Origin: Rhodocyclaceae bacterium
Lineage (GTDB): Bacteria; Pseudomonadota; Gammaproteobacteria; Burkholderiales; Rhodocyclaceae
DNA length: 64,000 nt
Direction of reading: 5' to 3'
NCBI GenBank assembly: GCA_008080565.1
Contig: VIKE01000013.1
Span: 1 to 64,000, forward strand
Shown here: positions 1 to 64,000 of the stretch, piece after piece
Position numbering within the stretch: position 1 is the stretch's first letter
Layout: every line of letters begins with the position of its first letter
Program-made: the position numbers and the translations under genes
The notes under the pieces: generated by a model
Told to the model about the DNA's origin: nothing
The model's input: only the letters and a program-made list of their open reading frames with translations
The model's database searches: none

Positions 1-65
1 GGCCAGCAATCCGTCAAGGCTTGATCGAAGCCTGTGCCCGATCCTGCATCCGGTAAAATCGCCGG

Positions 66-1253
66 ATGCATGCTTTGCCTTACTGGCGCCTTTCGGGCTA
101 CTACTTTTTTTATTTCGCCTTCATTGGCGCCTTCTCGCCCTATTTCGGGCTCTATCTCCAATCCCTGAATTTTTCTGCCTGGGACATCGGTCTGCTGATG
201 TCGCAGATGCAGTTGATGCGCCTCTTTGGCCCCAATCTGTGGGGCTGGCTGGCTGACCGTTTTGGTCGGCGCATGGCGATCATTCGACTGGCTGCCGGGA
301 TTGGTCTGGCCGGATTCACCGCTTTTTTCTGGCTCGACAAATTGCCCGGCATGCTGGTCGCGATGGCGGTCCTGGCCTTTTTCTGGAGTGCTGCGCTGCC
401 GTTGGTCGAGACGTTGACTTTCGATCATCTGCGTGAAGAACGCGGCCGCTATAGCCGTATCCGCCTGTGGGGTTCAATCGGCTTCATCGTTGCCGTGATG
501 GGGACCGGGGCGCTGCTCGACATGGCGCCACCGGTCGGCGTGCTCTGGGTGTGCTGGGCGATTCTGGCCGGCATTCTGTTTTACGCGCTGACCCTGCCGG
601 AAGCGCCGCCGGTCCTGCATGAGAGCAACGCTCAGCCGATTGGCGAAATTCTGCGCCAGCCGAAAGTCATTGCGCTGATGACGGCCTGCTTCGCGATGTC
701 GGCGGCGCATGGCGCCTTCTACGTTTTTTACTCGATCCATCTCGATGCCCACGGCTATTCGAAGACCGAAGTCGGCTTGCTCTGGTCGCTCGGCGTGGTC
801 GCGGAAATCGTCGTTTTCATGTTCATGGCGCGGCTGTCGCGGTGGTTATCGCTACGCGCCATCCTGCTCGCCTGTTTTGGCGCAGCAGTTGTTCGCTTCC
901 TGCTCATGGGCTGGGGCGTCGAGTCGGCGGCCATCATGATTGTCGTCCAGCTACTCCACGGCCTGACGTTCGGCGCCTACCACGCGGCTTCCATCGCGGC
1001 AGTGAATCAGTGGTTTCCCGGTCGGGCGCAGGGCCGGGGACAGGCGCTGTATTCAAGTCTGTCGTTCGGCGCTGGCGGCTTGCTCGGCGCGCTGATCAGC
1101 GGCCGGACCTGGGATTCGCTGGGCTCTGGCTGGACCTTTACGCTCGGTGCCGTGTTCGCGCTGGTCGGCTTGGTGCTGGTCTGGGGCTGGGTCGGTGCGA
1201 ATGCTACGGTCAACCGGGAAAACAGGGCAAAAACGAAAGATCCTGTGCAATAA
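66..1253 (+). CDS. MFS transporter, phenylpropionate-permease-like
   Basis: Inner-membrane secondary transporter of the major facilitator superfamily, 395 residues, with about 12 hydrophobic segments and the loop motif WLADRFGRR between TM2 and TM3 (about residues 54-62). The layout (short N-terminus, 'LWGSIGF' in TM5) recalls the 3-phenylpropionic acid/nucleoside-symporter-like branch of MFS; the substrate cannot be read from sequence. The ATG at 66 is the first start in the window, and a TAAAAT box at 54-59 lies close upstream. The last 16 codons (ATVNRENRAKTKDPVQ) are written by a copy of the dispersed repeat, so the C-terminal tail is probably acquired. leuC follows after 30 bp. Confidence 0.85.
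   Translation: MHALPYWRLSGYYFFYFAFIGAFSPYFGLYLQSLNFSAWDIGLLMSQMQLMRLFGPNLWGWLADRFGRRMAIIRLAAGIGLAGFTAFFWLDKLPGMLVAMAVLAFFWSAALPLVETLTFDHLREERGRYSRIRLWGSIGFIVAVMGTGALLDMAPPVGVLWVCWAILAGILFYALTLPEAPPVLHESNAQPIGEILRQPKVIALMTACFAMSAAHGAFYVFYSIHLDAHGYSKTEVGLLWSLGVVAEIVVFMFMARLSRWLSLRAILLACFGAAVVRFLLMGWGVESAAIMIVVQLLHGLTFGAYHAASIAAVNQWFPGRAQGRGQALYSSLSFGAGGLLGALISGRTWDSLGSGWTFTLGAVFALVGLVLVWGWVGANATVNRENRAKTKDPVQ
1205..1238 (-). repeat. Dispersed repeat copy 1, coding the C-terminus of the MFS protein
   Basis: Reads CTACGGTCAACCGG then an A-rich arm, the reverse complement of the family consensus. It is translated as TVNRENRAKTKD at the end of the transporter. The core CGGT-CA-ACCG is intact and the A-rich arm has several differences. 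Confidence 0.75.
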
Positions 1254-1283
1254 TTCAAGGCTTTACAGCCCACATTACGCACC

Positions 1284-2690
1284 ATGTCGAAGACCCTTTA
1301 CGACAAGCTTTGGGAGAACCATGTCGTCCATCAGGAAGCTGATGGCACGGCCCTTCTCTATATCGATCGTCACCTCGTGCATGAAGTCACCAGCCCGCAG
1401 GCTTTCGAAGGCCTCAAGCTGGCCGGCCGCAAGCCTTGGCGCATCTCGTCCATCGTCGCGACGGCCGACCACAATACGCCGACCGATCACTGGGATGAAG
1501 GCATCAAGGATCCCGTGTCGCGTCAACAAGTGCAAACGCTGGATGACAACATCCGCGAAGTCGGTGCGCTGGCCTATTTTCCGTTCAAGGATGCGCGGCA
1601 GGGCATCGTGCACGTCGTTGGTCCGGAAAACGGCGCCACGCTGCCCGGCATGACGGTTGTTTGCGGCGACTCGCACACTTCGACGCATGGTGCTTTCGCC
1701 TGTCTGGCCCACGGTATCGGCACCTCTGAAGTCGAGCACGTGCTGGCTACCCAATGCCTGCTGCAGAAGAAGTCGAAGACCATGCTGATCGCCGTCGACG
1801 GCAAGCTCGGCAAGGGCGTCACCGCCAAGGATGTGGCGCTGGCCATCATCGGCACCATCGGCACGGCCGGCGGCAACGGCTACGCCATCGAATTCGGCGG
1901 CAGCGCTATTCGCGGCCTGAGCATGGAAGGTCGCATGACCCTGTGCAATATGGCCATCGAAGGCGGTGCGCGCATGGGCTTTGTCGCGGTCGACGACAAA
2001 ACCATCGATTATTTGAAAGGTCGCCCGTTCTCGCCGAAGGGGGATATCTGGGAAAAAGCGGTCGCCTATTGGCGCACGCTGCATTCCGACGCTGGCGCAC
2101 AGTTTGATCGCATTGTCACGCTGAAGGCCGAGGATATTCGTCCGCAAGTGACCTGGGGTACTTCGCCCGAAATGGTCGTCGCCATCGACGCCGTCGTTCC
2201 TGATCCGGCCAAGCAGACCGACCCGGTCAAGCGCGAAGGCATGGAACGCGCCCTGCAATACATGGGTCTAAATCCCAATACGCCGATCCAGGATATCGCT
2301 ATCGACAAGGTGTTCATTGGCTCCTGCACCAACTCGCGCATTGAAGACCTGCGCGAGGCGGCATCGGTGCTCAAGGGGCGTCATGTCGCGGCGACCGTCA
2401 AGCTGGCGCTGGCTGTGCCGGGTTCCGGCCTGGTCAAGCGTCAGGCTGAAGCGGAAGGGCTGGACAAGGTTTTCATCGCGGCTGGTTTCGAGTGGCGCGA
2501 ACCGGGTTGTTCGATGTGTCTGGCGATGAATGCCGACCGTCTGGAGCCGGGCGAACGTTGTGCCTCGACCTCCAACCGCAATTTCGAAGGCCGTCAGGGT
2601 CCGGGCGGACGCACCCATCTGGTCAGCCCGGCCATGGCCGCTGCTGCAGCAATTGCCGGCCGCTTTGCCGACGTGCGAGACGTTCTGTAA
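1284..2690 (+). CDS. leuC: 3-isopropylmalate dehydratase large subunit
   Basis: Aconitase-family subunit that, with LeuD, isomerises 2-isopropylmalate to 3-isopropylmalate in leucine synthesis in the cytoplasm. Length 468 matches the family. The three cysteines that hold the 4Fe-4S cluster are at 348 (GSCTNSR), 409 and 412 (GCSMC), and the substrate-binding [12 protein letters not shown] segment is present. It heads leuC-lipoprotein-leuD-leuB-asd. There is no clear Shine-Dalgarno before the ATG, and it starts only 30 bp after the transporter gene, so co-transcription is possible. Confidence 0.97.
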
Positions 2691-2705
2691 GAAGGAGCGA
2701 CGATC

Positions 2706-2921
2706 ATGAAGAATTGGCTTGTCTTGTTTGCTGTGCTTTGTCTGGGCGCCTGCAATACTGCGCAGGGCGTCAAGAAGGATGTCGCCATCGGCGCTGAAAA
2801 GACCGGTGAGGCTTTGCAGAAGGGCGGCGAAGCTGTCGAGAGCGCCCTGCACAAGAGTGGCGAGGCGGTTGGCGGTGCACTCAAGAAGGGTGGCGACGCC
2901 GTGCAGAAAGTGGTGGAGTAA
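2706..2921 (+). CDS. Small entericidin-like lipoprotein inside the leu operon
   Basis: A 71-residue protein with a short signal peptide and lipobox LGAC (Cys at about 16), so it should be lipidated and exported. The mature part is an amphipathic helix built from repeated units ([26 protein letters not shown]). This resembles entericidin EcnA/B-type lipoproteins but is longer than the usual 40-50 residues. A good ribosome site (AAGGAG) precedes it, and its TAA overlaps the leuD ATG by one base (TAATG), so translation is probably coupled to leuD. Its role is unknown; entericidin membership is inferred from the lipobox and helix pattern. Confidence 0.75.
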
Positions 2922-3559
2922 TGGATAAATTTGTTCGTCTGGAAGGTTTGGTGGCGCCCCTCGACCGCAATAACGTCGATACCGATGCGATCATCCCCAA
3001 GCAGTTTCTCAAGTCCATCAAGCGTTCAGGCTTCGGGCCGAATGCCTTTGATGAATGGCGCTACATGGATGTCGGTCAACCGGGGCAGGATGCCTCCGGG
3101 CGGCCGAAGAATCCTAATTTCGTGCTGAACCAGCCACGTTATCAAGGTGCGCAGGTGCTTTTGACTCGTGCCAATTTTGGCTGTGGCAGTTCGCGTGAAC
3201 ATGCGCCGTGGGCCCTGCTCGATTTTGGCTTCAAGGCCATCATCGCCGAATCGTTTGCCGATATTTTCTTCAACAACTGCTACAAGAATGGCATCGTGCC
3301 CATCGTCTTGCCGGCGGCTGAAGTTGAAGCCTTGTTCAAGCAGGTCGAAGCGACGCCCGGATACAAGCTGGTTGTGGACCTGCAGGCGCAAGCTGTCATT
3401 CGCCCCGATGGCTATGCCATTCCATTCCAGATTGATGCCTTCCGCAAGGAATGTCTGATCAACGGTTGGGACGACATTGGCTTGACCTTGCGTCACGCCG
3501 AGAAAATTCGCGAATTTGAAGAGAAGCGTCATATCAACCAGCCTTGGCTGTTTGCGTAA
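2921..3559 (+). CDS. leuD: 3-isopropylmalate dehydratase small subunit
   Basis: Swivel-domain partner of LeuC in the isomerisation of isopropylmalate. 212 residues, the normal length for the proteobacterial form. The conserved N-terminal [17 protein letters not shown] and the substrate-loop signature [13 protein letters not shown] (about 85-97) are both present. The start ATG overlaps the stop of the small lipoprotein gene. leuB begins 12 bp after the stop. Confidence 0.97.
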
Positions 3560-3571
3560 TAAGGAAAAACC

Positions 3572-4624
3572 ATGAAGATTTGTGTTCTGCCGGGTGACGG
3601 CATTGGTCCGGAAATCGTTGCTGAAGCCGTGCGTGTGCTCACGTCACTTGATCTCAAGCTGGAACTCGAAGAAGGCCTGATCGGTGGCGGTGCCGTTGAC
3701 GCGACGGGAACGCCGTATCCTGAAGCAACCAAGAAGCTGACAGCAGAGGCCGATGCCATCCTGCTCGGCGCCGTTGGTGGTCCGAAATGGGACGTGCTCG
3801 CTCGCGAGTTGCGCCCGGAGCGTGGCCTGCTAGGTATTCGCAAGGATCTCGGACTGTTCGCCAATCTGCGCCCGGCGATTCTCTACCCCGAACTGGCCAA
3901 TGCCTCGACGCTGAAACCGGAGGTGGTTTCCGGTCTGGATATCCTGATCGTTCGCGAGCTGACCGGTGATATTTATTTCGGCCAACCGCGCGGCATTCGC
4001 GAAGAAAACGGTGAGCGTGTCGGCTTCAATACCATGGTCTACAGCGAGTCGGAAATTCGCCGCATCGGCCATGTCGCCTTCCAGGCTGCGCAGAAACGCA
4101 ACAAGAAGCTGTGCTCGGTCGACAAGATGAATGTGCTGGAAACAACCCAGCTTTGGCGCGATGTGATGATCGAGATCGCGCATGATTACCCGGACGTCGA
4201 ACTCAGCCACATGCTGGTCGATAACGCCGCCATGCAACTGGTCAAGGCGCCGAAGCAGTTTGACGTGATGGTCACCGGCAACATGTTCGGCGACATTCTG
4301 TCCGATGAGGCTTCCATGCTGACCGGTTCCATCGGCATGCTGCCGTCGGCCTCGCTCGATGCCAATAACAAGGGGATGTACGAGCCGTCACATGGTTCGG
4401 CGCCCGACATCGCCGGCAAGGGCGTGGCTAATCCGCTGGCTACCATCCTCTCGGTGGCGATGTTGCTGCGTTACACATTTGGCCTCGAAGAGCAGGCACT
4501 GCGCGTCGAAAATGCGGTCAAAAAGGTCTTGGCCCAAGGCTATCGGACCGGCGATATTTACGAACGCGGCACTAACAAGGTTGGCACGAAGGAAATGGGC
4601 GACGCCGTGCTGGCGGCGCTGTAA
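3572..4624 (+). CDS. leuB: 3-isopropylmalate dehydrogenase
   Basis: NAD-dependent oxidative decarboxylase producing 2-oxoisocaproate, the third enzyme of leucine synthesis. 350 residues with the N-terminal [10 protein letters not shown], the metal and substrate segment [14 protein letters not shown], and the NAD-loop signature [14 protein letters not shown] near residue 270. A good ribosome site (AAGGAAAAACC) precedes the ATG. It sits 12 bp after leuD and 27 bp before asd. Confidence 0.97.
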
Positions 4625-4651
4625 TAAAGATTTTTCACGGAGAGTGATGAG

Positions 4652-5785
4652 ATGAAGAAGGTTGGTCTGGTTGGTTGGCGCGGTATGGTCGGTTCGGTCC
4701 TCATGCAGCGCATGGTGGAAGAGGGCGATTTCGCCCATATCGATCCGGTGTATTTCTCGACCTCGGCGGCAGGTGGCAAGGCCCCGGCTTTCGGTGGCAA
4801 GGAAGCCTCGCTGCCGTTGCAGGATGCATCCAATATCGAAGCCCTGAAGGCCTGCGAAATCATCATCACTTGCCAGGGCGGCGATTACACCAAGGAAGTC
4901 TTCGGCAAGCTGCGCGCTACCGGCTGGAATGGTCACTGGATTGATGCCGCGTCTTCACTGCGGATGGCTGACGACGCGGTGATCATCCTCGACCCGGTCA
5001 ACATGAATGTGATCAAGGACTCGCTGGCCAAGGGCGGCAAGAACTGGATCGGTGGCAACTGCACGGTTTCGCTGATGCTCATGGGTCTTGGCGGCCTGTT
5101 CCAGAACGACCTGATCGAATGGGCAACGTCCATGACCTATCAGGCCGCTTCCGGTGCCGGCGCACAGAACATGCGCGAACTGATTGCCCAGATGGGCGCC
5201 ATCCATTCTTCGGTGGCTGACCTGTTGGCTGATCCGGCTTCTGCCATTCTCGACATCGACCGCAAGGTCGCCGAGACCATTCGCTCGGATGCCTTCCCGA
5301 AGAAAAATTTCCGCAACACACCGCTGGCTGGTTCCCTGATCCCGTGGATCGATGTGCCTTACGAGAACGGCCAGTCCAAGGAAGAGTGGAAGGGCGGCGC
5401 TGAATGCAACAAGATTCTCGGCAAGCCGGCTTTCCGCTCGGCGGGTTCGATCCCCATCGACGGTCTGTGTGTGCGCATCGGCGCCATGCGTTGCCACAGT
5501 CAGGCGCTGACCATCAAGCTCAAGAAGGACGTGCCGCTCGACGAAATCAGCGACATGCTGGCCAAGGCCAATCCCTGGGCCAAGGTTGTGCCGAACGATC
5601 GTGAGATATCGGAGCGCGAGCTGACCCCGGCGGCAGTAACCGGTACCCTGACCGTCCCGGTCGGCCGTCTGCACAAGATGGCGATGGGCCCCGAATACCT
5701 GGCTGCCTTTACCTGCGGCGACCAGTTGCTGTGGGGCGCCGCCGAGCCGCTGCGTCGCATGCTGCGGATTCTGCTCGACGCCTGA
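4652..5785 (+). CDS. asd: Aspartate-semialdehyde dehydrogenase
   Basis: NADPH-dependent reduction of aspartyl phosphate to the semialdehyde, the branch point to lysine/diaminopimelate, threonine and methionine. 377 residues, close to the E. coli-type enzyme. Nucleotide-binding N-terminus [14 protein letters not shown] and active-site cysteine C137 in GGNCTVS are visible. It is last in the leu-asd run and is followed by a strong terminator. The product also feeds the downstream metZ branch. Confidence 0.96.
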
Positions 5786-5803
5786 TCGGTACCATCCTTT
5801 TGA

Positions 5804-5836
5804 CAAAAAAGCCGGGGTCAAAGCCCCGGCTTTTTA
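5804..5836 (+). terminator. Factor-independent terminator after asd
   Basis: GCCGGGG (5811-5817), a short TCAAA loop and CCCCGGC, flanked by five or six A on the left and a T5 run on the right. Because of the A tract it could also work on the opposite strand. Confidence 0.9.
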
Positions 5837-5945
5837 TTTGTTGGGGATATGCAAAAAGGGCAGGTTTGAGAAGCGGGTTTAGCTTGCATTGCTAAGTACA
5901 TGATGTTAATTTGAAAGTCCCAAATTTGACGCTCAGGGTTTTGCC

Positions 5946-8900
5946 GTGAACGGAACTGTACAAACCAGGTTCAAGAAACGCGCAGCTGCGCTCGCCGTTG
6001 CTTCTTGTCTTTCAATTTCGCCGTGGATTGCAGAGGCCGCTGGCCTGGGTAAACTCACGGTGTTGTCGGGTATTGGGCAGCCCCTGCGGGCCGAGCTGGA
6101 TATCGGTGCGACAAAGGACGAACTCGGGGGGATGACTGCTCGTCTCGCTCCGCAGGATGTCTTCAAGCAGGCAGGCGTCGATTTCGCCTCCGTCTTGCTG
6201 GATCTCCGGTTCTCCGTTGAGAAGCGACCAAACGGACAGTCTGTCGTCAAGGTGAGTTCGGTCAAGCCGATCAATGAACCGTTCCTGGATTTTCTGGTTG
6301 AGCTGAACTGGCCGGCCGGGCGTTTGGTGCGTGAATATACGTTCCTGCTTGATCCTCCCGAAATGCTTGCATCGCAGTCGTCGCGCCCGGTAGCGGATGC
6401 ACGGATTGTCGAGACGGTTCGCGGTGGTGGAAGCGCTGGAGAGGTTAAACCGGCGCCAGTCAAGGCCGCTTCTCGTCCGGCGGCGACTCCGAAGGTGGCT
6501 GCCGAGCCGAAAGCAAAGCCGGAGAGCGCAGGAACGCGTGTCGTCAAGCAGGGTGAGACACTGCGCAAGATCGCAGCCGAGAACAAGTACGACGGTGTTT
6601 CCCTGGAGCAGATGCTGGTTGGCTTGTTCCAAGGCAATCCGGACGCTTTCATCGCCCAGAATGTTAATCGCCTCAAGGCTGGCGCAATCCTGAATATTCC
6701 CGAGCAGTCGGCGGTTGAGTCGATTTCTCCAGCTGAAGCGAAAAAAATCTATGTCGCGCAAGCTCGCGACTGGAATGACTATCGGCAAAAACTGGCCGCA
6801 TCGACAGCCAGGATGCCTGCTGCAGATGGTGCTGCAAGTCAGACCAGCGCCGGCAAGATCACGGCCAAGGTAGAGGAAAAAGCGGTGCCGGCCGAGCAGG
6901 GCAAGGATCAGGTCAAGGTGGCGCGTACCGACCCAGCAGCCAAGGGCGCTGCTGCTGCCAAGGCAGCCGAGGTGGCAGATCAGCTCGCCAAGGACAAGGC
7001 GCTGAAGGATGCGCAGGATCGCCTGCTGTCGTTGGAAAAGAATGTCAATGAATTGCAGAAGCTTCTGGAGATGAAGAACCAGAAGCTGGCTGAGTTGCAG
7101 CAAGCGCCGGCCAAAAAGGATGAGCCGAAGGTGGCTGAAGTAGCAAAGCCGGTTGAGCCACCCAAGCCTGTCGAGGTGGCCAAGCCGGTTGAGCCGAAGC
7201 CTGTTGAAGCCCCCAAAGTTGTTGAGCCGCCAAAGGCGCCCGAGCCTGTTGCGGCGGTTGAGCCAGCAAAACCGGTCGAGCCGCCAAAAGCCGTTGAGCC
7301 ACCGAAGCCAGAAGTGCCAAAGGTCGAAGCTCCCGAGGCTCCGACGGAGCCGAGCTTTGTCGATTCCATTCTTGAGGATCCGGTGCCTTTGGCTGGTCTC
7401 GGCGGAATTCTCGCACTGCTGGGCGGTTACTTCGTGTTTAGCCGCCGGCGTGCCAAGAATTCGTCCATCGAAACGACCGCACTTCCGATGCCATCGAGCC
7501 TTGGGCCCAACTCTGTATTCCGCATGACGGGTGGCCAGAGTATTGATACTGGCAATATTCCGCCGCTGACCGGCGATTTTAGTCAGACCGGTCCCGGCAC
7601 CATCGATACCGACGAGGTAGATCCGGTTGCCGAGGCGGATGTGTACATGGCCTATGGCCGCGATACCCAGGCCGAAGAAATTCTTCTCGAGGCGTTGCAG
7701 AAGGATCCGCAGCGGACGGCCATTCATGCCAAGTTGCTTGAGATATACGCGAATCGTCATAGCGTGAAGCAGTTTGAAACGCTGGCCGGTGAGTTGTATG
7801 CGCAGACGGCTGGTGTTGGTCCGGATTGGGCGAAAGTTGCTGTACTTGGCTTGGGCCTTGATCCGAACAACCCGTTGTATTCCGCATCGCATGCTCAGTC
7901 GGTACCGGAAGAGTCTGATGTGCCCGAAGCGCTGACCGCCGATGCGCTGGTTGATATTCCTGTAGAGGTTCCGGCGGCAGTGCCGGAGGCTGTGGTGAGT
8001 TTGCCCGAGCCGGATCAGGAGCCGGAAGTCGAAGTCGTTCCATCGGCTCTAGATCTTTCCGACGGATTCGAGCTGGATACGCTGGTTCTGCCGAAGGAAT
8101 CCGAGTCACAGGCCGAGGGGGAAGCTGCTGCCGAGACCATGGACCTCGGGGCGGATGCAATGACCCTTGACTTCGATCTTGGCGCCGAGACCATCGCTCC
8201 CGATATGACCAGCCAGTCAGATATTGGCGTCGATGTCGAGCCTTATACCGATACGGTGGTTTCTGTCGATCATTCCGATGCGCTCGATTTCGACCTGGGC
8301 GGTGACGTAGTGCCAGCTATCGTCGAGATGGAGTCTGCCCCTTCTGAGGAGGACAGTGCAGGTCTGAATCTTGATTTCAGCGTTGCTGAGCAAGCCTTGA
8401 TAGAAGAAACAGCAGCCTCGTCGCCTGATTTTTCACCAGACGGTACTCTGGTGATGCCGTCGGCAGTTGCCGAGATGGCTGAGGATATGGATGTTGGTCT
8501 CGGCACCTGGGTGGGTGGAGAAGAGTTGCCAGACGAGCTCCGTGAAGAAGCCTTGCCAGCCGAAGAGCCGCCGGTGATCCAGTTTGGCCAGGATGAGGAT
8601 ATGAGCAAGACCGTGGTCAACCAGATGGTCAATACGGATACGCTGATTGATTCCAATATCCTGAGTTTTGGTGTCGATGATGACAATGCCAAGTTGTCCG
8701 ACACCGTGGTTAACACGGGCATTGTTGATAGCGACTCGCTGGAGTTTGATGTCAAGCTGACTGATTCGATGTTCCTTGGCCAGCCGATGGGAACTCAGGA
8801 GTTCGACATCGGGTCGATCAATCTTGACCTTTCCGAACCACCGGAGGCTGCGCCAGCGGCGCCGGCCGAAGTGAGTGCCGAGCCGGCAGGCATGCCCACG

Positions 8901-9116
8901 CTTGACGCGCCGTCGGCTGACGAGGAAGTTTCGGAAGCTGCGCCGGTGCACAACGAGCATTGGGAAGAGGTCAATACCAAGCTCGATCTGGCCAAGGCTT
9001 ACGAAGAAATGGGCGACTTGGAAGGGGCGCGCGAACTGCTTCAGGAGGTCGTCGGCGAAGGTTCAGTCGATCTGGTTGAGCAGGCTCGCACGATACTCGG
9101 CCGTATTGGCGGGTAG
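5946..9116 (+). CDS. fimV: FimV/HubP-family polar hub protein
   Basis: Large inner-membrane protein (1056 residues, GTG start) of the FimV/HubP family, which organises cell poles and type IV pili or chemotaxis in relatives. Order: signal peptide ending near residue 29 (WIAEAAG); FimV N-terminal domain about 30-140; LysM peptidoglycan-binding domain about 197-258 (VVKQGETLRKIA); coiled coil 335-385; proline/valine-rich spacer about 390-470; one membrane segment about 478-496; a long acidic cytoplasmic region; and a C-terminal TPR-like FimV_C motif (WEEVNTKLDLAKAYEEMGD) after about 1000. The position between asd and truA is the usual betaproteobacterial one. A weak TTGCAT/TTAATT pair lies at 5884-5911. 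Confidence 0.93.
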   Translation: MNGTVQTRFKKRAAALAVASCLSISPWIAEAAGLGKLTVLSGIGQPLRAELDIGATKDELGGMTARLAPQDVFKQAGVDFASVLLDLRFSVEKRPNGQSVVKVSSVKPINEPFLDFLVELNWPAGRLVREYTFLLDPPEMLASQSSRPVADARIVETVRGGGSAGEVKPAPVKAASRPAATPKVAAEPKAKPESAGTRVVKQGETLRKIAAENKYDGVSLEQMLVGLFQGNPDAFIAQNVNRLKAGAILNIPEQSAVESISPAEAKKIYVAQARDWNDYRQKLAASTARMPAADGAASQTSAGKITAKVEEKAVPAEQGKDQVKVARTDPAAKGAAAAKAAEVADQLAKDKALKDAQDRLLSLEKNVNELQKLLEMKNQKLAELQQAPAKKDEPKVAEVAKPVEPPKPVEVAKPVEPKPVEAPKVVEPPKAPEPVAAVEPAKPVEPPKAVEPPKPEVPKVEAPEAPTEPSFVDSILEDPVPLAGLGGILALLGGYFVFSRRRAKNSSIETTALPMPSSLGPNSVFRMTGGQSIDTGNIPPLTGDFSQTGPGTIDTDEVDPVAEADVYMAYGRDTQAEEILLEALQKDPQRTAIHAKLLEIYANRHSVKQFETLAGELYAQTAGVGPDWAKVAVLGLGLDPNNPLYSASHAQSVPEESDVPEALTADALVDIPVEVPAAVPEAVVSLPEPDQEPEVEVVPSALDLSDGFELDTLVLPKESESQAEGEAAAETMDLGADAMTLDFDLGAETIAPDMTSQSDIGVDVEPYTDTVVSVDHSDALDFDLGGDVVPAIVEMESAPSEEDSAGLNLDFSVAEQALIEETAASSPDFSPDGTLVMPSAVAEMAEDMDVGLGTWVGGEELPDELREEALPAEEPPVIQFGQDEDMSKTVVNQMVNTDTLIDSNILSFGVDDDNAKLSDTVVNTGIVDSDSLEFDVKLTDSMFLGQPMGTQEFDIGSINLDLSEPPEAAPAAPAEVSAEPAGMPTLDAPSADEEVSEAAPVHNEHWEEVNTKLDLAKAYEEMGDLEGARELLQEVVGEGSVDLVEQARTILGRIGG

Positions 9117-9134
9117 AATTCAGGCTTGTGATCG

Positions 9135-9162
9135 GCACATGGCCCCGCAAGGGGCCATGTGC
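9135..9162 (+). terminator. Perfect 12-bp stem-loop with GCAA loop after fimV
   Basis: GCACATGGCCCC, loop GCAA (a GNRA tetraloop), GGGGCCATGTGC. There is no T run after it, so it may be a weak terminator, an RNA-stability element or a block on translation rather than a classic terminator. The GTG at 9159 lies inside the right arm. Confidence 0.65.
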
Positions 9163-9179
9163 ATTTCGGGAGCCCGGTT

Positions 9180-9773
9180 TTGCATCCTTCTTGCGCATTG
9201 ATCATCTGGCTGGCAGCGGTTATCGGCGTTCAGTTCGTCGGCTATGCCACCATGCTCCTGCTCGTCGCCGCGGCCTTGCTGCTGACGCCAGGTCTGGCGG
9301 GTCGCTGGTCGGCTTACGTCTGGCGGGCTCGCTGGTTGTTGCTGACCCTCTGGTTGATTCTGGCCTACAACACGCCGGGTGAAGCAATACACGACATGGC
9401 CTGGGCGCCAACCTTTGAAGGCATGGCCGAAGCCGATCTGCAGGCCGCCCGTCTGGTGACGATGCTGGCCTGTCTGGCCTGGTTGTTCCTGCGCCTCGGG
9501 CACGATGGAATGATCGCCGGTCTGTGGGGATTGCTGCAGCCGGTTCGTGCCCTCGGTTTCAGCGTCGAGCGTGTTGTCGTTCGTCTTTCGTTGGTGCTCG
9601 AAAATCTTCAGGAGCCGCCGGAAAAAGGCGCCTGGAAGCAGATGTTGGCGGCTCAGCCGCTGGTTGCCTCGAGGCAGGAGGTGCTGCATCTGAGCCTGGT
9701 GCCGTGGCTGTTGCGCGATACCATGCTGGTGGCGCTGTCCGGCCTCGGATTAATGGGAGCGGCATTGTTGTGA
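9180..9773 (+). CDS. Small integral membrane protein, CbiQ/EcfT-like
   Basis: About 197 residues with three to five membrane segments and a central stretch (LWGLLQPVRALGFSVERVVVRLSLVLENLQE) like the coupling region of CbiQ/EcfT transmembrane proteins of ECF transporters. That assignment is tentative, because no ATPase or S-component gene is nearby. I prefer the TTG start at 9180 with GGGAG eight bases upstream over the GTG at 9159, which lies inside a stable hairpin. The stop overlaps the truA GTG (GTGA), so the two are translationally coupled. The protein is typical hypothetical filler between fimV and truA in this group. Confidence 0.6.
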   Translation: MHPSCALIIWLAAVIGVQFVGYATMLLLVAAALLLTPGLAGRWSAYVWRARWLLLTLWLILAYNTPGEAIHDMAWAPTFEGMAEADLQAARLVTMLACLAWLFLRLGHDGMIAGLWGLLQPVRALGFSVERVVVRLSLVLENLQEPPEKGAWKQMLAAQPLVASRQEVLHLSLVPWLLRDTMLVALSGLGLMGAALL

Positions 9774-10558
9774 GAATTGCGCTGGGTGTCGAATACTGCG
9801 GTACGGCCTTTCATGGCTGGCAAAGCCAGGCCGGGGGAGGCACGGTGCAGGACGCGCTTGAGTCCGCGCTGCGTGAAATCGCCGGAATGCCGGTCGGCGT
9901 GATGTGTGCCGGGCGAACCGACGCCGGCGTGCATGCGAGCCATCAGGTCGTCCATTTTGAAACTTTGGTTGACCGTCCGTTGACCGCCTGGGTGCGCGGC
10001 GTCAATTCGAATTTGCCGGAAGGCGTTGCCGTGCGTTGGGCGCAGCCGGTGAATGACGAGTTTCATGCACGCTTTAGTGCTCGTGGCCGGCGTTACCGTT
10101 ACCTGCTGCTCAACCGACCGCAGAGGCCGGGTTTGTGGGCGGGGCGGGTCGGCTGGTTTCATGGAACGCTCGAACTGGCAGCGATGCAGGATGCCTGCGG
10201 TCGACTGCTCGGCGAGCACGATTTTTCGGCCTTTCGTGCCGCGGGATGTCAGGCCAAGTCACCGGTCAAGACGCTGTCGCGGGCTGAGGTGCGGCAGTGC
10301 GGCAACATGTTCGTTTTCGATTTCGAGGCCAGTGCCTTCCTGCATCACATGGTGCGCAATCTGGTCGGTACGCTGGTCTATATCGGCAAGGGAACGCAGT
10401 CGCCAGACTGGATCGGTGAACTGCTGCAGATGCAGGATCGAACGCTGGCGGCACCGACCTTCTCGCCGGATGGCCTGTATTTCCGTGGCCCGATCTACGA
10501 GCCACATTGGGGGTTGCCCGATCCGGACGACGATTTTCTCGACGGACTGTTGAAATAA
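9770..10558 (+). CDS. truA: tRNA pseudouridine(38-40) synthase
   Basis: Makes pseudouridine at positions 38-40 of the tRNA anticodon arm. 262 residues from the GTG at 9770, matching the family. The catalytic aspartate is D51 in GRTDAGVHA, and HHMVRNLVGTLVYIGKG near the C-terminus is also diagnostic. Longer upstream extensions of the frame are not TruA-like. The GTG overlaps the stop of the membrane protein gene, with GGGAG upstream. Confidence 0.95.
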   Translation: MRIALGVEYCGTAFHGWQSQAGGGTVQDALESALREIAGMPVGVMCAGRTDAGVHASHQVVHFETLVDRPLTAWVRGVNSNLPEGVAVRWAQPVNDEFHARFSARGRRYRYLLLNRPQRPGLWAGRVGWFHGTLELAAMQDACGRLLGEHDFSAFRAAGCQAKSPVKTLSRAEVRQCGNMFVFDFEASAFLHHMVRNLVGTLVYIGKGTQSPDWIGELLQMQDRTLAAPTFSPDGLYFRGPIYEPHWGLPDPDDDFLDGLLK

Positions 10559-10590
10559 TGCTTTCCGGCCGGATTTTCATTCAAGCAGCG

Positions 10591-10629
10591 ATTTCAATTT
10601 TGGCCGTTTTTTCCGGTTGACCGTAGGAA
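10591..10629 (+). repeat. Dispersed repeat copy 2, in the trpF leader
   Basis: Near-consensus forward copy: ATTTCAATTTTGGCCG, T6, CCGGTTGACCGTAGGAA. It ends 11 bp before the trpF ATG, and its terminal AGGAA is in position to act as the ribosome-binding site. Confidence 0.9.
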
Positions 10630-10639
10630 CCAACAATTC

Positions 10640-11266
10640 ATGAAAACACGGATCAAAATCTGTGGCCTGACCCGCGAAGAAGATGTCGACGCGGCCGTTG
10701 CCGCCGGTGCCGATGCGATCGGCTTCGTCTTCTATCCGCCCAGCCCGCGTTACGTTGCCCCGCAGCGCGCCGCCGAACTGGCCCGGCGAATCCCGCCTTT
10801 TGTCGATGTCGTCGGCCTGTTCGTGAACGAGGTGCCGGAAGTCGTCCGCGCCGCCTGTGAAGCCCTGCCCATCAACGTCCTGCAGTTTCACGGCGACGAG
10901 GATGCAGCTTATTGCCGCCAGTTCGCCCGGCCCTATCTACGGGCGGCAAGGGTGAGGCCGGGGCTTGATCTGGTAGAATTCGCCGGCTCGTTTCCCGATG
11001 CCCGGGGTCTGTTGCTGGATGCCTTTGTCGAGGGCTACGGTGGTGGCGGCCATGTCTTTGACTGGACGCTGATCCCGCCGGATCTTCCCTCGTATCTGGT
11101 GCTTTCCGGCGGCCTGACCGCAGACAACGTCGGCGACGCCGTGCGGCGCGTGCGCCCGGTGGCGGTCGATGTCTCGTCTGGTGTCGAAGCGAGCAAGGGA
11201 ACCAAGGATCACTCGAAAATCGCTGCCTTCGTGGCGGCTGTACGGAAAGCCGATGAGTCAATATAA
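10640..11266 (+). CDS. trpF: Phosphoribosylanthranilate isomerase
   Basis: TIM-barrel isomerase of tryptophan synthesis (PRA to CdRP). 208 residues, with the catalytic cysteine in KICGLT (C8) and the phosphate-binding end [14 protein letters not shown] followed by DVSSGVE. It is first in the trpF-trpB-trpA-accD run, and its 3' end overlaps trpB by 14 bp. The repeat copy just upstream contributes the leader and probably the ribosome site. Confidence 0.96.
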
Positions 11267-12452
11267 CTTCCCCGACGCCAAGGGCCATTTCGGCCCCTAC
11301 GGTGGCGTCTTCGTGGCCGAGACGCTGTTTGGCGCACTCGATGAGTTGAAGCAAGCCTACGCCGCCGCGCAGGCCGATCCGGCTTTTCGCGCCGAATACG
11401 AATACGAGTTGAAGCATTTTGTTGGACGCCCGTCGCCGATCTACCACGCCAAGCGCTGGTCCGAAATGCTCGGCGGCGCCCAGATCTATCTCAAGCGTGA
11501 AGATCTCAACCACACCGGCGCCCACAAGGTTAACAACTGCATCGGTCAGGCCATGCTCGCCAAGCGCATGGGCAAGCCGCGCGTCATCGCCGAAACCGGC
11601 GCCGGCCAGCACGGCGTCGCGACGGCCACGGTGGCTGCTCGCTACGGTATGGAGTGCGTGGTGTACATGGGCAGCGAAGACGTCAAGCGGCAGGCCGCCA
11701 ACGTTTATCGCATGAAGCTGCTTGGCGCCACCGTCGTGCCGGTTGAATCGGGTTCGAAGACACTGAAGGATGCGCTCAATGAAGCGATGCGCGACTGGGT
11801 CACCAACATCCACAACACTTTCTACATTATCGGCACGGTTGCCGGTCCGCATCCGTACCCGATGCTGGTCCGCGATTTCCAGAAAATCATCGGCGAGGAA
11901 TGTCTGGTTCAGATGCCCGAAATGACGGGGCGTCAGCCGGATGCCGTGATCGCCTGTGTCGGCGGCGGTTCCAACGCGATGGGTATTTTCTATCCCTACA
12001 TCAACGTCGAAGGCGTCCGCCTGATCGGTGTCGAAGCGGCCGGTGACGGCATGGAAACCGGCCGCCATTCGGCTTCGCTGACCGCTGGCGTGCCCGGCGT
12101 GTTGCATGGCAACCGGACTTACCTGTTGCAGGACGAAGACGGCCAGATCATCGAAACGCATTCGGTCTCGGCCGGCCTCGACTACCCGGGTGTTGGCCCG
12201 GAACACGCTTGGCTCAAGGATCTTGGCCGCGCTGAATATCAGCCGGTAACGGACAGCGAAGCGCTTGCCGCTTTCCACACCCTGTGCCGCATCGAAGGCA
12301 TCATCCCGGCGCTCGAATCCAGCCATGCGCTGGCCTACGCCGCGAAGCTGGCGCCGACGTTGCCGAAGGACAAGATTCTGCTGGTCAATCTCTCCGGCCG
12401 GGGTGATAAGGACATGCACACCGTGGCCGAAAAATCGGGAATTGTCTTCTGA
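11253..12452 (+). CDS. trpB: Tryptophan synthase beta chain
   Basis: PLP enzyme condensing indole with serine. 399 residues from the ATG at 11253, which gives the canonical N-terminus ([18 protein letters not shown]). The PLP lysine is in HTGAHKVNN (about residue 90), and the phosphate-binding loop GGGSNAMG is present. The start lies within the trpF 3' end, and the TGA overlaps the trpA ATG by one base, consistent with coupled synthesis of the alpha/beta complex. Confidence 0.97.
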
Positions 12453-13258
12453 TGTCGCGTATAAAAACCGCTTTTGACCGGCTCAACGCCGAAGGCCGCA
12501 AGGCGCTGATTCCCTTCATCACCGCCGGTGATCCGGATGCCGCACTGACCCTGCCGCTCATGCAGGCGCTGGTCGAGGCCGGTGCCGACGTGATCGAACT
12601 CGGCGTCCCGTTTTCTGACCCGATGGCCGATGGCCCGACCATCCAGCGCGCTTCCGAACGTGCCCTGGCCAAGGGCATGACGCTGCGCAAGGTGCTGCAA
12701 TTGGTCAGCGCCTTCCGCACGCTCGATGATAAAACGCCGGTTGTGTTGATGGGTTACGCCAATCCAATCGAGGCCATGGGCCTCGAGAAATTTGCCGAGA
12801 AGGCCGCGCAGTCCGGGGTTGATGGTGTTCTCGTCGTCGATTACCCGCCCGAAGAAGCGGCCAGCTTTGGCGCCGCGATGAAGGCGCACGGTATGGATCC
12901 GATCTTCCTGCTGGCCCCGACTTCCAACGCCGAGCGCATCGCCCAGGTGGCCGAAATCGCCAGTGGTTACGTCTATTACGTTTCGCTGGCTGGCGTTACC
13001 GGTTCCGGCGCTCTGAATGTCGAGGCGGTGGCTGAGCGTCTGCCGCTGATCCGCGAAAAGACTGGTCTGCCGGTCGGCGTCGGTTTTGGCATCCGTGACG
13101 CGTCGACCGCAGCACGCATTGCCGCTATCGCCGACGCCGTTGTCGTCGGCAGCCGGATTATCGAAGAAATTGAAAAATCGACGGCGGAAACAGCCTGCGC
13201 CAATGTGAAAGCCTTGGTTGCAGACATTCGTCGCGGTGTGGATGAGGTGAAAAAATGA
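12452..13258 (+). CDS. trpA: Tryptophan synthase alpha chain
   Basis: Cleaves indole-3-glycerol phosphate to indole, which is channelled to TrpB. 268 residues. The catalytic glutamate is in [11 protein letters not shown] (about residue 49) and the aspartate in [10 protein letters not shown] (about 60). The glycine-rich phosphate site GVGFGI is followed by VVVGSRI. Its stop overlaps the accD start (ATGA). Confidence 0.97.
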
Positions 13259-14124
13259 GCTGGCTGACCAAACTGCTGCCCCCCAAGATCAAGCGTGAGC
13301 AAGGCGCCCAGCGCCGCGGCAACCTGCCGGAAGGCCTGTGGAGCAAGTGTCCGTCCTGCGAGGCTGTGCTCTACGCGACTGACCTCGAAAATAACCTGCA
13401 GGTCTGCCCCAAATGTGGCCACCACAACCGCCTGAACGCCCGTCAGCGCCTCGATATCCTGTTGGATGCCGAAGGCCGCTTCGAGATCGGTGCCGAGGTG
13501 TTGCCGGTCGACAGCCTCAAATTCAAGGACTCCAAACGCTATCCCGATCGTCTGATGGATGCCAATGAATCCAGTGGCGAGAGCGATTCCCTGGTCGTCC
13601 TGCAAGGCGCCATCAAGACCATGCCGGTCGTCGCTGCTGCCTTTGAATTCGACTTCATGGGCGGCTCGATGGGCTCCGTGCTTGGTGAGCGCTTTGTGCG
13701 CGGCGTGCAGACTGCCGTCGAGCACAAAATGCCCTTCATCTGCATCACCGCTTCCGGTGGCGCCCGCATGCAGGAAGGCCTGTTTTCGCTGATGCAGATG
13801 GCCAAGACGACGGCATCGCTGACCAAACTGTCCGAAGCCGGACTGCCTTTTATCTCCATCCTGACCGACCCGACCATGGGTGGTGTTTCCGCCTCCTTCG
13901 CCTTTGTTGGCGATGTGGTCATTGCCGAACCCAAGGCGCTGATCGGTTTTGCCGGCCCGCGCGTCATTGAGCAAACCGTCCGTGAAACACTGCCGGAAGG
14001 CTTCCAGCGCTCCGAGTTCATCATGGAAAAGGGCGCCATCGACATGATTGTCGACCGTCGCGAGCTGCGTGACCAGGTCGCCCGCGTACTGGCTCTACTG
14101 CAAAAACTGCCGGCTGCCGCTTGA
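13255..14124 (+). CDS. accD: Acetyl-CoA carboxylase carboxyltransferase beta subunit
   Basis: Carboxyltransferase beta subunit, which with AccA moves CO2 from biotin to acetyl-CoA in the first step of fatty-acid synthesis. 289 residues, with an N-terminal four-cysteine zinc ribbon (CPSC about 33-36, CPKC about 52-55) and the crotonase-fold signature SGGARMQEG. The start is coupled to trpA through ATGA, the normal arrangement in beta- and gammaproteobacteria. About 100 bp with no recognisable feature separate it from folC. Confidence 0.96.
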
Positions 14125-14224
14125 TTCGGCACCCAGCCCATCCCTGGCTTTGTCGCCTTCACCTTGTCGCGCAGTTTGCACTGCCTGCGGCTCGTCTTCG
14201 CGCCATGAATGATCTGTGTACCGA

Positions 14225-15535
14225 ATGAAAACTCTAGGTGACTGGCTGGCCCATCTCGAAGGCTTGCACCCAAAGGGTCAGGCCGGCATCGAGCTGGGTC
14301 TGGACCGCATTCGCCTGGTCAAGGATGCCCTGGGACAGGCGCAACACTGCCCGGTCATCGTGGTCGGTGGCACCAACGGCAAGGGTTCGACCTGCGCCTA
14401 TCTGGAAAACATCATCGACCGCGCCGGCTACAAGGTCGGCTGCTATACCTCTCCGCACCTGCTGGCCTATAACGAGCGGGTGCGCCTGAACGGCAAATCG
14501 GTGACCGACGAGGCGTTGTGCGCCGCCTTTGCTCGCGTTGAAACGGCGCGCCAACAGGCCGGCAATGTCGCGCTGACCTATTTCGAATTCGGTACGCTGG
14601 CCGCCTGGGAGGTCTTTGCCGAGGCCGGTGTTGAAGCTGCGATCCTTGAGGTCGGCCTCGGTGGGCGCCTCGATGCGGTCAACGCCTACGAACCGGATGT
14701 TTCCGTCGTCACCACCGTGGCCCTTGATCACACCGACTGGCTGGGGCCGGATCGCGAGAGCATCGGCTTCGAAAAGGCCGGTATCTACCGGGCCGGAAAG
14801 CCGGCCTTGTGCGCCGACCCGAATCCGCCACAAAGCCTGCTGGCCCACGCCGCAGCCATTGGCGCTGATCTGCGCCTGATCGGTCGCGATTTCGGCTTCG
14901 AGCGGCCGGCTGCCGAAACCAACGAAAACCGTCTGCAATGGCGCTGGTGGTGCCGTTCCGGCGGCCAGTTGATCAAGCGCGCGCTAGCCTATCCCGGTTT
15001 GCGCGGCCCGACCCAGCTCTACAACGCAGCCGTTGCCCTGGCTGCGCTCGATGCACTCGGCGACAAATTGCCGGTGACCATGCAGGCGATCCGTCCCGGG
15101 ATGATCGAAACCGAACTGGCCGGGCGCTTTCAGGTCGTTCCCGGCAAGCCGGCCATCGTCCTCGATGTCGGTCACAATCCGCAGGCGATCAGGGTGTTGG
15201 CTGACAATTTATCGAGCATGGGTTTTTTCGACCGGACCTTTGCCGTACTCGGCATGTTGAGCGACAAGGATATCGTTGGCGCGCTGGCCCCCTTGAAGGG
15301 CAAGGTCGATATCTGGCATCTGGCGACACTGAGCGGGCCACGCGGGACGAGCGCCGAGACCCTGGCCGGGATCATTGCCGAAACCGGGCTTGGCGGCGAG
15401 GTGATTTGCCATGCCTCGGCCCAGGCTGCCATGCAAGCCGCCAAGGGGCAGGCCGCTGAAAGTGATAGAATCCTCGCCTTTGGATCCTTCTACACGGTAG
15501 CCGGCGCGCTAGAAACGCTTCGGAAAAAGCCCTAG
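14225..15535 (+). CDS. folC: Bifunctional dihydrofolate/folylpolyglutamate synthase
   Basis: Mur-ligase-fold ATP enzyme adding glutamate to dihydropteroate and folates. About 436 residues from the ATG at 14225; a GTG nine bases upstream is possible and neither has a clear ribosome site. P-loop GGTNGKGST (about 48-56), the SPHLLAYNERVRLNG omega-loop region, EVGLGGRLDAVN, LDHTDWLG and DVGHNPQA all fit the family. It is followed three bases later by the dedD-like gene. Confidence 0.94.
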   Translation: MKTLGDWLAHLEGLHPKGQAGIELGLDRIRLVKDALGQAQHCPVIVVGGTNGKGSTCAYLENIIDRAGYKVGCYTSPHLLAYNERVRLNGKSVTDEALCAAFARVETARQQAGNVALTYFEFGTLAAWEVFAEAGVEAAILEVGLGGRLDAVNAYEPDVSVVTTVALDHTDWLGPDRESIGFEKAGIYRAGKPALCADPNPPQSLLAHAAAIGADLRLIGRDFGFERPAAETNENRLQWRWWCRSGGQLIKRALAYPGLRGPTQLYNAAVALAALDALGDKLPVTMQAIRPGMIETELAGRFQVVPGKPAIVLDVGHNPQAIRVLADNLSSMGFFDRTFAVLGMLSDKDIVGALAPLKGKVDIWHLATLSGPRGTSAETLAGIIAETGLGGEVICHASAQAAMQAAKGQAAESDRILAFGSFYTVAGALETLRKKP

Positions 15536-15537
15536 TC

Positions 15538-16281
15538 ATGGACGACAACGACGCCCAGTTACACCTCAAGAAACGCGCCCGCCGCCGGCTGGTCGGGGCG
15601 ATTTTCTTCGTATCCGTGGTCGCCGTGGTGCTGCCCATGGTGATGGATCACGAGCCGCGCCAGACCGTGCAGGATGTCGAAATCCGCATTCCGGGGCAGG
15701 ACGAAAAGCCGTTTGCCCCGAAATTTGCCATCGCTCCGGTTGAGAAAACTACGCCAAAGCAGGCCGAGGCGCCCGTTGTGCCGCCAGTGGCTGCCACCGC
15801 GGCGATGGTGGCTGAATCAGCGGTGAAACCGACTGCACGCGTTGTCGAGGTCGCCAAGGATTCCAAGCCGGTCGAGAAATCTGTAGACAAACCAGCAGAA
15901 AAACCGGCTGCAAAGGCGGAAAAGCCACCTGAAAAGCCTGCTGCGAAGGCGCCTGAAAAGACGGTTGAAAAGCCCAAGGCCGACGATGCCAAGCGGGCCG
16001 CCGCGATTCTGGCCGGCCAGCCGGCAGAAGCCAAACCTGCTGCGAAGAATGGCGAATATCTGGTTCTGATCGGTGCTTTTTCCAATGAGGCCAACGTCAA
16101 GAGTCTGCGGGCCAAGCTGGGCGAGGAGGGCATCAAGACCTTCAGCGAGCCGCTCGATACGCCGCAGGGCAAAAAGACCCGTGTTCGCGCCGGCCCGTTT
16201 GCCAGTCGTGAAGCCGCCGACAAGGCGCTGGAAAAAATGAAACGGATCGGTATCAGCGGAGTTGTTGCAGCCAAGCCATGA
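15538..16281 (+). CDS. dedD: DedD-like SPOR-domain cell-division protein
   Basis: 247-residue bitopic inner-membrane protein: cytoplasmic basic N-terminus (LKKRARRRL), one membrane helix at about 17-37, a long Lys/Pro/Ala/Glu-rich periplasmic spacer (repeated EKPAAKA units), and a C-terminal SPOR domain about 170-245 (YLVLIGAFSNEANV, TRVRAGPFASREAA) that binds denuded septal glycan. The position between folC and cvpA is the classic dedD place. It overlaps cvpA by four bases. Confidence 0.88.
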   Translation: MDDNDAQLHLKKRARRRLVGAIFFVSVVAVVLPMVMDHEPRQTVQDVEIRIPGQDEKPFAPKFAIAPVEKTTPKQAEAPVVPPVAATAAMVAESAVKPTARVVEVAKDSKPVEKSVDKPAEKPAAKAEKPPEKPAAKAPEKTVEKPKADDAKRAAAILAGQPAEAKPAAKNGEYLVLIGAFSNEANVKSLRAKLGEEGIKTFSEPLDTPQGKKTRVRAGPFASREAADKALEKMKRIGISGVVAAKP

Positions 16282-16769
16282 CCGGTTTTGATTACCTTGT
16301 AATAGGGATTGTTGCTGTCTCGCTGCTGTTTGGTCTGTGGCGTGGTGTGGTTGGCGAGATCATCGCGCTGGCGGCCTGGGGCGTCGGTATCTTTGCTGCG
16401 ATAGAGTTTGGTGCCGCGGTCGGGCACTCGGTCTTTGCCGGCTTGAGCGATCCGGCCTTGCGGACGCTGGCTGGTTGTGTGGTGATATTTGTCGGCATTC
16501 TGGTCTCGATGGCCGTGTTGAACATGGTGGTGCGCAGCATGGTCAAAGCTTTGGGCTTGTCCGTGTCGGATCGCATCCTCGGCATGATCTTCGGGCTGAC
16601 GCGCGGGGTGCTGGTGTGCATGGTGCTGGTTGGGCTGGGCGGCATGACTTCGGCGCCGACTCAGCCGTGGTGGCGGAACGCGACGCTGGCAGCGCCTTTG
16701 GAAACCGTCGTTATGGCAGTCAAGCCTTGGCTGCCCGACGATTTGGCAAAACGAATTCGATTTAGCTAA
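16278..16769 (+). CDS. cvpA: CvpA-family membrane protein
   Basis: 163 residues with four predicted membrane helices, of the CvpA (colicin V production) family. The start is coupled to the dedD-like gene through ATGA, and purF begins 12 bp after its stop, as in E. coli. The exact biochemical role of CvpA is not established; it is linked to envelope homeostasis. The opening TGFDYLVIGIVAVSLLFGLWRG is typical. Confidence 0.9.
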   Translation: MTGFDYLVIGIVAVSLLFGLWRGVVGEIIALAAWGVGIFAAIEFGAAVGHSVFAGLSDPALRTLAGCVVIFVGILVSMAVLNMVVRSMVKALGLSVSDRILGMIFGLTRGVLVCMVLVGLGGMTSAPTQPWWRNATLAAPLETVVMAVKPWLPDDLAKRIRFS

Positions 16770-16781
16770 GCAGGAAATACT

Positions 16782-18323
16782 ATGTGCGGGATTTTGGGTG
16801 TAATGGCGACAACGCCGGTCAATCAGCTGCTTTACGACGGCCTTATGGTGCTTCAGCATCGCGGCCAGGATGCAGCCGGGATCGCCACGGCGGAGAACAA
16901 TACTTTTCACCTGCACAAGGGGCCGGGCCTGGTCCGCGACGTCTTCCGTACCCGCAACATGCGGGCGCTACCGGGTAACTGCGGTATCGGCCACGTCCGT
17001 TATCCGACGGCCGGTTCAGCCTACAACTTTGCCGAGGCGCAACCGTTCTACGTCAATTCGCCGTTCGGCATCTGTCTTGGTCATAACGGCAACCTGACCA
17101 ACGCCGAGCAACTGAAGGGCGAAATGTTCCGCCTCGACCGCCGGCACATCAACACCAATTCCGATTCTGAAGTCCTGCTCAATGTGCTGGCGCATGAACT
17201 GCAGTCGGCGGCGCACGGCTACGAGCTTGACGTCGATGCCATCTTCCAGGCCGTCGGTGGCGTGCATCGTCGTTGCCGCGGCGCCTATGCGGTCGTTGTC
17301 CTGATCGCCGGCTATGGGCTGCTCGCTTTCCGCGACCCGCATGGTATCCGGCCGCTGGTCTATGGCCAGAATGAGACGCCGGAAGGCATGGAGTATCTCG
17401 TTTCGTCCGAGTCCGTCGCCCTCGATACGCTGGGTTTCAAGATGGTGCGCGATATCGAGCCGGGTGAGGCAGTCTTCATCGACTTTAATTTCCAGTTCCA
17501 TAGCCGCCAGTGCGCGCAGCAGCCGATGTACGCGCCATGCATTTTCGAATACGTCTATCTGGCCCGTCCGGACTCGGTGATCGACGGCGTTTCGGTTTAC
17601 GAATCCCGTCTGGCCATGGGCGAAATGCTGGCCGAGAAGGTCAAGAAGCACATCCCGGTTGAGGAAATCGACGTCGTTATTCCGATTCCGGATTCGAGCC
17701 GTCCGTCCGCCATGCAACTGGCGCAAGTGCTCGGCATTCCGTTCCGCGAGGGCTTCGTCAAGAACCGCTACGTCGGCCGCACCTTCATCATGCCGGGTCA
17801 GGCGATGCGCCGGAAATCGGTGCGTCAGAAGCTCAATACCGTTGGCCAGGAGTTCAAGGGCAAGCGCGTTTTGCTGGTCGATGACTCCATCGTCCGTGGC
17901 ACGACGAGTCGTGAGATTGTTGACATGGCGCGCGCCGCTGGCGCGGTCAAGGTCTATTTCGCTTCGGCAGCACCACCGGTGCGCTTTCCGAACGTCTATG
18001 GCATTGATATGCCAACCCGGGCCGAACTGATTGCCACGGGCCGTACGGATGAGGAAATCGCCGCTGAAATCGGCGCCGATGCGTTGGTGTATCAGGATAT
18101 CGAGGCGCTCAAGGAGTCGATTACCTCGTTGCGCTCCGATCTGACCTTGTTTGATGCTTCCTGTTTCGATGGCTGTTACATCACGGGCGACATCGACGAC
18201 TATTACCTCGACGCGGTCGAAGGCAAGCGTGGTGGCAAGGGTGGCAAGGGTAGCGACGATGACGGCGATGGCCGCGCCTCGCAGCAACTCGTCCTGCAAC
18301 TGGCCGAGGACGCACGGGATTGA
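16782..18323 (+). CDS. purF: Amidophosphoribosyltransferase
   Basis: First committed enzyme of purine synthesis: glutamine plus PRPP to phosphoribosylamine. 513 residues. The N-terminal nucleophile is Cys2 (MCGILGV), with the class-II glutamine amidotransferase domain to about residue 240. The C-terminal phosphoribosyltransferase domain carries the PRPP loop VLLVDDSIVRGTTS. A Gly/Lys-rich acidic tail (GKRGGKGGKGSDDDG) extends the end. metZ starts two bases after the stop. Confidence 0.96.
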   Translation: MCGILGVMATTPVNQLLYDGLMVLQHRGQDAAGIATAENNTFHLHKGPGLVRDVFRTRNMRALPGNCGIGHVRYPTAGSAYNFAEAQPFYVNSPFGICLGHNGNLTNAEQLKGEMFRLDRRHINTNSDSEVLLNVLAHELQSAAHGYELDVDAIFQAVGGVHRRCRGAYAVVVLIAGYGLLAFRDPHGIRPLVYGQNETPEGMEYLVSSESVALDTLGFKMVRDIEPGEAVFIDFNFQFHSRQCAQQPMYAPCIFEYVYLARPDSVIDGVSVYESRLAMGEMLAEKVKKHIPVEEIDVVIPIPDSSRPSAMQLAQVLGIPFREGFVKNRYVGRTFIMPGQAMRRKSVRQKLNTVGQEFKGKRVLLVDDSIVRGTTSREIVDMARAAGAVKVYFASAAPPVRFPNVYGIDMPTRAELIATGRTDEEIAAEIGADALVYQDIEALKESITSLRSDLTLFDASCFDGCYITGDIDDYYLDAVEGKRGGKGGKGSDDDGDGRASQQLVLQLAEDARD

Positions 18324-18325
18324 CC

Positions 18326-19507
18326 ATGTCTGATTTGCCCGATTACCGTCCGGAAACGCTGGCCGTTCGTGCCGGCCAGCAGCGCAGCCAGTTCGGCGAG
18401 CATTCCGAAGCGCTCTACCTGACCTCCAGTTTCGTCTTCAAAAGCGCGGCGCAGGCAGCCAAGCGTTTTTCCGGCGAAGAAGACGGCAACGTTTACGCCC
18501 GCTTCTCGAACCCGACCGTCACCATGTTCGAGGAGCGTCTTGCTGCCCTGGAGGGCGCCGAGGATTGCGTCGCCACGGCGAGCGGCATGTCGGCGATCAT
18601 GGCTGCCGTCCTGGCCCACCTCAAGCAGGGCGACCACATCGTCGCTTCGAACAGCCTGTTCGGCGCTACGGTGCAATTGTTCAACAACATCCTGTCGCGA
18701 ACCGGCATTACGACGACCTTTGTGTCGCATACCGATCCGGCGGCATGGGAAGCGGCGATCCGTCCGGAAACCAAACTGTTTTTCCTCGAGACGCCGTCCA
18801 ACCCGCTGACTGAAATCGCCGACATCCGGACACTGGCCGGGATCGCCCACGCCAAGGGTATTCTGGTTGCCGTCGACAACTGTTTCTGTACGCCCATCCT
18901 GCAGCGTCCGCTCGACATGGGGGCCGATCTGGTCATTCATTCGGCGACCAAGTTCCTTGATGGGCAAGGCCGCGTCCTGGGCGGTGCCGTCTGCGGTCCG
19001 AAGAAACTGACCGAAGAAGTCTTCAAGTACCTGCGCACGGCGGGTCCGACGCTGTCGGCGTTCAATGCCTGGGTGCTGCTCAAGGGCCTCGAAACGCTGA
19101 AATTGCGGGTTGAGGCGCAATCGGCCAATGCGCTGCAGTTGGCCCAATGGCTCGAAGCGCATCCGAAAGTGGCGCGCGTTTTCTATCCCGGTCTGCCCTC
19201 GCATCCGCAGCACGAACTGGCGAAAACCCAGCAGAAATCGGGCGGCGCCATCGTTGCCTTCGAAGTCAAGGGCGCGCGAGAACAAGCTTGGCAGGTCGTC
19301 GATAATTGTCGCTTGCTGTCGATTACCGCCAATCTTGGCGACACCAAAACCACCATTACCCATCCCGCCTCCACCACGCATGGCCGCATTTCCCCGGAAG
19401 CCCGGGCCGCGGCCGGCATCAGCGAAGGGTTGCTGCGCATTGCTGTCGGCCTCGAAGCGGTGGAGGACCTGCAGGCCGACCTCGAACGGGGTTTGGCCCT
19501 TATCTGA
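18326..19507 (+). CDS. metZ: O-succinylhomoserine sulfhydrylase
   Basis: Cys/Met-metabolism PLP enzyme forming homocysteine directly from O-succinylhomoserine and sulfide. 393 residues from the ATG at 18326; the TTG two codons upstream overlaps the purF stop and is less likely. The PLP lysine lies in HSATKFLDGQG (about residue 209), with YARFSNPT and ETPSNPL also present. The pairing purF-metZ is common in betaproteobacteria and supports this name over metB or metC. Confidence 0.9.
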   Translation: MSDLPDYRPETLAVRAGQQRSQFGEHSEALYLTSSFVFKSAAQAAKRFSGEEDGNVYARFSNPTVTMFEERLAALEGAEDCVATASGMSAIMAAVLAHLKQGDHIVASNSLFGATVQLFNNILSRTGITTTFVSHTDPAAWEAAIRPETKLFFLETPSNPLTEIADIRTLAGIAHAKGILVAVDNCFCTPILQRPLDMGADLVIHSATKFLDGQGRVLGGAVCGPKKLTEEVFKYLRTAGPTLSAFNAWVLLKGLETLKLRVEAQSANALQLAQWLEAHPKVARVFYPGLPSHPQHELAKTQQKSGGAIVAFEVKGAREQAWQVVDNCRLLSITANLGDTKTTITHPASTTHGRISPEARAAAGISEGLLRIAVGLEAVEDLQADLERGLALI

Positions 19508-19583
19508 TCGTCTGAATTTTTCACGCGCCGACAGCGAGGGGGCGCAAACAACCGGAGCAGGGCTTTTTTGGGGTTAACCGACC

Positions 19584-19622
19584 TTTCCACGGTCAACCGG
19601 AAAAAATGCCCAAATTTGAAAT
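19584..19622 (-). repeat. Dispersed repeat copy 3, between metZ and rhlE
   Basis: TTTCCACGGTCAACCGG, then an A6 arm and GCCCAAATTTGAAAT. Reverse orientation, very close to consensus. It lies in the 186-bp gap before rhlE. Confidence 0.9.
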
Positions 19623-19631
19623 CCGGTTTCT

Positions 19632-19675
19632 CCTGACCCTCGCTGCATCGTTGCTCCCTGGCCCCTCCGGTCAGG
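19632..19675 (+). promoter_or_regulatory. Inverted repeat in the rhlE leader
   Basis: CCTGACC (19632-19638) and GGTCAGG (19669-19675) can pair around a 30-base loop 19 bases before the rhlE ATG. It is a possible leader structure; RNA helicase genes are often controlled through their own leader. Function is inferred only. Confidence 0.35.
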
Positions 19676-19693
19676 CTTTATCCAAGGATTCCC

Positions 19694-20971
19694 ATGCATT
19701 TTTCCGATCTCGGCCTCAAGGCCGAACTCCTGCGTGCCGTTGCCGACCAAGGTTACGACACGCCGACCCCCATCCAGCAGCAGGCCATTCCGGCCGTCAT
19801 GACTGGTCGCGACCTGATGGCCACGGCCCAGACCGGCACCGGCAAGACGGCCGGCTTCACGCTGCCCATCCTGCACCGCCTGTTCAGCGGCCCAGCCGGA
19901 CATCTCGCCCGCGTCACCAAGAAGCCGCGCGTGCTGGTCCTCGTGCCGACGCGTGAACTGGCCATTCAGGTCGAGGAAAGCGTGCGCACCTACGGCAAGC
20001 ATCTGCCGGTCGTCTCGCTGGCCGTCTTTGGTGGCGTCGGCATCAATCCGCAGATCGCCGGCCTGCGCCGTGGCGTCGATATCCTGGTGGCGACACCGGG
20101 CCGCCTGCTCGATCACATTCAGCAACGCACGGTCGATCTCTCTGCGGTCGAGATTCTGGTTCTCGACGAAGCTGACCGCATGCTCGACATGGGCTTCATC
20201 CGCGATATCCGCAAGATCATTGCCCTGCTGCCGAAACAACGCCAGAACCTGATGTTCTCGGCCACCTTTTCGCCGGACATCCGCGAACTGGCCGCAGGCC
20301 TGCTCCACAATCCGGCCTCGGTCGATGTCGCCGCGCGCAATACCGCGGCCGAAACGGTGGCTCAGTGCGTCATCGAAACCAACCGCGACCAGAAGAAGGC
20401 ATTGCTCTGCCATCTGTTCGAAACCCGCGGCTGGCATCAGGTGCTCGTTTTTGCCCGGACCAAGCATGGTGCCGATGCGCTGTCCAAGACGCTGGAAAAA
20501 GCCGGCATCAGTTCAGCCGCCATCCACGGCAACAAATCGCAGGGAGCGCGGACCCGGGCACTGACCGATTTCAAGGATGGCAAGCTGGTGGCTCTGGTGG
20601 CGACCGATATTGCGGCGCGCGGCATCGATATCGATGCGCTGCCCTACGTCATTAATTATGAACTGCCCGATGTCGCCGAAGACTACGTCCATCGCATCGG
20701 TCGTACCGGCCGTGCCGGCATGGAAGGCAAGGCGATCTCTCTGGTCAGCCACGACGAGCGCGGCAACCTGCGCGACATTGAGCGACTGATCAAGCGCGAT
20801 CTCGAGCGCCTCGTCATTCCGGGCTTTGAGGCATCGGCCATCGCGCCGCCCAAGCCGGTGCAGCCGCCGCGCGGCGCACGCAAGCCGCAACCCGGCCGGC
20901 CACAGGCACAAAAAACAGCACAAAAACCGGCACGGCCGCAGCAACATCACAGCGGCAACCGGCATCGCTGA
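19694..20971 (+). CDS. rhlE: DEAD-box ATP-dependent RNA helicase, RhlE type
   Basis: Cytoplasmic RNA helicase acting in ribosome assembly and RNA turnover. 425 residues. Visible motifs in order: Q motif ([10 protein letters not shown]), I (AQTGTGKT), Ia (PTRELA), Ib (TPGRLLD), II (DEAD), III (SAT), IV-V ([11 protein letters not shown]) and VI ([10 protein letters not shown]). The C-terminus is a Pro/Arg/Gln-rich basic tail ([23 protein letters not shown]), usual for RhlE. The leader is long and contains a dispersed-repeat copy and an inverted repeat. A 126-bp gap without a gene follows. Confidence 0.93.
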
Positions 20972-21097
20972 TCGTCAGCCGCCCGGGAACTATTGGCGCA
21001 GCTGACTTGTCGGGGGGTGAAAAAACGTCTACTGTGGAAACTTAAGCCGTAACTTCATATTGTTAACGCAGTTTCTTAAGGTGTTTTGGAGGTCGGG

Positions 21098-22807
21098 ATG
21101 CCCCCCCCGCAAAAAGTCCGGCTTGGTGACCTGCTGATCCAGCAAGGCCTGCTGACCGAAGAACAACTGAAAATCGCGCTCGACGAGCAGAAACGCACCG
21201 GGCGCAAGCTTGGGCGCGTCTTCGTCGAGAGCGGCTACGTCACCGAGGAAGGCATCTCGCAGGCGCTGGCCCGACAGTTGCGGATTCCCTTCATTGACCT
21301 CAAGAATTTCACGCCCAAGCCGGATCTGATCAAACTGTTACCGGAAGCGCCGGCCCGGCGTTTTCGGGCAATGGTGCTCGAACAGTTGCCAGACGGCCGT
21401 TTGCAGATCGGCCTGGCCGATCCGACCGACTTGCAGGCCTATGACGAAATCACCCGTCTGGTCAAACGCGAGATCGATCTCGCCGTCGTTACCGAAAGCC
21501 AGTTGCTGGCCATGGTCGACCGCGTCTATCACCGTGGCGAGCAGATTACCGGCCTGGCCAAGGAGCTGACCGCCGAACTCGGCGACATGCCGATCGAGTT
21601 CGGCGACCTGCTCGGCCTCAATCCGGGCGCCGAGGATGCGCCGGTCGTCAAGCTGCTGCAAACAGTGTTCGAGGAAGCCATGCGTCTGCGCGCTTCCGAC
21701 ATCCATTTCGAGCCGCAGGAAAAATCACTGCGCATCCGTTTTCGTATCGACGGCGTGCTGCACATCCAGACTGAAGCAGATGCCAAGGTTTCATCGGCCG
21801 TCGCGCTGCGTCTCAAGCTGATGTCAGGGCTCGATATTTCCGAAAAACGCCTGCCGCAGGATGGCCGTTTCAATATCAAGGTGCGCGCCAATCCGGTCGA
21901 CGTCCGTATCTCGACCTTGCCCACCCAGTACGGCGAATCGGTGGTCATGCGGCTGCTCGCCCAGAACACCGGCCTGCTCGAACTCGACAAGATCGGCATG
22001 CCGCCTCGCGTCCTCGAGCGCCTCCGCCATGCGTTGAAACGCCCGAGCGGCATGGTGCTGGTTACCGGCCCGACCGGATCAGGCAAGACGACGACGCTCT
22101 ACGCCGCGCTCAACGAACTGAACAGCCCGGAAAAGAAGGTCATTACCGTCGAAGACCCGGTCGAATACCGGCTGGGTGGCCTGAATCAGGTGCAGGTGCA
22201 CGAAAAGATCGATCTCTCCTTCTCGCGCGTGCTGCGTACCGTGCTGCGCCAGGACCCGGACATCGTGCTGATCGGCGAAATGCGCGACCAGGAAACGGCC
22301 GAAATCGGCATGCGCGCCGCCATGACCGGCCACCTTGTGCTGTCCACCCTGCACACCAACGACGCCGTATCGACGCCGATCCGCCTGCTCGACATGGGCG
22401 TGCCGCGCTACATGGTCGCACTGTCGGTTCATATGGTCATCGCCCAGCGTCTGGTCCGGCTGATCTGCAGCAACTGCCGTGAAGCCTATGCGCCGACGCC
22501 GAGCGAGCATGAATGGCTGCGCTACGAGCTGGGGAATGGCATTGATGACCATGCCTATCATCATGGTCGTGGCTGCGCCCATTGCGCCAATACAGGCTAT
22601 CAGGGGCGGAGCGGGGTCTACGAATTCCTCGAAATGAGCGATACCGTGGTCGAAGCGATCAACCACGAAGACCCGGGTGAGTTCATGCGTGTCGCCCGCC
22701 AGCAGATGGGTGGCGAGACGCTGCGCCGCGATGCCGTCCGCCTGGTTCTGTCCGGCCGGACCACGGTGGCTGAGGCCATGCGTGTCAGCAACCAGTTCGA
22801 GGAATAA
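21098..22807 (+). CDS. mshE: MSHA pilus assembly ATPase with c-di-GMP-binding domain
   Basis: GspE/PilB-family hexameric ATPase powering pilus extension. 569 residues from the ATG at 21098, chosen because GGAGG lies five bases before it. Residues 8-31 (RLGDLLIQQG...) and 37-60 (KLGRVFVESG...), separated by five residues, match the paired MshEN motif known to bind cyclic di-GMP. Then Walker A GPTGSGKTT, the Asp box, Walker B VLIGEMRDQET, and a C-terminal CxxC pair (CSNC, CAHC) of the zinc element. Eight C directly follow the start codon. It is first in the MSHA locus and six bases from mshG. Confidence 0.94.
   Translation: MPPPQKVRLGDLLIQQGLLTEEQLKIALDEQKRTGRKLGRVFVESGYVTEEGISQALARQLRIPFIDLKNFTPKPDLIKLLPEAPARRFRAMVLEQLPDGRLQIGLADPTDLQAYDEITRLVKREIDLAVVTESQLLAMVDRVYHRGEQITGLAKELTAELGDMPIEFGDLLGLNPGAEDAPVVKLLQTVFEEAMRLRASDIHFEPQEKSLRIRFRIDGVLHIQTEADAKVSSAVALRLKLMSGLDISEKRLPQDGRFNIKVRANPVDVRISTLPTQYGESVVMRLLAQNTGLLELDKIGMPPRVLERLRHALKRPSGMVLVTGPTGSGKTTTLYAALNELNSPEKKVITVEDPVEYRLGGLNQVQVHEKIDLSFSRVLRTVLRQDPDIVLIGEMRDQETAEIGMRAAMTGHLVLSTLHTNDAVSTPIRLLDMGVPRYMVALSVHMVIAQRLVRLICSNCREAYAPTPSEHEWLRYELGNGIDDHAYHHGRGCAHCANTGYQGRSGVYEFLEMSDTVVEAINHEDPGEFMRVARQQMGGETLRRDAVRLVLSGRTTVAEAMRVSNQFEE
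21101..21108 (+). repeat. C8 homopolymer just inside mshE
   Basis: The sequence after ATG is eight consecutive C, coding Pro-Pro-Pro with the next G. Gain or loss of one C would shift the frame at codon 2-4 of the assembly ATPase. Confidence 0.9.
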
Positions 22808-22813
22808 GCCGGC

Positions 22814-24040
22814 GTGGCCAACTTTGCCTACAAGGGACGGGATGGCGGTGGCAAGCTGATCGAAGGCGTGCTGGAAGGCGCCAGCTCGGGCGGCGTGGCT
22901 GACGTACTGCTTGGGCGCGGCATCACACCGGTTTCGATTCAGGAGACCCGCGCCGCGGCAAAGAGCGCCGGTGATGGTGGCTTCGATTTGTTCAAGCCCA
23001 AGGTCGAACACGTTGATATCCTGCTTTTCTCGCGGCAGATTCACACGCTGCTCAAGTCTGGCGTGCCGATCATGCGTGCACTGAGCGGTTTGCAGGAGTC
23101 GGCAACCAACCCGGCGATGAAGGAAGTGATTCGCGATGTGCGCGAAAGCCTGGAGGCGGGCCGCGAACTATCGGTATCGCTGGCGCGTCATCCCAAGGTG
23201 TTCAACCCCTTCTATATTTCCATGGTGCGGGTGGGCGAGGCGACCGGCCTGCTCGACGAAATTTTCCTGCGCCTGTTCGATCACCTTGAGTTCGAGCGTT
23301 TCATGCGCGAACAGGTCAAGTCGGCGCTGCGCTACCCGATGTTCGTCGTGATGGCCATGGCAGCAGCCATCATTGTCGTCAATATTTTCGTCATCCCGGC
23401 TTTTGCCAAGGTATTCCAGGGCTTCGGTGCCGAATTGCCGCTGATGACGCAAATTTTGCTCGGTTTCTCCAATTTCATGGTCGCCTGGTGGCCGGCCATG
23501 CTCGTCGGCACCATTGCGGCCGTGTTCCTTTTCAAGGCCTGGATAGGCACCGCGGCGGGGCGCATGCAGTGGGAGTCATTGCTGTTGCGTTTTCCGATTG
23601 CCGGAAAAATCGTCCGCAAGGCGGCGATGGCCCGCTTTGCCCGCAGTTTTGCCCTTGGCATGCGCAGTGGCGTGCCGGTCATGCAGGCACTGACCAATTC
23701 ATCGCAGACCGTCGATAACAGCTACATCGCGGCCAAGATCGAAGGCATGCGCGATACCGTCGAACGTGGCGAAAGCGTCGTCCGTTCGGCCATTGCCTCG
23801 GGGTTTTTCTCACCGGTCGTGCTCCAGATGATTTCGGTTGGCGAGGAATCCGGGGCGCTCGATGACATGCTCGAAGAAGTTGGCCAGATGTACCAGCGCG
23901 AAGTCGAATATGAACTGAAAACGCTCGGCCAGCAGATCGAGCCAATTCTTATCGTTTGTTTGGGCGCGCTGGTGCTGGTACTGGCGCTTGGTATCTTCCT
24001 GCCGATGTGGGACCTCGGCAAGGTCGCCATCAAGCGTTGA
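22814..24040 (+). CDS. mshG: MSHA pilus inner-membrane platform protein
   Basis: GspF/PilC-family platform protein. 408 residues starting at GTG (MANFAYKGRD). Two repeated GspF domains (LLKSGVPIMRAL about 78-89 and RSGVPVMQAL about 285-294) and three membrane segments, the last ending ALGIFLPMWDLGKVAIKR at the C-terminus, the family hallmark. It connects the MshE motor to the pilin base. Six bases follow mshE and eight precede mshF. Confidence 0.93.
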   Translation: MANFAYKGRDGGGKLIEGVLEGASSGGVADVLLGRGITPVSIQETRAAAKSAGDGGFDLFKPKVEHVDILLFSRQIHTLLKSGVPIMRALSGLQESATNPAMKEVIRDVRESLEAGRELSVSLARHPKVFNPFYISMVRVGEATGLLDEIFLRLFDHLEFERFMREQVKSALRYPMFVVMAMAAAIIVVNIFVIPAFAKVFQGFGAELPLMTQILLGFSNFMVAWWPAMLVGTIAAVFLFKAWIGTAAGRMQWESLLLRFPIAGKIVRKAAMARFARSFALGMRSGVPVMQALTNSSQTVDNSYIAAKIEGMRDTVERGESVVRSAIASGFFSPVVLQMISVGEESGALDDMLEEVGQMYQREVEYELKTLGQQIEPILIVCLGALVLVLALGIFLPMWDLGKVAIKR

Positions 24041-24047
24041 TGCATAC

Positions 24048-24476
24048 ATGCGGCGCTATTACGAGTTCGCGGTCGTCGTCGTCCTGATCGGCATCCTCGC
24101 TTTGGTGCTTTTGAAGGCGTTGGGGCGAATGAGCAATGAAATGGAAGAAGCCAGCGTGCAGTCTGAAGTGTCGGCGATACGAATTGGCTTGATGGAGGTG
24201 GTGGCGCACCGGGAAACCTTTGGCGGCAGTTTGCCGAAGAGCGACAACCCGCTCGAGTGGGTGGCTGCTCGGCCGGCAAACTATGTGGGGGAAGTGGAGG
24301 TTGTGCCGGACAGCAAGGCAGTCTGGTATTACGACCGCAGGGCAAAGGAGCTTGTTTACCGCTTTCGCGATGGGCATCGGGCCAGATTCAGGCTCAGCCG
24401 CGACGGCAATGTGGACAGCCCGAGAGCTGTTGTGGCTGGCGTCGGATTGTTGCGACTTGAAGATCAACGAGAATAA
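24048..24476 (+). CDS. mshF: MshF-like pilus biogenesis protein
   Basis: 142 residues: a short basic N-terminus, one membrane helix (EFAVVVVLIGILALVLLKAL, about 5-24) and a soluble part with a WYYDRRAKELVYRFR motif. The place between mshG and the pilin genes and the single-helix layout agree with MshF of Vibrio and Shewanella, whose function is poorly known. The ATG at 24048 is the first in-frame start after mshG. It resembles a prepilin in outline but lacks a Gly-Phe processing site. Confidence 0.75.
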   Translation: MRRYYEFAVVVVLIGILALVLLKALGRMSNEMEEASVQSEVSAIRIGLMEVVAHRETFGGSLPKSDNPLEWVAARPANYVGEVEVVPDSKAVWYYDRRAKELVYRFRDGHRARFRLSRDGNVDSPRAVVAGVGLLRLEDQRE

Positions 24477-24497
24477 ATGTTGAGAAGGAATGTGAAT

Positions 24498-25103
24498 ATG
24501 TCTAAAGTAATAAAACTTATACCCGTTAAGCCTGACATGAACCATAAACCCGCCCATCGCAGGCAAGGCCAGTTTGGCTTTACGCTGATCGAGCTGATTG
24601 TCGTTATTATCATTCTCGGTATCTTGGCGGCTGTCGCTTTGCCGCGCTTTGTCAATCTGCAGCGCGATGCCCGTATTGCCAAGTTGCAGGCGGCTCGGGG
24701 CAGCGTCTCGGCTGCTGCGGCGTTGGTCCATGCCACTGCTTTTTCGCGGGCTGGTCTGGCTGATACGGCGCCCTGCGCCGGTGGGGGTACGGCAGATAAC
24801 GCGACAGGGTTGACTGGTACTGTGTGTACCGAAAGCGGCCTGATCAACATGGTGTACGCCTACCCTGCAGTGACGGCGATCGGTACGCCCGGCATTTTGT
24901 CCATGGCCGGCCTGACCGGTGTTTTCAACCCGACCGCTGCGCAACTGCAGGCTGAGGGTTATACCTACGACGTCAATGGAAATGTCGCTACCTTTGGCGT
25001 TGTTGGTGCGACGACTGCTTCGAGCTGTTTCTTTACTTATACCCAACCCTTGGCACCGAATAATGCAGCGCCAGTCAGCGGGCTGACCACGACCGGATGT
25101 TGA
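24498..25103 (+). CDS. mshB: Type IV prepilin, MshB/MshA-like
   Basis: About 201 residues with the class III signal [21 protein letters not shown], cut by prepilin peptidase before Phe28, leaving Glu at +5. I chose the ATG at 24498 because AGAAGGA lies eight bases upstream; this gives a long 27-residue leader. ATG 24537 would give a 14-residue leader but lacks a ribosome site, and ATG 24477 directly abuts the mshF stop. Cysteines are in two pairs. The order before mshA suggests MshB, although it could be a second pilin paralogue. Confidence 0.8.
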
Positions 25104-25128
25104 TTTTTTAATTTTTTAGGAGTTAGCA

Positions 25129-25551
25129 ATGAAAACGATGCAAAAAGGTTTTACCCTCATCGAACTGATCGTCGTGATCGTCATTCTCGGCATTCTGGCG
25201 GCGACTGCGCTGCCGAAATTTGTCGATTTGCGTACTGATGCGGCTGATGCAGCGGTAGAGGGCGTGGCTGGTGCGCTGACGTCGGCTGCATCAATCAATT
25301 ATGCTACATGCATGGCGCGCGGTACCGCCCACGCAACCTGCGCTCGCCTCAACGCTGCAGGTGCTTGCGCAACGCTATCGACATCTGCTGTTGGTGGCAT
25401 GGTTGGCAATGCTTTGCCGGCCGGATACTCAGTTACTGCGGATGGCACATGTGCTGCTCAGGCGGCCGGAACCGCAGTGTCTTGCACGATTAGTTCGACC
25501 GCCAGTACCCCGGCTCAAACTGCGACCGCGACAGTTATTTGCACTGGCTAA
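25129..25551 (+). CDS. mshA: Probable major MSHA pilin
   Basis: 140-residue prepilin with a compact six- or seven-residue leader ([25 protein letters not shown]), Glu+5 and the LPKFVDLRTDA start of the globular domain seen in MshA. Several cysteines can form C-terminal loops. The ribosome site is the strongest in the locus (TAGGAG) after a T-rich stretch, and a factor-independent terminator follows, both as expected for a major subunit made in excess. The assignment to MshA rather than MshB is by size, order and terminator. Confidence 0.85.
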   Translation: MKTMQKGFTLIELIVVIVILGILAATALPKFVDLRTDAADAAVEGVAGALTSAASINYATCMARGTAHATCARLNAAGACATLSTSAVGGMVGNALPAGYSVTADGTCAAQAAGTAVSCTISSTASTPAQTATATVICTG

Positions 25552-26118
25552 TTGAACCATCTGACTGAAGAAACGCGGCTTTCGGTACCGACTACGGGTT
25601 TTCCCCGTCGTCTATCCGAGGCACGTGGAAACCCGCCGCAAGGCGGGTTTTTACCGTTTGCAAGCAGTCGCGGTTTTACGCTCATCGAGCTGGTGGCCGT
25701 GATGGTGATCATTGGTATTCTTGCGGTCGTTTTGTTGCCCAAGTGGAGCGGTAGTTCGGGTTTCGACGAGCGTGGGTTTCGTGATCGCGTAGTCGCTGGG
25801 CTGCGCTATGCGCAGAAGTCGGCCATAGCCAGTCGGCGGACGGTTTGCGCCAGTTTTTCTGCCCCTCCGGCGCGTGTTACCTTTAATATTTCGGCAGCCA
25901 ACGGAGCTGCGAATTGTGCAGTTGGCAATGCGCTGGCTGGGCCGGATATTATTCCTCTGATTGTGACGGCGACCGGAAATGTTACTTTCGCAGCGCTGCC
26001 AGCCGATGTGGTATTTGATGCCGGTGGGCGACCTGGCGGGGCTGCATCGATCAATGTCTCCGGGCTTCCCGCTGCGCTGGCGATCACCGTTGAGGCGGAA
26101 ACGGGCTATGTCCATTAG
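25552..26118 (+). CDS. mshC: MshC-like minor prepilin (GspH/FimT type), start uncertain
   Basis: Minor pilin with processing site SSRG/FTLIELVAVMVIIGILAVVLLP and a GspH-type body. The frame contains no ATG, GTG or TTG between the terminator at 25629-25652 and the Gly-Phe site. The only usual start is the TTG at 25552, immediately after the mshA TAA, giving a 41-residue leader translated through the terminator hairpin (RGNPPQGGFLP). Reinitiation after mshA (TAA-TTG) or a rare start codon is implied. The last 11 bases overlap mshD. Confidence 0.75.
   Translation: MNHLTEETRLSVPTTGFPRRLSEARGNPPQGGFLPFASSRGFTLIELVAVMVIIGILAVVLLPKWSGSSGFDERGFRDRVVAGLRYAQKSAIASRRTVCASFSAPPARVTFNISAANGAANCAVGNALAGPDIIPLIVTATGNVTFAALPADVVFDAGGRPGGAASINVSGLPAALAITVEAETGYVH
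25629..25652 (+). terminator. Factor-independent terminator between mshA and the mshC body
   Basis: AAACCCGCC, loop GCAA, GGCGGGTTT followed by TT: a perfect 9-bp stem and T5. It lies within the mshC leader frame, so readthrough would set the ratio of major pilin to the downstream minor pilins. Confidence 0.85.
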
Positions 26119-26668
26119 CACCTCCCTGCAGCGCGGCATCACGCTGGTCGAGCAGATCGTGTTCATCGTCATCGTCAGTGTTGGCGTGATCGGTCTTGTT
26201 TCGGTGATGAATCCGGCCATCCGGGCCAGCGCCGATCCAATGCTGACGAAGCAACTTGTCGCCATGACCGAGTCACTGCTCAACGAGGTCATGCACCAAC
26301 CGTTCACATGGTGCGATCCGGATGATCCAGCAGCGTCGACGGCGCAGTCTTACGGCGATTGCGTCAGTCCTCAAAATACAAATACCACAGCGTCATTCAG
26401 TGGTGTCGAGACTCGTTTTGGCATTTCGCCTGCTTCGCCTTTCGACAACGTGTCCGACTACGGCGTTCATTCGTGGGCCAATATCGACGATCCCTCCGGC
26501 AGCAACGCCATGGCAGGCTATACCGCCAGTGTTGCCGTCGCGCGGGCCGGAACTGCTCTGGGCCTGGCCGATGACACGGCGGCCCTTAGCGTGACGGTGA
26601 CCGTTTCCCGCGGCGCCGAAACCTTTTCTTTGACCGGCTATCGTTTTCGTTATGCGCCGCGCATTTGA
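26108..26668 (+). CDS. mshD: MshD-like minor prepilin
   Basis: 186-residue prepilin with leader MSISTSLQRG/ITLVEQIVFIVIVSVGVIGLVSVM. Ile replaces Phe at +1, as in MshD/GspI-type minor pilins, and Glu+5 is kept. The ATG at 26108 overlaps the mshC end by 11 bases. The middle has a Cys pair (WCDPDDP, GDCVSP). Its 3' end overlaps mshO by 17 bases inside a dispersed-repeat copy. Confidence 0.82.
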   Translation: MSISTSLQRGITLVEQIVFIVIVSVGVIGLVSVMNPAIRASADPMLTKQLVAMTESLLNEVMHQPFTWCDPDDPAASTAQSYGDCVSPQNTNTTASFSGVETRFGISPASPFDNVSDYGVHSWANIDDPSGSNAMAGYTASVAVARAGTALGLADDTAALSVTVTVSRGAETFSLTGYRFRYAPRI

Positions 26669-27473
26669 TTTTCGGCCGTTTTTTCGGGTTGACCGTGGAT
26701 TCACACTGGTCGAGATGATCATTTCGATTGTCATCACCGGCATCATCGTTTCGATGGTGGCGATGTTCGGGCGCGGGCAGGTTGATGCCTACATCGATGC
26801 CGGCAACCGGGCCGAATTGTCGGATGCGGCCGATACCACCTTGCGCCGGGTCGCCCGCGAATTGCAATCGGCACTACCCAACAGCGTGCGGCTTTCCGGC
26901 AGCAACTTTCTCGAGTTTGTGCCGATTCACGATGCCGGGCGTTACCGTGTCGAGCTGGATTCCACGGGGGGCGGCGACCTTCTGAATTTCGCCAGCAATA
27001 CCGACGCGACTTTCGATGTCCTCGGGCCGCCGGTGACCATTCTGGCTGGTGACCAACTGGTCGTTTTCAACCTGGGTCAGCCCGGTTCGGATGTGTATGA
27101 AGGCACCAGCCGGCGGGCGGCGACCGCCGGTGTTGGCCTCAACAACATCACTTTTGCCCCGGCTGGCACGCAGTTTCCGCTGACCTCACCGCAAAACCGC
27201 TTCCAGATCGTTGGTGGCCCGGTGACCTATGAATGTACCGGGGCGGCGCTGGTCCGGCATTCCGGTTACGGTTTTCTCGCCGCGCAGCCCGTGGCCTTTG
27301 GCGCGCTGGGCGGGGTGACTGCGCTCCTGGCCGACAACGTTACCGGCTGTGCCTTCAATTACACACCGGCGATTCTCCAGCGCAACGGCTTGGTTGTCCT
27401 GCGCCTGACGCTGACGCGCAACGGCGAGTCGGTCGAACTGCTGCATCAGGTCGATGTGCTGAATACGCCATGA
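26652..27473 (+). CDS. mshO: MshO-like minor prepilin
   Basis: 273-residue minor pilin of the GspJ/MshO type. The class III signal FRVDRG/FTLVEMIISIVITGIIVSM has Glu+5. The leader FDFRPFFRVDRG, including the -1 glycine, is encoded by dispersed-repeat copy 4. The body has an MshO-like ending (LVVLRLTLTRNGESVELLHQVDVLNTP). The stop TGA overlaps the mshP ATG. Confidence 0.82.
   Translation: MRRAFDFRPFFRVDRGFTLVEMIISIVITGIIVSMVAMFGRGQVDAYIDAGNRAELSDAADTTLRRVARELQSALPNSVRLSGSNFLEFVPIHDAGRYRVELDSTGGGDLLNFASNTDATFDVLGPPVTILAGDQLVVFNLGQPGSDVYEGTSRRAATAGVGLNNITFAPAGTQFPLTSPQNRFQIVGGPVTYECTGAALVRHSGYGFLAAQPVAFGALGGVTALLADNVTGCAFNYTPAILQRNGLVVLRLTLTRNGESVELLHQVDVLNTP
26664..26701 (+). repeat. Dispersed repeat copy 4, coding the MshO leader
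   Basis: TTTGATTTTCGGCCG, T6 then CGGGTTGACCGTGGATT. Forward orientation. It is read as FDFRPFFRVDRGF, so its last codons supply the Gly and Phe of the prepilin processing site. Confidence 0.88.
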
Positions 27474-27958
27474 TTTCAATTTTGCCCGTTTTTTCCGGTC
27501 GACCGTGGAAGTCTGGAACTTCGCTTCCAGGGCACCAGCGCGGTGTCTCGATCATCACCGGGGTCTTCCTGCTGCTGCTGATGTCAGTTCTGGCCGCCGT
27601 CATCGCCAATGTTGTTTCAACAGCACATGTAAACCAGGCGGCCGATATCGGCGGCGCGAGGGCCTATCAGGCGGCGCGGGCTGGTGTGGAGTGGGGCATG
27701 TTCCAACTTGATCCGAATGCCCAGAGCGCCGGGCTGCCGGCCTGTGTCAATGGCACGCCGGCCATCCCGGGGCATGCCGTGACGGTCACTTGCCAGAGCT
27801 GGGATACCACCGAAGGCACTCGGCAGCTTCGTTTCTACCGAATTGTTTCGCTGGCGATCGCTGCCGGCGTCAAGGCGCCGGGTATCGAGCGGCAGGTCGA
27901 GGTGACGCTGGAAAAATGCCGGGATCCGGCGAGAGTGATCGCGCCATATGACTGCTGA
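27470..27958 (+). CDS. mshP: MshP-like pilus biogenesis protein
   Basis: 162 residues: basic N-terminus, one membrane segment (GVSIITGVFLLLLMSVLAAVIANVV, about 26-50), then an ARGALxG-like YQAARAGVEWGMFQLD stretch as in PilX/MshP proteins. There is no canonical Gly-Phe processing site with Glu+5, as is normal for MshP. The first 14 residues (MISILPVFSGRPWK) come from dispersed-repeat copy 5, read in a different frame from copy 4 in mshO. The start overlaps the mshO stop (ATGA). Confidence 0.82.
   Translation: MISILPVFSGRPWKSGTSLPGHQRGVSIITGVFLLLLMSVLAAVIANVVSTAHVNQAADIGGARAYQAARAGVEWGMFQLDPNAQSAGLPACVNGTPAIPGHAVTVTCQSWDTTEGTRQLRFYRIVSLAIAAGVKAPGIERQVEVTLEKCRDPARVIAPYDC
27473..27510 (+). repeat. 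Dispersed repeat copy 5, coding the MshP N-terminus
   Basis: ATTTCAATTTTGCCCG, T6, CCGGTCGACCGTGGAA. Forward orientation with centre CG in the CGGT-NN-ACCG core. It starts three bases after the mshP ATG begins. Confidence 0.9.
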
Positions 27959-27970
27959 ACGGGGGGAAGA

Positions 27971-30900
27971 ATGATTCGGTTATTGGTGTTTCTTCTGTTG
28001 GCGGTGTCTACCGCAGCTGCCTCGGGTGCAACTTGTACCAGTCGTCGCGATGGAAATTGGAGCTCGAGCAATACCTGGAATTGCGGGTCGGGGAGTAGCA
28101 ATGGTCCACCGGCAGTGGGTGATGCCGTAGTAGTACGCGGCAGCGATAGCGTTACGCTCAACACCAACAGCAATTCGCTGAGCAGCCTTACTGTGAATTC
28201 GGGTGGATCAATTTCCGGCGATAGCAACAGCCGAACGATCTACCTGGCCGGTAACTTGAGCAATAGCGGCACCATCAGCATCCAGGGCGGGAGCAGTAGT
28301 CGAATCGTTTTGCAGGGCGCATCGACTTGGAGTGGCAATGGAACGGTACTTCTCGATTATCTCGATATCAATTGGAACGCGCTAACGCTTGATTCCGCAT
28401 CAGCCGCTGTCATCCATCTGACCGATAGCGATCCGTTCCAGAATGTCGGCGGTTTCAACAATAGCGGGTCGCCGAACCGTGTTGCTACCGTATACCTGGA
28501 TGGCGGTGGCCAGTCCTATAACGACTACAACATCCAGATGCCCAATCTGGTCGTAAGCGGTGGAACCAAGACGGTTTCGTCGAGCAGCTTCGTCGTTCTC
28601 GGCAATCTGACGATCAACAGCGGTGCAACGCTGGGTACGGATGCGGTGAGCACGGTCACACTGGGCGGCGACTTGACGATCAACGGCACACTATCGTCAT
28701 TCAGTGGTGGCTCGACGACATGGACCTTCAATGGCAGCGCAACGCAGCATATTTCGGCAGCGGCCGCCTTCCGCAACGTAACCCTCAACAACAGCAATGG
28801 CCTGGTAATCGACGGTGACCTGACCGTTGGCGACAGTAGTTGGGGAACCTTGACCCTGAGCGCGGGCAAACTGACCACGGGCAGCAACGCAGTAATTATT
28901 CCGAAGAACTGTAGCGGCAGCATGATCAGTCGGGTTGCCGGGACGTGGATCAACGGCAACCAGCGGCTGACCATGCCGTCGTATAACGCCACCTGTATCT
29001 TCGATGTCGGCGACAGCAGCAACTATGCGCCGATCACCTTTGCCTATCCCTGGCACAGTAGCCCGCTCGGCGGCACCGTCACAGGTGGGACGACTGGCGG
29101 CGATCATCCAGATACGACGGCTGGGACGTCAGGCGTAGATAGCGCGAAGAGTGTCAACCGTTATTGGGTTTTGGCCGCCGGTGGCAGTTCCACCTTCTAT
29201 ACCTACGACGCCACATTTCAATATTGCAATGCCTCCGGCAGTGCTAACTGCGGGGTGAATGACGTCGATGCCGCGGCGACGCCGGGCAACTTTGTCGTTG
29301 GCGAAAAGGCATCAGGAACCTGGTCGGTTCTGACGCCGACGGCGCCATCGGCAAGCAGTCGAATGGTGAGCGGGGCGACGACGTTTGGGACCTTCGCAAT
29401 TGGTCAAGCCGGTGCGACCGTGCCGAACAGTTGCCCGCAGCCGACCAATACCCCGGCTGGCCTGACTCTGACCTGCCAGTGCGATAGTTTCGGGCGCAGT
29501 GCACTCAACCCGTCACCGATGTTCACCAGCAGTAACTGGATCGTATCAACTAGCGACAGCACTGGGATCGTGCCTTATATCAATAGTTCGACCGGCATTC
29601 TGCGGCTGACTGAAAGGACGGGCAACAATGCCAAGGCAGCGACGGCCCCCGGTTTTTTCCCGGCGGCTGGCAACTACATTTCGGTTGAGTTCAAGCACTA
29701 CGCCTATAACGGAAGCGGAGCCGACGGGATCGCGATGGCCCTTTCCGACTACACGGTTCCGGCTGTTCCTGGCGCATTTGGTGGCTCCCTGGGTTACGCC
29801 CAGAAGACCTCCGGCGGCATAGCGAGCGGCTTTGCCGGTGGTTGGATCGGCGTTGCGGTCGACGAGTACGGCAATTTTTCCAATCCGAACGAAGGGCGGG
29901 TCGGCGGAATCGGCTTTATCCGGGACGGTGTTGCCGTGCGTGGTTCTGGCTCGGGAACTACCGGTTATCCCTACCTCGGTGGGACCAGCGGCAGCTTGAC
30001 GCCCGGCGTCGACAACGCCGGTTCAAGTTCCCCGGCTTACGGGCATTACTACCAAATCATCGTCGATGCCAGAAATTCGGCTTTGGGCCAAACCTGGGTC
30101 GCAGTCAATCGGGATACCTCAGGGTCGGGGGCTAGCTATTCATCGGTTGTCCCAACGTTCAATGCGTATGCTGCGGCAAGTGCTGCCGGCTATACCCAAG
30201 CACCCGTGCCGGCCAACTGGCAACTCTCCTTTACCGGGTCTACCGGTGGCTCGACCAATATCCACGAATTGGGGGAGGTACGGATATGCGCTCAATATTA
30301 CGTTCCGCCTGATGGTGGGACGGCAGGGGGATTCAGTGCGATCGATGAGGCCTATTCCAGTTCGGTGCAGAATTTTCTGACTGGCCACATATACACGAAA
30401 TTGGCTGGCACGCCTTTCAAGTTGAAGCTGGCAGCGCTATCCAACAGCCAAATCCAGACGACATATGCGGCGAGCGGTACGAAGACGGTGACTGTCAAGT
30501 TGGTCGACAACAGCGATGGCCTGTGCGGAGATGACTCGAGCCGGGCAAGCGCCTGCGCGACCAATGCCTGCAATGGCAAGTCGGCGATCAGCGGCGGCAG
30601 CCAGTCACTGACTTTCAGTTCGAGCGACAAGGGGGTCAAGACCTCCGGCAACTTCACCATCAATTCGGCCCATTCCCGTCTGGTAGCGGTAATCAGCGAC
30701 GGGACGACGACGGCCTGTTCAATTGATGGCTTCGCGGTGCGTCCGACCCTGTTGTCGGGCGTCGCCTCGTCGGCATCGAACGCAACGCTGGCCGGTAGCC
30801 CGAAACTCAAGGCAAATACCGACAGCTTTACCTTGTCGGTCAGCGCCAATGCCAGCGGTTATACCGGTCAGCCCAAAATCAATACGACCGGGATGGCTGC

Positions 30901-32173
30901 CAATACAGCAGCTTGGGTACTCGGCGCGATCTCGCCAAGCACTTTTCCGAACGCCGTATCGGGAGGATCGAGTTCGACGGCGAGCGGAAGCTTTCTTTAT
31001 TCCGAAGTCGGAAATTTCCGTTTTCTTGGCTACGATCCGGCAACCGACACCACCTCGCAACGCGGCATTTACGATGATGATTGGGTAAGTATCGATAGCG
31101 CAGCCACCAAGAACGATTGCGTGGCCGGAAGTTACAGCAACTCCAAGGATGCAAGCGGCAAGTACGGCTGTTCTTTCGGACTTAATGAGACCGGCGCATC
31201 GGCTCCTAATTCTGCGTGGTTCGGGCGCTTCGTGCCCGATCGCTTTGTCTATTTGGGCGGCAGCATTTTGCAGTTTTGCAGTGCGCCCACCCCGTTTACT
31301 TACATGGGCCAGCCCGCCATCGGCATCGCCTATCGTTTGCAGGCGACCAACGGTAGCGGCGCGGTGACCAGTAATTATTCGCAGTCACTCGGCTACCCGG
31401 TGGTAAATCCTGCGCTGGTCGCGGAGGATCAGGCTGTTACGCACCAAGGCTGCGATCTGGCTAGCCGAATCAGTGGTTTGGCCAGTGGGCAATGGTCGAA
31501 TGGTCTTTTTGTGTTGAATGACGCTGATGCCAACAATGTTCCTGATTCCGCCTCGGCCACATTCTCCATGCCTGCGGCGACTCCCGTTGTGCTGACTGCT
31601 GCGACCTGTGCTGCGACACGAAGCAATGCTGGCGGACCATTCTGGCTGCTCGATATCGGCGTAGCCATGAACGATACCGATGCTGGGGCTGTGCTCGCTG
31701 CAGCCGATATGGATGCGGCTAGCGCAGGGCTGTGCAGTGGGACTGGGTGTTCTGCCAGAAAGCTGGGTACGACAGGCGTGCTTGATGGTCGTTTGCAGCT
31801 GTCCAATGCCTACGGCAGCGAATTGCTGCCGCTCAGTGTGCCGATCAAACTGCAATATTGGACATCCGCCGGCTGGACGATGAATTCAGCTGACAGCTGC
31901 ACATTTCTGACTGTGCCGACCAACGGCAACAGCGGATTGACCAACACCGTGGCGACGAAAACCACAGCATTGCTCAACGCGCCAGTGCAGTCCGGCGATA
32001 CGAAGTTTCGCTTGACCGCGCCCGGAGCTGGAAATGCCGGACTGGTCGATATTTCGGGCGCCATTTTGCGCGGCGCGAATAGCTGGCTGACCTTGTCGGC
32101 GCCCTCCGCTCGCGCCTGTTTTGGTGTCTGCGGTCCACGTTCTCCGGTGATCTATTTTCGCGAACGGTATTGA
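27971..32173 (+). CDS. mshQ: MshQ-like giant surface protein with lectin-like domain
   Basis: 1400 residues with a signal peptide (MIRLLVFLLLAVSTAAASG). Residues about 20-490 form a Ser/Asn/Gly/Thr-rich beta-solenoid-like region. About 505-775 resembles an L-type lectin/concanavalin-like sandwich (GNYISVEFKHYAYNGSGADGI, WIGVAVDEYGNF). About 780-1400 resembles the DUF6701 region typical of MshQ. It is probably a tip-located adhesin or assembly factor secreted with the pilus. GGGGGAAG precedes the ATG. Codon and residue use differ from the flanking metabolic genes, as usual for surface proteins. 68 bases separate it from mshI. Confidence 0.85.
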   Translation: MIRLLVFLLLAVSTAAASGATCTSRRDGNWSSSNTWNCGSGSSNGPPAVGDAVVVRGSDSVTLNTNSNSLSSLTVNSGGSISGDSNSRTIYLAGNLSNSGTISIQGGSSSRIVLQGASTWSGNGTVLLDYLDINWNALTLDSASAAVIHLTDSDPFQNVGGFNNSGSPNRVATVYLDGGGQSYNDYNIQMPNLVVSGGTKTVSSSSFVVLGNLTINSGATLGTDAVSTVTLGGDLTINGTLSSFSGGSTTWTFNGSATQHISAAAAFRNVTLNNSNGLVIDGDLTVGDSSWGTLTLSAGKLTTGSNAVIIPKNCSGSMISRVAGTWINGNQRLTMPSYNATCIFDVGDSSNYAPITFAYPWHSSPLGGTVTGGTTGGDHPDTTAGTSGVDSAKSVNRYWVLAAGGSSTFYTYDATFQYCNASGSANCGVNDVDAAATPGNFVVGEKASGTWSVLTPTAPSASSRMVSGATTFGTFAIGQAGATVPNSCPQPTNTPAGLTLTCQCDSFGRSALNPSPMFTSSNWIVSTSDSTGIVPYINSSTGILRLTERTGNNAKAATAPGFFPAAGNYISVEFKHYAYNGSGADGIAMALSDYTVPAVPGAFGGSLGYAQKTSGGIASGFAGGWIGVAVDEYGNFSNPNEGRVGGIGFIRDGVAVRGSGSGTTGYPYLGGTSGSLTPGVDNAGSSSPAYGHYYQIIVDARNSALGQTWVAVNRDTSGSGASYSSVVPTFNAYAAASAAGYTQAPVPANWQLSFTGSTGGSTNIHELGEVRICAQYYVPPDGGTAGGFSAIDEAYSSSVQNFLTGHIYTKLAGTPFKLKLAALSNSQIQTTYAASGTKTVTVKLVDNSDGLCGDDSSRASACATNACNGKSAISGGSQSLTFSSSDKGVKTSGNFTINSAHSRLVAVISDGTTTACSIDGFAVRPTLLSGVASSASNATLAGSPKLKANTDSFTLSVSANASGYTGQPKINTTGMAANTAAWVLGAISPSTFPNAVSGGSSSTASGSFLYSEVGNFRFLGYDPATDTTSQRGIYDDDWVSIDSAATKNDCVAGSYSNSKDASGKYGCSFGLNETGASAPNSAWFGRFVPDRFVYLGGSILQFCSAPTPFTYMGQPAIGIAYRLQATNGSGAVTSNYSQSLGYPVVNPALVAEDQAVTHQGCDLASRISGLASGQWSNGLFVLNDADANNVPDSASATFSMPAATPVVLTAATCAATRSNAGGPFWLLDIGVAMNDTDAGAVLAAADMDAASAGLCSGTGCSARKLGTTGVLDGRLQLSNAYGSELLPLSVPIKLQYWTSAGWTMNSADSCTFLTVPTNGNSGLTNTVATKTTALLNAPVQSGDTKFRLTAPGAGNAGLVDISGAILRGANSWLTLSAPSARACFGVCGPRSPVIYFRERY

Positions 32174-32241
32174 TTGAAAAAACCATTGAAAAATAACGCG
32201 TTACTGGATATCCTTCTGAAAAAACTTAAGGTGTCGGGACA

Positions 32242-33168
32242 ATGTGGCCGAATATTGGGGTGAAGTTCGAGGCGGGGTGGATGTCGGTTGTCCGGCATGG
32301 CGATCGCATTGACCTTGCTCATGTCATTTGCCCGGTTGGTAAACGCCCTGAGATCAAGCTTTGCGACTCGTTTCGCATCGAGAAGAGCGAAACCGACGCC
32401 TTGTCCCGTCTTGGCCAGAGTCGTGGCCTGAAGCGTTACCGTTGCGCTGTCCTGCTTGGCGAGAACGATTACCGGCTGGTGCAAATTGACGCCCCCGCCG
32501 TGCCGGCCGAAGAGCGGGTGCAGGCCTTGCGCTGGCGCCTCAAGGATGTAGTCGATTTCCCGGTTGATGACGCGGCAATTGCCGTCGCCGACATTCCTAC
32601 CGAAGGCGGGCGCCAGGCTAGCGTCTTTGCTGTCGTCGCACCGGCCTCGGTGGTCGGTGAACGGATGGCGCTGTTTCACGAAAAAAAGATTCCGCTCGAA
32701 GCCATCGATATTCCCGAAATGGCGGTACGTAATGTTGCCGTGCTTTTCGAGGAGCCCAATCGTGGCTTGGCTTTCCTTGCCTTGACCCAGGGCGACAGCT
32801 TGCTGACCATCACCTGCGGCGGTGAACTTTTCCTGTCGCGGCGTATTGAAATCGATTCGAATGCCTTGGCCACGGCAGATGAAGAGCGGCGCCGACAAAT
32901 TCTTGAGCGTCTGGCGCTGGAACTTCAACGCACGCTGGATAATTTTGATCGACAGTACGGTTTCATCTCCGTTTCGCGCCTCTTGGTAGCTTCCGAGTTC
33001 GACTGCGCGGGAACGGTTGCCGGGCTTGTCGAGAATCTCTATTTGCCGGTGCAGGCTGCGGATCTTGCTACGGTGGCCGATTTTGCGGGATTGCCTGAAT
33101 TGCGTTCGGCCGAGCGTCAGGCGCAAAGTCTGCTCGCTATTGGCGCAGCGCTCAGGAGCAAGGCATGA
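32242..33168 (+). CDS. mshI: MshI, PilM/GspL-like cytoplasmic actin-fold protein
   Basis: 308 residues with no membrane segment, of the PilM/MshI type: an actin-like ATPase-fold protein that joins the inner-membrane alignment complex. It opens the second half of the locus (I-N-J-K-L-M-N), in which every following gene up to mshL overlaps its neighbour. Upstream, CTTAAGGTGT matches ten bases found before mshE. The stop overlaps the next ATG by four bases. Confidence 0.85.
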   Translation: MWPNIGVKFEAGWMSVVRHGDRIDLAHVICPVGKRPEIKLCDSFRIEKSETDALSRLGQSRGLKRYRCAVLLGENDYRLVQIDAPAVPAEERVQALRWRLKDVVDFPVDDAAIAVADIPTEGGRQASVFAVVAPASVVGERMALFHEKKIPLEAIDIPEMAVRNVAVLFEEPNRGLAFLALTQGDSLLTITCGGELFLSRRIEIDSNALATADEERRRQILERLALELQRTLDNFDRQYGFISVSRLLVASEFDCAGTVAGLVENLYLPVQAADLATVADFAGLPELRSAERQAQSLLAIGAALRSKA

Positions 33169-33824
33169 GCCAGCAGATCAACCTGATTCTGCCGGCCTTG
33201 CGGCCGCGTTTTGACTGGCTGGCCTTGCCGGTGGTGGCCGGGGCGGCCCTGGTTGGCCTTGTGTTGGTCTGTATTCTGGCGGCCTTGGGTGTGAATCAGG
33301 CGATGAATCTCAGGTCTCATGAAGCCGAAATAAAGAACCAGTTGCTGGCTGCGCAGCAGCAGGTTCAGTCGCTTGGTCAGTCTCTTGCCGCTCGCCAGGG
33401 AGACACGTCGCTGGATCGCCAGATAACGGCGGCGCGCTTGGCCGTTACCCAGCGCCAGGAAGTGCTTGCCGTTATCGCTCAAGGTGATGTGGCGCAGGGA
33501 AGCGCGTATTCCGGCCTGCTGCAGGGATTTTCCCGACAGACCCTTGAAGGTGTCTGGTTGCTCGGTTTCGGTTTTGCCGACAAGGAAATCGAGATTCGCG
33601 GCCGATTGCTCGATCCGGCCTTGCTGCCGACCTATATCAATCGGCTCAATGACGAGCCGGCCTTTGCCGGCCGTCGATTTGCCGCGCTCGACATGAAGGG
33701 CGTCGATCCGGCCGACGAAAAGCCCGAGGCTGCTGCCTCCGCCGTAAAGCCCAAGGTGCCGGCGCGTTATACCGAATTCACTCTGCGCACTGAACTGGTC
33801 GCCGGGCAGGAGAGGGCGCGATGA
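33165..33824 (+). CDS. PilN-like alignment protein (MshI2)
   Basis: 219 residues: a short cytoplasmic N-terminus MSQQINLILPALRPR, one membrane helix at about 20-45, then a coiled coil rich in Gln/Ala (EIKNQLLAAQQQVQSLGQSL) and a ferredoxin-like fold. This is the PilN layout, whose N-terminal peptide binds PilM/MshI. It overlaps mshI and mshJ by four bases each. Vibrio annotation often calls this gene mshI2. Confidence 0.82.
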   Translation: MSQQINLILPALRPRFDWLALPVVAGAALVGLVLVCILAALGVNQAMNLRSHEAEIKNQLLAAQQQVQSLGQSLAARQGDTSLDRQITAARLAVTQRQEVLAVIAQGDVAQGSAYSGLLQGFSRQTLEGVWLLGFGFADKEIEIRGRLLDPALLPTYINRLNDEPAFAGRRFAALDMKGVDPADEKPEAAASAVKPKVPARYTEFTLRTELVAGQERAR

Positions 33825-34507
33825 AAGCACTGTGCCAGCAATGGAATCGCTTGTGCCGCCGATATGCGGCATTGTCGCAGCGCGAACGTTTGTTTGTCGC
33901 ACTGGCTCTGGTGCTTGGCCCGCTGCTGATCGGCAATGCGTTGTTTGTCGACCCGCAATGGAGCCGCAGCAAGGCAATGCAGAATACCATCGCCACTGAG
34001 AGCGCTTCGCTGGCGGCCATGCAGACGCAGGCGGCCAGCCTGCAACAGGAATTGAAAGTTGATCCGGATGCCGGCAGAAAAGCCGAACTGGCGGCCCTGA
34101 TTGCCCAGCGCAGCCAGCTGGATGAACAACTACGCCAACAAGGCTCGACGCTGGTTCGGCCAGAAGACATGAATGGCCTGCTCGAACGTCTGCTGGTCCG
34201 GCACTCCGGCTTGCGTCTGGTCAGCCTGAAAACGCTGGCGCCGCAAAGCGTACTGCGGGAAAAAGAGGGCGCCAAGGAAACCGATGGCAAACCGGTCGAG
34301 CGCTCCTTTGACCTTTATCGGCATGGTGTGGAAATTCGCCTCGAAGGCAGCTACGGCGAGCTTCAGGCTTATCTGGCCCAGCTCGAAAAATTGCCGCAGC
34401 GCCTGCTCTGGGGACAGTTGAGCTATCGCGTGATTGATTACCCGCGGTCCGAAATGACCCTGACCGTTTATACCCTGAGTCCGGACAAGACATGGTTGAC
34501 CCTATGA
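33821..34507 (+). CDS. mshJ: MshJ, PilO-like alignment protein
   Basis: 228 residues: cytoplasmic basic start, membrane helix at about 24-46, coiled coil (SLAAMQTQAASLQQELK) and a C-terminal PilO/MshJ-like domain (HGVEIRLEGSYGELQAYLAQLEKLP). It forms the periplasmic bridge with the PilN-like protein between inner-membrane platform and secretin. Overlapping starts and stops at both ends indicate one transcript. Confidence 0.83.
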   Translation: MKALCQQWNRLCRRYAALSQRERLFVALALVLGPLLIGNALFVDPQWSRSKAMQNTIATESASLAAMQTQAASLQQELKVDPDAGRKAELAALIAQRSQLDEQLRQQGSTLVRPEDMNGLLERLLVRHSGLRLVSLKTLAPQSVLREKEGAKETDGKPVERSFDLYRHGVEIRLEGSYGELQAYLAQLEKLPQRLLWGQLSYRVIDYPRSEMTLTVYTLSPDKTWLTL

Positions 34508-34887
34508 GGCTGATTGCACTCGTCCTGCTTGTTGTAACGACCTCGGCTCAGGCCCAGTCGGCCGATCCGACCCGTCCGCCAGCGGCCTGGCTGGCGCCGG
34601 TCGATGATGCCCGATCTGCTGGCGAGAGTTCCGGCGGTTTGCGCTTGCAGTCGGTGCTGATGCGCCAAGGTGGCCGACCGGTTGCCGTGATCGGCGGCAA
34701 GACCGTTACCTTGGGTGATCGGGTCGGCGGGGCGACGCTGGTCCGCCTCAACGAGCGCGAAGCGGTATTGCAGGGGGCAGATGGGGTGACGCATCTTTAT
34801 CTGACTCCCGACGTTGAAAAACAGATGATTGAAACGCCCAAGCTCCGCAAGACGGGGAAATCCGGGCCAGTGAAGGGTCTGCCATGA
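34504..34887 (+). CDS. mshK: MshK, PilP/GspC-like periplasmic protein
   Basis: 127 residues from the ATG at 34504, which overlaps the mshJ stop (ATGA). Signal peptide MRLIALVLLVVTTSAQAQS, then DPTRPPAAW and a small beta domain (LRLQSVLMRQGGRPVAVIGGKTVTLGDRVGG) of the PilP/GspC homology-region type that contacts the secretin N-domain. Its stop overlaps mshL by four bases. Recognised mainly by this motif, its size and its place. Confidence 0.85.
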   Translation: MRLIALVLLVVTTSAQAQSADPTRPPAAWLAPVDDARSAGESSGGLRLQSVLMRQGGRPVAVIGGKTVTLGDRVGGATLVRLNEREAVLQGADGVTHLYLTPDVEKQMIETPKLRKTGKSGPVKGLP

Positions 34888-36620
34888 GCAAGATTTTGAT
34901 GATCGGATTGTCGGCGCTCGTGCTGAGTGCATGCAGCAACCAGCATGCGCGTCGGGGTGATGCATTCGAACGTGTCGACAAGGAGCTGGGGGCTGCCGCG
35001 GCGAGCAAGGCGACCCGGTCACAGGGTGATGTCGTCGGCCAGGCCATGGTGCCGCCGTTGCAGCTTGATCAGCCGGTGGCGGCCAAGCCGGAGCCGCGCT
35101 TCAATCTGGCCGTGAACAATGCACCGGTCGCCCAGGTCCTGAACGCACTGGTCTCCGGCACTCAGTACAGCATGCTGTTCCCGCCGGACTTGTCGGGCAC
35201 GGTCAGCCTAAATCTTAAGAACACGACGGTGCGCGAGGCGCTCGAGACGCTGCGTGAAGTCTATGGCTATGACTACCGGGTCCAGGGCACCCGGATCTAT
35301 GTTCAGCCCAACACCATTCAGACGCGTATTTTCAAGATCAATTATCTGGCCAATCGCCGTCAGGGCATGAGCGACATGCGGGTAACCGGCAGTTCGCCGA
35401 CTACCTCCACACCGTCGACGACCAGCGGCGCCTCGAGCGGGGCGGGCAGCATTCCGGCCGGAACCACGGGTGGACAGCCGCAGCGGAGCAACGACAGTGC
35501 GCGCGTGCAGACCACCTCGGACTATGATTTCTGGAAGGATCTCGGCTCGGCACTCAATTCCATCGTCGGTAACCAGGAAGGGCGCAACGTCATCGTCAAT
35601 GCCGGGTCGGGCGTCGTACTCGTCAAGGCTTCGCCAGTCGAATTGCGTTCGGTCGACGAGTACCTGAAAGCAACGCAACTGGTGGTTGAACGCCAGGTCA
35701 TGCTTGAGGCGAAGATCATCGAAGTCTCGCTCAATGATTCGTATCAGACCGGTATCAACTGGAGCAAGTTTGGCGGTCTGCTTGGTGGTCAGGTTGCCTT
35801 CGGTTCTTTGGCGCCGGGGGCGTTGCTGAGTGGTTCGGCGACCCTGGGCGGCGCGGCCACGGGGGTTACAGCAGGGACAGTCGTTAGTGCAGTGCCCGGG
35901 GCCAACGGTTCTATTGGTACGACTACCGCCGGCCGCGGCTTCTTCGGCCTGGCTTTCCAGTCGCAGAATTTTGCTGCGCTGCTCTCCTTCCTCGAAGGGC
36001 AGGGTGACGTGCAGGTGCTGTCCAGCCCACGCATCGCGACGACCAACAACCAGAAGGCCGTACTCAAGGTCGGTACCGACGACTTTTTTGTGACCGGTAT
36101 CAGCACCAACACGACGACCAGCGCCGCCGGCAATGTCGTGACGCCGAACATCACATTGCAACCGTTCTTCTCCGGGATTGCGCTCGATGTGACGCCACAG
36201 ATTGACGAGGAGGGCAACATCATCCTGCACGTTCATCCATCGGTCAGCGTTGTTGAGGAAAAGGTGAAGAATGTCAATCTTGGTAGCCTTGGCACCTTCA
36301 CGCTACCGCTGGCCTCGAGCAGTCTCAACGAAACCGACAGCATCGTCCGCGTCCAGGATGGCAGCATCGTCGCCATCGGCGGCCTGATGAGCCAGGAACA
36401 GAACACCAGCCGCTACGGCCTGCCGGGCATCAGCGGCGTGCCGGGCCTGGGCGCCTTGTTCGGCCAGAAGAGCGTGTCGAACAAGAAGCGCGAACTGGTC
36501 ATCCTGATGCGGTCGACGGTCATTCGTGACGAAAATTCGTGGCGCAATGCTTCGGCCGAAACACAGGAGCGGCTGCAGGGGTTGGACCCGCGCCAGCAGC
36601 GCAAACTCGAATGGCAATAA
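34884..36620 (+). CDS. mshL: MSHA outer-membrane secretin lipoprotein
   Basis: 578 residues. Signal peptide with lipobox LSAC (Cys17). N-terminal secretin short domain about 72-135 (FNLAVNNAPVAQVLNALV), then a Ser/Thr/Gly-rich linker, an N1-type domain, and the C-terminal secretin pore from about 365 with the VQVLSSPRIATTNNQKA signature and ETDSIVRVQDGSIVAIGGLMSQ. It forms the outer-membrane ring through which the pilus leaves. The start overlaps mshK (ATGA). Confidence 0.94.
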   Translation: MSKILMIGLSALVLSACSNQHARRGDAFERVDKELGAAAASKATRSQGDVVGQAMVPPLQLDQPVAAKPEPRFNLAVNNAPVAQVLNALVSGTQYSMLFPPDLSGTVSLNLKNTTVREALETLREVYGYDYRVQGTRIYVQPNTIQTRIFKINYLANRRQGMSDMRVTGSSPTTSTPSTTSGASSGAGSIPAGTTGGQPQRSNDSARVQTTSDYDFWKDLGSALNSIVGNQEGRNVIVNAGSGVVLVKASPVELRSVDEYLKATQLVVERQVMLEAKIIEVSLNDSYQTGINWSKFGGLLGGQVAFGSLAPGALLSGSATLGGAATGVTAGTVVSAVPGANGSIGTTTAGRGFFGLAFQSQNFAALLSFLEGQGDVQVLSSPRIATTNNQKAVLKVGTDDFFVTGISTNTTTSAAGNVVTPNITLQPFFSGIALDVTPQIDEEGNIILHVHPSVSVVEEKVKNVNLGSLGTFTLPLASSSLNETDSIVRVQDGSIVAIGGLMSQEQNTSRYGLPGISGVPGLGALFGQKSVSNKKRELVILMRSTVIRDENSWRNASAETQERLQGLDPRQQRKLEWQ

Positions 36621-36642
36621 TCGGTAGCGGAGGAAGGCAGCG

Positions 36643-37479
36643 TTGTATCTCGACCATTTCGGCCTGAGCGAACTGCCCTTCGGTATCACGCCGGACACCA
36701 GTTACACCGTCATTACGCGCAGCCACCAGGAGGCGCTCAATACGCTGCTCGTCGCGCTCAGCAGGCTCAATAGCGGCGAAGGCTTCATCAAGATCACCGG
36801 CGAAGTCGGCACCGGCAAGACCTTGCTCTGCCGCCGCCTGCTGCAGGCGTTGCCCGAGGGCAGCGTTTCAGCCTACCTGCCCAATCCCTATCTGGCACCG
36901 CGCACCCTGCAACTGGCTTTGGCCGAGGAGTTGGGGCTGGAAGTGAGCGCTGACAGCGACGACTATCACCTGTTGCAGAGCGTCAATCGGGCGCTGCTTG
37001 AACACGCGGCAGCGGATCGTCAGGTTGTTGTCTGCATCGACGAGGCGCAGGCGATGCCGCTCGAAACGCTCGAGTCCTTGCGCCTGCTGTCGAATCTGGA
37101 AACCGAGAAACGCAAGTTGTTGCAGATTGTCCTTTTCGGCCAGCCCGAGCTTGATCGCAAGCTGGCCGAACCGTCGGTTCGCCAACTGCTCCAACGCATC
37201 GCCTTTCATTACCGGATCGGCGGGCTGGCTCGCGAAGAGGTGGCCAATTATCTGGCGCATCGTCTGCGCGTTGCCGGTTACCGTGGCGAGGATGTTTTCG
37301 GGCCACGCGCCGTGCGCTGCCTGCACAAGGCCAGCCGGGGCACGCCGCGCTTGCTGAATATTCTCGCCCACAAGTCGTTGCTCGCCGTTTTCGGCGAGGG
37401 AAAACATGCCGTGCGCGCTGGCCATGTGCGCCGCGCGGCGGCCGATACCGAAGGCGCGGCCTCGGTCGGATGGTGGTGA
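36643..37479 (+). CDS. mshM: MshM, ExeA/GspA-like AAA ATPase
   Basis: 278 residues of the ExeA/MshM AAA family, used in secretin assembly. Walker A GEVGTGKT (about 46-53), Walker B VVVCIDEAQ, sensor region LLSNLET and an arginine-rich C-terminus. The start is TTG at 36643 with AGGAAGG upstream (MYLDHFGLSELPFGITPD, the classical opening of this family), so the TTG is well supported. There is no C-terminal membrane or peptidoglycan-binding part, unlike full ExeA. Confidence 0.9.
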   Translation: MYLDHFGLSELPFGITPDTSYTVITRSHQEALNTLLVALSRLNSGEGFIKITGEVGTGKTLLCRRLLQALPEGSVSAYLPNPYLAPRTLQLALAEELGLEVSADSDDYHLLQSVNRALLEHAAADRQVVVCIDEAQAMPLETLESLRLLSNLETEKRKLLQIVLFGQPELDRKLAEPSVRQLLQRIAFHYRIGGLAREEVANYLAHRLRVAGYRGEDVFGPRAVRCLHKASRGTPRLLNILAHKSLLAVFGEGKHAVRAGHVRRAAADTEGAASVGWW

Positions 37480-37480
37480 T

Positions 37481-38575
37481 ATGAGCCTGATCAACGACAT
37501 GCTGCGCAACATCGAGGCCAAGCGCCCCGATGATCCGGCCCGGCAAAACCTGCAGCGTGAAATCCGTTCCCTGCCGGCTGCTCCCTCAGGTGCCGGGCGC
37601 TGGCTGAAGCTCTTGCTGCTGATCGGTGTGCCGGTGCTCGGCGCTGCCGTGCTGCACGCCAACGGGCAGTTGCTGCCCTTGCTTGGTCTCGACACGGTGC
37701 AGTACGTGGCACCGGTCCCGGCCGTCGTGCCTCCGCCGCCTCCTGCGCTGGCGCCAACTGCAGTGGCCAGCCCGGCGGTTGACGCGGCGCCCGTTGCGGA
37801 AAGTGATCTGCGTCTGGCATCGAATCTGGCCATACTCCCCTTGCCGGCTGAGCCGGTGCTGGCCGTGCCAGACCCCATTGTCCCGCTGGCGCCGACCCCG
37901 TTGGCCAAAGCCGAGGCGGTGACTGCTCCGGCGCCGGTTTCCTCGCCTGTTGCCGCCTCGCCGGCGGCACCTGTCGGACCGGTCAAGATCGAGAAAAGTC
38001 CTGTTCTAGCGACGCCGCGCGACCGCGCCGATGCCGAATATCGCAAGGCGGAAAATGCCTTGGCGGCAGGGCGCAGCGCCGAGGCTGTCGATGGTCTGAA
38101 AGCCGCGCTCAAGCAGGACCCCGGCTATGTCCAGGTGCGCCAGATGTTGCTGCGCCAGTTGCTCGAAATGCGCAAGATCGAGGAGGCGATGACGGTCCTG
38201 CAGGATGGTCTCGAACTCCAGCCGGCGCAGATCGGTTGGGCAATGTCACTGGCCCGCCTGCAACTTGAGCAGCACGATGTTGCGGCGGCTGATCGGACGC
38301 TGGCCAAATCGCAGGTTTATGCCGAAGCAAGCGCTGACTATGCCGCTTTTCAGGGCCACGTCAAATCCCGCCTTGGCGTCAATCGCCAGGCTGTAACGCA
38401 TTACCAGCGGGCCACCCGTTTGGCGCCCAACGAAGGTCGTTGGTGGCTAGGTCTGGGTCTGGCTCTGGAAGCCGACGGGCGTATCACCGAGGCCAAGGAG
38501 GCCATGCGCCGCAGCATCGCCACGGCGACGCTGTCCGTCGAGTTGTCGGCTGTCGCCGAGCAGCATCTGCGCTGA
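37481..38575 (+). CDS. mshN: MshN, TPR pilus biogenesis protein
   Basis: 364 residues from the ATG at 37481. Opening MSLINDMLRNIEAKRP is diagnostic of MshN and GspB-like proteins. Then a membrane helix at about 46-64, an Ala/Pro/Val-rich periplasmic spacer to about 175, and a TPR array to the end (ADAEYRKAENALAAGRSAEAVDGLKAAL). It is last in the MSHA locus, one base after mshM. A repeat copy and a gene-free stretch follow. Confidence 0.88.
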   Translation: MSLINDMLRNIEAKRPDDPARQNLQREIRSLPAAPSGAGRWLKLLLLIGVPVLGAAVLHANGQLLPLLGLDTVQYVAPVPAVVPPPPPALAPTAVASPAVDAAPVAESDLRLASNLAILPLPAEPVLAVPDPIVPLAPTPLAKAEAVTAPAPVSSPVAASPAAPVGPVKIEKSPVLATPRDRADAEYRKAENALAAGRSAEAVDGLKAALKQDPGYVQVRQMLLRQLLEMRKIEEAMTVLQDGLELQPAQIGWAMSLARLQLEQHDVAAADRTLAKSQVYAEASADYAAFQGHVKSRLGVNRQAVTHYQRATRLAPNEGRWWLGLGLALEADGRITEAKEAMRRSIATATLSVELSAVAEQHLR

Positions 38576-38612
38576 GGATCGACGGAGTGACGGGTTTCGG
38601 CCTGATTCAGCG

Positions 38613-38650
38613 ATTTCGAATTTTGTGCTTTTTCCCGGTTGACCGTGGGA
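38613..38650 (+). repeat. Dispersed repeat copy 6, after mshN
   Basis: ATTTCGAATTTTGTGC, T5, CCCGGTTGACCGTGGGA. Forward orientation, intergenic. Confidence 0.85.
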
Positions 38651-38655
38651 TGCCC

Positions 38656-38856
38656 TCACTGGCGGCCAATGCTACCAATTTCGGTGGTCTTGGAATCCTC
38701 AGCGGCGTGCTGCTTCAGGTCAGTTTCGTCAAGATATTGGTCAAGACCAGTGTCGGCAAGATGAACAAGCGACTGATGCGAGCCGATCCATCCGTTTTGT
38801 GCAACTAACTCTCTGGCGAGTGCGGTCCGGCCGCGCTCGTGATATACATTCCCTGT
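38656..38856 (-). pseudogene. Possible gene remnant between mshN and the CheX-like gene
   Basis: The 306-bp gap 38576-38881 has no confident gene. On the minus strand one frame stays open for 66 codons with protein-like composition (NGWIGSHQSLVHLADTG, DETDLKQHAAEDSKTTE) and ends at TGA next to repeat copy 6. It has no ATG, GTG or TTG, so it could only be a 5'-deleted remnant. I do not recognise the family. A plus-strand frame from GTG 38587 (73 codons) runs through the repeat and looks less convincing. Confidence 0.3.
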
Positions 38857-38881
38857 TCATTTATCCAGAAAACCAAGAACC

Positions 38882-39568
38882 ATGACCCTGCACGAAAGCC
38901 CCGTCGTTTACGGTACCGAAGACATCCTGCGCAGCTTGTGCAATTCGGTGACCAAGGTGTTGACCATCGCCACCCAGAGCCAGATTCACTATTCCGGCAT
39001 GGTCCAGCGCATCACCAAGACCTGCCTGAAGCCGGATATCGGTTGCTTCGTGCTGTTCGATGGCGGCTTTTCCGGGCTGGTGGTCACCAACTTTTCGGCA
39101 GCTGCAGCCATGGAGCTGTACGAGAGCTACATGCTGAGCATGGGCATGGACCGGGAAGGGCTGGCCAGTTCGCATACCTCGGACGAGGTAGGGAATGTCA
39201 TGGGCGAGCTGATGAACCAGATCGTCGGCGACTTCACCGGCAAGGTGGCGCGCGAACTGCAGACGCACATCACGCAGAACCAGCCGAAAATGCTGGCCCT
39301 GACCAAGCAGGTCATGCTCAGCGTCGATACCAATCTCGACAAGCCCGAAGCGCGCCGCGTGACCTTCTTCACCGGGCGCAACAACATCTTTTACCTGGAA
39401 CTGGCGATCGACCGCACCGAATTCATTAAGCTCAACGATTTCGAGAGCGAGGAGTGTGATCCGGACGCGCTGATCGAGCAGGCCGGCGCCGCAAAGCCAG
39501 CCGCGACGCCGCCGGTGGCCAGCGATGCCGCCGACCAGGACGCTTTTCTCAAATCGCTCGGGATGTAG
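38882..39568 (+). CDS. CheX-like protein (DUF3334 type)
   Basis: 228 residues, soluble. Its size and opening fit DUF3334 proteins as I recall them. The stretch SDEVGNVMGELMNQIVGDF (about 101-119) has the Glu/Asn spacing of the CheC/CheX/FliY phosphatase signature, so a CheY-P phosphatase-like fold is likely. The C-terminal 40 residues are a flexible Ala/Pro/Asp tail ending DAFLKSLGM. It stands alone between the MSHA locus and a convergent gene. A role in signalling to pili or flagella is inference. Confidence 0.65.
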   Translation: MTLHESPVVYGTEDILRSLCNSVTKVLTIATQSQIHYSGMVQRITKTCLKPDIGCFVLFDGGFSGLVVTNFSAAAAMELYESYMLSMGMDREGLASSHTSDEVGNVMGELMNQIVGDFTGKVARELQTHITQNQPKMLALTKQVMLSVDTNLDKPEARRVTFFTGRNNIFYLELAIDRTEFIKLNDFESEECDPDALIEQAGAAKPAATPPVASDAADQDAFLKSLGM

Positions 39569-39592
39569 TGCCAGGCGTCCGGTTGAGCGCCA

Positions 39593-39631
39593 TTCCTACG
39601 GTGAACCGGAAATTTTGCCCAAATTTGAAAT
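39593..39631 (-). repeat. Dispersed repeat copy 7, coding the end of the DUF2238 protein
   Basis: TTCCTACGGTGAACCGG, then AAATTTTGCCCAAATTTGAAAT. Reverse orientation, centre GA. Read on the minus strand it encodes ISNLGKISGSP and the stop of the membrane protein. Confidence 0.88.
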
Positions 39632-40234
39632 CAGGCGTTTCACCTGCCGGTCGTGCCAGCCGGAGAGCACGGCCAATGCCGTGCTCGACCCGATCAGCGC
39701 CATGAACATGTCGGACTGGGTGTCCCAGACATCGCCCTGGGTACCGAGGAATTCGTCGGCGCCCTGGCCCATGGCCAGCGCTGCGGCCCACTCGATCAGC
39801 TCGTAGCTGGCGCTGATGGCGAGCGCGACGCAGATGCACAGGAAAGCCGTCATCCTTCGCCCGACCACGTAGCCGCCACGCACGAATATCTCGCGGGCGA
39901 CCATGGCCGGCACGAAGCCCTGCATGAAATGGCCGATCTTGTCGTAGGGATTGCGCACCGTGCCGAGCACGTCCTGCATCCAGAAGCCGAGCGGCACGCG
40001 GGCGTAGGTGTAGGCGCCGCCACCGATCAGCACCAGCGCGTGGATGGCGATCAACACCGTGAGCAGCGTCGTCAGCGGGTAGCTTTGGCGGGTGGCGATC
40101 ATCAGCGGCAGGGCGATCAGGACCGGCGCCACTTCCATGACCCAGGTTGCCCGGTCGAAGGGGGCGATGCCGGAAACGATGAGCGCTGCGATGACGATGG
40201 CGGCCAGCGTGGCGTTAAGGGTGTCGCGTGTCAT
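39596..40234 (-). CDS. DUF2238 (YjdF-like) inner-membrane protein
   Basis: 212 residues with five or six membrane helices and the conserved polar segments YDKIGHFMQGFVPAM, SYELIEWAAA and DEFLGTQGDVWDTQSDM of DUF2238. Function unknown. One base separates it from the recQ stop, so it is the last gene of the minus-strand chain. Its final 11 residues are supplied by the dispersed repeat, outside the conserved domain. Confidence 0.85.
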   Translation of the reverse strand: MTRDTLNATLAAIVIAALIVSGIAPFDRATWVMEVAPVLIALPLMIATRQSYPLTTLLTVLIAIHALVLIGGGAYTYARVPLGFWMQDVLGTVRNPYDKIGHFMQGFVPAMVAREIFVRGGYVVGRRMTAFLCICVALAISASYELIEWAAALAMGQGADEFLGTQGDVWDTQSDMFMALIGSSTALAVLSGWHDRQVKRLISNLGKISGSP

Positions 40235-40235
40235 G

Positions 40236-42044
<1,809 letters not shown>

Positions 42045-42082
42045 TCCCACGGTGAACCGGAAATTTTGCTCAAAATCGAAAT
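42045..42082 (-). repeat. Dispersed repeat copy 8, between lpxH and recQ
   Basis: TTCCCACGGTGAACCGG, AAATTTTGCTCAAAATCGAAAT. Reverse orientation, centre GA. It fills the whole 40-bp gap between the lpxH stop and recQ ATG. Confidence 0.9.
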
Positions 42083-42084
42083 GC

Positions 42085-42804
42085 TCAAAGTATGGCTTCG
42101 CGGCTCAGGCGCTCGCCGTCCCAGAGCAGCGCTTCGCCCCGGTCTTCGTGCCAGTCGGCCAGTACCCAGCGTTCGACGTGGATGCCATCGACGATGTGGT
42201 CGTGCTTTTCCGGCCGGTGCGTGTGGCCGTGGATGAAGGTGCAATAGCCGTGGTCACGCAGGAAGTCGTCGGTCGCCGGGCCGTTGAGGTCGGCGTAAAC
42301 GGCGTTCTCGAGGCGCTTGCGCCGGGCGCTGCGAAAGCGGATGTAACGGCCGAGCAGGCTGCGCAGGAAACGCGGCTTGGCGCGCATCTTTCGCTGCCAT
42401 TCCGGGTCGCGCACCTTGGCCCGGTAGGCCATGTAGGCATGGTCGTCGAGGCACAGGGCGTCGCCGTGCGACAGGACGAAGGACCATTCCGGCAGGACCA
42501 GCAAATAAGGGTCGGGCAGCAGGGTCATGCCGGCGGCCGCGGTGAATTGCTCGCCGATGGCGAAATCGCGGTTGCCGTGCATGAAGCAGATTTTCAGCCC
42601 GGCATCGCTGGCGGCGCGCAGGGCGGCCGTGATCTGTGCGGCGTAGGGGTCGTCGATATCGTCGCCGACCCAGACTTCGAACAGGTCGCCGAGGATGTAC
42701 AGCGCTTCGGCCTGGCGGGCGCGGCCGGCCAGAAAGCTCAGGAACAAACGAGTCGCCCCGGGTGACCGGGGCGACAGGTGCAGATCAGAGATGAAGAAGA
42801 TCAA
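42085..42804 (-). CDS. lpxH: UDP-2,3-diacylglucosamine diphosphatase
   Basis: 239 residues. Calcineurin-like metallophosphoesterase making lipid X in lipid A synthesis at the inner membrane. Metal motifs FISDLHL (Asp/His), [20 protein letters not shown] and HGHTHRP are all present. The start is TTG, overlapping the ppiB stop as TTGA, so translation is coupled to ppiB. Confidence 0.95.
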
Positions 42805-43298
42805 ACGATCTCGGCCTTCTCGATGATCACGTCTTCAGCCGGGACGTCCTGATGGAAACCCTTGTTGCCGGTCTTGACGGCGCGGATCTTGTCGACCACA
42901 TCGAGACCTTCGACGACTTCGCCGAAGACGCAGTAGCCCCAGCCCTGGCCGGACGGCGACTTGAAGTCGAGGAAATCATTGTCGACGGTGTTGATGAAGA
43001 ACTGGGCGGTGGCCGAATGCGGATCGTTGGTGCGAGCCATGGCGACGGTGCCGCGCTTGTTCTTGAGGCCATTGGCAGCCTCGTTCTCGATCGGTGCCTG
43101 GCAGGCCTTCTGGCCCATGCCCGGTTCCATGCCGCCGCCCTGGATCATGAAATTCTTGATGACGCGGTGGAAGATGGTGCCGTTGTAGTGGCCGGCTTCA
43201 ACGTAGGCGATGAAGTTGGCAACGGTCTTCGGGGCCTTCTCGGCGTTCAGTTCGAGGGTGATGTCGCCGTGGTTGGTGGTGAGCTTGATTTTGGACAT
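42801..43298 (-). CDS. ppiB: Cytoplasmic peptidyl-prolyl isomerase B
   Basis: 165-residue cyclophilin without a signal peptide. Catalytic segment [13 protein letters not shown] with the Arg, plus QFFINTVDN and the tryptophan loop [20 protein letters not shown] precedes the ATG. It is immediately downstream of the periplasmic cyclophilin gene and upstream of lpxH, an arrangement like the E. coli ppiB-lpxH pair. Confidence 0.94.
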
Positions 43299-43307
43299 TG
43301 GGGATCC

Positions 43308-43883
43308 TTATTTGTCGGAGATGATTTTGACGTTCTGGATGACAACCGGGGTCGTCGGAACGTTTTCGTAATAGCCAGCGTTGCCGGTCGGCACCTTGGC
43401 AATCTTGTCGATGACGTCCATGCCCTGGGTGACCTTGCCGAAGACGGCATAGCCCCAGCCGCGCGGGTCGCCGGTGGTCTTGTGATTGAGGAAATCGTTG
43501 TTCTTGAGATTGACGAAGAACTGGACGCGCGCCGAATGCGGGTCGCCGGTGCGGGCCATGGCCACCGTGCCGCGCTCATTGGCCAGACCATTGGTCGCTT
43601 CGTTCTTCAAAGCCGGGGTCAGCACCTTCTTCTCTTCCATGGCCATGCTGAAACCGCCGCCCTGGATCATGAAACCATCGATGACGCGGTGGAAAATAGT
43701 TGCCTCGTAGAAGCCGTGCTTGGCGTTGTAGAGGAACATTTCGACCGTTTTCGGGGCTTTGTCGGGGAACAGTTCAAGCGTGAATTTACCCAGATTGGTC
43801 GTTATTTCGACGGCCGGGGCGGCCCAAACGGCGAGAGAGACAAACAGGCCGGCGGCGAGGGCAGAAACTTTTTTCAACATCAT
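43308..43883 (-). CDS. ppiA: Periplasmic peptidyl-prolyl isomerase A
   Basis: About 191 residues from the ATG at 43883, with signal peptide MMLKKVSALAAGLFVSLAVWA. Cyclophilin core with FHRVIDGFMIQGGG, VQFFVNLKNND and GWGYAVFGKV. GAAGGAAG lies before the double ATG. The start overlaps the stop of the L,D-transpeptidase gene (ATGA). It probably folds envelope proteins in the periplasm. Confidence 0.93.
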   Translation of the reverse strand: MMLKKVSALAAGLFVSLAVWAAPAVEITTNLGKFTLELFPDKAPKTVEMFLYNAKHGFYEATIFHRVIDGFMIQGGGFSMAMEEKKVLTPALKNEATNGLANERGTVAMARTGDPHSARVQFFVNLKNNDFLNHKTTGDPRGWGYAVFGKVTQGMDVIDKIAKVPTGNAGYYENVPTTPVVIQNVKIISDK

Positions 43884-45175
43884 GCACTTCCTTCGTAAAT
43901 GATTTTCCACTGGTCGCCTTCACGCAGCCAGTATTGGCGCTTCTTCATCTGGTTGTTGAGGTTGTTGCTGCGGTAATCCTGGTCGAAAGTCACGACGACG
44001 ACTTCTTCCTTGCCCGGATTGCGGAATACGGAGAGATTGTCGATCTTGAGCTTGATCCATTCCTTGCCGGCATTGACCTGCTTTTTCTGGGCGGAAAACT
44101 CGGCGAAATCCTGCTCGCCGGCTTTGAAACGCTTTGAATAATGCGTCAGGTAGCGCTCGGTATCGCGGCTTTCCCAGTCAGCGCGCCAGCTGTCTATCGA
44201 GTTGTTCAACTCGCTGCGCTCTTTTGCCCAGTCGTCGAGCGACAGCCACTCGACCGAGTTGCTGATGATCACCGGCGTCAGGCCGACCTGCAGGTTCTTG
44301 GCGACGACGTCGAGATCCTGGTTGGTCAGTACGACACAACCGTCGGAAGCGCGTGGCGGCCGGGCGAAGGTGTCGGACGGTGTACCGTGCAGCCAGATGC
44401 CGCTACCGCCGCGGCCCTGGCGCTTGTCCCATTCGTTGGGGTAATTGAGCGGGAAAGCCCCGTTGCCGTAGAGGTCGGCCAGCTTCTGGCGGGGCAGGTT
44501 GGCTGTGACGTGATAAACGCCGACCGGGGTTTTCTTGTCGCCTTCAACGAGCTTTTCGGCGCCCAGCTTGCCCTGGGTGACGTAGTAGTCGGCGACGAAG
44601 CGCGGCTGACCACCGTTCTCGAGATCGTTTTCGTAGAGGTAGAGGCGCGAGCGCTTGGTGTCGACGACGATGGCGAAACGCTGGTCCGGCTGCATCTGCA
44701 ACAGGTAGCGCGGCACGAAGTCGGCCGGCGGTTTTTCGCGATAGGCGGCGAGGCGGGCGATGGCTTCGGCGCGCAGGTCGGCAACCTTGTCGGCCGGGGC
44801 GTCGTTCAGGGCGCCAAATGTGTTGATCGGTTGCTTGCGGGCCAGCAACAGGTCGCCCTTGATCAGGTGGGCCAGCCGGTAGTTCGGGTGCTGACGCAGC
44901 AGGTTTTCGGTTAGCTGGAGCGCGTTGCTCAGGCGATTGCCCTCGATTTCGGCAAAAATGCGCGTCAATGCTTCTTCCGGACCGGAGTCGGAAACGATCA
45001 GGGGCAGGGACGAGCTCTGGCTGGATGCGTCCGGCGTTGTGCGCGCCAAGGCAATCGCCGAGAGTTCATTGATGGTGACAGGGGTGGTCGCCGGCTTGTC
45101 TTTAAGCCGGGCTGCTGCACCGGCGGCCAGGGCGACCGCCAGTCCGGACAGAACTAATTTACGGCCTAATTTCAC
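43880..45175 (-). CDS. L,D-transpeptidase with Cds6-like NTF2 domain
   Basis: 431 residues from the GTG at 45175, which overlaps the previous stop as GTGA and has AAGGAAG upstream; a GTG nine codons earlier is less likely. Membrane/signal segment at about 8-22, an all-helical region about 65-150, YkuD catalytic domain about 165-305 with SGIWLHGTP and SDGCVVL (His263, Cys280), and a C-terminal NTF2-like domain about 320-430 (SWRADWESRDTERYLTHYS). The family crosslinks peptidoglycan or attaches proteins to it. The TPR gene upstream carries a related C-terminal domain. Confidence 0.9.
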   Translation of the reverse strand: MKLGRKLVLSGLAVALAAGAAARLKDKPATTPVTINELSAIALARTTPDASSQSSSLPLIVSDSGPEEALTRIFAEIEGNRLSNALQLTENLLRQHPNYRLAHLIKGDLLLARKQPINTFGALNDAPADKVADLRAEAIARLAAYREKPPADFVPRYLLQMQPDQRFAIVVDTKRSRLYLYENDLENGGQPRFVADYYVTQGKLGAEKLVEGDKKTPVGVYHVTANLPRQKLADLYGNGAFPLNYPNEWDKRQGRGGSGIWLHGTPSDTFARPPRASDGCVVLTNQDLDVVAKNLQVGLTPVIISNSVEWLSLDDWAKERSELNNSIDSWRADWESRDTERYLTHYSKRFKAGEQDFAEFSAQKKQVNAGKEWIKLKIDNLSVFRNPGKEEVVVVTFDQDYRSNNLNNQMKKRQYWLREGDQWKIIYEGSA

Positions 45176-46314
45176 CGTGCGTTTTCTTCCTTGATCAACC
45201 ACTTGCTACCGGCCCGGACGAAGACCAGCGTCTTGGTCGTCGAGCTGCTCAGACCGGTTGCCTTGTAGTGCTGGCGGAACTTGGCGGTGGCCTTGTCGCC
45301 ATTGATCGTGACTTGCGGCGTATCGAAGGAAACCGAGATCTTGCCGCCCTTGCCGGCGATGCGCTGTTCGCGTTCCTGTTCCCAGGCCTTGCGGCTCATG
45401 CCCTTTGGCGTGTTGAACTCATGCGCATAGGCGCCGAGGTAGGCGCGCATGTCCTTGCGTGACCAGGCATCGGCCCAGGCGTTCATGGCCTTGACGACAT
45501 CTTCGCTGCCGGCGACGGCCTTGGCGGGGGCCGGGGTCGGCGCAGCAGCTGGTGCCGGCGTTGCTACGGCTGCGGCCGGAGCGGGCGCTGCGGCGATCGC
45601 TGTCGGCTTGCTGGCTGGTGAGGCTGAGGCAGCACCCGGCGTCGACGTGACGATGGTTGCGGTAGGTGCCACTGCTGCAACGGCAGGCTTGGCGACAGCG
45701 GCGGCAACCGGTGCAGCAGGAACAACCGGAGCGGCGGCAACGGGAGCCGGTTGTGGCTTGACGTTGCCCTTGCCGGAGGTGGTGATCAGGTCGCGGATCA
45801 GGGCCAGCTTGTTCTGCGTTGTCGAATTGGAGTTATCCAGTTGCAGGGCTTTGTCATAGGCCTGGCTGGCCAGCTTGGCGTAAACGTCGCCGAGGTTTTC
45901 GTAGGCGATGGCGTAGGACGGGTGAGTCCTTATGGCCATTTCGAGCGCCGTGCGGGCCTTGTCGTACTGCTTTTGCTGGGCGTAGAGCACGGCCAGGTTG
46001 TTATAGGGTTCCGGCAGTTCCGGGTAATCCTCGGAAAGCTTGGTGAAGACGCTGATGGCGTCGGCCGGCTTGTTCATCTCGGTATAGATCAGGCCTTTCA
46101 GGAACCGACCCTGGGCATCTTTCGGGCGGCTGCTCAGGTAGGCATCGACTTTCTCGAGGGCCTGCGGGTACTGGCCCTGCTTGATCAGGCGCTGGACTTC
46201 CGGCAGGTTGTCGGCGAAAGCGGGTACGGCGAAGCTGATGGCCAAGCCAATCGCCATTGCACGCAACGTCTTGAGCTTCTGAAAACGGGGCTGGAGCAGG
46301 GAAATAGAGGTCAT
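45172..46314 (-). CDS. Exported TPR protein with Cds6-like NTF2 domain
   Basis: About 380 residues from the ATG at 46314; a TTG at 46344 is an alternative with GGAAG close by. Signal peptide ending PAFA. TPR repeats about 35-155 (PYNNLAVLYAQQKQYDKARTALE), an Ala/Pro/Val-rich spacer about 170-260, then an NTF2-like domain about 270-380 (AWADAWSRKDMRAYLGAYA) similar in pattern to that of the L,D-transpeptidase. First gene of the minus-strand envelope chain, diverging from cysS across 104 bp. Likely partner or scaffold of the transpeptidase (inference). Confidence 0.82.
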   Translation of the reverse strand: MTSISLLQPRFQKLKTLRAMAIGLAISFAVPAFADNLPEVQRLIKQGQYPQALEKVDAYLSSRPKDAQGRFLKGLIYTEMNKPADAISVFTKLSEDYPELPEPYNNLAVLYAQQKQYDKARTALEMAIRTHPSYAIAYENLGDVYAKLASQAYDKALQLDNSNSTTQNKLALIRDLITTSGKGNVKPQPAPVAAAPVVPAAPVAAAVAKPAVAAVAPTATIVTSTPGAASASPASKPTAIAAAPAPAAAVATPAPAAAPTPAPAKAVAGSEDVVKAMNAWADAWSRKDMRAYLGAYAHEFNTPKGMSRKAWEQEREQRIAGKGGKISVSFDTPQVTINGDKATAKFRQHYKATGLSSSTTKTLVFVRAGSKWLIKEENAR

Positions 46315-46418
46315 CGCTATGCTATACTTTTCGAGGTTATACAATCTTCCGATTCTACCAAAAATGCCGGTGATTCCATAGGGATTAGCAAGCCGGCCAA
46401 GCCCGGTTCCCTCCCCGC

Positions 46419-47789
46419 ATGCTCAAGATATACAACTCACTCAAGCGCGAAAAACAGGTTTTTACCCCGATCGAAGCGAACAAGGTTCGCATGTATGTCT
46501 GTGGCATGACGGTCTATGATTATTGCCACCTTGGTCATGCCCGGGTCATGGTTGTCTTCGACATGGTTTATCGCTGGCTCAAGGCAAGCGGTTACGACGT
46601 GACCTATGTCCGCAACATTACCGACATCGACGACAAGATCATCAAGCGGGCCATCGAGAATGGCGAGACGATCCAGCAACTGACCAACCGTTTCATCGCC
46701 TTCATGCACGAAGATGCCGATGCGCTGGGTGTTCAGCGTCCTGACTTCGAGCCGCGGGCGACCGAGTACGTGCCGGAAATGCTTGATTTGATCGGCAAGC
46801 TCGAGGCGACCGGCCTCGCTTACCAGGCAACGGATGGCGACGTGAATTACGCGGTGCGCAAGTTCCCGGGCTACGGCAAGCTGTCCGGCAAGTCGCTTGA
46901 CGATCTGCGGGCCGGCGAGCGTGTTGAGGTCGATTCGGCCAAGCAGGATCCGCTCGATTTCGTGCTCTGGAAGCATGCCAAACCCGGTGAGCCGGCTTGG
47001 GAGTCGCCGTGGGGCGAAGGTCGTCCGGGTTGGCACATCGAGTGTTCGGCCATGAGTTCGAAACTGCTCGGCAACCATTTCGACATCCACGGCGGTGGGC
47101 AGGATTTGCAGTTCCCGCATCATGAAAACGAGATCGCCCAGTCCGAAGGTGCGCACCAGTGTTCCTTCGTCAATTACTGGATGCACAACGGCTTCGTTCG
47201 CGTCGACAACGAAAAAATGTCGAAGTCGCTTGGCAATTTCTTCACGATTCGTACCGTGCTTGAGCAGTTCGATGCCGAAGTCGTCCGCTTCTTCATCCTG
47301 CGCGCTCACTACCGCAGTCCGCTGAATTATTCCGATGCTCATCTCGACGATGCCAAGCGCAGTCTGGACAGCCTGTATTTCACCTTGCGCGACGTGCCGG
47401 CGGTGGCGGTCGACATCGACTGGAACAACGATTTTGCAGCCCGTTTTGCCGCTGCGCTCAACGAGGATTTCGATTCGCATGGCGCCATTTCAGTGCTCTT
47501 CGAATTGGCTGCTGAGGCCAATCGCCAGAAGAGTGGCGAATTGTCCGGCTTGCTCAAGGCGCTGGGCGCCGTAATCGGCCTGCTCGAGCGCGAGCCGATG
47601 GCTTATCTGCAGGGCGGTGGGGCGGCTGGCGGCCTCGATGAGGCTGCTATCGAGCAGATGATCGCCGATCGGGCGGCGGCCAAGAAGGCCAGGAATTTCG
47701 CCGAGTCGGATCGTATTCGCGATGAATTGAAGGCGGCGGGTATTGCGCTGGATGATAGTCCGCAGGGAACGACCTGGCGCCGGGCCTGA
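46419..47789 (+). CDS. cysS: Cysteinyl-tRNA synthetase
   Basis: 456 residues, class I synthetase. Zinc cysteine in [13 protein letters not shown]-type motif HLGHAR, ECSAMS and [10 protein letters not shown] zinc ligands, and [11 protein letters not shown]. The C-terminal DALR-type helical part is complete. Divergent from the TPR gene and convergent with the binding-protein gene, from which a long hairpin separates it. Confidence 0.97.
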
Positions 47790-47800
47790 CTTGTTCGAAC

Positions 47801-47852
47801 GGTACCCTAAATGAAAACGGCCCGATTCAGGGCCGTTTTCATTTGGGGTACC
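47801..47852. terminator. Bidirectional terminator between cysS and the binding-protein gene
   Basis: Two 23-base arms (GGTACCCTAAATG... and ...CATTTGGGGTACC) pair with a single mismatch around GATTCA. The core is AAAACGGCCC/GGGCCGTTTT, giving a T run on either strand. Confidence 0.9.
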
Positions 47853-47860
47853 GCAAGGTC

Positions 47861-49000
47861 TTACTTCAGGATCTTGCCACCTTGCCCAATGACCGTCAGT
47901 TCGACAAAGCGCGAGCCCAGACGGGTGTTCGGGCCGTAGTTGATGCGGTAGCCGCCGAGGTCGGCTCCGCTCATGCTTTCCAGCGAGGCCACCAGCTTTT
48001 CTCGGCTGAGATCCTTGCCGGCGCGCTTGAGGCCTTCGATCATGGTCCTCGCCATCAGGTAGCCTTCCATGCCGTAATAGGAGTAGGCACCCTTGTTGGA
48101 CAGCTTGTGATAGTCGCGGACGACCGGTACGACGTCGTTCCACGGATAGGGAACAACCTGCGAAACACCGATGCCGCGGGAGTCGGGGCCGAGTTCCTGG
48201 ACGAGCAGTTCGGCGCCAACCGGCGACAAGGTCATCAGCATCGGGTGCTGGCCAAGTTTTTTCATGGCCTTGACGAAGGCGGCGGTCGGCTTGTACAGGG
48301 TGACCATGACCACCGCTTGCGGCGTCGTCTTGGCGATCGCTTCGACGGCCTTGGTAACGTCTACCGAGTTGCGCTCGACGGTGCCGACGGAAGACGGAGC
48401 CAGGTTATGTTTTTTGAGGGCAGAGGTGACGCCATCCAGACCGGATTTGCCGAAACCATCGTTCTGGTAGAAGACGGCGATATTCTTGAGGCCGAGCGAG
48501 ACCATCTGGTTGACGATGACCTCGGCTTCGTCGGCGTAGCTGGCGCGGACGTTGAACATGTAGCGCGCATTGGGATTGGTGGCGAGCGACTCACGCAGGG
48601 TGGCGGCGCCGGAAATGGTGCCGACCAGCGGCACCTTGGCCGGACCGAAGACGGTGTTCATGGTTTCGGTCGTCGGGCTCGAGCCGTAGTAGGCGAGCAG
48701 CGCGAAGACATTTTTTTCCTTGATCAGCGTCTTGGTGTTGGCGACCGCGCGTTCGGTTTCGTAACCGTCGTCGAGGGCGATCAATTCGAGTTTGCGACCA
48801 TTGATGCCGCCGGCCTTGTTGACCTGCTCGAAATAGGCACTGATCGTTTGCCGCATGTCCAGCCCATAGGCGCCATTCGGTCCGGACAAGGGAGCTGACA
48901 TGCCGAGCGTGATCGTCGTGTCGGTGACGCCGGGGTCGGCCCAGCACATCGTGGAAAAGGCAATTGCACCAACAGCGGCCAGTCGTTTGAGGACTCGCAT
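47861..49000 (-). CDS. Branched-chain amino acid-type ABC substrate-binding protein
   Basis: 379 residues from the ATG at 49000 (GGGGGAG upstream), with signal peptide MRVLKRLAAVGAIAFSTMCWA. Periplasmic-binding fold I of the LivJ/Peripla_BP_6 type: ITLGMSAPLSGPNGAYG, GGINGRKLELIALDDGYE and TLREDL-like TLRESLATN. The ligand is unknown: such proteins bind amino acids, amides or aromatic acids. No permease or ATPase gene is adjacent, so it is an orphan. Confidence 0.88.
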   Translation of the reverse strand: MRVLKRLAAVGAIAFSTMCWADPGVTDTTITLGMSAPLSGPNGAYGLDMRQTISAYFEQVNKAGGINGRKLELIALDDGYETERAVANTKTLIKEKNVFALLAYYGSSPTTETMNTVFGPAKVPLVGTISGAATLRESLATNPNARYMFNVRASYADEAEVIVNQMVSLGLKNIAVFYQNDGFGKSGLDGVTSALKKHNLAPSSVGTVERNSVDVTKAVEAIAKTTPQAVVMVTLYKPTAAFVKAMKKLGQHPMLMTLSPVGAELLVQELGPDSRGIGVSQVVPYPWNDVVPVVRDYHKLSNKGAYSYYGMEGYLMARTMIEGLKRAGKDLSREKLVASLESMSGADLGGYRINYGPNTRLGSRFVELTVIGQGGKILK

Positions 49001-49092
49001 TGTTTTATCTCCCCCTTGATTGATCAATCGATTCTAACAGTCGGGGATATTACCGGGAACAGGGTTGGCTGGACTTTCGGCAATTTGTTCGA

Positions 49093-49129
49093 TGCCACGG
49101 TCAACCGGGAAAAAAGGCCAAAAATGAAA
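49093..49129 (-). repeat. Dispersed repeat copy 9, upstream of the binding-protein gene
   Basis: TGCCACGGTCAACCGGG, A6, GGCCAAAAATGAAAC. Reverse orientation; it abuts the hairpin at 49129. Confidence 0.88.
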
Positions 49130-49169
49130 CAGCCCCGGGGTCCCGAAAATTCGGGAACACCGGGGCTGT
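49129..49169. terminator. Two-part hairpin downstream of dnaJ
   Basis: Outer stem ACAGCCCCGG/CCGGGGCTGT and inner stem TCCCGAA/TTCGGGA. It is the likely end of the dnaK-dnaJ transcript, although it lies 17 bp beyond the vestigial dnaJ end and about 110 bp beyond the present dnaJ stop. Confidence 0.7.
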
Positions 49170-49185
49170 GGTGCACTGTCTGGCG

Positions 49186-49215
49186 TTATTCGGCGAAGAA
49201 ATCCTTGACCTTGTA
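49186..49215 (-). pseudogene. Vestigial second dnaJ 3' end
   Basis: On the minus strand these 30 bases read [13 protein letters not shown], the same eight residues and stop that end dnaJ at 49281. By eye 21 of 30 bases match the real dnaJ end, and eight of the nine differences are transitions, many synonymous. The preceding GGCG on the plus strand is shared as well. It looks like the former dnaJ terminus. Confidence 0.7.
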
Positions 49216-49224
49216 GCTTCGACC

Positions 49225-49279
49225 GGCACTTCGTGCCTTAACCTGCAAGGCAGGTCAGCCTGCGCTGCAAAGTTAAGGC
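49225..49279. repeat. Palindromic block between the old and new dnaJ ends
   Basis: GGCAC-TTC-GTGCC (49225-49237), CCTGC-AAG-GCAGG (49242-49254), and an outer inverted pair GCCTTAAC (49235-49242)/GTTAAGGC (49272-49279). It is compact, non-coding and REP-like in form. No second copy was noticed in the window. Confidence 0.5.
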
Positions 49280-49280
49280 G

Positions 49281-50408
49281 TTACTCAGCAAAAAAGTCCT
49301 TAACTTTATCCATCCACGACTTGGAGCGTGGATTGTGTTTGCCGCTGTTGTCGCGACTGGACTCTTCCAGTTCGCGCAGCAGCTCCTTCTGGCGCTCGGT
49401 CAGGTTGACCGGCGTTTCGACGACGACGTGGCACATCAGGTCACCATGGGTGTGGCTGCGCACCCCCTTGATGCCCTTGCCGCGCAGGCGGAAGACCCGT
49501 CCGGACTGGGTTTCGGCCGGAATCTTGATGGCTGCGGCGCCGTCCAGCGTCGGGATTTCGATCTCGCCGCCGAGCGCGGCGGCGGTGAAGGAAATCGGCA
49601 TCTCGCAATGCAGGTCGTTGTGGTCGCGGGTGAACACGGCGTGCTGCTTGAGGTGAATCTGCACGTACAGATCACCCGGCGGGCCGCCATTGACGCCATG
49701 CTCGCCTTCGCCCGAAAGCCTGATGCGATCGCCTTCATCGACCCCGGCTGGAATCTTGACGGCCAGCGTCTTGTGTTGCTTGACGCGGCCGGCGCCGTCG
49801 CAATGCTTGCATGGTTCGGCAATGAAGCGGCCGGTGCCGTGGCACTTGTGACAGGTCTGCTGGATCGAGAAGAAGCCTTGTTGCAGGCGCACCTGGCCGG
49901 ATCCGCCGCAGGTCGGGCAGGTCTTCGGCTGAGTGCCGGGCTTGGCGCCGGAGCCGTTGCAGGGCTCGCAGACTTCCATGGTCGGAATGCGAATCTTGGT
50001 TTCCGTGCCGTGGGCAGCCTGTTCGAGCGTGATTTCGAGGTTGTAGCGCAGGTCGGCGCCGCGATAGATGTTCGAGCGACCACCACCGCCACCGCCGCCG
50101 CGACCGCCGAAGATTTCGTCGAAGATGCCGCCGAAGGCATCGGCAAAGCCGGCGCCACCGCCACCGCCCATGCCGGCCTGCTGGTCAAGCCCGGCATGGC
50201 CATACTGGTCGTAGGCCGAGCGTTTCTGGCTATCCGACAGGATTTCGTAGGCTTCCTTGGCTTCCTTGAACTTCTCCTCGGCCGCCGGATTGTCCGGATT
50301 GCGGTCGGGGTGATGCTTCATGGCCAGTTTGCGGTAGGCCTTCTTTATTTCTTCATCGGAGGCGTCGCGATTGACGCCAAGAATTTCGTAAAAATCGCGT
50401 TTTGACAT
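49281..50408 (-). CDS. dnaJ: Chaperone protein DnaJ
   Basis: 375 residues. J domain 1-70 with HPD (MKHHPDRNP), Gly/Phe-rich region about 75-110 ([22 protein letters not shown]), four CxxCxGxG zinc motifs about 135-210 ([38 protein letters not shown]) and the C-terminal substrate domain. It stimulates DnaK ATPase. The end [12 protein letters not shown] is duplicated in vestigial form downstream. A hairpin separates it from dnaK. Confidence 0.97.
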
Positions 50409-50432
50409 TTCTTCTACCCGTCAAGTGACAAA

Positions 50433-50473
50433 GGCGCCGAGCGCCGCCGGAGATTTCCGGAAGGCTCGGCGCC
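50433..50473 (-). terminator. Hairpin between dnaK and dnaJ
   Basis: GGCGCCGAGC (50433-50442) pairs with GCTCGGCGCC (50464-50473), with an inner CCGGA/TCCGG. No T run follows, so it is more likely an attenuator or RNA-processing site lowering dnaJ relative to dnaK. Confidence 0.6.
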
Positions 50474-50491
50474 GGGCTGTGGGGCCAGGAA

Positions 50492-52429
50492 TTACTTCTT
50501 GTCCTTGTTCACTTCGGTGAATTCGGCATCGACGACATCGCCTTCAACGGTCTTTTCACCGGCTTCTGCCTGCTGACCAGCCGCACCGGCGGCAGCGCCT
50601 TCGGCCTGTTGCTGGGCGTACATTTTTTCACCCAGTTTCTGGGCCGCTGCCGACAGGGCTTCGGTCTTGGCGGTGATGGTTTCCTTGTCGCCGTCGCGCA
50701 GCACATCCTCGACATCCTTGATGGCGGCTTCGATGCTGGCTTTTTCGGCCGCGTCGAGCTTGTCGCCGTACTCGGTCATCGACTTCTTGACCATGTGCAC
50801 CATGCCGTCGGCCTGGTTGCGGGCATCGGCCAATTCGTGCGCCTTCTTGTCGTCCTCGGCGTGCAGCTCGGCATCCTTGACCATGGCCTGGATTTCCGCT
50901 TCGCTCAAGCCCGAGTTGGCCTTGATGGTGATCTTGTTTTCCTTGCCGGTGGCCTTGTCCTTGGCCGTGACGTGCATGATGCCGTTGGCGTCGATGTCGA
51001 AAATGACTTCGATCTGCGGCGTGCCACGCGGAGCCGGCGGGATGCCTTCGAGGTTGAACTGGCCGAGGCTCTTGTTACCGGAAGCCACTTCGCGCTCACC
51101 CTGCAGCACGTGGATGGTCACGGCGGACTGGCTGTCGTCGGCGGTCGAGAAGACTTGCGAAGCCTTGGTCGGGATCGTCGTGTTCTTCTGGATCAGCTTG
51201 GTCATGATGCCGCCCAGGGTTTCGATACCGAGCGACAGCGGGGTGACGTCGAGGAGCAGCACGTCCTTGACTTCGCCCTGCAGCACGCCGCCCTGGATGG
51301 CTGCGCCGACAGCAACGGCTTCGTCAGGATTGACGTCCTTGCGCGGTTCCTTGCCGAAAATTTCCTTAACTTTTTCCTGAACCTTGGGCATGCGCGACTG
51401 GCCGCCGACCAGGATGATGTCGTCGATGTCGGAGATCTTGCAGCCGGCATCCTTGAGGGCCATGACGCAAGGCGCAACGGTACGCTCGACCAGTTCATCG
51501 ACCAGCGATTCGAACTTGGCACGGGTAACCTTCAGTGCCAGGTGCTTCGGACCGGAAGCGTCAGCGGTGATATAGGGCAGGTTGATTTCGGTCTGCTGGC
51601 TGGAGGACAGCTCGATCTTGGCCTTTTCAGCGGCTTCTTTCAGGCGCTGCAGGGCCAGCACGTCAGCCTTGAGGTTGACGCCGGATTCTTTCTTGAATTC
51701 GTCGATGATGTAGTCGATCAGGCGCTGGTCGAAGTCTTCGCCGCCAAGGAAGGTGTCGCCGTTGGTGGCCAGAACTTCAAACTGGGTTTCGCCGTCGACA
51801 TTGGCGATTTCGATGATCGAGATGTCGAAGGTGCCGCCACCGAGGTCATAAACGGCGATCTTGCGGTCGTTCTTGCTGGTCTTGTCCATGCCGAAGGCGA
51901 GAGCAGCAGCGGTCGGCTCGTTGATGATGCGCTTGACTTCCAGACCGGCGATGCGGCCGGCGTCCTTGGTCGCCTGGCGCTGGCTGTCGTTGAAGTAGGC
52001 CGGGACGGTGATGACGGCTTCGGTGACTTCTTCGCCGAGGTAATCTTCGGCGGTCTTCTTCATCTTGCGCAGCACTTCAGCTGAAACCTGCGGCGGGGCG
52101 ATTTTCTTGTCGCGCGCTTCAACCCAGGCGTCGCCGTTGTCGGCCTTGACGATCTTGAAGGGCATCAGGGCGATGTCCTTCTGCACTTCCTTCTCTTCGA
52201 AGCGGCGGCCGATCAGGCGCTTGACGGCGTACAGCGTGTTCTTCGGGTTGGTCACGGCCTGGCGCTTGGCCGGGGCACCGCACAGAATCTCGCCATCTTC
52301 GGTGTAGCCGATGATGGACGGCGTGGTGCGCGCGCCTTCTGCGTTTTCGATAACCTTCGGCTGGCCGCCTTCCATGATGGCGACGCAGCTGTTGGTGGTG
52401 CCGAGGTCAATACCGATGATCTTGCCCAT
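50492..52429 (-). CDS. dnaK: Chaperone protein DnaK (Hsp70)
   Basis: 645 residues from the ATG at 52429 (AAGGAACGAATC upstream), giving the canonical [15 protein letters not shown]. Nucleotide-binding domain with phosphate loops ([29 protein letters not shown]), the interdomain linker DVLLLDV, the substrate domain and a Gln/Ala-rich lid ending in an acidic tail ([11 protein letters not shown]). A sigma-32-type promoter and repeat copy 10 lie upstream, so it can be expressed apart from grpE. Confidence 0.98.
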
Positions 52430-52465
52430 GATTCGTTCCTTAAAGATAAATGACTGATGTTCGTG

Positions 52466-52493
52466 AGTTGGGGACTTTGCCGGCGATTTCAAG
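52466..52493 (-). promoter_or_regulatory. Sigma-32-type promoter of dnaK
   Basis: On the minus strand: CTTGAAA, 13-bp spacer, CCCCAACT, against the known heat-shock consensus CTTGAAA-N11-16-CCCCATNT. It lies 37 bases before the dnaK ATG. Confidence 0.75.
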
Positions 52494-52507
52494 CCGCTTT
52501 AGTGGCC

Positions 52508-52545
52508 TTCCACGGTCAACCGGAAAAATCGCCCAAAAATGAAAT
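52508..52545 (-). repeat. Dispersed repeat copy 10, between grpE and dnaK
   Basis: TTCCACGGTCAACCGG, AAAAATCGCCCAAAAATGAAAT. Reverse orientation, near consensus; it starts four bases after the grpE stop. Confidence 0.92.
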
Positions 52546-52548
52546 GTG

Positions 52549-53106
52549 TTATTTGCCCTTGGCGACCATGACCAGGGCCGGACGCAGCACGCGGTCGGCG
52601 ATGGTGTAGCCCTTTTGCAGCACGGTGACGACGGTGTTCGGCTCCTGCTCCGAATCGACCATGCCGATGGCCTGATGCTTGTGCGGATCGAACTTCTCCC
52701 CAGTCGGGCTGACTTCGTTGAGAGCGTTCTTTTCGAAGGCGGCAACCAGTTGCTTCAGCGTCAGTTCGACGCCGGCCTTGAAGCTCTCCACGGTCTGTTC
52801 CGGCACGGCCAGCGCGGCTTCCAGGCTGTCCTTGACGGCCAGCAGTTCGCCGGCAAAACGCTCGACGGCGAACTTGTGTGCCTTGGAAATGTCTTCCTGT
52901 GCACGGCGGCGAATATTCTCACCCTCGGCCTTGGCGCGCAGCCAGGCATCGTGGTGTTCGGCGGCCAGCAATTCGAGAGCGCGGAACTGCTCCTCGATGC
53001 TCGGCAGTGTGTCGGTGTGTTCTTCGACGGTTGGCTCGGCTGCAGGCGCTTCAATGGCAGGTTCGCTGCCCAGCATTGGTTCCTGACTGTTTTCAGTGTT
53101 CGACAT
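52549..53106 (-). CDS. grpE: Nucleotide exchange factor GrpE
   Basis: 185 residues from the ATG at 53106 (GGGAGATCC upstream). Acidic disordered N-terminus, long coiled coil about 35-80 ([27 protein letters not shown]), and a C-terminal beta domain with [31 protein letters not shown]. It releases ADP from DnaK. A strong sigma-32-type promoter precedes it. Confidence 0.96.
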
Positions 53107-53134
53107 GCATGGATCTCCCAAAAATCTGCAAGCT

Positions 53135-53162
53135 ATCTGGGGGCGCTTTTCCGACTTTCAAG
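53135..53162 (-). promoter_or_regulatory. Sigma-32-type promoter of grpE
   Basis: On the minus strand: CTTGAAA, 13-bp spacer, CCCCAGAT, close to the heat-shock consensus. It lies 28 bases before the grpE ATG. No CIRCE operator (TTAGCACTC-N9-GAGTGCTAA) is seen near it. Confidence 0.8.
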
Positions 53163-53255
53163 AGCAGTTCGGCAAAAAATATGGCTGATTCTGACCATCA
53201 ATTTTCCGGCAAATATGCCGTTAAAAAACCAGTTGAGTTTGCCGGAGCGAGGGAC

Positions 53256-54107
53256 ATGGAATTAGCTGGATTGGGTGCTGCCTACACCTTGCTGCGGGCA
53301 GCCTCGGAGGCCCGCAGCAAGGCGAGCGAAGAGCGTCAGGCCAAGCGTCTGGGCGAGATGCAGGATGCCATCAAGCGCCTGCAGGCGATGCCCACGCCAA
53401 AGCAGATGGCCAAGCAGGATGCGACGAATCGCGTCGCCATGCTGAAAAAACGGCTGGAAGCACTGAAATCCATGCTTCTGCATGCCTCGCCCGAACAGGC
53501 CAGGGCCTTGGCCCGTGAATTGAAAAACATCGCCAAAGAACTGTCGTCGGTGGCGAAAAGCCTCGGGAGTGGGGCTCAAGGCGCGGTTTCGGCGCCGGCC
53601 GGCGCCGAAGTGGCGAGTGGTGCGATGGATGACTCCGGTAGCGCGTCGGCCGAAGCGCAGACTGTGGACAGCCCCACGACTGAATCAGTCGCCATCGAGG
53701 CCGCCAGTGGCGCGAGTGACACGGCTCAAGGCGATGGTGCGCAAACCAAAGCGGCGGCGGATGCTGCCATTTCATCGACCGCCATCCCGACGGATGGCCG
53801 GCAAACCACGCAGAGTGAAGGCGACGGGGATCTGCGGGCCATGCTGCAGGATGCGAAAAAGCTCCTCAAGGAAGCGATCGCGATGCTCAAAGCCAAAATG
53901 GCTCTGGCAGCCAATCAGGCCCGGGCGAGCAAGGAGGAAAAGCAGGCGAGGCTCGACCTCCTGTCGGCTGAGAAAAGTCTGGCTGAAATCGACAAATCCT
54001 TATCTCAAGGTGGAGGCGAGTTGTATTCGGCGCAGGGCGACCTCGGGCTGGGCGGTGGGGGTGACGGGTTTGCCATCAGTGGCTTGAATGTCAATGTCGC
54101 GGCCTGA
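53256..54107 (+). CDS. Uncharacterised helical protein
   Basis: 283 residues from the ATG at 53256, chosen for the GGAGCGAGGG ribosome site; an ATG at 53181 is in frame but lacks one. No signal peptide or membrane segment. Two helical, Lys/Glu/Ala-rich regions (about 10-110 and 200-255, with LLKEAIAMLKAKMALAANQARASKEEKQARLD-type heptads) flank a low-complexity Ser/Ala/Asp/Thr region. The end is glycine-rich (GLGGGGDGFAISG) followed by LNVNVAA. I do not recognise the family. It is divergent from grpE and 144 bp before the kinase gene. Confidence 0.65.
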   Translation: MELAGLGAAYTLLRAASEARSKASEERQAKRLGEMQDAIKRLQAMPTPKQMAKQDATNRVAMLKKRLEALKSMLLHASPEQARALARELKNIAKELSSVAKSLGSGAQGAVSAPAGAEVASGAMDDSGSASAEAQTVDSPTTESVAIEAASGASDTAQGDGAQTKAAADAAISSTAIPTDGRQTTQSEGDGDLRAMLQDAKKLLKEAIAMLKAKMALAANQARASKEEKQARLDLLSAEKSLAEIDKSLSQGGGELYSAQGDLGLGGGGDGFAISGLNVNVAA

Positions 54108-54251
54108 AAAGCGAAAGCCACATACGGCTGCCGATGGCGTCGTGGCCGAGCTGTCGGCAAGATGGCTGGCGCCAGGCCCGGCGACAAAACTGCTGCCGCA
54201 CCTTGGCCTGCGTGCTACGATAAATTATTGATTGTTTCTGGCGAATCCTGA

Positions 54252-55619
54252 ATGGAAAAGATCGGCAAATACCGGGTGATTAAAGAGCTGGGCAAGGGCG
54301 CGACGGCCACTGTCTACCTCTGTGACGACCCGGATGCCAACCGTCGGGTCGCCGTCAAGGTGATCCAGTTCGGTAAAGACAGTTCTGCCATGTCGCGGCG
54401 CATGCGCAAGCTGTTCCAGAACGAGGGCATGGTCTCCAAGCGACTCAACCACCCGAACATCGTGCAGGTGTATGAAGCCGTGGTTGAGCCGGACTTCGCC
54501 TATCTGGCCATGGAATATGTCGAGGGCTTCACGCTTGAGGACAACTGCCGGATCGACAAGCTGTTGCCCATGCATCGGGCGATCAGCATCATCTTCAAGT
54601 GCTGCATGGCGCTTGATGCTGCCTATCGGCAGGGCATCATCCATCGCGACATCAAGCCGGCCAACATCATGATCGCCGCCAACGACGAGCCGAAGATCGC
54701 CGACTTCGGCCTGGCGCTGAACATGAACAAAGACATGGACCGCGACTCGACCTTCATCATGGGCGTCGGCTCGCCGGCCTACATGTCGCCGGAACAGATC
54801 AAGGGCTATCCACTCAACCAGAAGACCGACCTCTATTCGCTCGGCGTCCTGATGTTCCAGCTACTGACTGGCCGCTTGCCGTTCCGTGCCAACAACCAGG
54901 CCACCCTGGTCTATCGCATCATCAACACCGACGCGCCGGCCGTCACAGCGCTCAACCCGAACCTGCCGGAAGGCCTCAACGCCATCATGCGCCGGGCCCT
55001 GGAGAAGGATCTCTACAGCCGCTACCGGAATGGCGCAGAGATGGCCAAGGATCTCTCGGCGGTGCGCTACCAGATCCTCGAAGAGGATGAAACAGCGCAG
55101 GATACGAGGCATTTCGAGACTCTGCGCGGGCTCGACTTCTTCGTCGAATTCGAAAACATCGAAATCTGGGAAGTGCTGCGCGTCTCGGTCTGGCGCGAAG
55201 TCCTGCCCAACGTGGCAATCATTCGTGAAGGCGAGCGCAACAAGTTCTTTGGGGTCATCATCAGCGGCTCCGTTGAAATCTCGATCGAAGGCAAGGCCTT
55301 GTGCCGCCTCGGACGCAGCGAGCCGATCGGCGAGGTGTCCTATCTGCATCCGTCCAGTGACCAGCGCTGTTCGACCGTCGTAACGCTGGAGCCGACCCTG
55401 TTCCTGGAGGTCAATGCGGCGGCGCTCGCCCTGTCCTCTGAAGAGTTGCTCGAACGCATGCGCAGTGCGCTGCTGGCCAGAATGATCAATCGCCTGCGCG
55501 AGGTTAACCGCATCGCTGCAGCGCAAGGCCAGCCGGCCGTCCAGAGCCTGACCGGCTCTATGCCCGGCGGCTCGTCGCGGCCGGGGGGCGGCCTCGATCT
55601 CGAACTGGCGCCAATGTAA
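54252..55619 (+). CDS. Ser/Thr protein kinase fused to a cyclic-nucleotide-binding-like domain
   Basis: 455 residues. Hanks-type kinase about 7-270: glycine loop GKGATATVY, Lys36 (VAVKV), catalytic HRDIKPAN (Asp133), DFG (151-153), GSPAYMSPEQ activation end. Then a CRP/cNMP-type beta barrel about 305-410 (VAIIREGERNKFFGVIISGSVEI, EPIGEVSYLHP). The Arg of the canonical PRA phosphate cassette is not obvious, so ligand binding is uncertain. A Gly/Ser-rich tail follows. There is no membrane segment, unlike PASTA kinases. Convergent with the chemoreceptor gene. Confidence 0.9.
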   Translation: MEKIGKYRVIKELGKGATATVYLCDDPDANRRVAVKVIQFGKDSSAMSRRMRKLFQNEGMVSKRLNHPNIVQVYEAVVEPDFAYLAMEYVEGFTLEDNCRIDKLLPMHRAISIIFKCCMALDAAYRQGIIHRDIKPANIMIAANDEPKIADFGLALNMNKDMDRDSTFIMGVGSPAYMSPEQIKGYPLNQKTDLYSLGVLMFQLLTGRLPFRANNQATLVYRIINTDAPAVTALNPNLPEGLNAIMRRALEKDLYSRYRNGAEMAKDLSAVRYQILEEDETAQDTRHFETLRGLDFFVEFENIEIWEVLRVSVWREVLPNVAIIREGERNKFFGVIISGSVEISIEGKALCRLGRSEPIGEVSYLHPSSDQRCSTVVTLEPTLFLEVNAAALALSSEELLERMRSALLARMINRLREVNRIAAAQGQPAVQSLTGSMPGGSSRPGGGLDLELAPM

Positions 55620-55643
55620 AAACAGCCTCCGCAGAGGCTGTTT
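55617..55643. terminator. Bidirectional terminator between the kinase and chemoreceptor genes
   Basis: AAACAGCCTC, loop CGCA, GAGGCTGTTT: a 10-bp stem with A-rich left and T-rich right flanks. Confidence 0.85.
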
Positions 55644-55663
55644 GGCTGGCAGGATTTAAACCC

Positions 55664-57283
55664 TCAAACCTTGAATCGACCAACCAGCGTAGCCAGGCCT
55701 TCGGCCAGCCGCTTGAGGTCGTGTGCCGCACCGGCTGTCTGTTCGACCGTGCCCGAGTTTTCGCGGGCCATGCCGGCAATGGCTTCGATGCTGCTTTCGA
55801 CATCACCGGAGAAGCGGCGTTGCTGGTCGGTGGCTGCGGCAATCGCATCAAGGCCGTGACCGACTTCGGTGACCGAACCATTCGTTGCTTCCAGCACGTT
55901 GGACACCGAGTGAACGGCCGCCTGACTGCTTTCCAGATGCGCCATGCCGGCCTCGATACTGCGCCGGACGGCCACAGACTGGGCGCTGAGCTGGGCGGTG
56001 ATGGCATCGATTTCGGTCGCCGAGCGCGACGACTTTTCGGCCAGCTTGCGAACCTCATCGGCCACGACCGCGAAACCACGTCCCTGTTCGCCGGCGCGGG
56101 CGGCCTCGATTGCCGCGTTGAGGGCCAGTAGATTGGTCTGCTCGGCGATGTCTTTCACTTCGCGGGTCATCGTCGTGATCGCTTCGGTGTTCTTGACGAA
56201 GTTGTTAACTGAGTCGGCCATTTCCGTTACGGCGCGCTCGACGACATTCATTTCGCCGAGCAGCACGCTCAGGTTGCGGCTACCCTCGGTGGCGCGGGCC
56301 AGACTTTCCTGTGACTGATGCTGGACGTGTTCGGCGCTCTGGGCAATCGAGGAAATGCTCGAAACCAGTTGTTCGACGGCCGAGGCGGCTTCGTTCGATT
56401 TCTCGTTTTGCTGATGCGAACTTTGCGTGACGCGGTCGGCGCTGTCGGAGAGTGCAGCGACGCGGGCCGAAACCTGGCTGGCCGAGTCGCGGACCTGACG
56501 GACCAGCTGGTTGAAGTTCTCCATCATTTCGTTGAAAACCTGCGCCGCCTGGCCGACTTCGTCGTTGCCCTTGATTGGCAGACGGCGCGTGAGGTCGCCT
56601 TCGCCCCGGGCAATGTCGGCAAGACCACTGCGCATGGCCTCGAGCGGCTTGCTGACGAAGTGGTTGGTGATCAGGTAGATGAGGACGAGCAGAGCGCCCA
56701 GCGCAGCCAGTGCAACGCCGGCAATCTTGATACGGAAAGCCGATACCTGCGCCTCGACCGAGTCGAGCGACACCTTCATGCTGACGACGCCGAGGACGGT
56801 TCCTTCGGGAACCTGGTGGCAGAGGATGCAGTCCTTGCCGAGATAGTTCTTCGATGCCTTGGTCGGGTTGATGACATGCAGGAAAGAGTTGCCGTTGGCG
56901 GACTCAACCGACATGTACGGGTTGCCGGTAGCCATCACTTCTTTTTCGAGTGCATCGAGCGGACGCTTGCTCTTGGTGTCGGGGCCGTAAAGTTTGACCA
57001 CGGCGTCGCTACGGGCGACCACCAGATCCTTGATGACGGAGAGCTGTTCGATCTGGTCGAGGAAGACTTCACGCTGGCCTACGGTGCCGGTCAGCATCAT
57101 GCCGGTCAGTCCGGCCATGGTCATTTCGTGGATGCTCTTGGAAAAGTCCTGGGCCTGCAGGATCGCCGTCTCTCGATTGACCTGGGTGGTCCACACTATT
57201 GCTCCTGCCCAGATGATGGCCAGTACTACCCAGATGGCCGCCGTCAGGCGGATCCAAATCTTCAAATCGGCGAAGCGCGGCAT
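55664..57283 (-). CDS. Methyl-accepting chemotaxis protein with CxxCH sensor motif
   Basis: 539 residues. TM1 about 13-33, periplasmic sensor about 34-180, TM2 about 183-206, HAMP about 207-260, and a signalling domain with the hairpin tip [32 protein letters not shown]. The sensor holds C152-I-L-C-H156, the c-type haem attachment motif, in a region like DUF3365-type redox sensors. It may detect redox state, oxygen or nitric oxide (inference). There is no C-terminal CheR-tether pentapeptide. Encoded opposite the kinase gene. Confidence 0.92.
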
Positions 57284-57315
57284 GATGTCCCTCGAGTTAC
57301 TGCCACCGTTTTCAG

Positions 57316-58371
57316 CTAGGCGGTCAGGTCTATTTGCTGGATTGTGCCAGCCGTACCCGCTTCATGCAAAAAAATTCCAGAAGTGCGAATTTGCCCGAGC
57401 AATTCATTGGCATTTGTCTTGATGTCAAATGGCGTAGCGGTGCGGTTTAGTGCGATCGCGCCGACCCCGGCGTCGGCCAACGACTGAAGCGTCTCTTTGT
57501 CAGTTTTGTCAGGTGTCCACAGCGCCAGCTGTTTAAACGCCGCGTCGTTTTCATCGATCCAGCCGTTCTGATCGCCATCGAGCGTCGCCAATTCCTCAAA
57601 CCCGTCGCCGCTGGTCGGGCCGAACAGTTCGCTGCCATTGTTGATCTTGCCGTCGCCGTTGCGATCAAAGGCCAGGAAGCCGCTGCCCGGGGTCAGGAAG
57701 TTGATATTTTCCGCACTGCCGTCCGCATTGAGGTCGAAGGCGAAGCGCTGGTCGGTCAATTGTGCCGCCATGCCGGCGAAGTTAAGGACGAGCGGGTCGG
57801 TCTTGCGTGCAGCATCGCCGAGGCGGAGGCTGATATCGTTTTCTTCATGATACTGGCGCGACATCGACAACTGCAGGTCGAACTTGATCTCGCGGCCATC
57901 GGCGGTCTTTACCGTGCCGCTGGCGGCAAAATTCGTCTGCTCGACCTCACTGTAGGATTCATGGCGGTCGTACTCGATGCCGAAGCCGGCTGGCGTCGGG
58001 CGGGCCTGTGTTCCGGTGGCCGGTGGCGCTTCGATGACTGGGGTTTCTGAATTCGGCTGGAGTTCGCTGGCATCGAAAATGCGGATCCGGTGTCCGGTCA
58101 GCAGCTCGAGCATGGAGCGAATGAAACGCAGCCGCGGATCGGCACCGAGCTCGCTATCCTCGGTTGCTTCACTGGCGCTGGCTTGGCTGGCCGCCTTGCC
58201 GGCATCAGACAGGCTGACGTTGTCGTTGCGCGCCGCTCGGGGGCGCGAATCTTCCCCGGCAAATTGCGGGCGCTGCGACCCGACCCACATTTTCAGCGAT
58301 TCGCGGACTTCATGGCGCTGGACGCTGACGTGCGACGAGGCCATTTGCAGGCTGCTGCTGGCAATTTTCAT
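57316..58371 (-). CDS. Calcium-loop (EF-hand-like) protein of unknown function
   Basis: 351 residues from the ATG at 58371 (GGAGG upstream; the earlier ATG at 58392 lacks one). There is no signal peptide. The opening [18 protein letters not shown] and the [13 protein letters not shown] stretch recur, as I recall, in uncharacterised proteobacterial proteins. From about 205 there are Asp-rich loops: [28 protein letters not shown] and [16 protein letters not shown], the DxNxDG pattern of calcium-binding loops, typical also of the ends of some RTX-like secreted proteins. Secretion by a type I or other route is conceivable but not shown. Confidence 0.7.
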
Positions 58372-58427
58372 GGGGGCCTCCGTCGAATGCATTGGGATGC
58401 ATCATTAACGGCGGCCGTGGGGAGAAG

Positions 58428-58874
58428 TTAAGGTCGGTAAAGATGCGGTTGTATCCAGCGTTTCAGCGAGCCGAGGTCGAGCGCGCCGCTCTGGCGGGCG
58501 ATCTCGCGGCCATTTTTAAAGATGGCCAGGGTTGGAATGCTGCGGATACTGAAACGGGCGGCCAGTTGCTGTTCTGCTTCGGTATCGACCTTGACCAGAC
58601 GGGCGTAGGGTTCGAGGTCGATGGCGGCCTGATGGAAATTGGGGGCCATCTGCCGGCACGGGCCGCACCACGGCGCCCAGAAATCGACGACGACCGGCAG
58701 GTCGTTGCGCGAGATGTGGCGGTCGAAGTTGGCGGCGGTCAGTTCGGCGGGTTCGCCAGTGAACAGCGGCTGTTTGCACTGGCCGCAGTTGGGCGAATCT
58801 TTCAATTTTTGGCCAAAAATCCGGTTGACCGTGGAACAGTGCGGACAGACGACGTGCAGGCTTTCTTCAGGCAT
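58428..58874 (-). CDS. trxC: Thioredoxin 2
   Basis: 148 residues from the ATG at 58874 (GGAG upstream). N-terminal zinc ribbon with Cys10, Cys13, Cys30 and Cys33, then a thioredoxin fold with active site W69-CGPC and cis-Pro segment IPTLAIF. It is a cytoplasmic, often oxidative-stress-induced disulfide reductase. The linker between the two CxxC pairs (STVNRIFGQKLKDSPN) has the same 16-residue length as in E. coli TrxC, yet its DNA is a full copy of the dispersed repeat. Confidence 0.94.
   Translation of the reverse strand: MPEESLHVVCPHCSTVNRIFGQKLKDSPNCGQCKQPLFTGEPAELTAANFDRHISRNDLPVVVDFWAPWCGPCRQMAPNFHQAAIDLEPYARLVKVDTEAEQQLAARFSIRSIPTLAIFKNGREIARQSGALDLGSLKRWIQPHLYRP
58800..58836 (+). repeat. 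Dispersed repeat copy 11, inside trxC
   Basis: TTTCAATTTTTGGCCAAAAAT, then CCGGTTGACCGTGGAAC on the plus strand. It is coding on the minus strand as the TrxC zinc-ribbon linker. Confidence 0.8.
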
Positions 58875-58925
58875 CGGGCGCTCCAAATATCACGTTTTTC
58901 TGATATGGGTGCCCGGTGCCGGATT

Positions 58926-60029
58926 TCAAGAGCGGGCGCCGAATTTGATGGCCTGCCGGGCGCTGGTTTCGAGCGCCTGCGGGTCGATGGCAGCTTTGGT
59001 TGGCCAGCCGGCTAGATGGTTTTCGACGATGTCGGCCAGTGCCTTGATCCAGGCGTCGTCTTCGTTGAGCGCCGGGATGTAGTGGTATTCCTTGCCGCCG
59101 GCTTTGAGAAAGTCGGCGCGGCCTTCCTGGGCAATTTCTTCGAGCGTTTCGAGGCAGTCGGCGACGAAGCCAGGGCAGATGATGTCGACCCGGCGGATGC
59201 CCTGCTTGCCCCATTGTTCAAGCGTCGGCGCGGTGTAGGGCTGCAGCCATTCGGCTTTGCCGAAACGTGACTGGAAGCAGATCTGGAATTGCTCGGGCTT
59301 GAGGTTCAGGCGTTCGGCCAACAGGCGCCCGGTCTTGTGACATTCGCAGAAATACGGGTCGCCGAGCATCAGGCTGCGCTTGGGCAGGCCGTGGAAACTG
59401 ATGAGCAGCTTGTCGTTGTCGCCCAGCGCGCCGTTCGTCTGCCAATGCTGGCGCACCGTCTTTTCGAGCGCGGCGAGATAGCCGTCGTGGTCGTGGAAAT
59501 TCCGCGTGAAGCGGATTTCAGGCTGGTTGCGGGTTTTCGTCAGCCACTGGCAGGCGTCGTCGACGACGGTCGCCGTCGTGCTCGCCGCGTATTGCGGATA
59601 CATCGGCACGACGAGAATGCGGCTGGCGCCTTCGGCCTTGAGGTGGCTCAGTACGTCGGGCAGCGCCGGCGAGCCGTAGCGCATGGCCCAAGTGACGGTG
59701 ACGTGATGGCCGCGCTGGCCGATCAAGCCCTTGAGCAGCTTGGCCTGACGCTCGGTATGGACGCGCAGCGGCGAGCCTTCCGGCATCCAGACCGTGGCGT
59801 ACTTGGCGGCCGATTTCTTTGGCCGGGTGTTGAGGATGATGCCGTTGAGGATCAGCCACCAGAGGGGCTTGGGAATTTCGACGACGCGCGGGTCGGACAA
59901 AAACTGCTTGAGGTAGCGCTTGAGGGCCGGCGCGGTCGGCGCATCCGGCGTGCCGAGATTGACGAGAACGACCGCGGTGCTGGCCGCGTTGCCGTGACGG
60001 TGCGGCGGCTCGGGAAGAAAACGGGGCAT
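58926..60029 (-). CDS. hemH: Ferrochelatase
   Basis: 367 residues from the ATG at 60029. It inserts Fe2+ into protoporphyrin IX in haem synthesis. [13 protein letters not shown] start, the catalytic histidine in [33 protein letters not shown] and the glutamate in ETLEEI are present. The start overlaps the hrcA stop by one base (TAATG), so it was or is co-transcribed with hrcA. Confidence 0.96.
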
Positions 60030-61024
60030 TAGTTGTCCGACTTGAAGGAGAGGGCGCTGGAAAGCAGGCGGGCGGTGATGTCGACGATGGGGATGACGCG
60101 TTCGTAGGCCATGCGGGTCGGGCCAATGACGCCGACCGAACCGACAATGCGGCCATCGACGCTGTAGGGGGCGGCGATGACGCTGCATTCGTCGAGCGGC
60201 GCAATGCCCGATTCGCCGCCGATGAAAATCTGCACGCCCTCGGCACGGTTGGAAATGTCGAGCAGGCGGACCAGGCTGGAGCGCTGTTCGAAGAGGTCGA
60301 ACAGTTCGCGCAGGCGCTTCATGTTCGACGACAGTTCTTCAACATCCAGCAGGTTGCGTTCGCCGGAAATGACGTAGGGAGCGGAATTTTCGGCCATCGC
60401 AGCATCGCCGGCGTCGAGCGCCAGGGCCATGAGCGGCTTGATGTCTTCGCGCAATTGCTGGATTTCACTGGCCAGACGCTGGCGGATCTGCTCGAAATCG
60501 AGGCCGGCGAAATTCTGCGTCAGGTAATTGCCGGCACTGACCAGTTCGGACGGCGAGTAGGCCTTGTCGCTGCTGACGATGCGGTTTTGCACGTCGCCGT
60601 CGGTGGTCACAATGATGAGCAGGATGCGCTTTTCCGACAGGCTGAGGAATTCGATCTGGCGGATGCGACTGGCCTGACGGCGCGGCGCGATGACGACGCC
60701 GGCGAAGTTAGACAGGCTGGAGAGCAGTTGCGAGGCGCTGGCGATGATCTGGCTCGACGGCAGGCCGTGCAGCGATTCCTTCATCTCGCCCATCTGTCGG
60801 GCTTCGAGCGGCTGCACGGTGAGCAGGCTGTCGACAAACAGCCGGTAACCGCGCGCCGTCGGAATGCGCCCGGCCGAGGTGTGCGGGCTGGCGACGAAGC
60901 CGGCCTCTTCAAGATCGGCCATGACGTTGCGGATCGTCGCCGGCGACAGATCGAGGCCGGAAAACTTGGACAGCGCACGCGAGCCGACCGGTTGCCCGTC
61001 GGCAATGTAGTGTTCGACCAGTGT
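60029..61024 (-). pseudogene. hrcA: Heat-shock repressor HrcA lacking its start and first helix
   Basis: The frame encodes nearly all of Hrc[55 protein letters not shown] and the full effector domain. Upstream of ACA-CTG (61024) homology stops: the first 10-15 residues (normally xERxxxILLK) are absent, and the frame continues through unrelated codons to a TGA with no ATG, GTG or TTG. The first ATG (60922) would give 297 residues without the winged helix. Either HrcA is non-functional, or it uses a CTG start or frameshift, or the junction is a sequence error. Confidence 0.7.
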
Positions 61025-61518
61025 GCCAGGCGACGCGATTCGAATTCCTGGCGCAGTTCGCGCCGGAGCATGGCCGACTGGTAACGGCGCTTTTCCTCAT
61101 CGGTAGCCGGTTCCAGCGGCGGCACGCTGGTCGCCTTGCCGCTTTCATCAACCGCCACCATGGTGAAAAAGCAACTGTTGGCATGGCGCACACTCTGTTC
61201 GCGGATGTTTTCGGTGAGCACCTTGACGCCAATTTCCATCGAGGTCCGGCCGGTGTAATTGACGGCGGCCAGAAAGGTGACCAGTTCGCCGACATGGATG
61301 GGTTGGCGGAACATCACCTGGTCGACCGACAGGGTGACGACATATTCGCCGGCATAGCGGCTGGCGCAGGCGTAGGCGACCTGATCGAGGAGCTTGAGAA
61401 TGGTGCCGCCATGGACGTTGCCGGAAAAATTGGCCATGTCCGGCGTCATCAGGACGGTCATGCTGAGTTGGTGGTTGGCAAGAGGCATGGGGTTATCGCG
61501 CGCAGGGTGGTGAGTCAT
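60781..61518 (-). CDS. Acyl-CoA thioesterase (YciA/BACH type) running into hrcA out of frame
   Basis: Hotdog-fold acyl-CoA hydrolase domain, about residues 8-160: [48 protein letters not shown] and the [11 protein letters not shown] end typical of the family. Start ATG 61518, or 61488 (MPLANHQ); neither has a strong ribosome site. Instead of stopping at about 61035, the frame continues for some 80 codons through hrcA in another frame, giving an Arg/Pro/Ser-rich tail ([17 protein letters not shown]) with no domain. This fits loss of the thioesterase stop and the hrcA start in one deletion. Confidence 0.82.
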
Positions 61519-61593
61519 GTTACTGCGCTTTTCCGGCGAATCGGTGCTGCCCGGTGGCACGATTGCGCGGTTTTTATGCAAGAATTCGACCCC

Positions 61594-62505
61594 ATGAACA
61601 GAAGCTTCGCTTCCCTCCGCAATCCCCGGACCATCGCCCTGGTCGGCAAATACCACAGCATGGAAATTGCCGAGTCCTTGCGTGGCCTGGCGGAATATCT
61701 TTACGAGCGCGGCGTTTCAGTCTTCATCGAGCGCGAAACCTCCGAGCACATCGGCAAGAAAGTCGATCTGTCGCGCTGGGTGACTTGCGGTTTCAATGAC
61801 ATCGGCGCCCATGCCGACCTCGCCATCGTGCTCGGCGGCGACGGCACCATGCTCAACGCAGCGCGCCGTCTGGCCCGCTATTGCGTGCCGCTCGTCGGCG
61901 TCAATCAGGGCCGCCTCGGTTTCATGACCGACATCGCCCGCGACGATCTGCTGACCTGCATGGACGACCTGCTCGACGGCCGCTTCGCCCAGGAAAACCG
62001 CATGCTGCTCGCTGCCGAAGTGACGCGCGACGGCAAGGAAATCGCCGAAAATCTGGCGCTCAACGATGTCGTCGTCGACAAGGGCGCCATCGGCCGGATG
62101 ATCGAATTCGAGCTGTTCATCGACGGCGAGTTCATCTACAACCTGCGCTCCGACGGCCTGATCGTCGCCACGCCGACCGGCTCCACGGCCTATTCGATGT
62201 CGGCCGGCGGGCCGATTCTGCATCCGACAACGGCCGGCATCGCTCTCGTGCCGCTTTGCCCGCATGCCCTGACCAATCGGCCGATCATCGTCAATGACAG
62301 CGCCGACATCGAGTTGCGCATCGCCAATGCCGATGACGCGCGTGTGCACTTCGATGGTCAGGTGACGCTTGACCTGCAGCGTGGCGATTGTGTCCGCCTG
62401 CGCCGTTCCGAACACGCCATCTGTTTCCTGCACCCGCCGGGCTACAGTTACTTCGCCATGCTGCGTCAGAAACTGCAGTGGAGCGAACGGCCCAAAGGTA
62501 CCTGA
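61594..62505 (+). CDS. nadK: NAD kinase
   Basis: 303 residues from the ATG at 61594; an ATG six codons earlier (61576) is possible, and ribosome sites are weak for both. It phosphorylates NAD to [15 protein letters not shown] motif (catalytic Asp), [27 protein letters not shown] and the C-terminal HFDGQ are all present. Divergent from the thioesterase gene; its stop overlaps the recN start by one base. Confidence 0.96.
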
Positions 62506-64000
62506 TGCTGCAGCACCTGACGATTCGCGACTTTGTCATTGTCGACCGGCTGGAACTCTCGTTTTTGGCCGGTTTTGGCGCGTTGACTGGAGAAACCGGG
62601 GCCGGCAAATCGATTTTGATCGATGCCCTGGCGCTGGCCCTGGGGGAACGGGCCGATGCCGGCGTCGTCCGCTCCGGTTGCGACAAGGCCGAAGTCGCTG
62701 CCACCTTCGATATCACCGCCCAGCCGCAAGTCGGCGACTGGCTGCGTGCCAACGACCTTGAGGGCGACGATGAACTGCTGCTCCGTCGCGTCGTCGATGC
62801 CGGCGGTCGTTCGCGCGCCTACATCAACGGATCGCCAGCTACCGTCCAGCAAATGCGGGAAGTTGGCGAGTGGCTGGTCGATATTCACGGCCAGCACGCC
62901 CACCAGTCGCTGTTGCGCGCCGAAGCCCAGCGCACACTGCTCGACAGCCACGCCGGCTTGAGTGGACAGTCGCGTGAAGTCGCCGCCGCCTGGAAAATCT
63001 GGCGCGATGCCGAGCAAATGCTGCGCACCGCCAGCGAAAGCGCCGACGTATTACAGCGCGAACGCGAACAGTTGCAATGGCAAATCGGCGAACTCGATGC
63101 CCTGGCCTTTGGCGACGACGAATGGGCGACGCTTGACGTCGAACACCGCCGCCTCGGCCATGCCGCCAGCCTGATTGAGGGTGCGCAATACGCGCTGGCT
63201 GTCCTTTCAGATGACGAAGCCGCCTGCGAACGCCAGATCGACGGCGTCGCCACGCGGCTCGGCAATCTCGCCGAATACGATCCGGAACTGGCTGAAGTTG
63301 CCGCGCTGATCGGCTCGGTACAGGCCGAATTGTCTGACGCGGTGTCCACTTTGCGCCGCTACGCCGACCGGGCCGATCTCGATCCGACCCGTCTGGCCCA
63401 GGTCGAGCGCCGGATGGATGCGGTGATGAGCCATTCCCGCAAATATCGTGTTCAGCCCGCCGAATTGCCGGGCTTGCTCGCCGGCTGGCGGCAACGCCTC
63501 GCTGAACTCGACGAATCGGCCGATCTGGCCGCTCTGGAAACGAAGGTCGCCGCCGCCCGCCAGGATTATCTGGCTCAGGCCGAAAATCTCTCGGCCGGCC
63601 GCAGGAAAGCGGCGACCGAGATGGGCAAGGCAGTCAGCGAAATCATGCGCCAATTGGCGCTGTCCTCCGGCCGTTTCGAGGTTGCCCTGGTGCCGGTTGC
63701 AGATGGCGCGGTTTACGGCCTGGAGCAGATCGAATTCCGCATCGGCGGTCTGGCCGGCAACGAAGCCAAACCGATGGCCAAGGTCGCTTCGGGCGGCGAA
63801 CTGTCGCGCATCAGCCTGGCGATACAAGTACTCACTTCGCGCTCAGCCAGCGTCCCGACCTTGATTTTCGACGAAGTCGATGTCGGCATCGGTGGCGGCG
63901 TCGCCGAAATCGTCGGCCGCCTGCTGCGCGAACTCGGTAGCGAACGGCAGGTTCTGTGCGTCACCCACCTGCCGCAGGTCGCCGCCCAGGCCAACTGGCA
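62505..64000 (+). CDS. recN: DNA repair protein RecN (3' end outside the window)
   Basis: SMC-like ATPase for double-strand-break repair. 498 codons are visible and the frame is open at the edge; E. coli RecN has 553, so about 50 are missing. [18 protein letters not shown] start, Walker A GETGAGKS, coiled-coil arms, the signature ASGGELSRISLAIQ, and Walker B PTLIFDEVDVGIGG followed by VTHLPQVAA. The ATG overlaps the nadK TGA (TGATG). The nadK-recN pairing is standard. Confidence 0.96.
   Translation, partial: MLQHLTIRDFVIVDRLELSFLAGFGALTGETGAGKSILIDALALALGERADAGVVRSGCDKAEVAATFDITAQPQVGDWLRANDLEGDDELLLRRVVDAGGRSRAYINGSPATVQQMREVGEWLVDIHGQHAHQSLLRAEAQRTLLDSHAGLSGQSREVAAAWKIWRDAEQMLRTASESADVLQREREQLQWQIGELDALAFGDDEWATLDVEHRRLGHAASLIEGAQYALAVLSDDEAACERQIDGVATRLGNLAEYDPELAEVAALIGSVQAELSDAVSTLRRYADRADLDPTRLAQVERRMDAVMSHSRKYRVQPAELPGLLAGWRQRLAELDESADLAALETKVAAARQDYLAQAENLSAGRRKAATEMGKAVSEIMRQLALSSGRFEVALVPVADGAVYGLEQIEFRIGGLAGNEAKPMAKVASGGELSRISLAIQVLTSRSASVPTLIFDEVDVGIGGGVAEIVGRLLRELGSERQVLCVTHLPQVAAQANW

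Follow-up and report, generated by a model that had tools for sequence, protein, structure and literature searches.

Self-DNA uptake sequences and the Azonexus repeat

To our knowledge, sequence tags that mark self-DNA for uptake have so far been reported for two other bacterial families. In the Pasteurellaceae, two USS types are described, with 9-nt cores, two AT-rich regions, a length of up to 32 nt and the inner core GCGG; the Hin-USS core is AAGTGCGGT and the Apl-USS core is ACAAGCGGT (PMC12616744). In the Neisseriaceae, the DUS is described as continuous and up to about 13 nt long, with the core CTG and without A-tracts (PMC12616744, PMC3630211). Also reported for the DUS are species dialects round a kept inner core that track phylogeny (PMC3630211), as well as inverted pairs acting as terminators, a core-genome location and absence from recently acquired genes (PMC2397512).

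The repeat described here came to notice in the window, by which we mean the whole 64-kb stretch of Rhodocyclaceae DNA that was analysed. Its unit of 38 bp consists of a core, CCGGTTGACCGTRG, and two phased A-tracts. From comparative analysis of genomes, the repeat is read, with a probability of roughly 0.75, as a DNA uptake sequence belonging to the Azonexus/Dechloromonas group. With the USS it shares a core accompanied by two A/T-rich tracts, a long discontinuous motif, a high copy number and dialects with a kept inner core; the Azonexus consensus nevertheless matches neither USS core. The Azonexus core is also longer and quasi-palindromic, its host belongs to another bacterial class, and its role in uptake is putative. 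A partial likeness to the USS is seen in the CA-type dialects, which contain TGCGGT on the other strand. Like the DUS, the Azonexus motif has dialects round a kept inner core and inverted pairs folding as hairpins, but its consensus and its discontinuous, A-tract-bearing build differ. Among the papers listed in searches of the open-licence PubMed Central literature, judged by title and the start of the abstract, none describes such a sequence for Azonexus, Dechloromonas or Rhodocyclaceae, which is a weak sign that there is no such report.

The repeat family in the window

A preliminary description had listed eleven copies of a dispersed repeat, and the family proved to be real. When a position matrix was trained on 286 sites, none of them in the window, it refound all eleven at the listed positions, with no other site in the window above threshold. 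Their scores ranged from 47.4 to 66.6 bits, whereas the simulated DNA of the null (0.64 Mb) reached at most -2.3, and the 16-bp core with at most 3 mismatches gave 11 matches in the window versus 0.65 expected from shuffles. The copies are given below with position, strand, location and matrix score.

1202..1239, minus strand: within an MFS transporter gene (66-1253, plus strand), at its 3' end; score 48.7
10591..10628, plus strand: intergenic, 11 bp ahead of the PRAI (trpF) gene at 10640; score 66.6
19585..19622, minus strand: intergenic, with a Cys/Met metabolism PLP-enzyme gene on one side and a DEAD-box helicase gene on the other; score 64.4
26663..26700, plus strand: leader region of a prepilin ORF (26652-27473, plus strand); score 50.6
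27473..27510, plus strand: junction between the ORF 26652-27473 and the next possible ORF; score 58.8
38613..38650, plus strand: intergenic, 37 bp past a plus-strand gene; score 49.8
39594..39631, minus strand: over the final codons of a DUF2238 gene (39596-40234, minus strand); score 54.9
42045..42082, minus strand: immediately upstream of a RecQ-type helicase gene (40236-42044, minus strand); score 51.4
49093..49130, minus strand: intergenic, 150 bp away from dnaJ (49281-50408, minus strand); score 57.6
52508..52545, minus strand: intergenic, between grpE (52549-53076, minus strand) and dnaK (50492-52429, minus strand); score 63.8
58799..58836, plus strand: inside the zinc-ribbon coding region of the thioredoxin-2 (trxC) gene, which lies on the minus strand; score 47.4

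The genic copies thus fall in the zinc ribbon of trxC, at the C-terminal ends of the MFS and DUF2238 proteins and in the leader region of the prepilin ORF. The latter has an N_methyl match at residues 13-36; the ORF starts at 26652, whereas the gene caller places the start of this gene at 26715. No tandem arrays were present, as first described. Six of the eleven cores lie on the minus strand, and CGGTNNACCG has TG at its centre in eight copies, TC in two and CG in one, so that most of the variation earlier reported for the two central bases (TG/CA, GA, CG) is a matter of which strand was read. The CGGT arm, described at first as kept, is replaced by GGGT in one copy (26663). The genic copies, the phased A-tracts and the variation from species to species had escaped the preliminary description.

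As far as searched here, the family matches no named repeat class. A plasmid search with positions 1-25000 of the window returned 22 records at 60-90% identity, none of them extending over most of the query. One matching stretch was found in viral contigs.

Anatomy of the unit

The length of the unit, first put at about 37 bp, was measured as 38 bp, with information dropping to background beyond positions of roughly -22 and +18 relative to the core. The A-tracts occupy -6..-1 and -17..-12 relative to the core. Two of the site lists leave out cores that have fewer than 9 A/T letters among the 12 tract positions. TpA steps are avoided in the pure-AT tracts (22 of 229 versus 110 expected, and 4 of 177 versus 32 expected).

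The conservation resembles that of a protein-binding site, as had been proposed, and the suggested two-fold symmetry holds in part: 400 kb of G147, a dialect II species, contain the perfect palindrome CACGGTCGACCGTG at 17 places. The proposal of an RNA stem fared worse, since the folds of the two single units tested were no stronger than those of shuffled sequences (z +0.53 and +0.63) and a search of the window against Rfam gave no match. Inverted pairs of units do fold into long hairpins, one of them terminator-like. Together, the A-tracts and the dialects point to recognition of double-stranded DNA rather than to an RNA stem.

Copy number, dialects and spread

The genome that holds the window (5.2 Mb) has 661 near-exact cores, 309 and 352 on the two strands, versus 23 (11 and 12) for the reversed control, which places the copy number well above chance. 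The 14 most over-represented 10-mers listed, for a sample of this genome and for 400 kb of genome G305, are pieces of the motif. Dialect I occurs once per about 5-8 kb. Densities from the genome's own stretches, which were picked for holding matches, are biased upward; the contiguous 400-kb stretches of G305, G147 and G297 are free of such choice. The dialect I density is below the figure for Haemophilus or Neisseria.

At least three dialects occur in the genus, with the inner core GTYGACCG in common. This inner core is present in 197-1118 copies in 38 of the 76 genus genomes and in at most 90 copies in the other 38, with at most 23 copies of the control. The 285 genomes of other genera had 0-11 copies of one pattern and at most 32 of another, at or near background. 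Among the family genomes searched, the motif is restricted to one genus. An A-tract near -19 to -16 is kept in every species examined, across dialects. The dialects follow phylogeny, with clustering on a trpB tree that has many weak branches and was built from 27 of 30 genomes (G311, G325 and G337 had no whole gene and were omitted).

Origin of the copies

REP/BIME and MITE families are dispersed, short, often extragenic and hairpin-capable. The Azonexus repeat is likewise dispersed, short and often extragenic, and its inverted pairs form hairpins; it differs in that a single unit has no stem, its dialect changes genome-wide and no unit-sized insertion appeared in the coding comparisons made. 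A small mobile repeat (a MITE, a REP/RAYT or a Rickettsia-type palindromic element) copying itself by transposition or retro-insertion would account for the high copy number, the fairly sharp edges and the many intergenic copies. To weigh this possibility, motif-bearing sites of dialect I were aligned with G147 and G297, and those of dialect II with G305, G297 and the own-genome stretches. A pair was counted if a single alignment spanned the motif with at least 60 bases on each side, taking the best match per subject sequence; gaps were counted within 15 columns of the motif, and a site can count twice.

Of 33 coding pairs that a single alignment spans, 22 were gapless and none had the motif copy more than 17 bases longer, which argues against a mobile unit. 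In 21 of these pairs the inner core is still present in the subject, because G147 and G305 have the other dialect. In the 12 pairs whose relative truly lacks the inner core, a small sample, 7 were gapless and 9 of equal length, again unlike insertion, and 5 had gaps; the trxC zinc-ribbon copy (58799..58836) aligned without gaps to the motif-free relative G297. Among the 12 pairs that lie at least partly outside coding sequence none was gapless, and one was 52 bases longer with the motif, so that insertion may have occurred there. At one intergenic site, G297 is without 37 of the 38 bases, as a mobile repeat would predict, and the intergenic site at 52508 would fit a discrete insertion. The length differences of dialect I outside coding pairs were nevertheless -1, 0, 6, 14, 14, 23, 24 and 52, with no constant insertion length, and a change of dialect across a whole genome is unexpected for a transposed unit. 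A mobile repeat is, on balance, an unlikely source of the family.

Distribution along the chromosome

A site for a chromosome-organising, replication or segregation protein (a nucleoid protein, or one that is matS-, KOPS- or Noc-like) would fit the protein-site-like conservation, the phased A-tracts, the near-palindromic core and the restriction to one genus. It would also fit the 33.7-kb mobile insertion of genome G322, the one element considered, which holds no copy versus about 5.7 expected from the 705 in that genome. The first 400 kb of G305 show a mild strand bias (48 versus 25, two-sided binomial 0.0095), and few copies lie midway along two closed chromosomes; both observations would suit such a protein. 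Along these chromosomes (G305 and G335), however, copies occur on both strands all round and the strands are intermixed. The strict version of the motif, counted over each whole chromosome, gave 41 and 37 copies on the two strands of G305 and 22 and 28 on those of G335, and no KOPS-like strand switch was seen with it. Spacing is close to random in 400 kb of G305, with a CV of 1.05, and even spacing was likewise not seen in G147 (CV 1.17). Half of the genus is without the motif and sister species spell it differently, which is unusual for chromosome maintenance. A chromosome-protein site is accordingly improbable, to much the same degree as a mobile repeat.

The longest motif-free stretch in the 400 kb of G305 measures 41 kb. 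A prophage was considered as its cause and rejected: of 10 proteins scanned, 2 match RNA polymerase beta-subunit families and 3 an elongation-factor family.

The motif is found on both strands, is enriched between genes and often lies within them. In the own-genome sample, which is about 79% coding, 39 of 78 sites were intergenic, 11 partial and 28 coding; in G305 (86% coding), 34 of 73 were intergenic, 8 partial and 31 coding; for dialect II, 96 of 151 sites lay wholly inside genes, each of the 17 palindromes being counted twice. A regulatory role, as promoter, operator, terminator or RNA element, is very improbable. Some copies, such as 10591 and 42045, do lie just upstream of start codons, and inverted pairs form hairpins, one of them resembling a terminator, but these wholly genic fractions, the folding and Rfam results for single units and the window, and a distance and strand relative to genes that are not fixed all speak against it.

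Competence genes and a candidate receptor

The DUS receptor is ComP. Profile PF16732 (ComP_DUS) scored above cut-off in 70 of the 76 genus genomes and in 129-130 of 141 genomes across the family, 3 of the latter from this genus. A ComP-type pilin was considered as a marker of motif carriers and rejected, because the profile is nearly ubiquitous in the family. An alignment of 20 ComP-type pilins, inspected by eye, showed no plain dialect pattern. ComEC was found in 71 of the 76 genus genomes and DprA in 12 of 12 tested. The motif-free species G297 and G254 also carry ComEC, DprA and a ComP-like pilin, so the uptake genes are not specific to motif carriers. The comEC gene looks split in G322, a genome with 582 copies by one count; in G293, with 887 copies, it is broken into fragments and contains a stop. 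Tags and a working ComEC are thus not always found together now.

The uptake-sequence reading and its meaning

Under the reading as a DNA uptake sequence, the competence machinery would recognise the tag and preferentially import DNA of its own kind. This reading draws on the copy number on both strands, the USS-like anatomy, the excess between genes, the coding comparisons, the dialects within one genus, the inverted pairs, the lack of copies in the one mobile element considered and the presence of ComEC and DprA. We infer the receptor, binding, uptake and selection in this scheme. A putative type IV pilus-associated surface receptor would read GTYGACCG and the dialect-specific flank in double-stranded DNA, and the phased A-tracts beside the core may help the DNA to bend or kink for its pull through the outer-membrane pore. 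ComEC and DprA would next carry and protect the strand for recombination. Since fragments with the tag would enter cells more often, copies would build up at tolerant places through mutation and recombination, and the tag would drift into species dialects.

On this basis, the Azonexus/Dechloromonas group probably represents, though with somewhat less assurance than the uptake role itself, a third and probably independent origin of self-DNA uptake tagging. It would be located in free-living betaproteobacteria, where one genus combines no fewer than three dialects with many species that lack the motif, and would have a USS-like build of a core plus phased A-tracts. If this is true, a third example, from environmental bacteria, would help to decide if the core-plus-A-tract build is imposed by the uptake machinery, and comparison within a single genus with several dialects and many motif-free species would be a way to the receptor. 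Why bacteria favour their own DNA could then be tested beyond host-associated species, and DNA to which the motif has been added would offer a practical route to transforming these bacteria.

Copy number and structure of the unit

A preliminary description made from the sequence alone had proposed 11 near-identical dispersed repeats of about 37 bp within 58 kb, and all 11 copies were recovered where it had placed them. The 16-bp core with up to three mismatches has 11 matches in the window, compared with 0.65 in shuffled sequence. When a position matrix was built from 286 sites, all outside the window, it returned the same 11 copies and none further; these score 47.4-66.6, whereas the highest score in 0.64 Mb of third-order Markov sequence is -2.3. 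The copy number is above chance genome-wide as well, as the full 5.2-Mb assembly of 152 contigs contains 309 + 352 matches to CCGGTTNACCGTRG with at most one mismatch and 11 + 12 to the reversed control.

The consensus ATTTCAATTTTGGCCRTTTTTTCCGGTTGACCGTGGNA comes from an alignment of 61 exact cores taken from 426.5 kb of this genome; the information drops to background past about -22 and +18. The unit has two A/T tracts, at -6 to -1 and -17 to -12 and 11 bp apart, together with a short third tract at -21 to -19. Within the tracts A and T are interchangeable and the TpA step is avoided; among sites from this genome, the dialect I genome G305 and named loci, TpA occurs in 22 of 229 pure-AT inner tracts (110 if columns were independent) and in 4 of 177 outer tracts (32 if independent). 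Since such avoidance is a mark of A-tract DNA, the motif is probably read as double-stranded DNA. RNA folding of two single units was no better than that of shuffles.

Dialects and their spread

Over-represented 10-mers were collected without a prior motif. The listed top words of the genome under study and of G305 are pieces of the motif, those of G147 (dialect II) include GTTGACCGTG and GTCGACCGTG(AA), and G297, a motif-free relative, has nothing comparable. Other over-represented 10-mers of G147, TGGCTACTTT and TCCGGGGCTT, are not plainly related to the motif. Smaller samples gave GTYGACCGCAG-type words in G177 and G222, GTCGACCGCAR in G338 and GGTCGACCGT in G240, with the G222 list headed by a simple tandem repeat and a weaker signal in G177 and G240. 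Judged from these words, there are three clear dialect types, GTTGACCGTRG (I), GTCGACCGTGAA (II) and a CA type, GTYGACCGCAR, which covers the overlapping spellings of G177/G222 (III) and G338 (IV). GTYGACCG is common to all dialects. Every species examined retains the A-tract near -19 to -16. Dialect I and G177 also show a clear tract near -9 to -5, which is moderate in G240; in G147, G338 and G222 it is weak.

GTYGACCGYRRNA was counted in 76 genomes of the genus: half of them (38) have 197-1118 copies each, and the remaining 38 have no more than 90 (control at most 23). GTCGACCGTGAA is concentrated in G147 (318), G341 (330) and G240 (125), with at most 36 in each of the others, palindromes being entered twice. 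The family search covered 297 genomes, 285 of them from other genera and 12 from the genus. Ten of the 12 genus genomes are enriched in GTYGACCGCARNA, another, G112, weakly so (23 vs 4), and the last, G254, is not; the 285 have 0-11 copies each. With one mismatch allowed, CCGGTTNACCGTRG reaches at most 32 copies in the 285, some of which have a mild excess over the control: all three g21 genomes (23-32 vs 7-10), G118 (19 vs 3) and G198 (21 vs 8). Motif-bearing records, among the matches listed, are labeled Azonexaceae, Azonexus, Dechloromonas, uncultured Rhodocyclaceae and several unspecific metagenome bins, and on this basis the genus is treated as the Azonexus/Dechloromonas group.

A trpB tree was built from 27 genomes, 12 of its 24 inner branches being weak. 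It groups the strong dialect I carriers (3 changes, compared to a shuffled mean of 7.7; none of 500 shuffles reached so low a number) and places G147 next to G341 as its sister. Three further genomes (G329, G337 and G355) match the long pattern of dialect I 83-131 times when up to three mismatches are allowed but have few exact inner cores (23-46), suggestive of a further dialect in which the core has changed.

Placement and strand

Sites were placed relative to genes with a simple codon-usage gene caller. The genome under study has 39 intergenic, 11 partial and 28 coding copies among 78 sites, in a sample about 79% coding; the corresponding numbers are 34, 8 and 31 for 73 sites in 400 contiguous kb of G305 (86% coding), and 49, 6 and 96 for 151 dialect II sites of G147 (83% coding; 17 palindromes entered twice). 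Coding copies favour certain strands and frames, and lie opposite to the gene in 22/28, 20/31 and 53/96 cases, respectively. An orientation preference has been described for known uptake sequences (PMC2346458). Copies in the window adjoin trpF, grpE/dnaK, dnaJ and recQ-type genes, and one lies within trxC. Two are in or beside a cluster of prepilin-like ORFs at 24477-32173, perhaps an MSHA-type pilus cluster, whose last ORF encodes a 1400-aa DUF6701 protein.

On closed chromosomes the strict motif occurs 41 + 37 times in G305 and 22 + 28 times in G335, with strands intermixed throughout. It is sparse mid-sequence in both (G305 C1 about 2.09-3.05 Mb, with gaps of 358 and 413 kb; G335 C1 about 1.75-2.83 Mb), and these zones are perhaps the terminus half or accessory-rich DNA. 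A mild strand bias was found in G305 C1:1-400000 (48 vs 25 sites, two-sided binomial 0.0095), including its intergenic copies (23 vs 11); G147 without palindromes has 66 vs 51 (0.20). The longest motif-free gap in these 400 kb of G305, 41 kb at C1:336681-378060, holds RNA-polymerase and elongation-factor genes.

Inverted pairs and a longer repeat

Neighbouring dialect II sites come within 100 bases of each other 20 times in 400 kb of G147; 17 of these pairs form the exact palindrome CACGGTCGACCGTG, most flanked by A-tracts on both sides. The one pair folded gave a 20-bp hairpin with a U5 end (-36.8 kcal/mol), resembling an intrinsic terminator; inverted DUS pairs have been reported as terminators (PMC2397512). 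Two adjacent dialect I pairs from the genome under study fold at -50 and -53 kcal/mol, with the U-run on the 5' side. No inverted dialect I pairs within 100 bases were found in 400 kb of G305.

A motif-bearing stretch of about 500-600 bp aligns among many loci, some in both orientations, and is possibly another dispersed repeat; Rfam gave no match to it. Its locations include:

G305, 114435 and 242446
Loci L044, L090, L102, L103 and L109
Genome under study, L148, about 11370-11820: intergenic, with one motif on each strand

Origin of copies

Coding copies were set against orthologues from species without the dialect in question, gapless meaning no gap across the motif and 15 columns on each side. 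Gapless pairs number 5/9 for dialect I and 17/24 for dialect II, and equal-length pairs 7/9 and 18/24; in none of the 33 is the motif-bearing copy longer by more than 17 bases. The relative retains the inner core in 21 of 33 pairs; the other 12 comprise 7 gapless and 9 equal-length pairs. The clearest case is trxC, where motif-free G297 uses other zinc ribbon codons without a gap. Pairs that are not wholly coding show no constant length unit, with differences of -1, 0, 6, 14, 14, 23, 24 and 52 (dialect I) and -8, -2, 0 and 0 (dialect II). The site at 52508 could be an insertion, or else a deletion in the relative. Identity within the motif in coding pairs is 62% and 69%, compared with 77% and 78% over the whole alignment, which fits replacement by recombination as well as mutation. 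For DUS, recombination has been argued for (PMC2397512).

Uptake machinery and foreign DNA

ComEC (PF03772) was found in 71 of 76 genus genomes, including 51/51 good ones, and DprA (PF02481) in 12/12 tested; both are present in motif-free species too. ComP_DUS pilins (PF16732) occur in 70/76 genus genomes and 130/141 across the family, a spread so wide that the family does not single out a receptor. In the genome under study, a ComP_DUS pilin heads a one-strand ORF run ending in a 1518-aa ORF, the whole resembling a minor-pilin operon that includes PilY1.

In genome G322, comEC is seemingly split by a mobile element, the N-terminal piece being a 28-position match below the family cut-off:

L318 and L319, contig C33, 109601-143320: mobile element, 33.7 kb, with a low GC of 51.5%

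The element encodes a serine recombinase, a phage-type integrase, a type ISP restriction enzyme and a family B DNA polymerase, and contains no motif with either of two patterns. At the genome's density of GTYGACCGYRRNA, 705 copies in about 4.2 Mb, an element of this length should have some 5.7, and the Poisson chance of zero is about 0.003 for this one element. Genome G342 has two comEC matches about 32.5 kb apart. In a viral contig collection, the long pattern occurs in one stretch only (L132, 9384-9418), which may be a phage carrying host DNA.

Interpretation

By sequence, the motif differs from both DUS and USS. The likeness to USS extends to the TGCGGT that the CA-type dialects contain on the other strand; homology is not claimed. 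The features form the pattern seen in DNA uptake sequences, and no other class that we can name shows every one of them. With a probability of roughly three in four, the motif would be an uptake tag working like DUS and USS.
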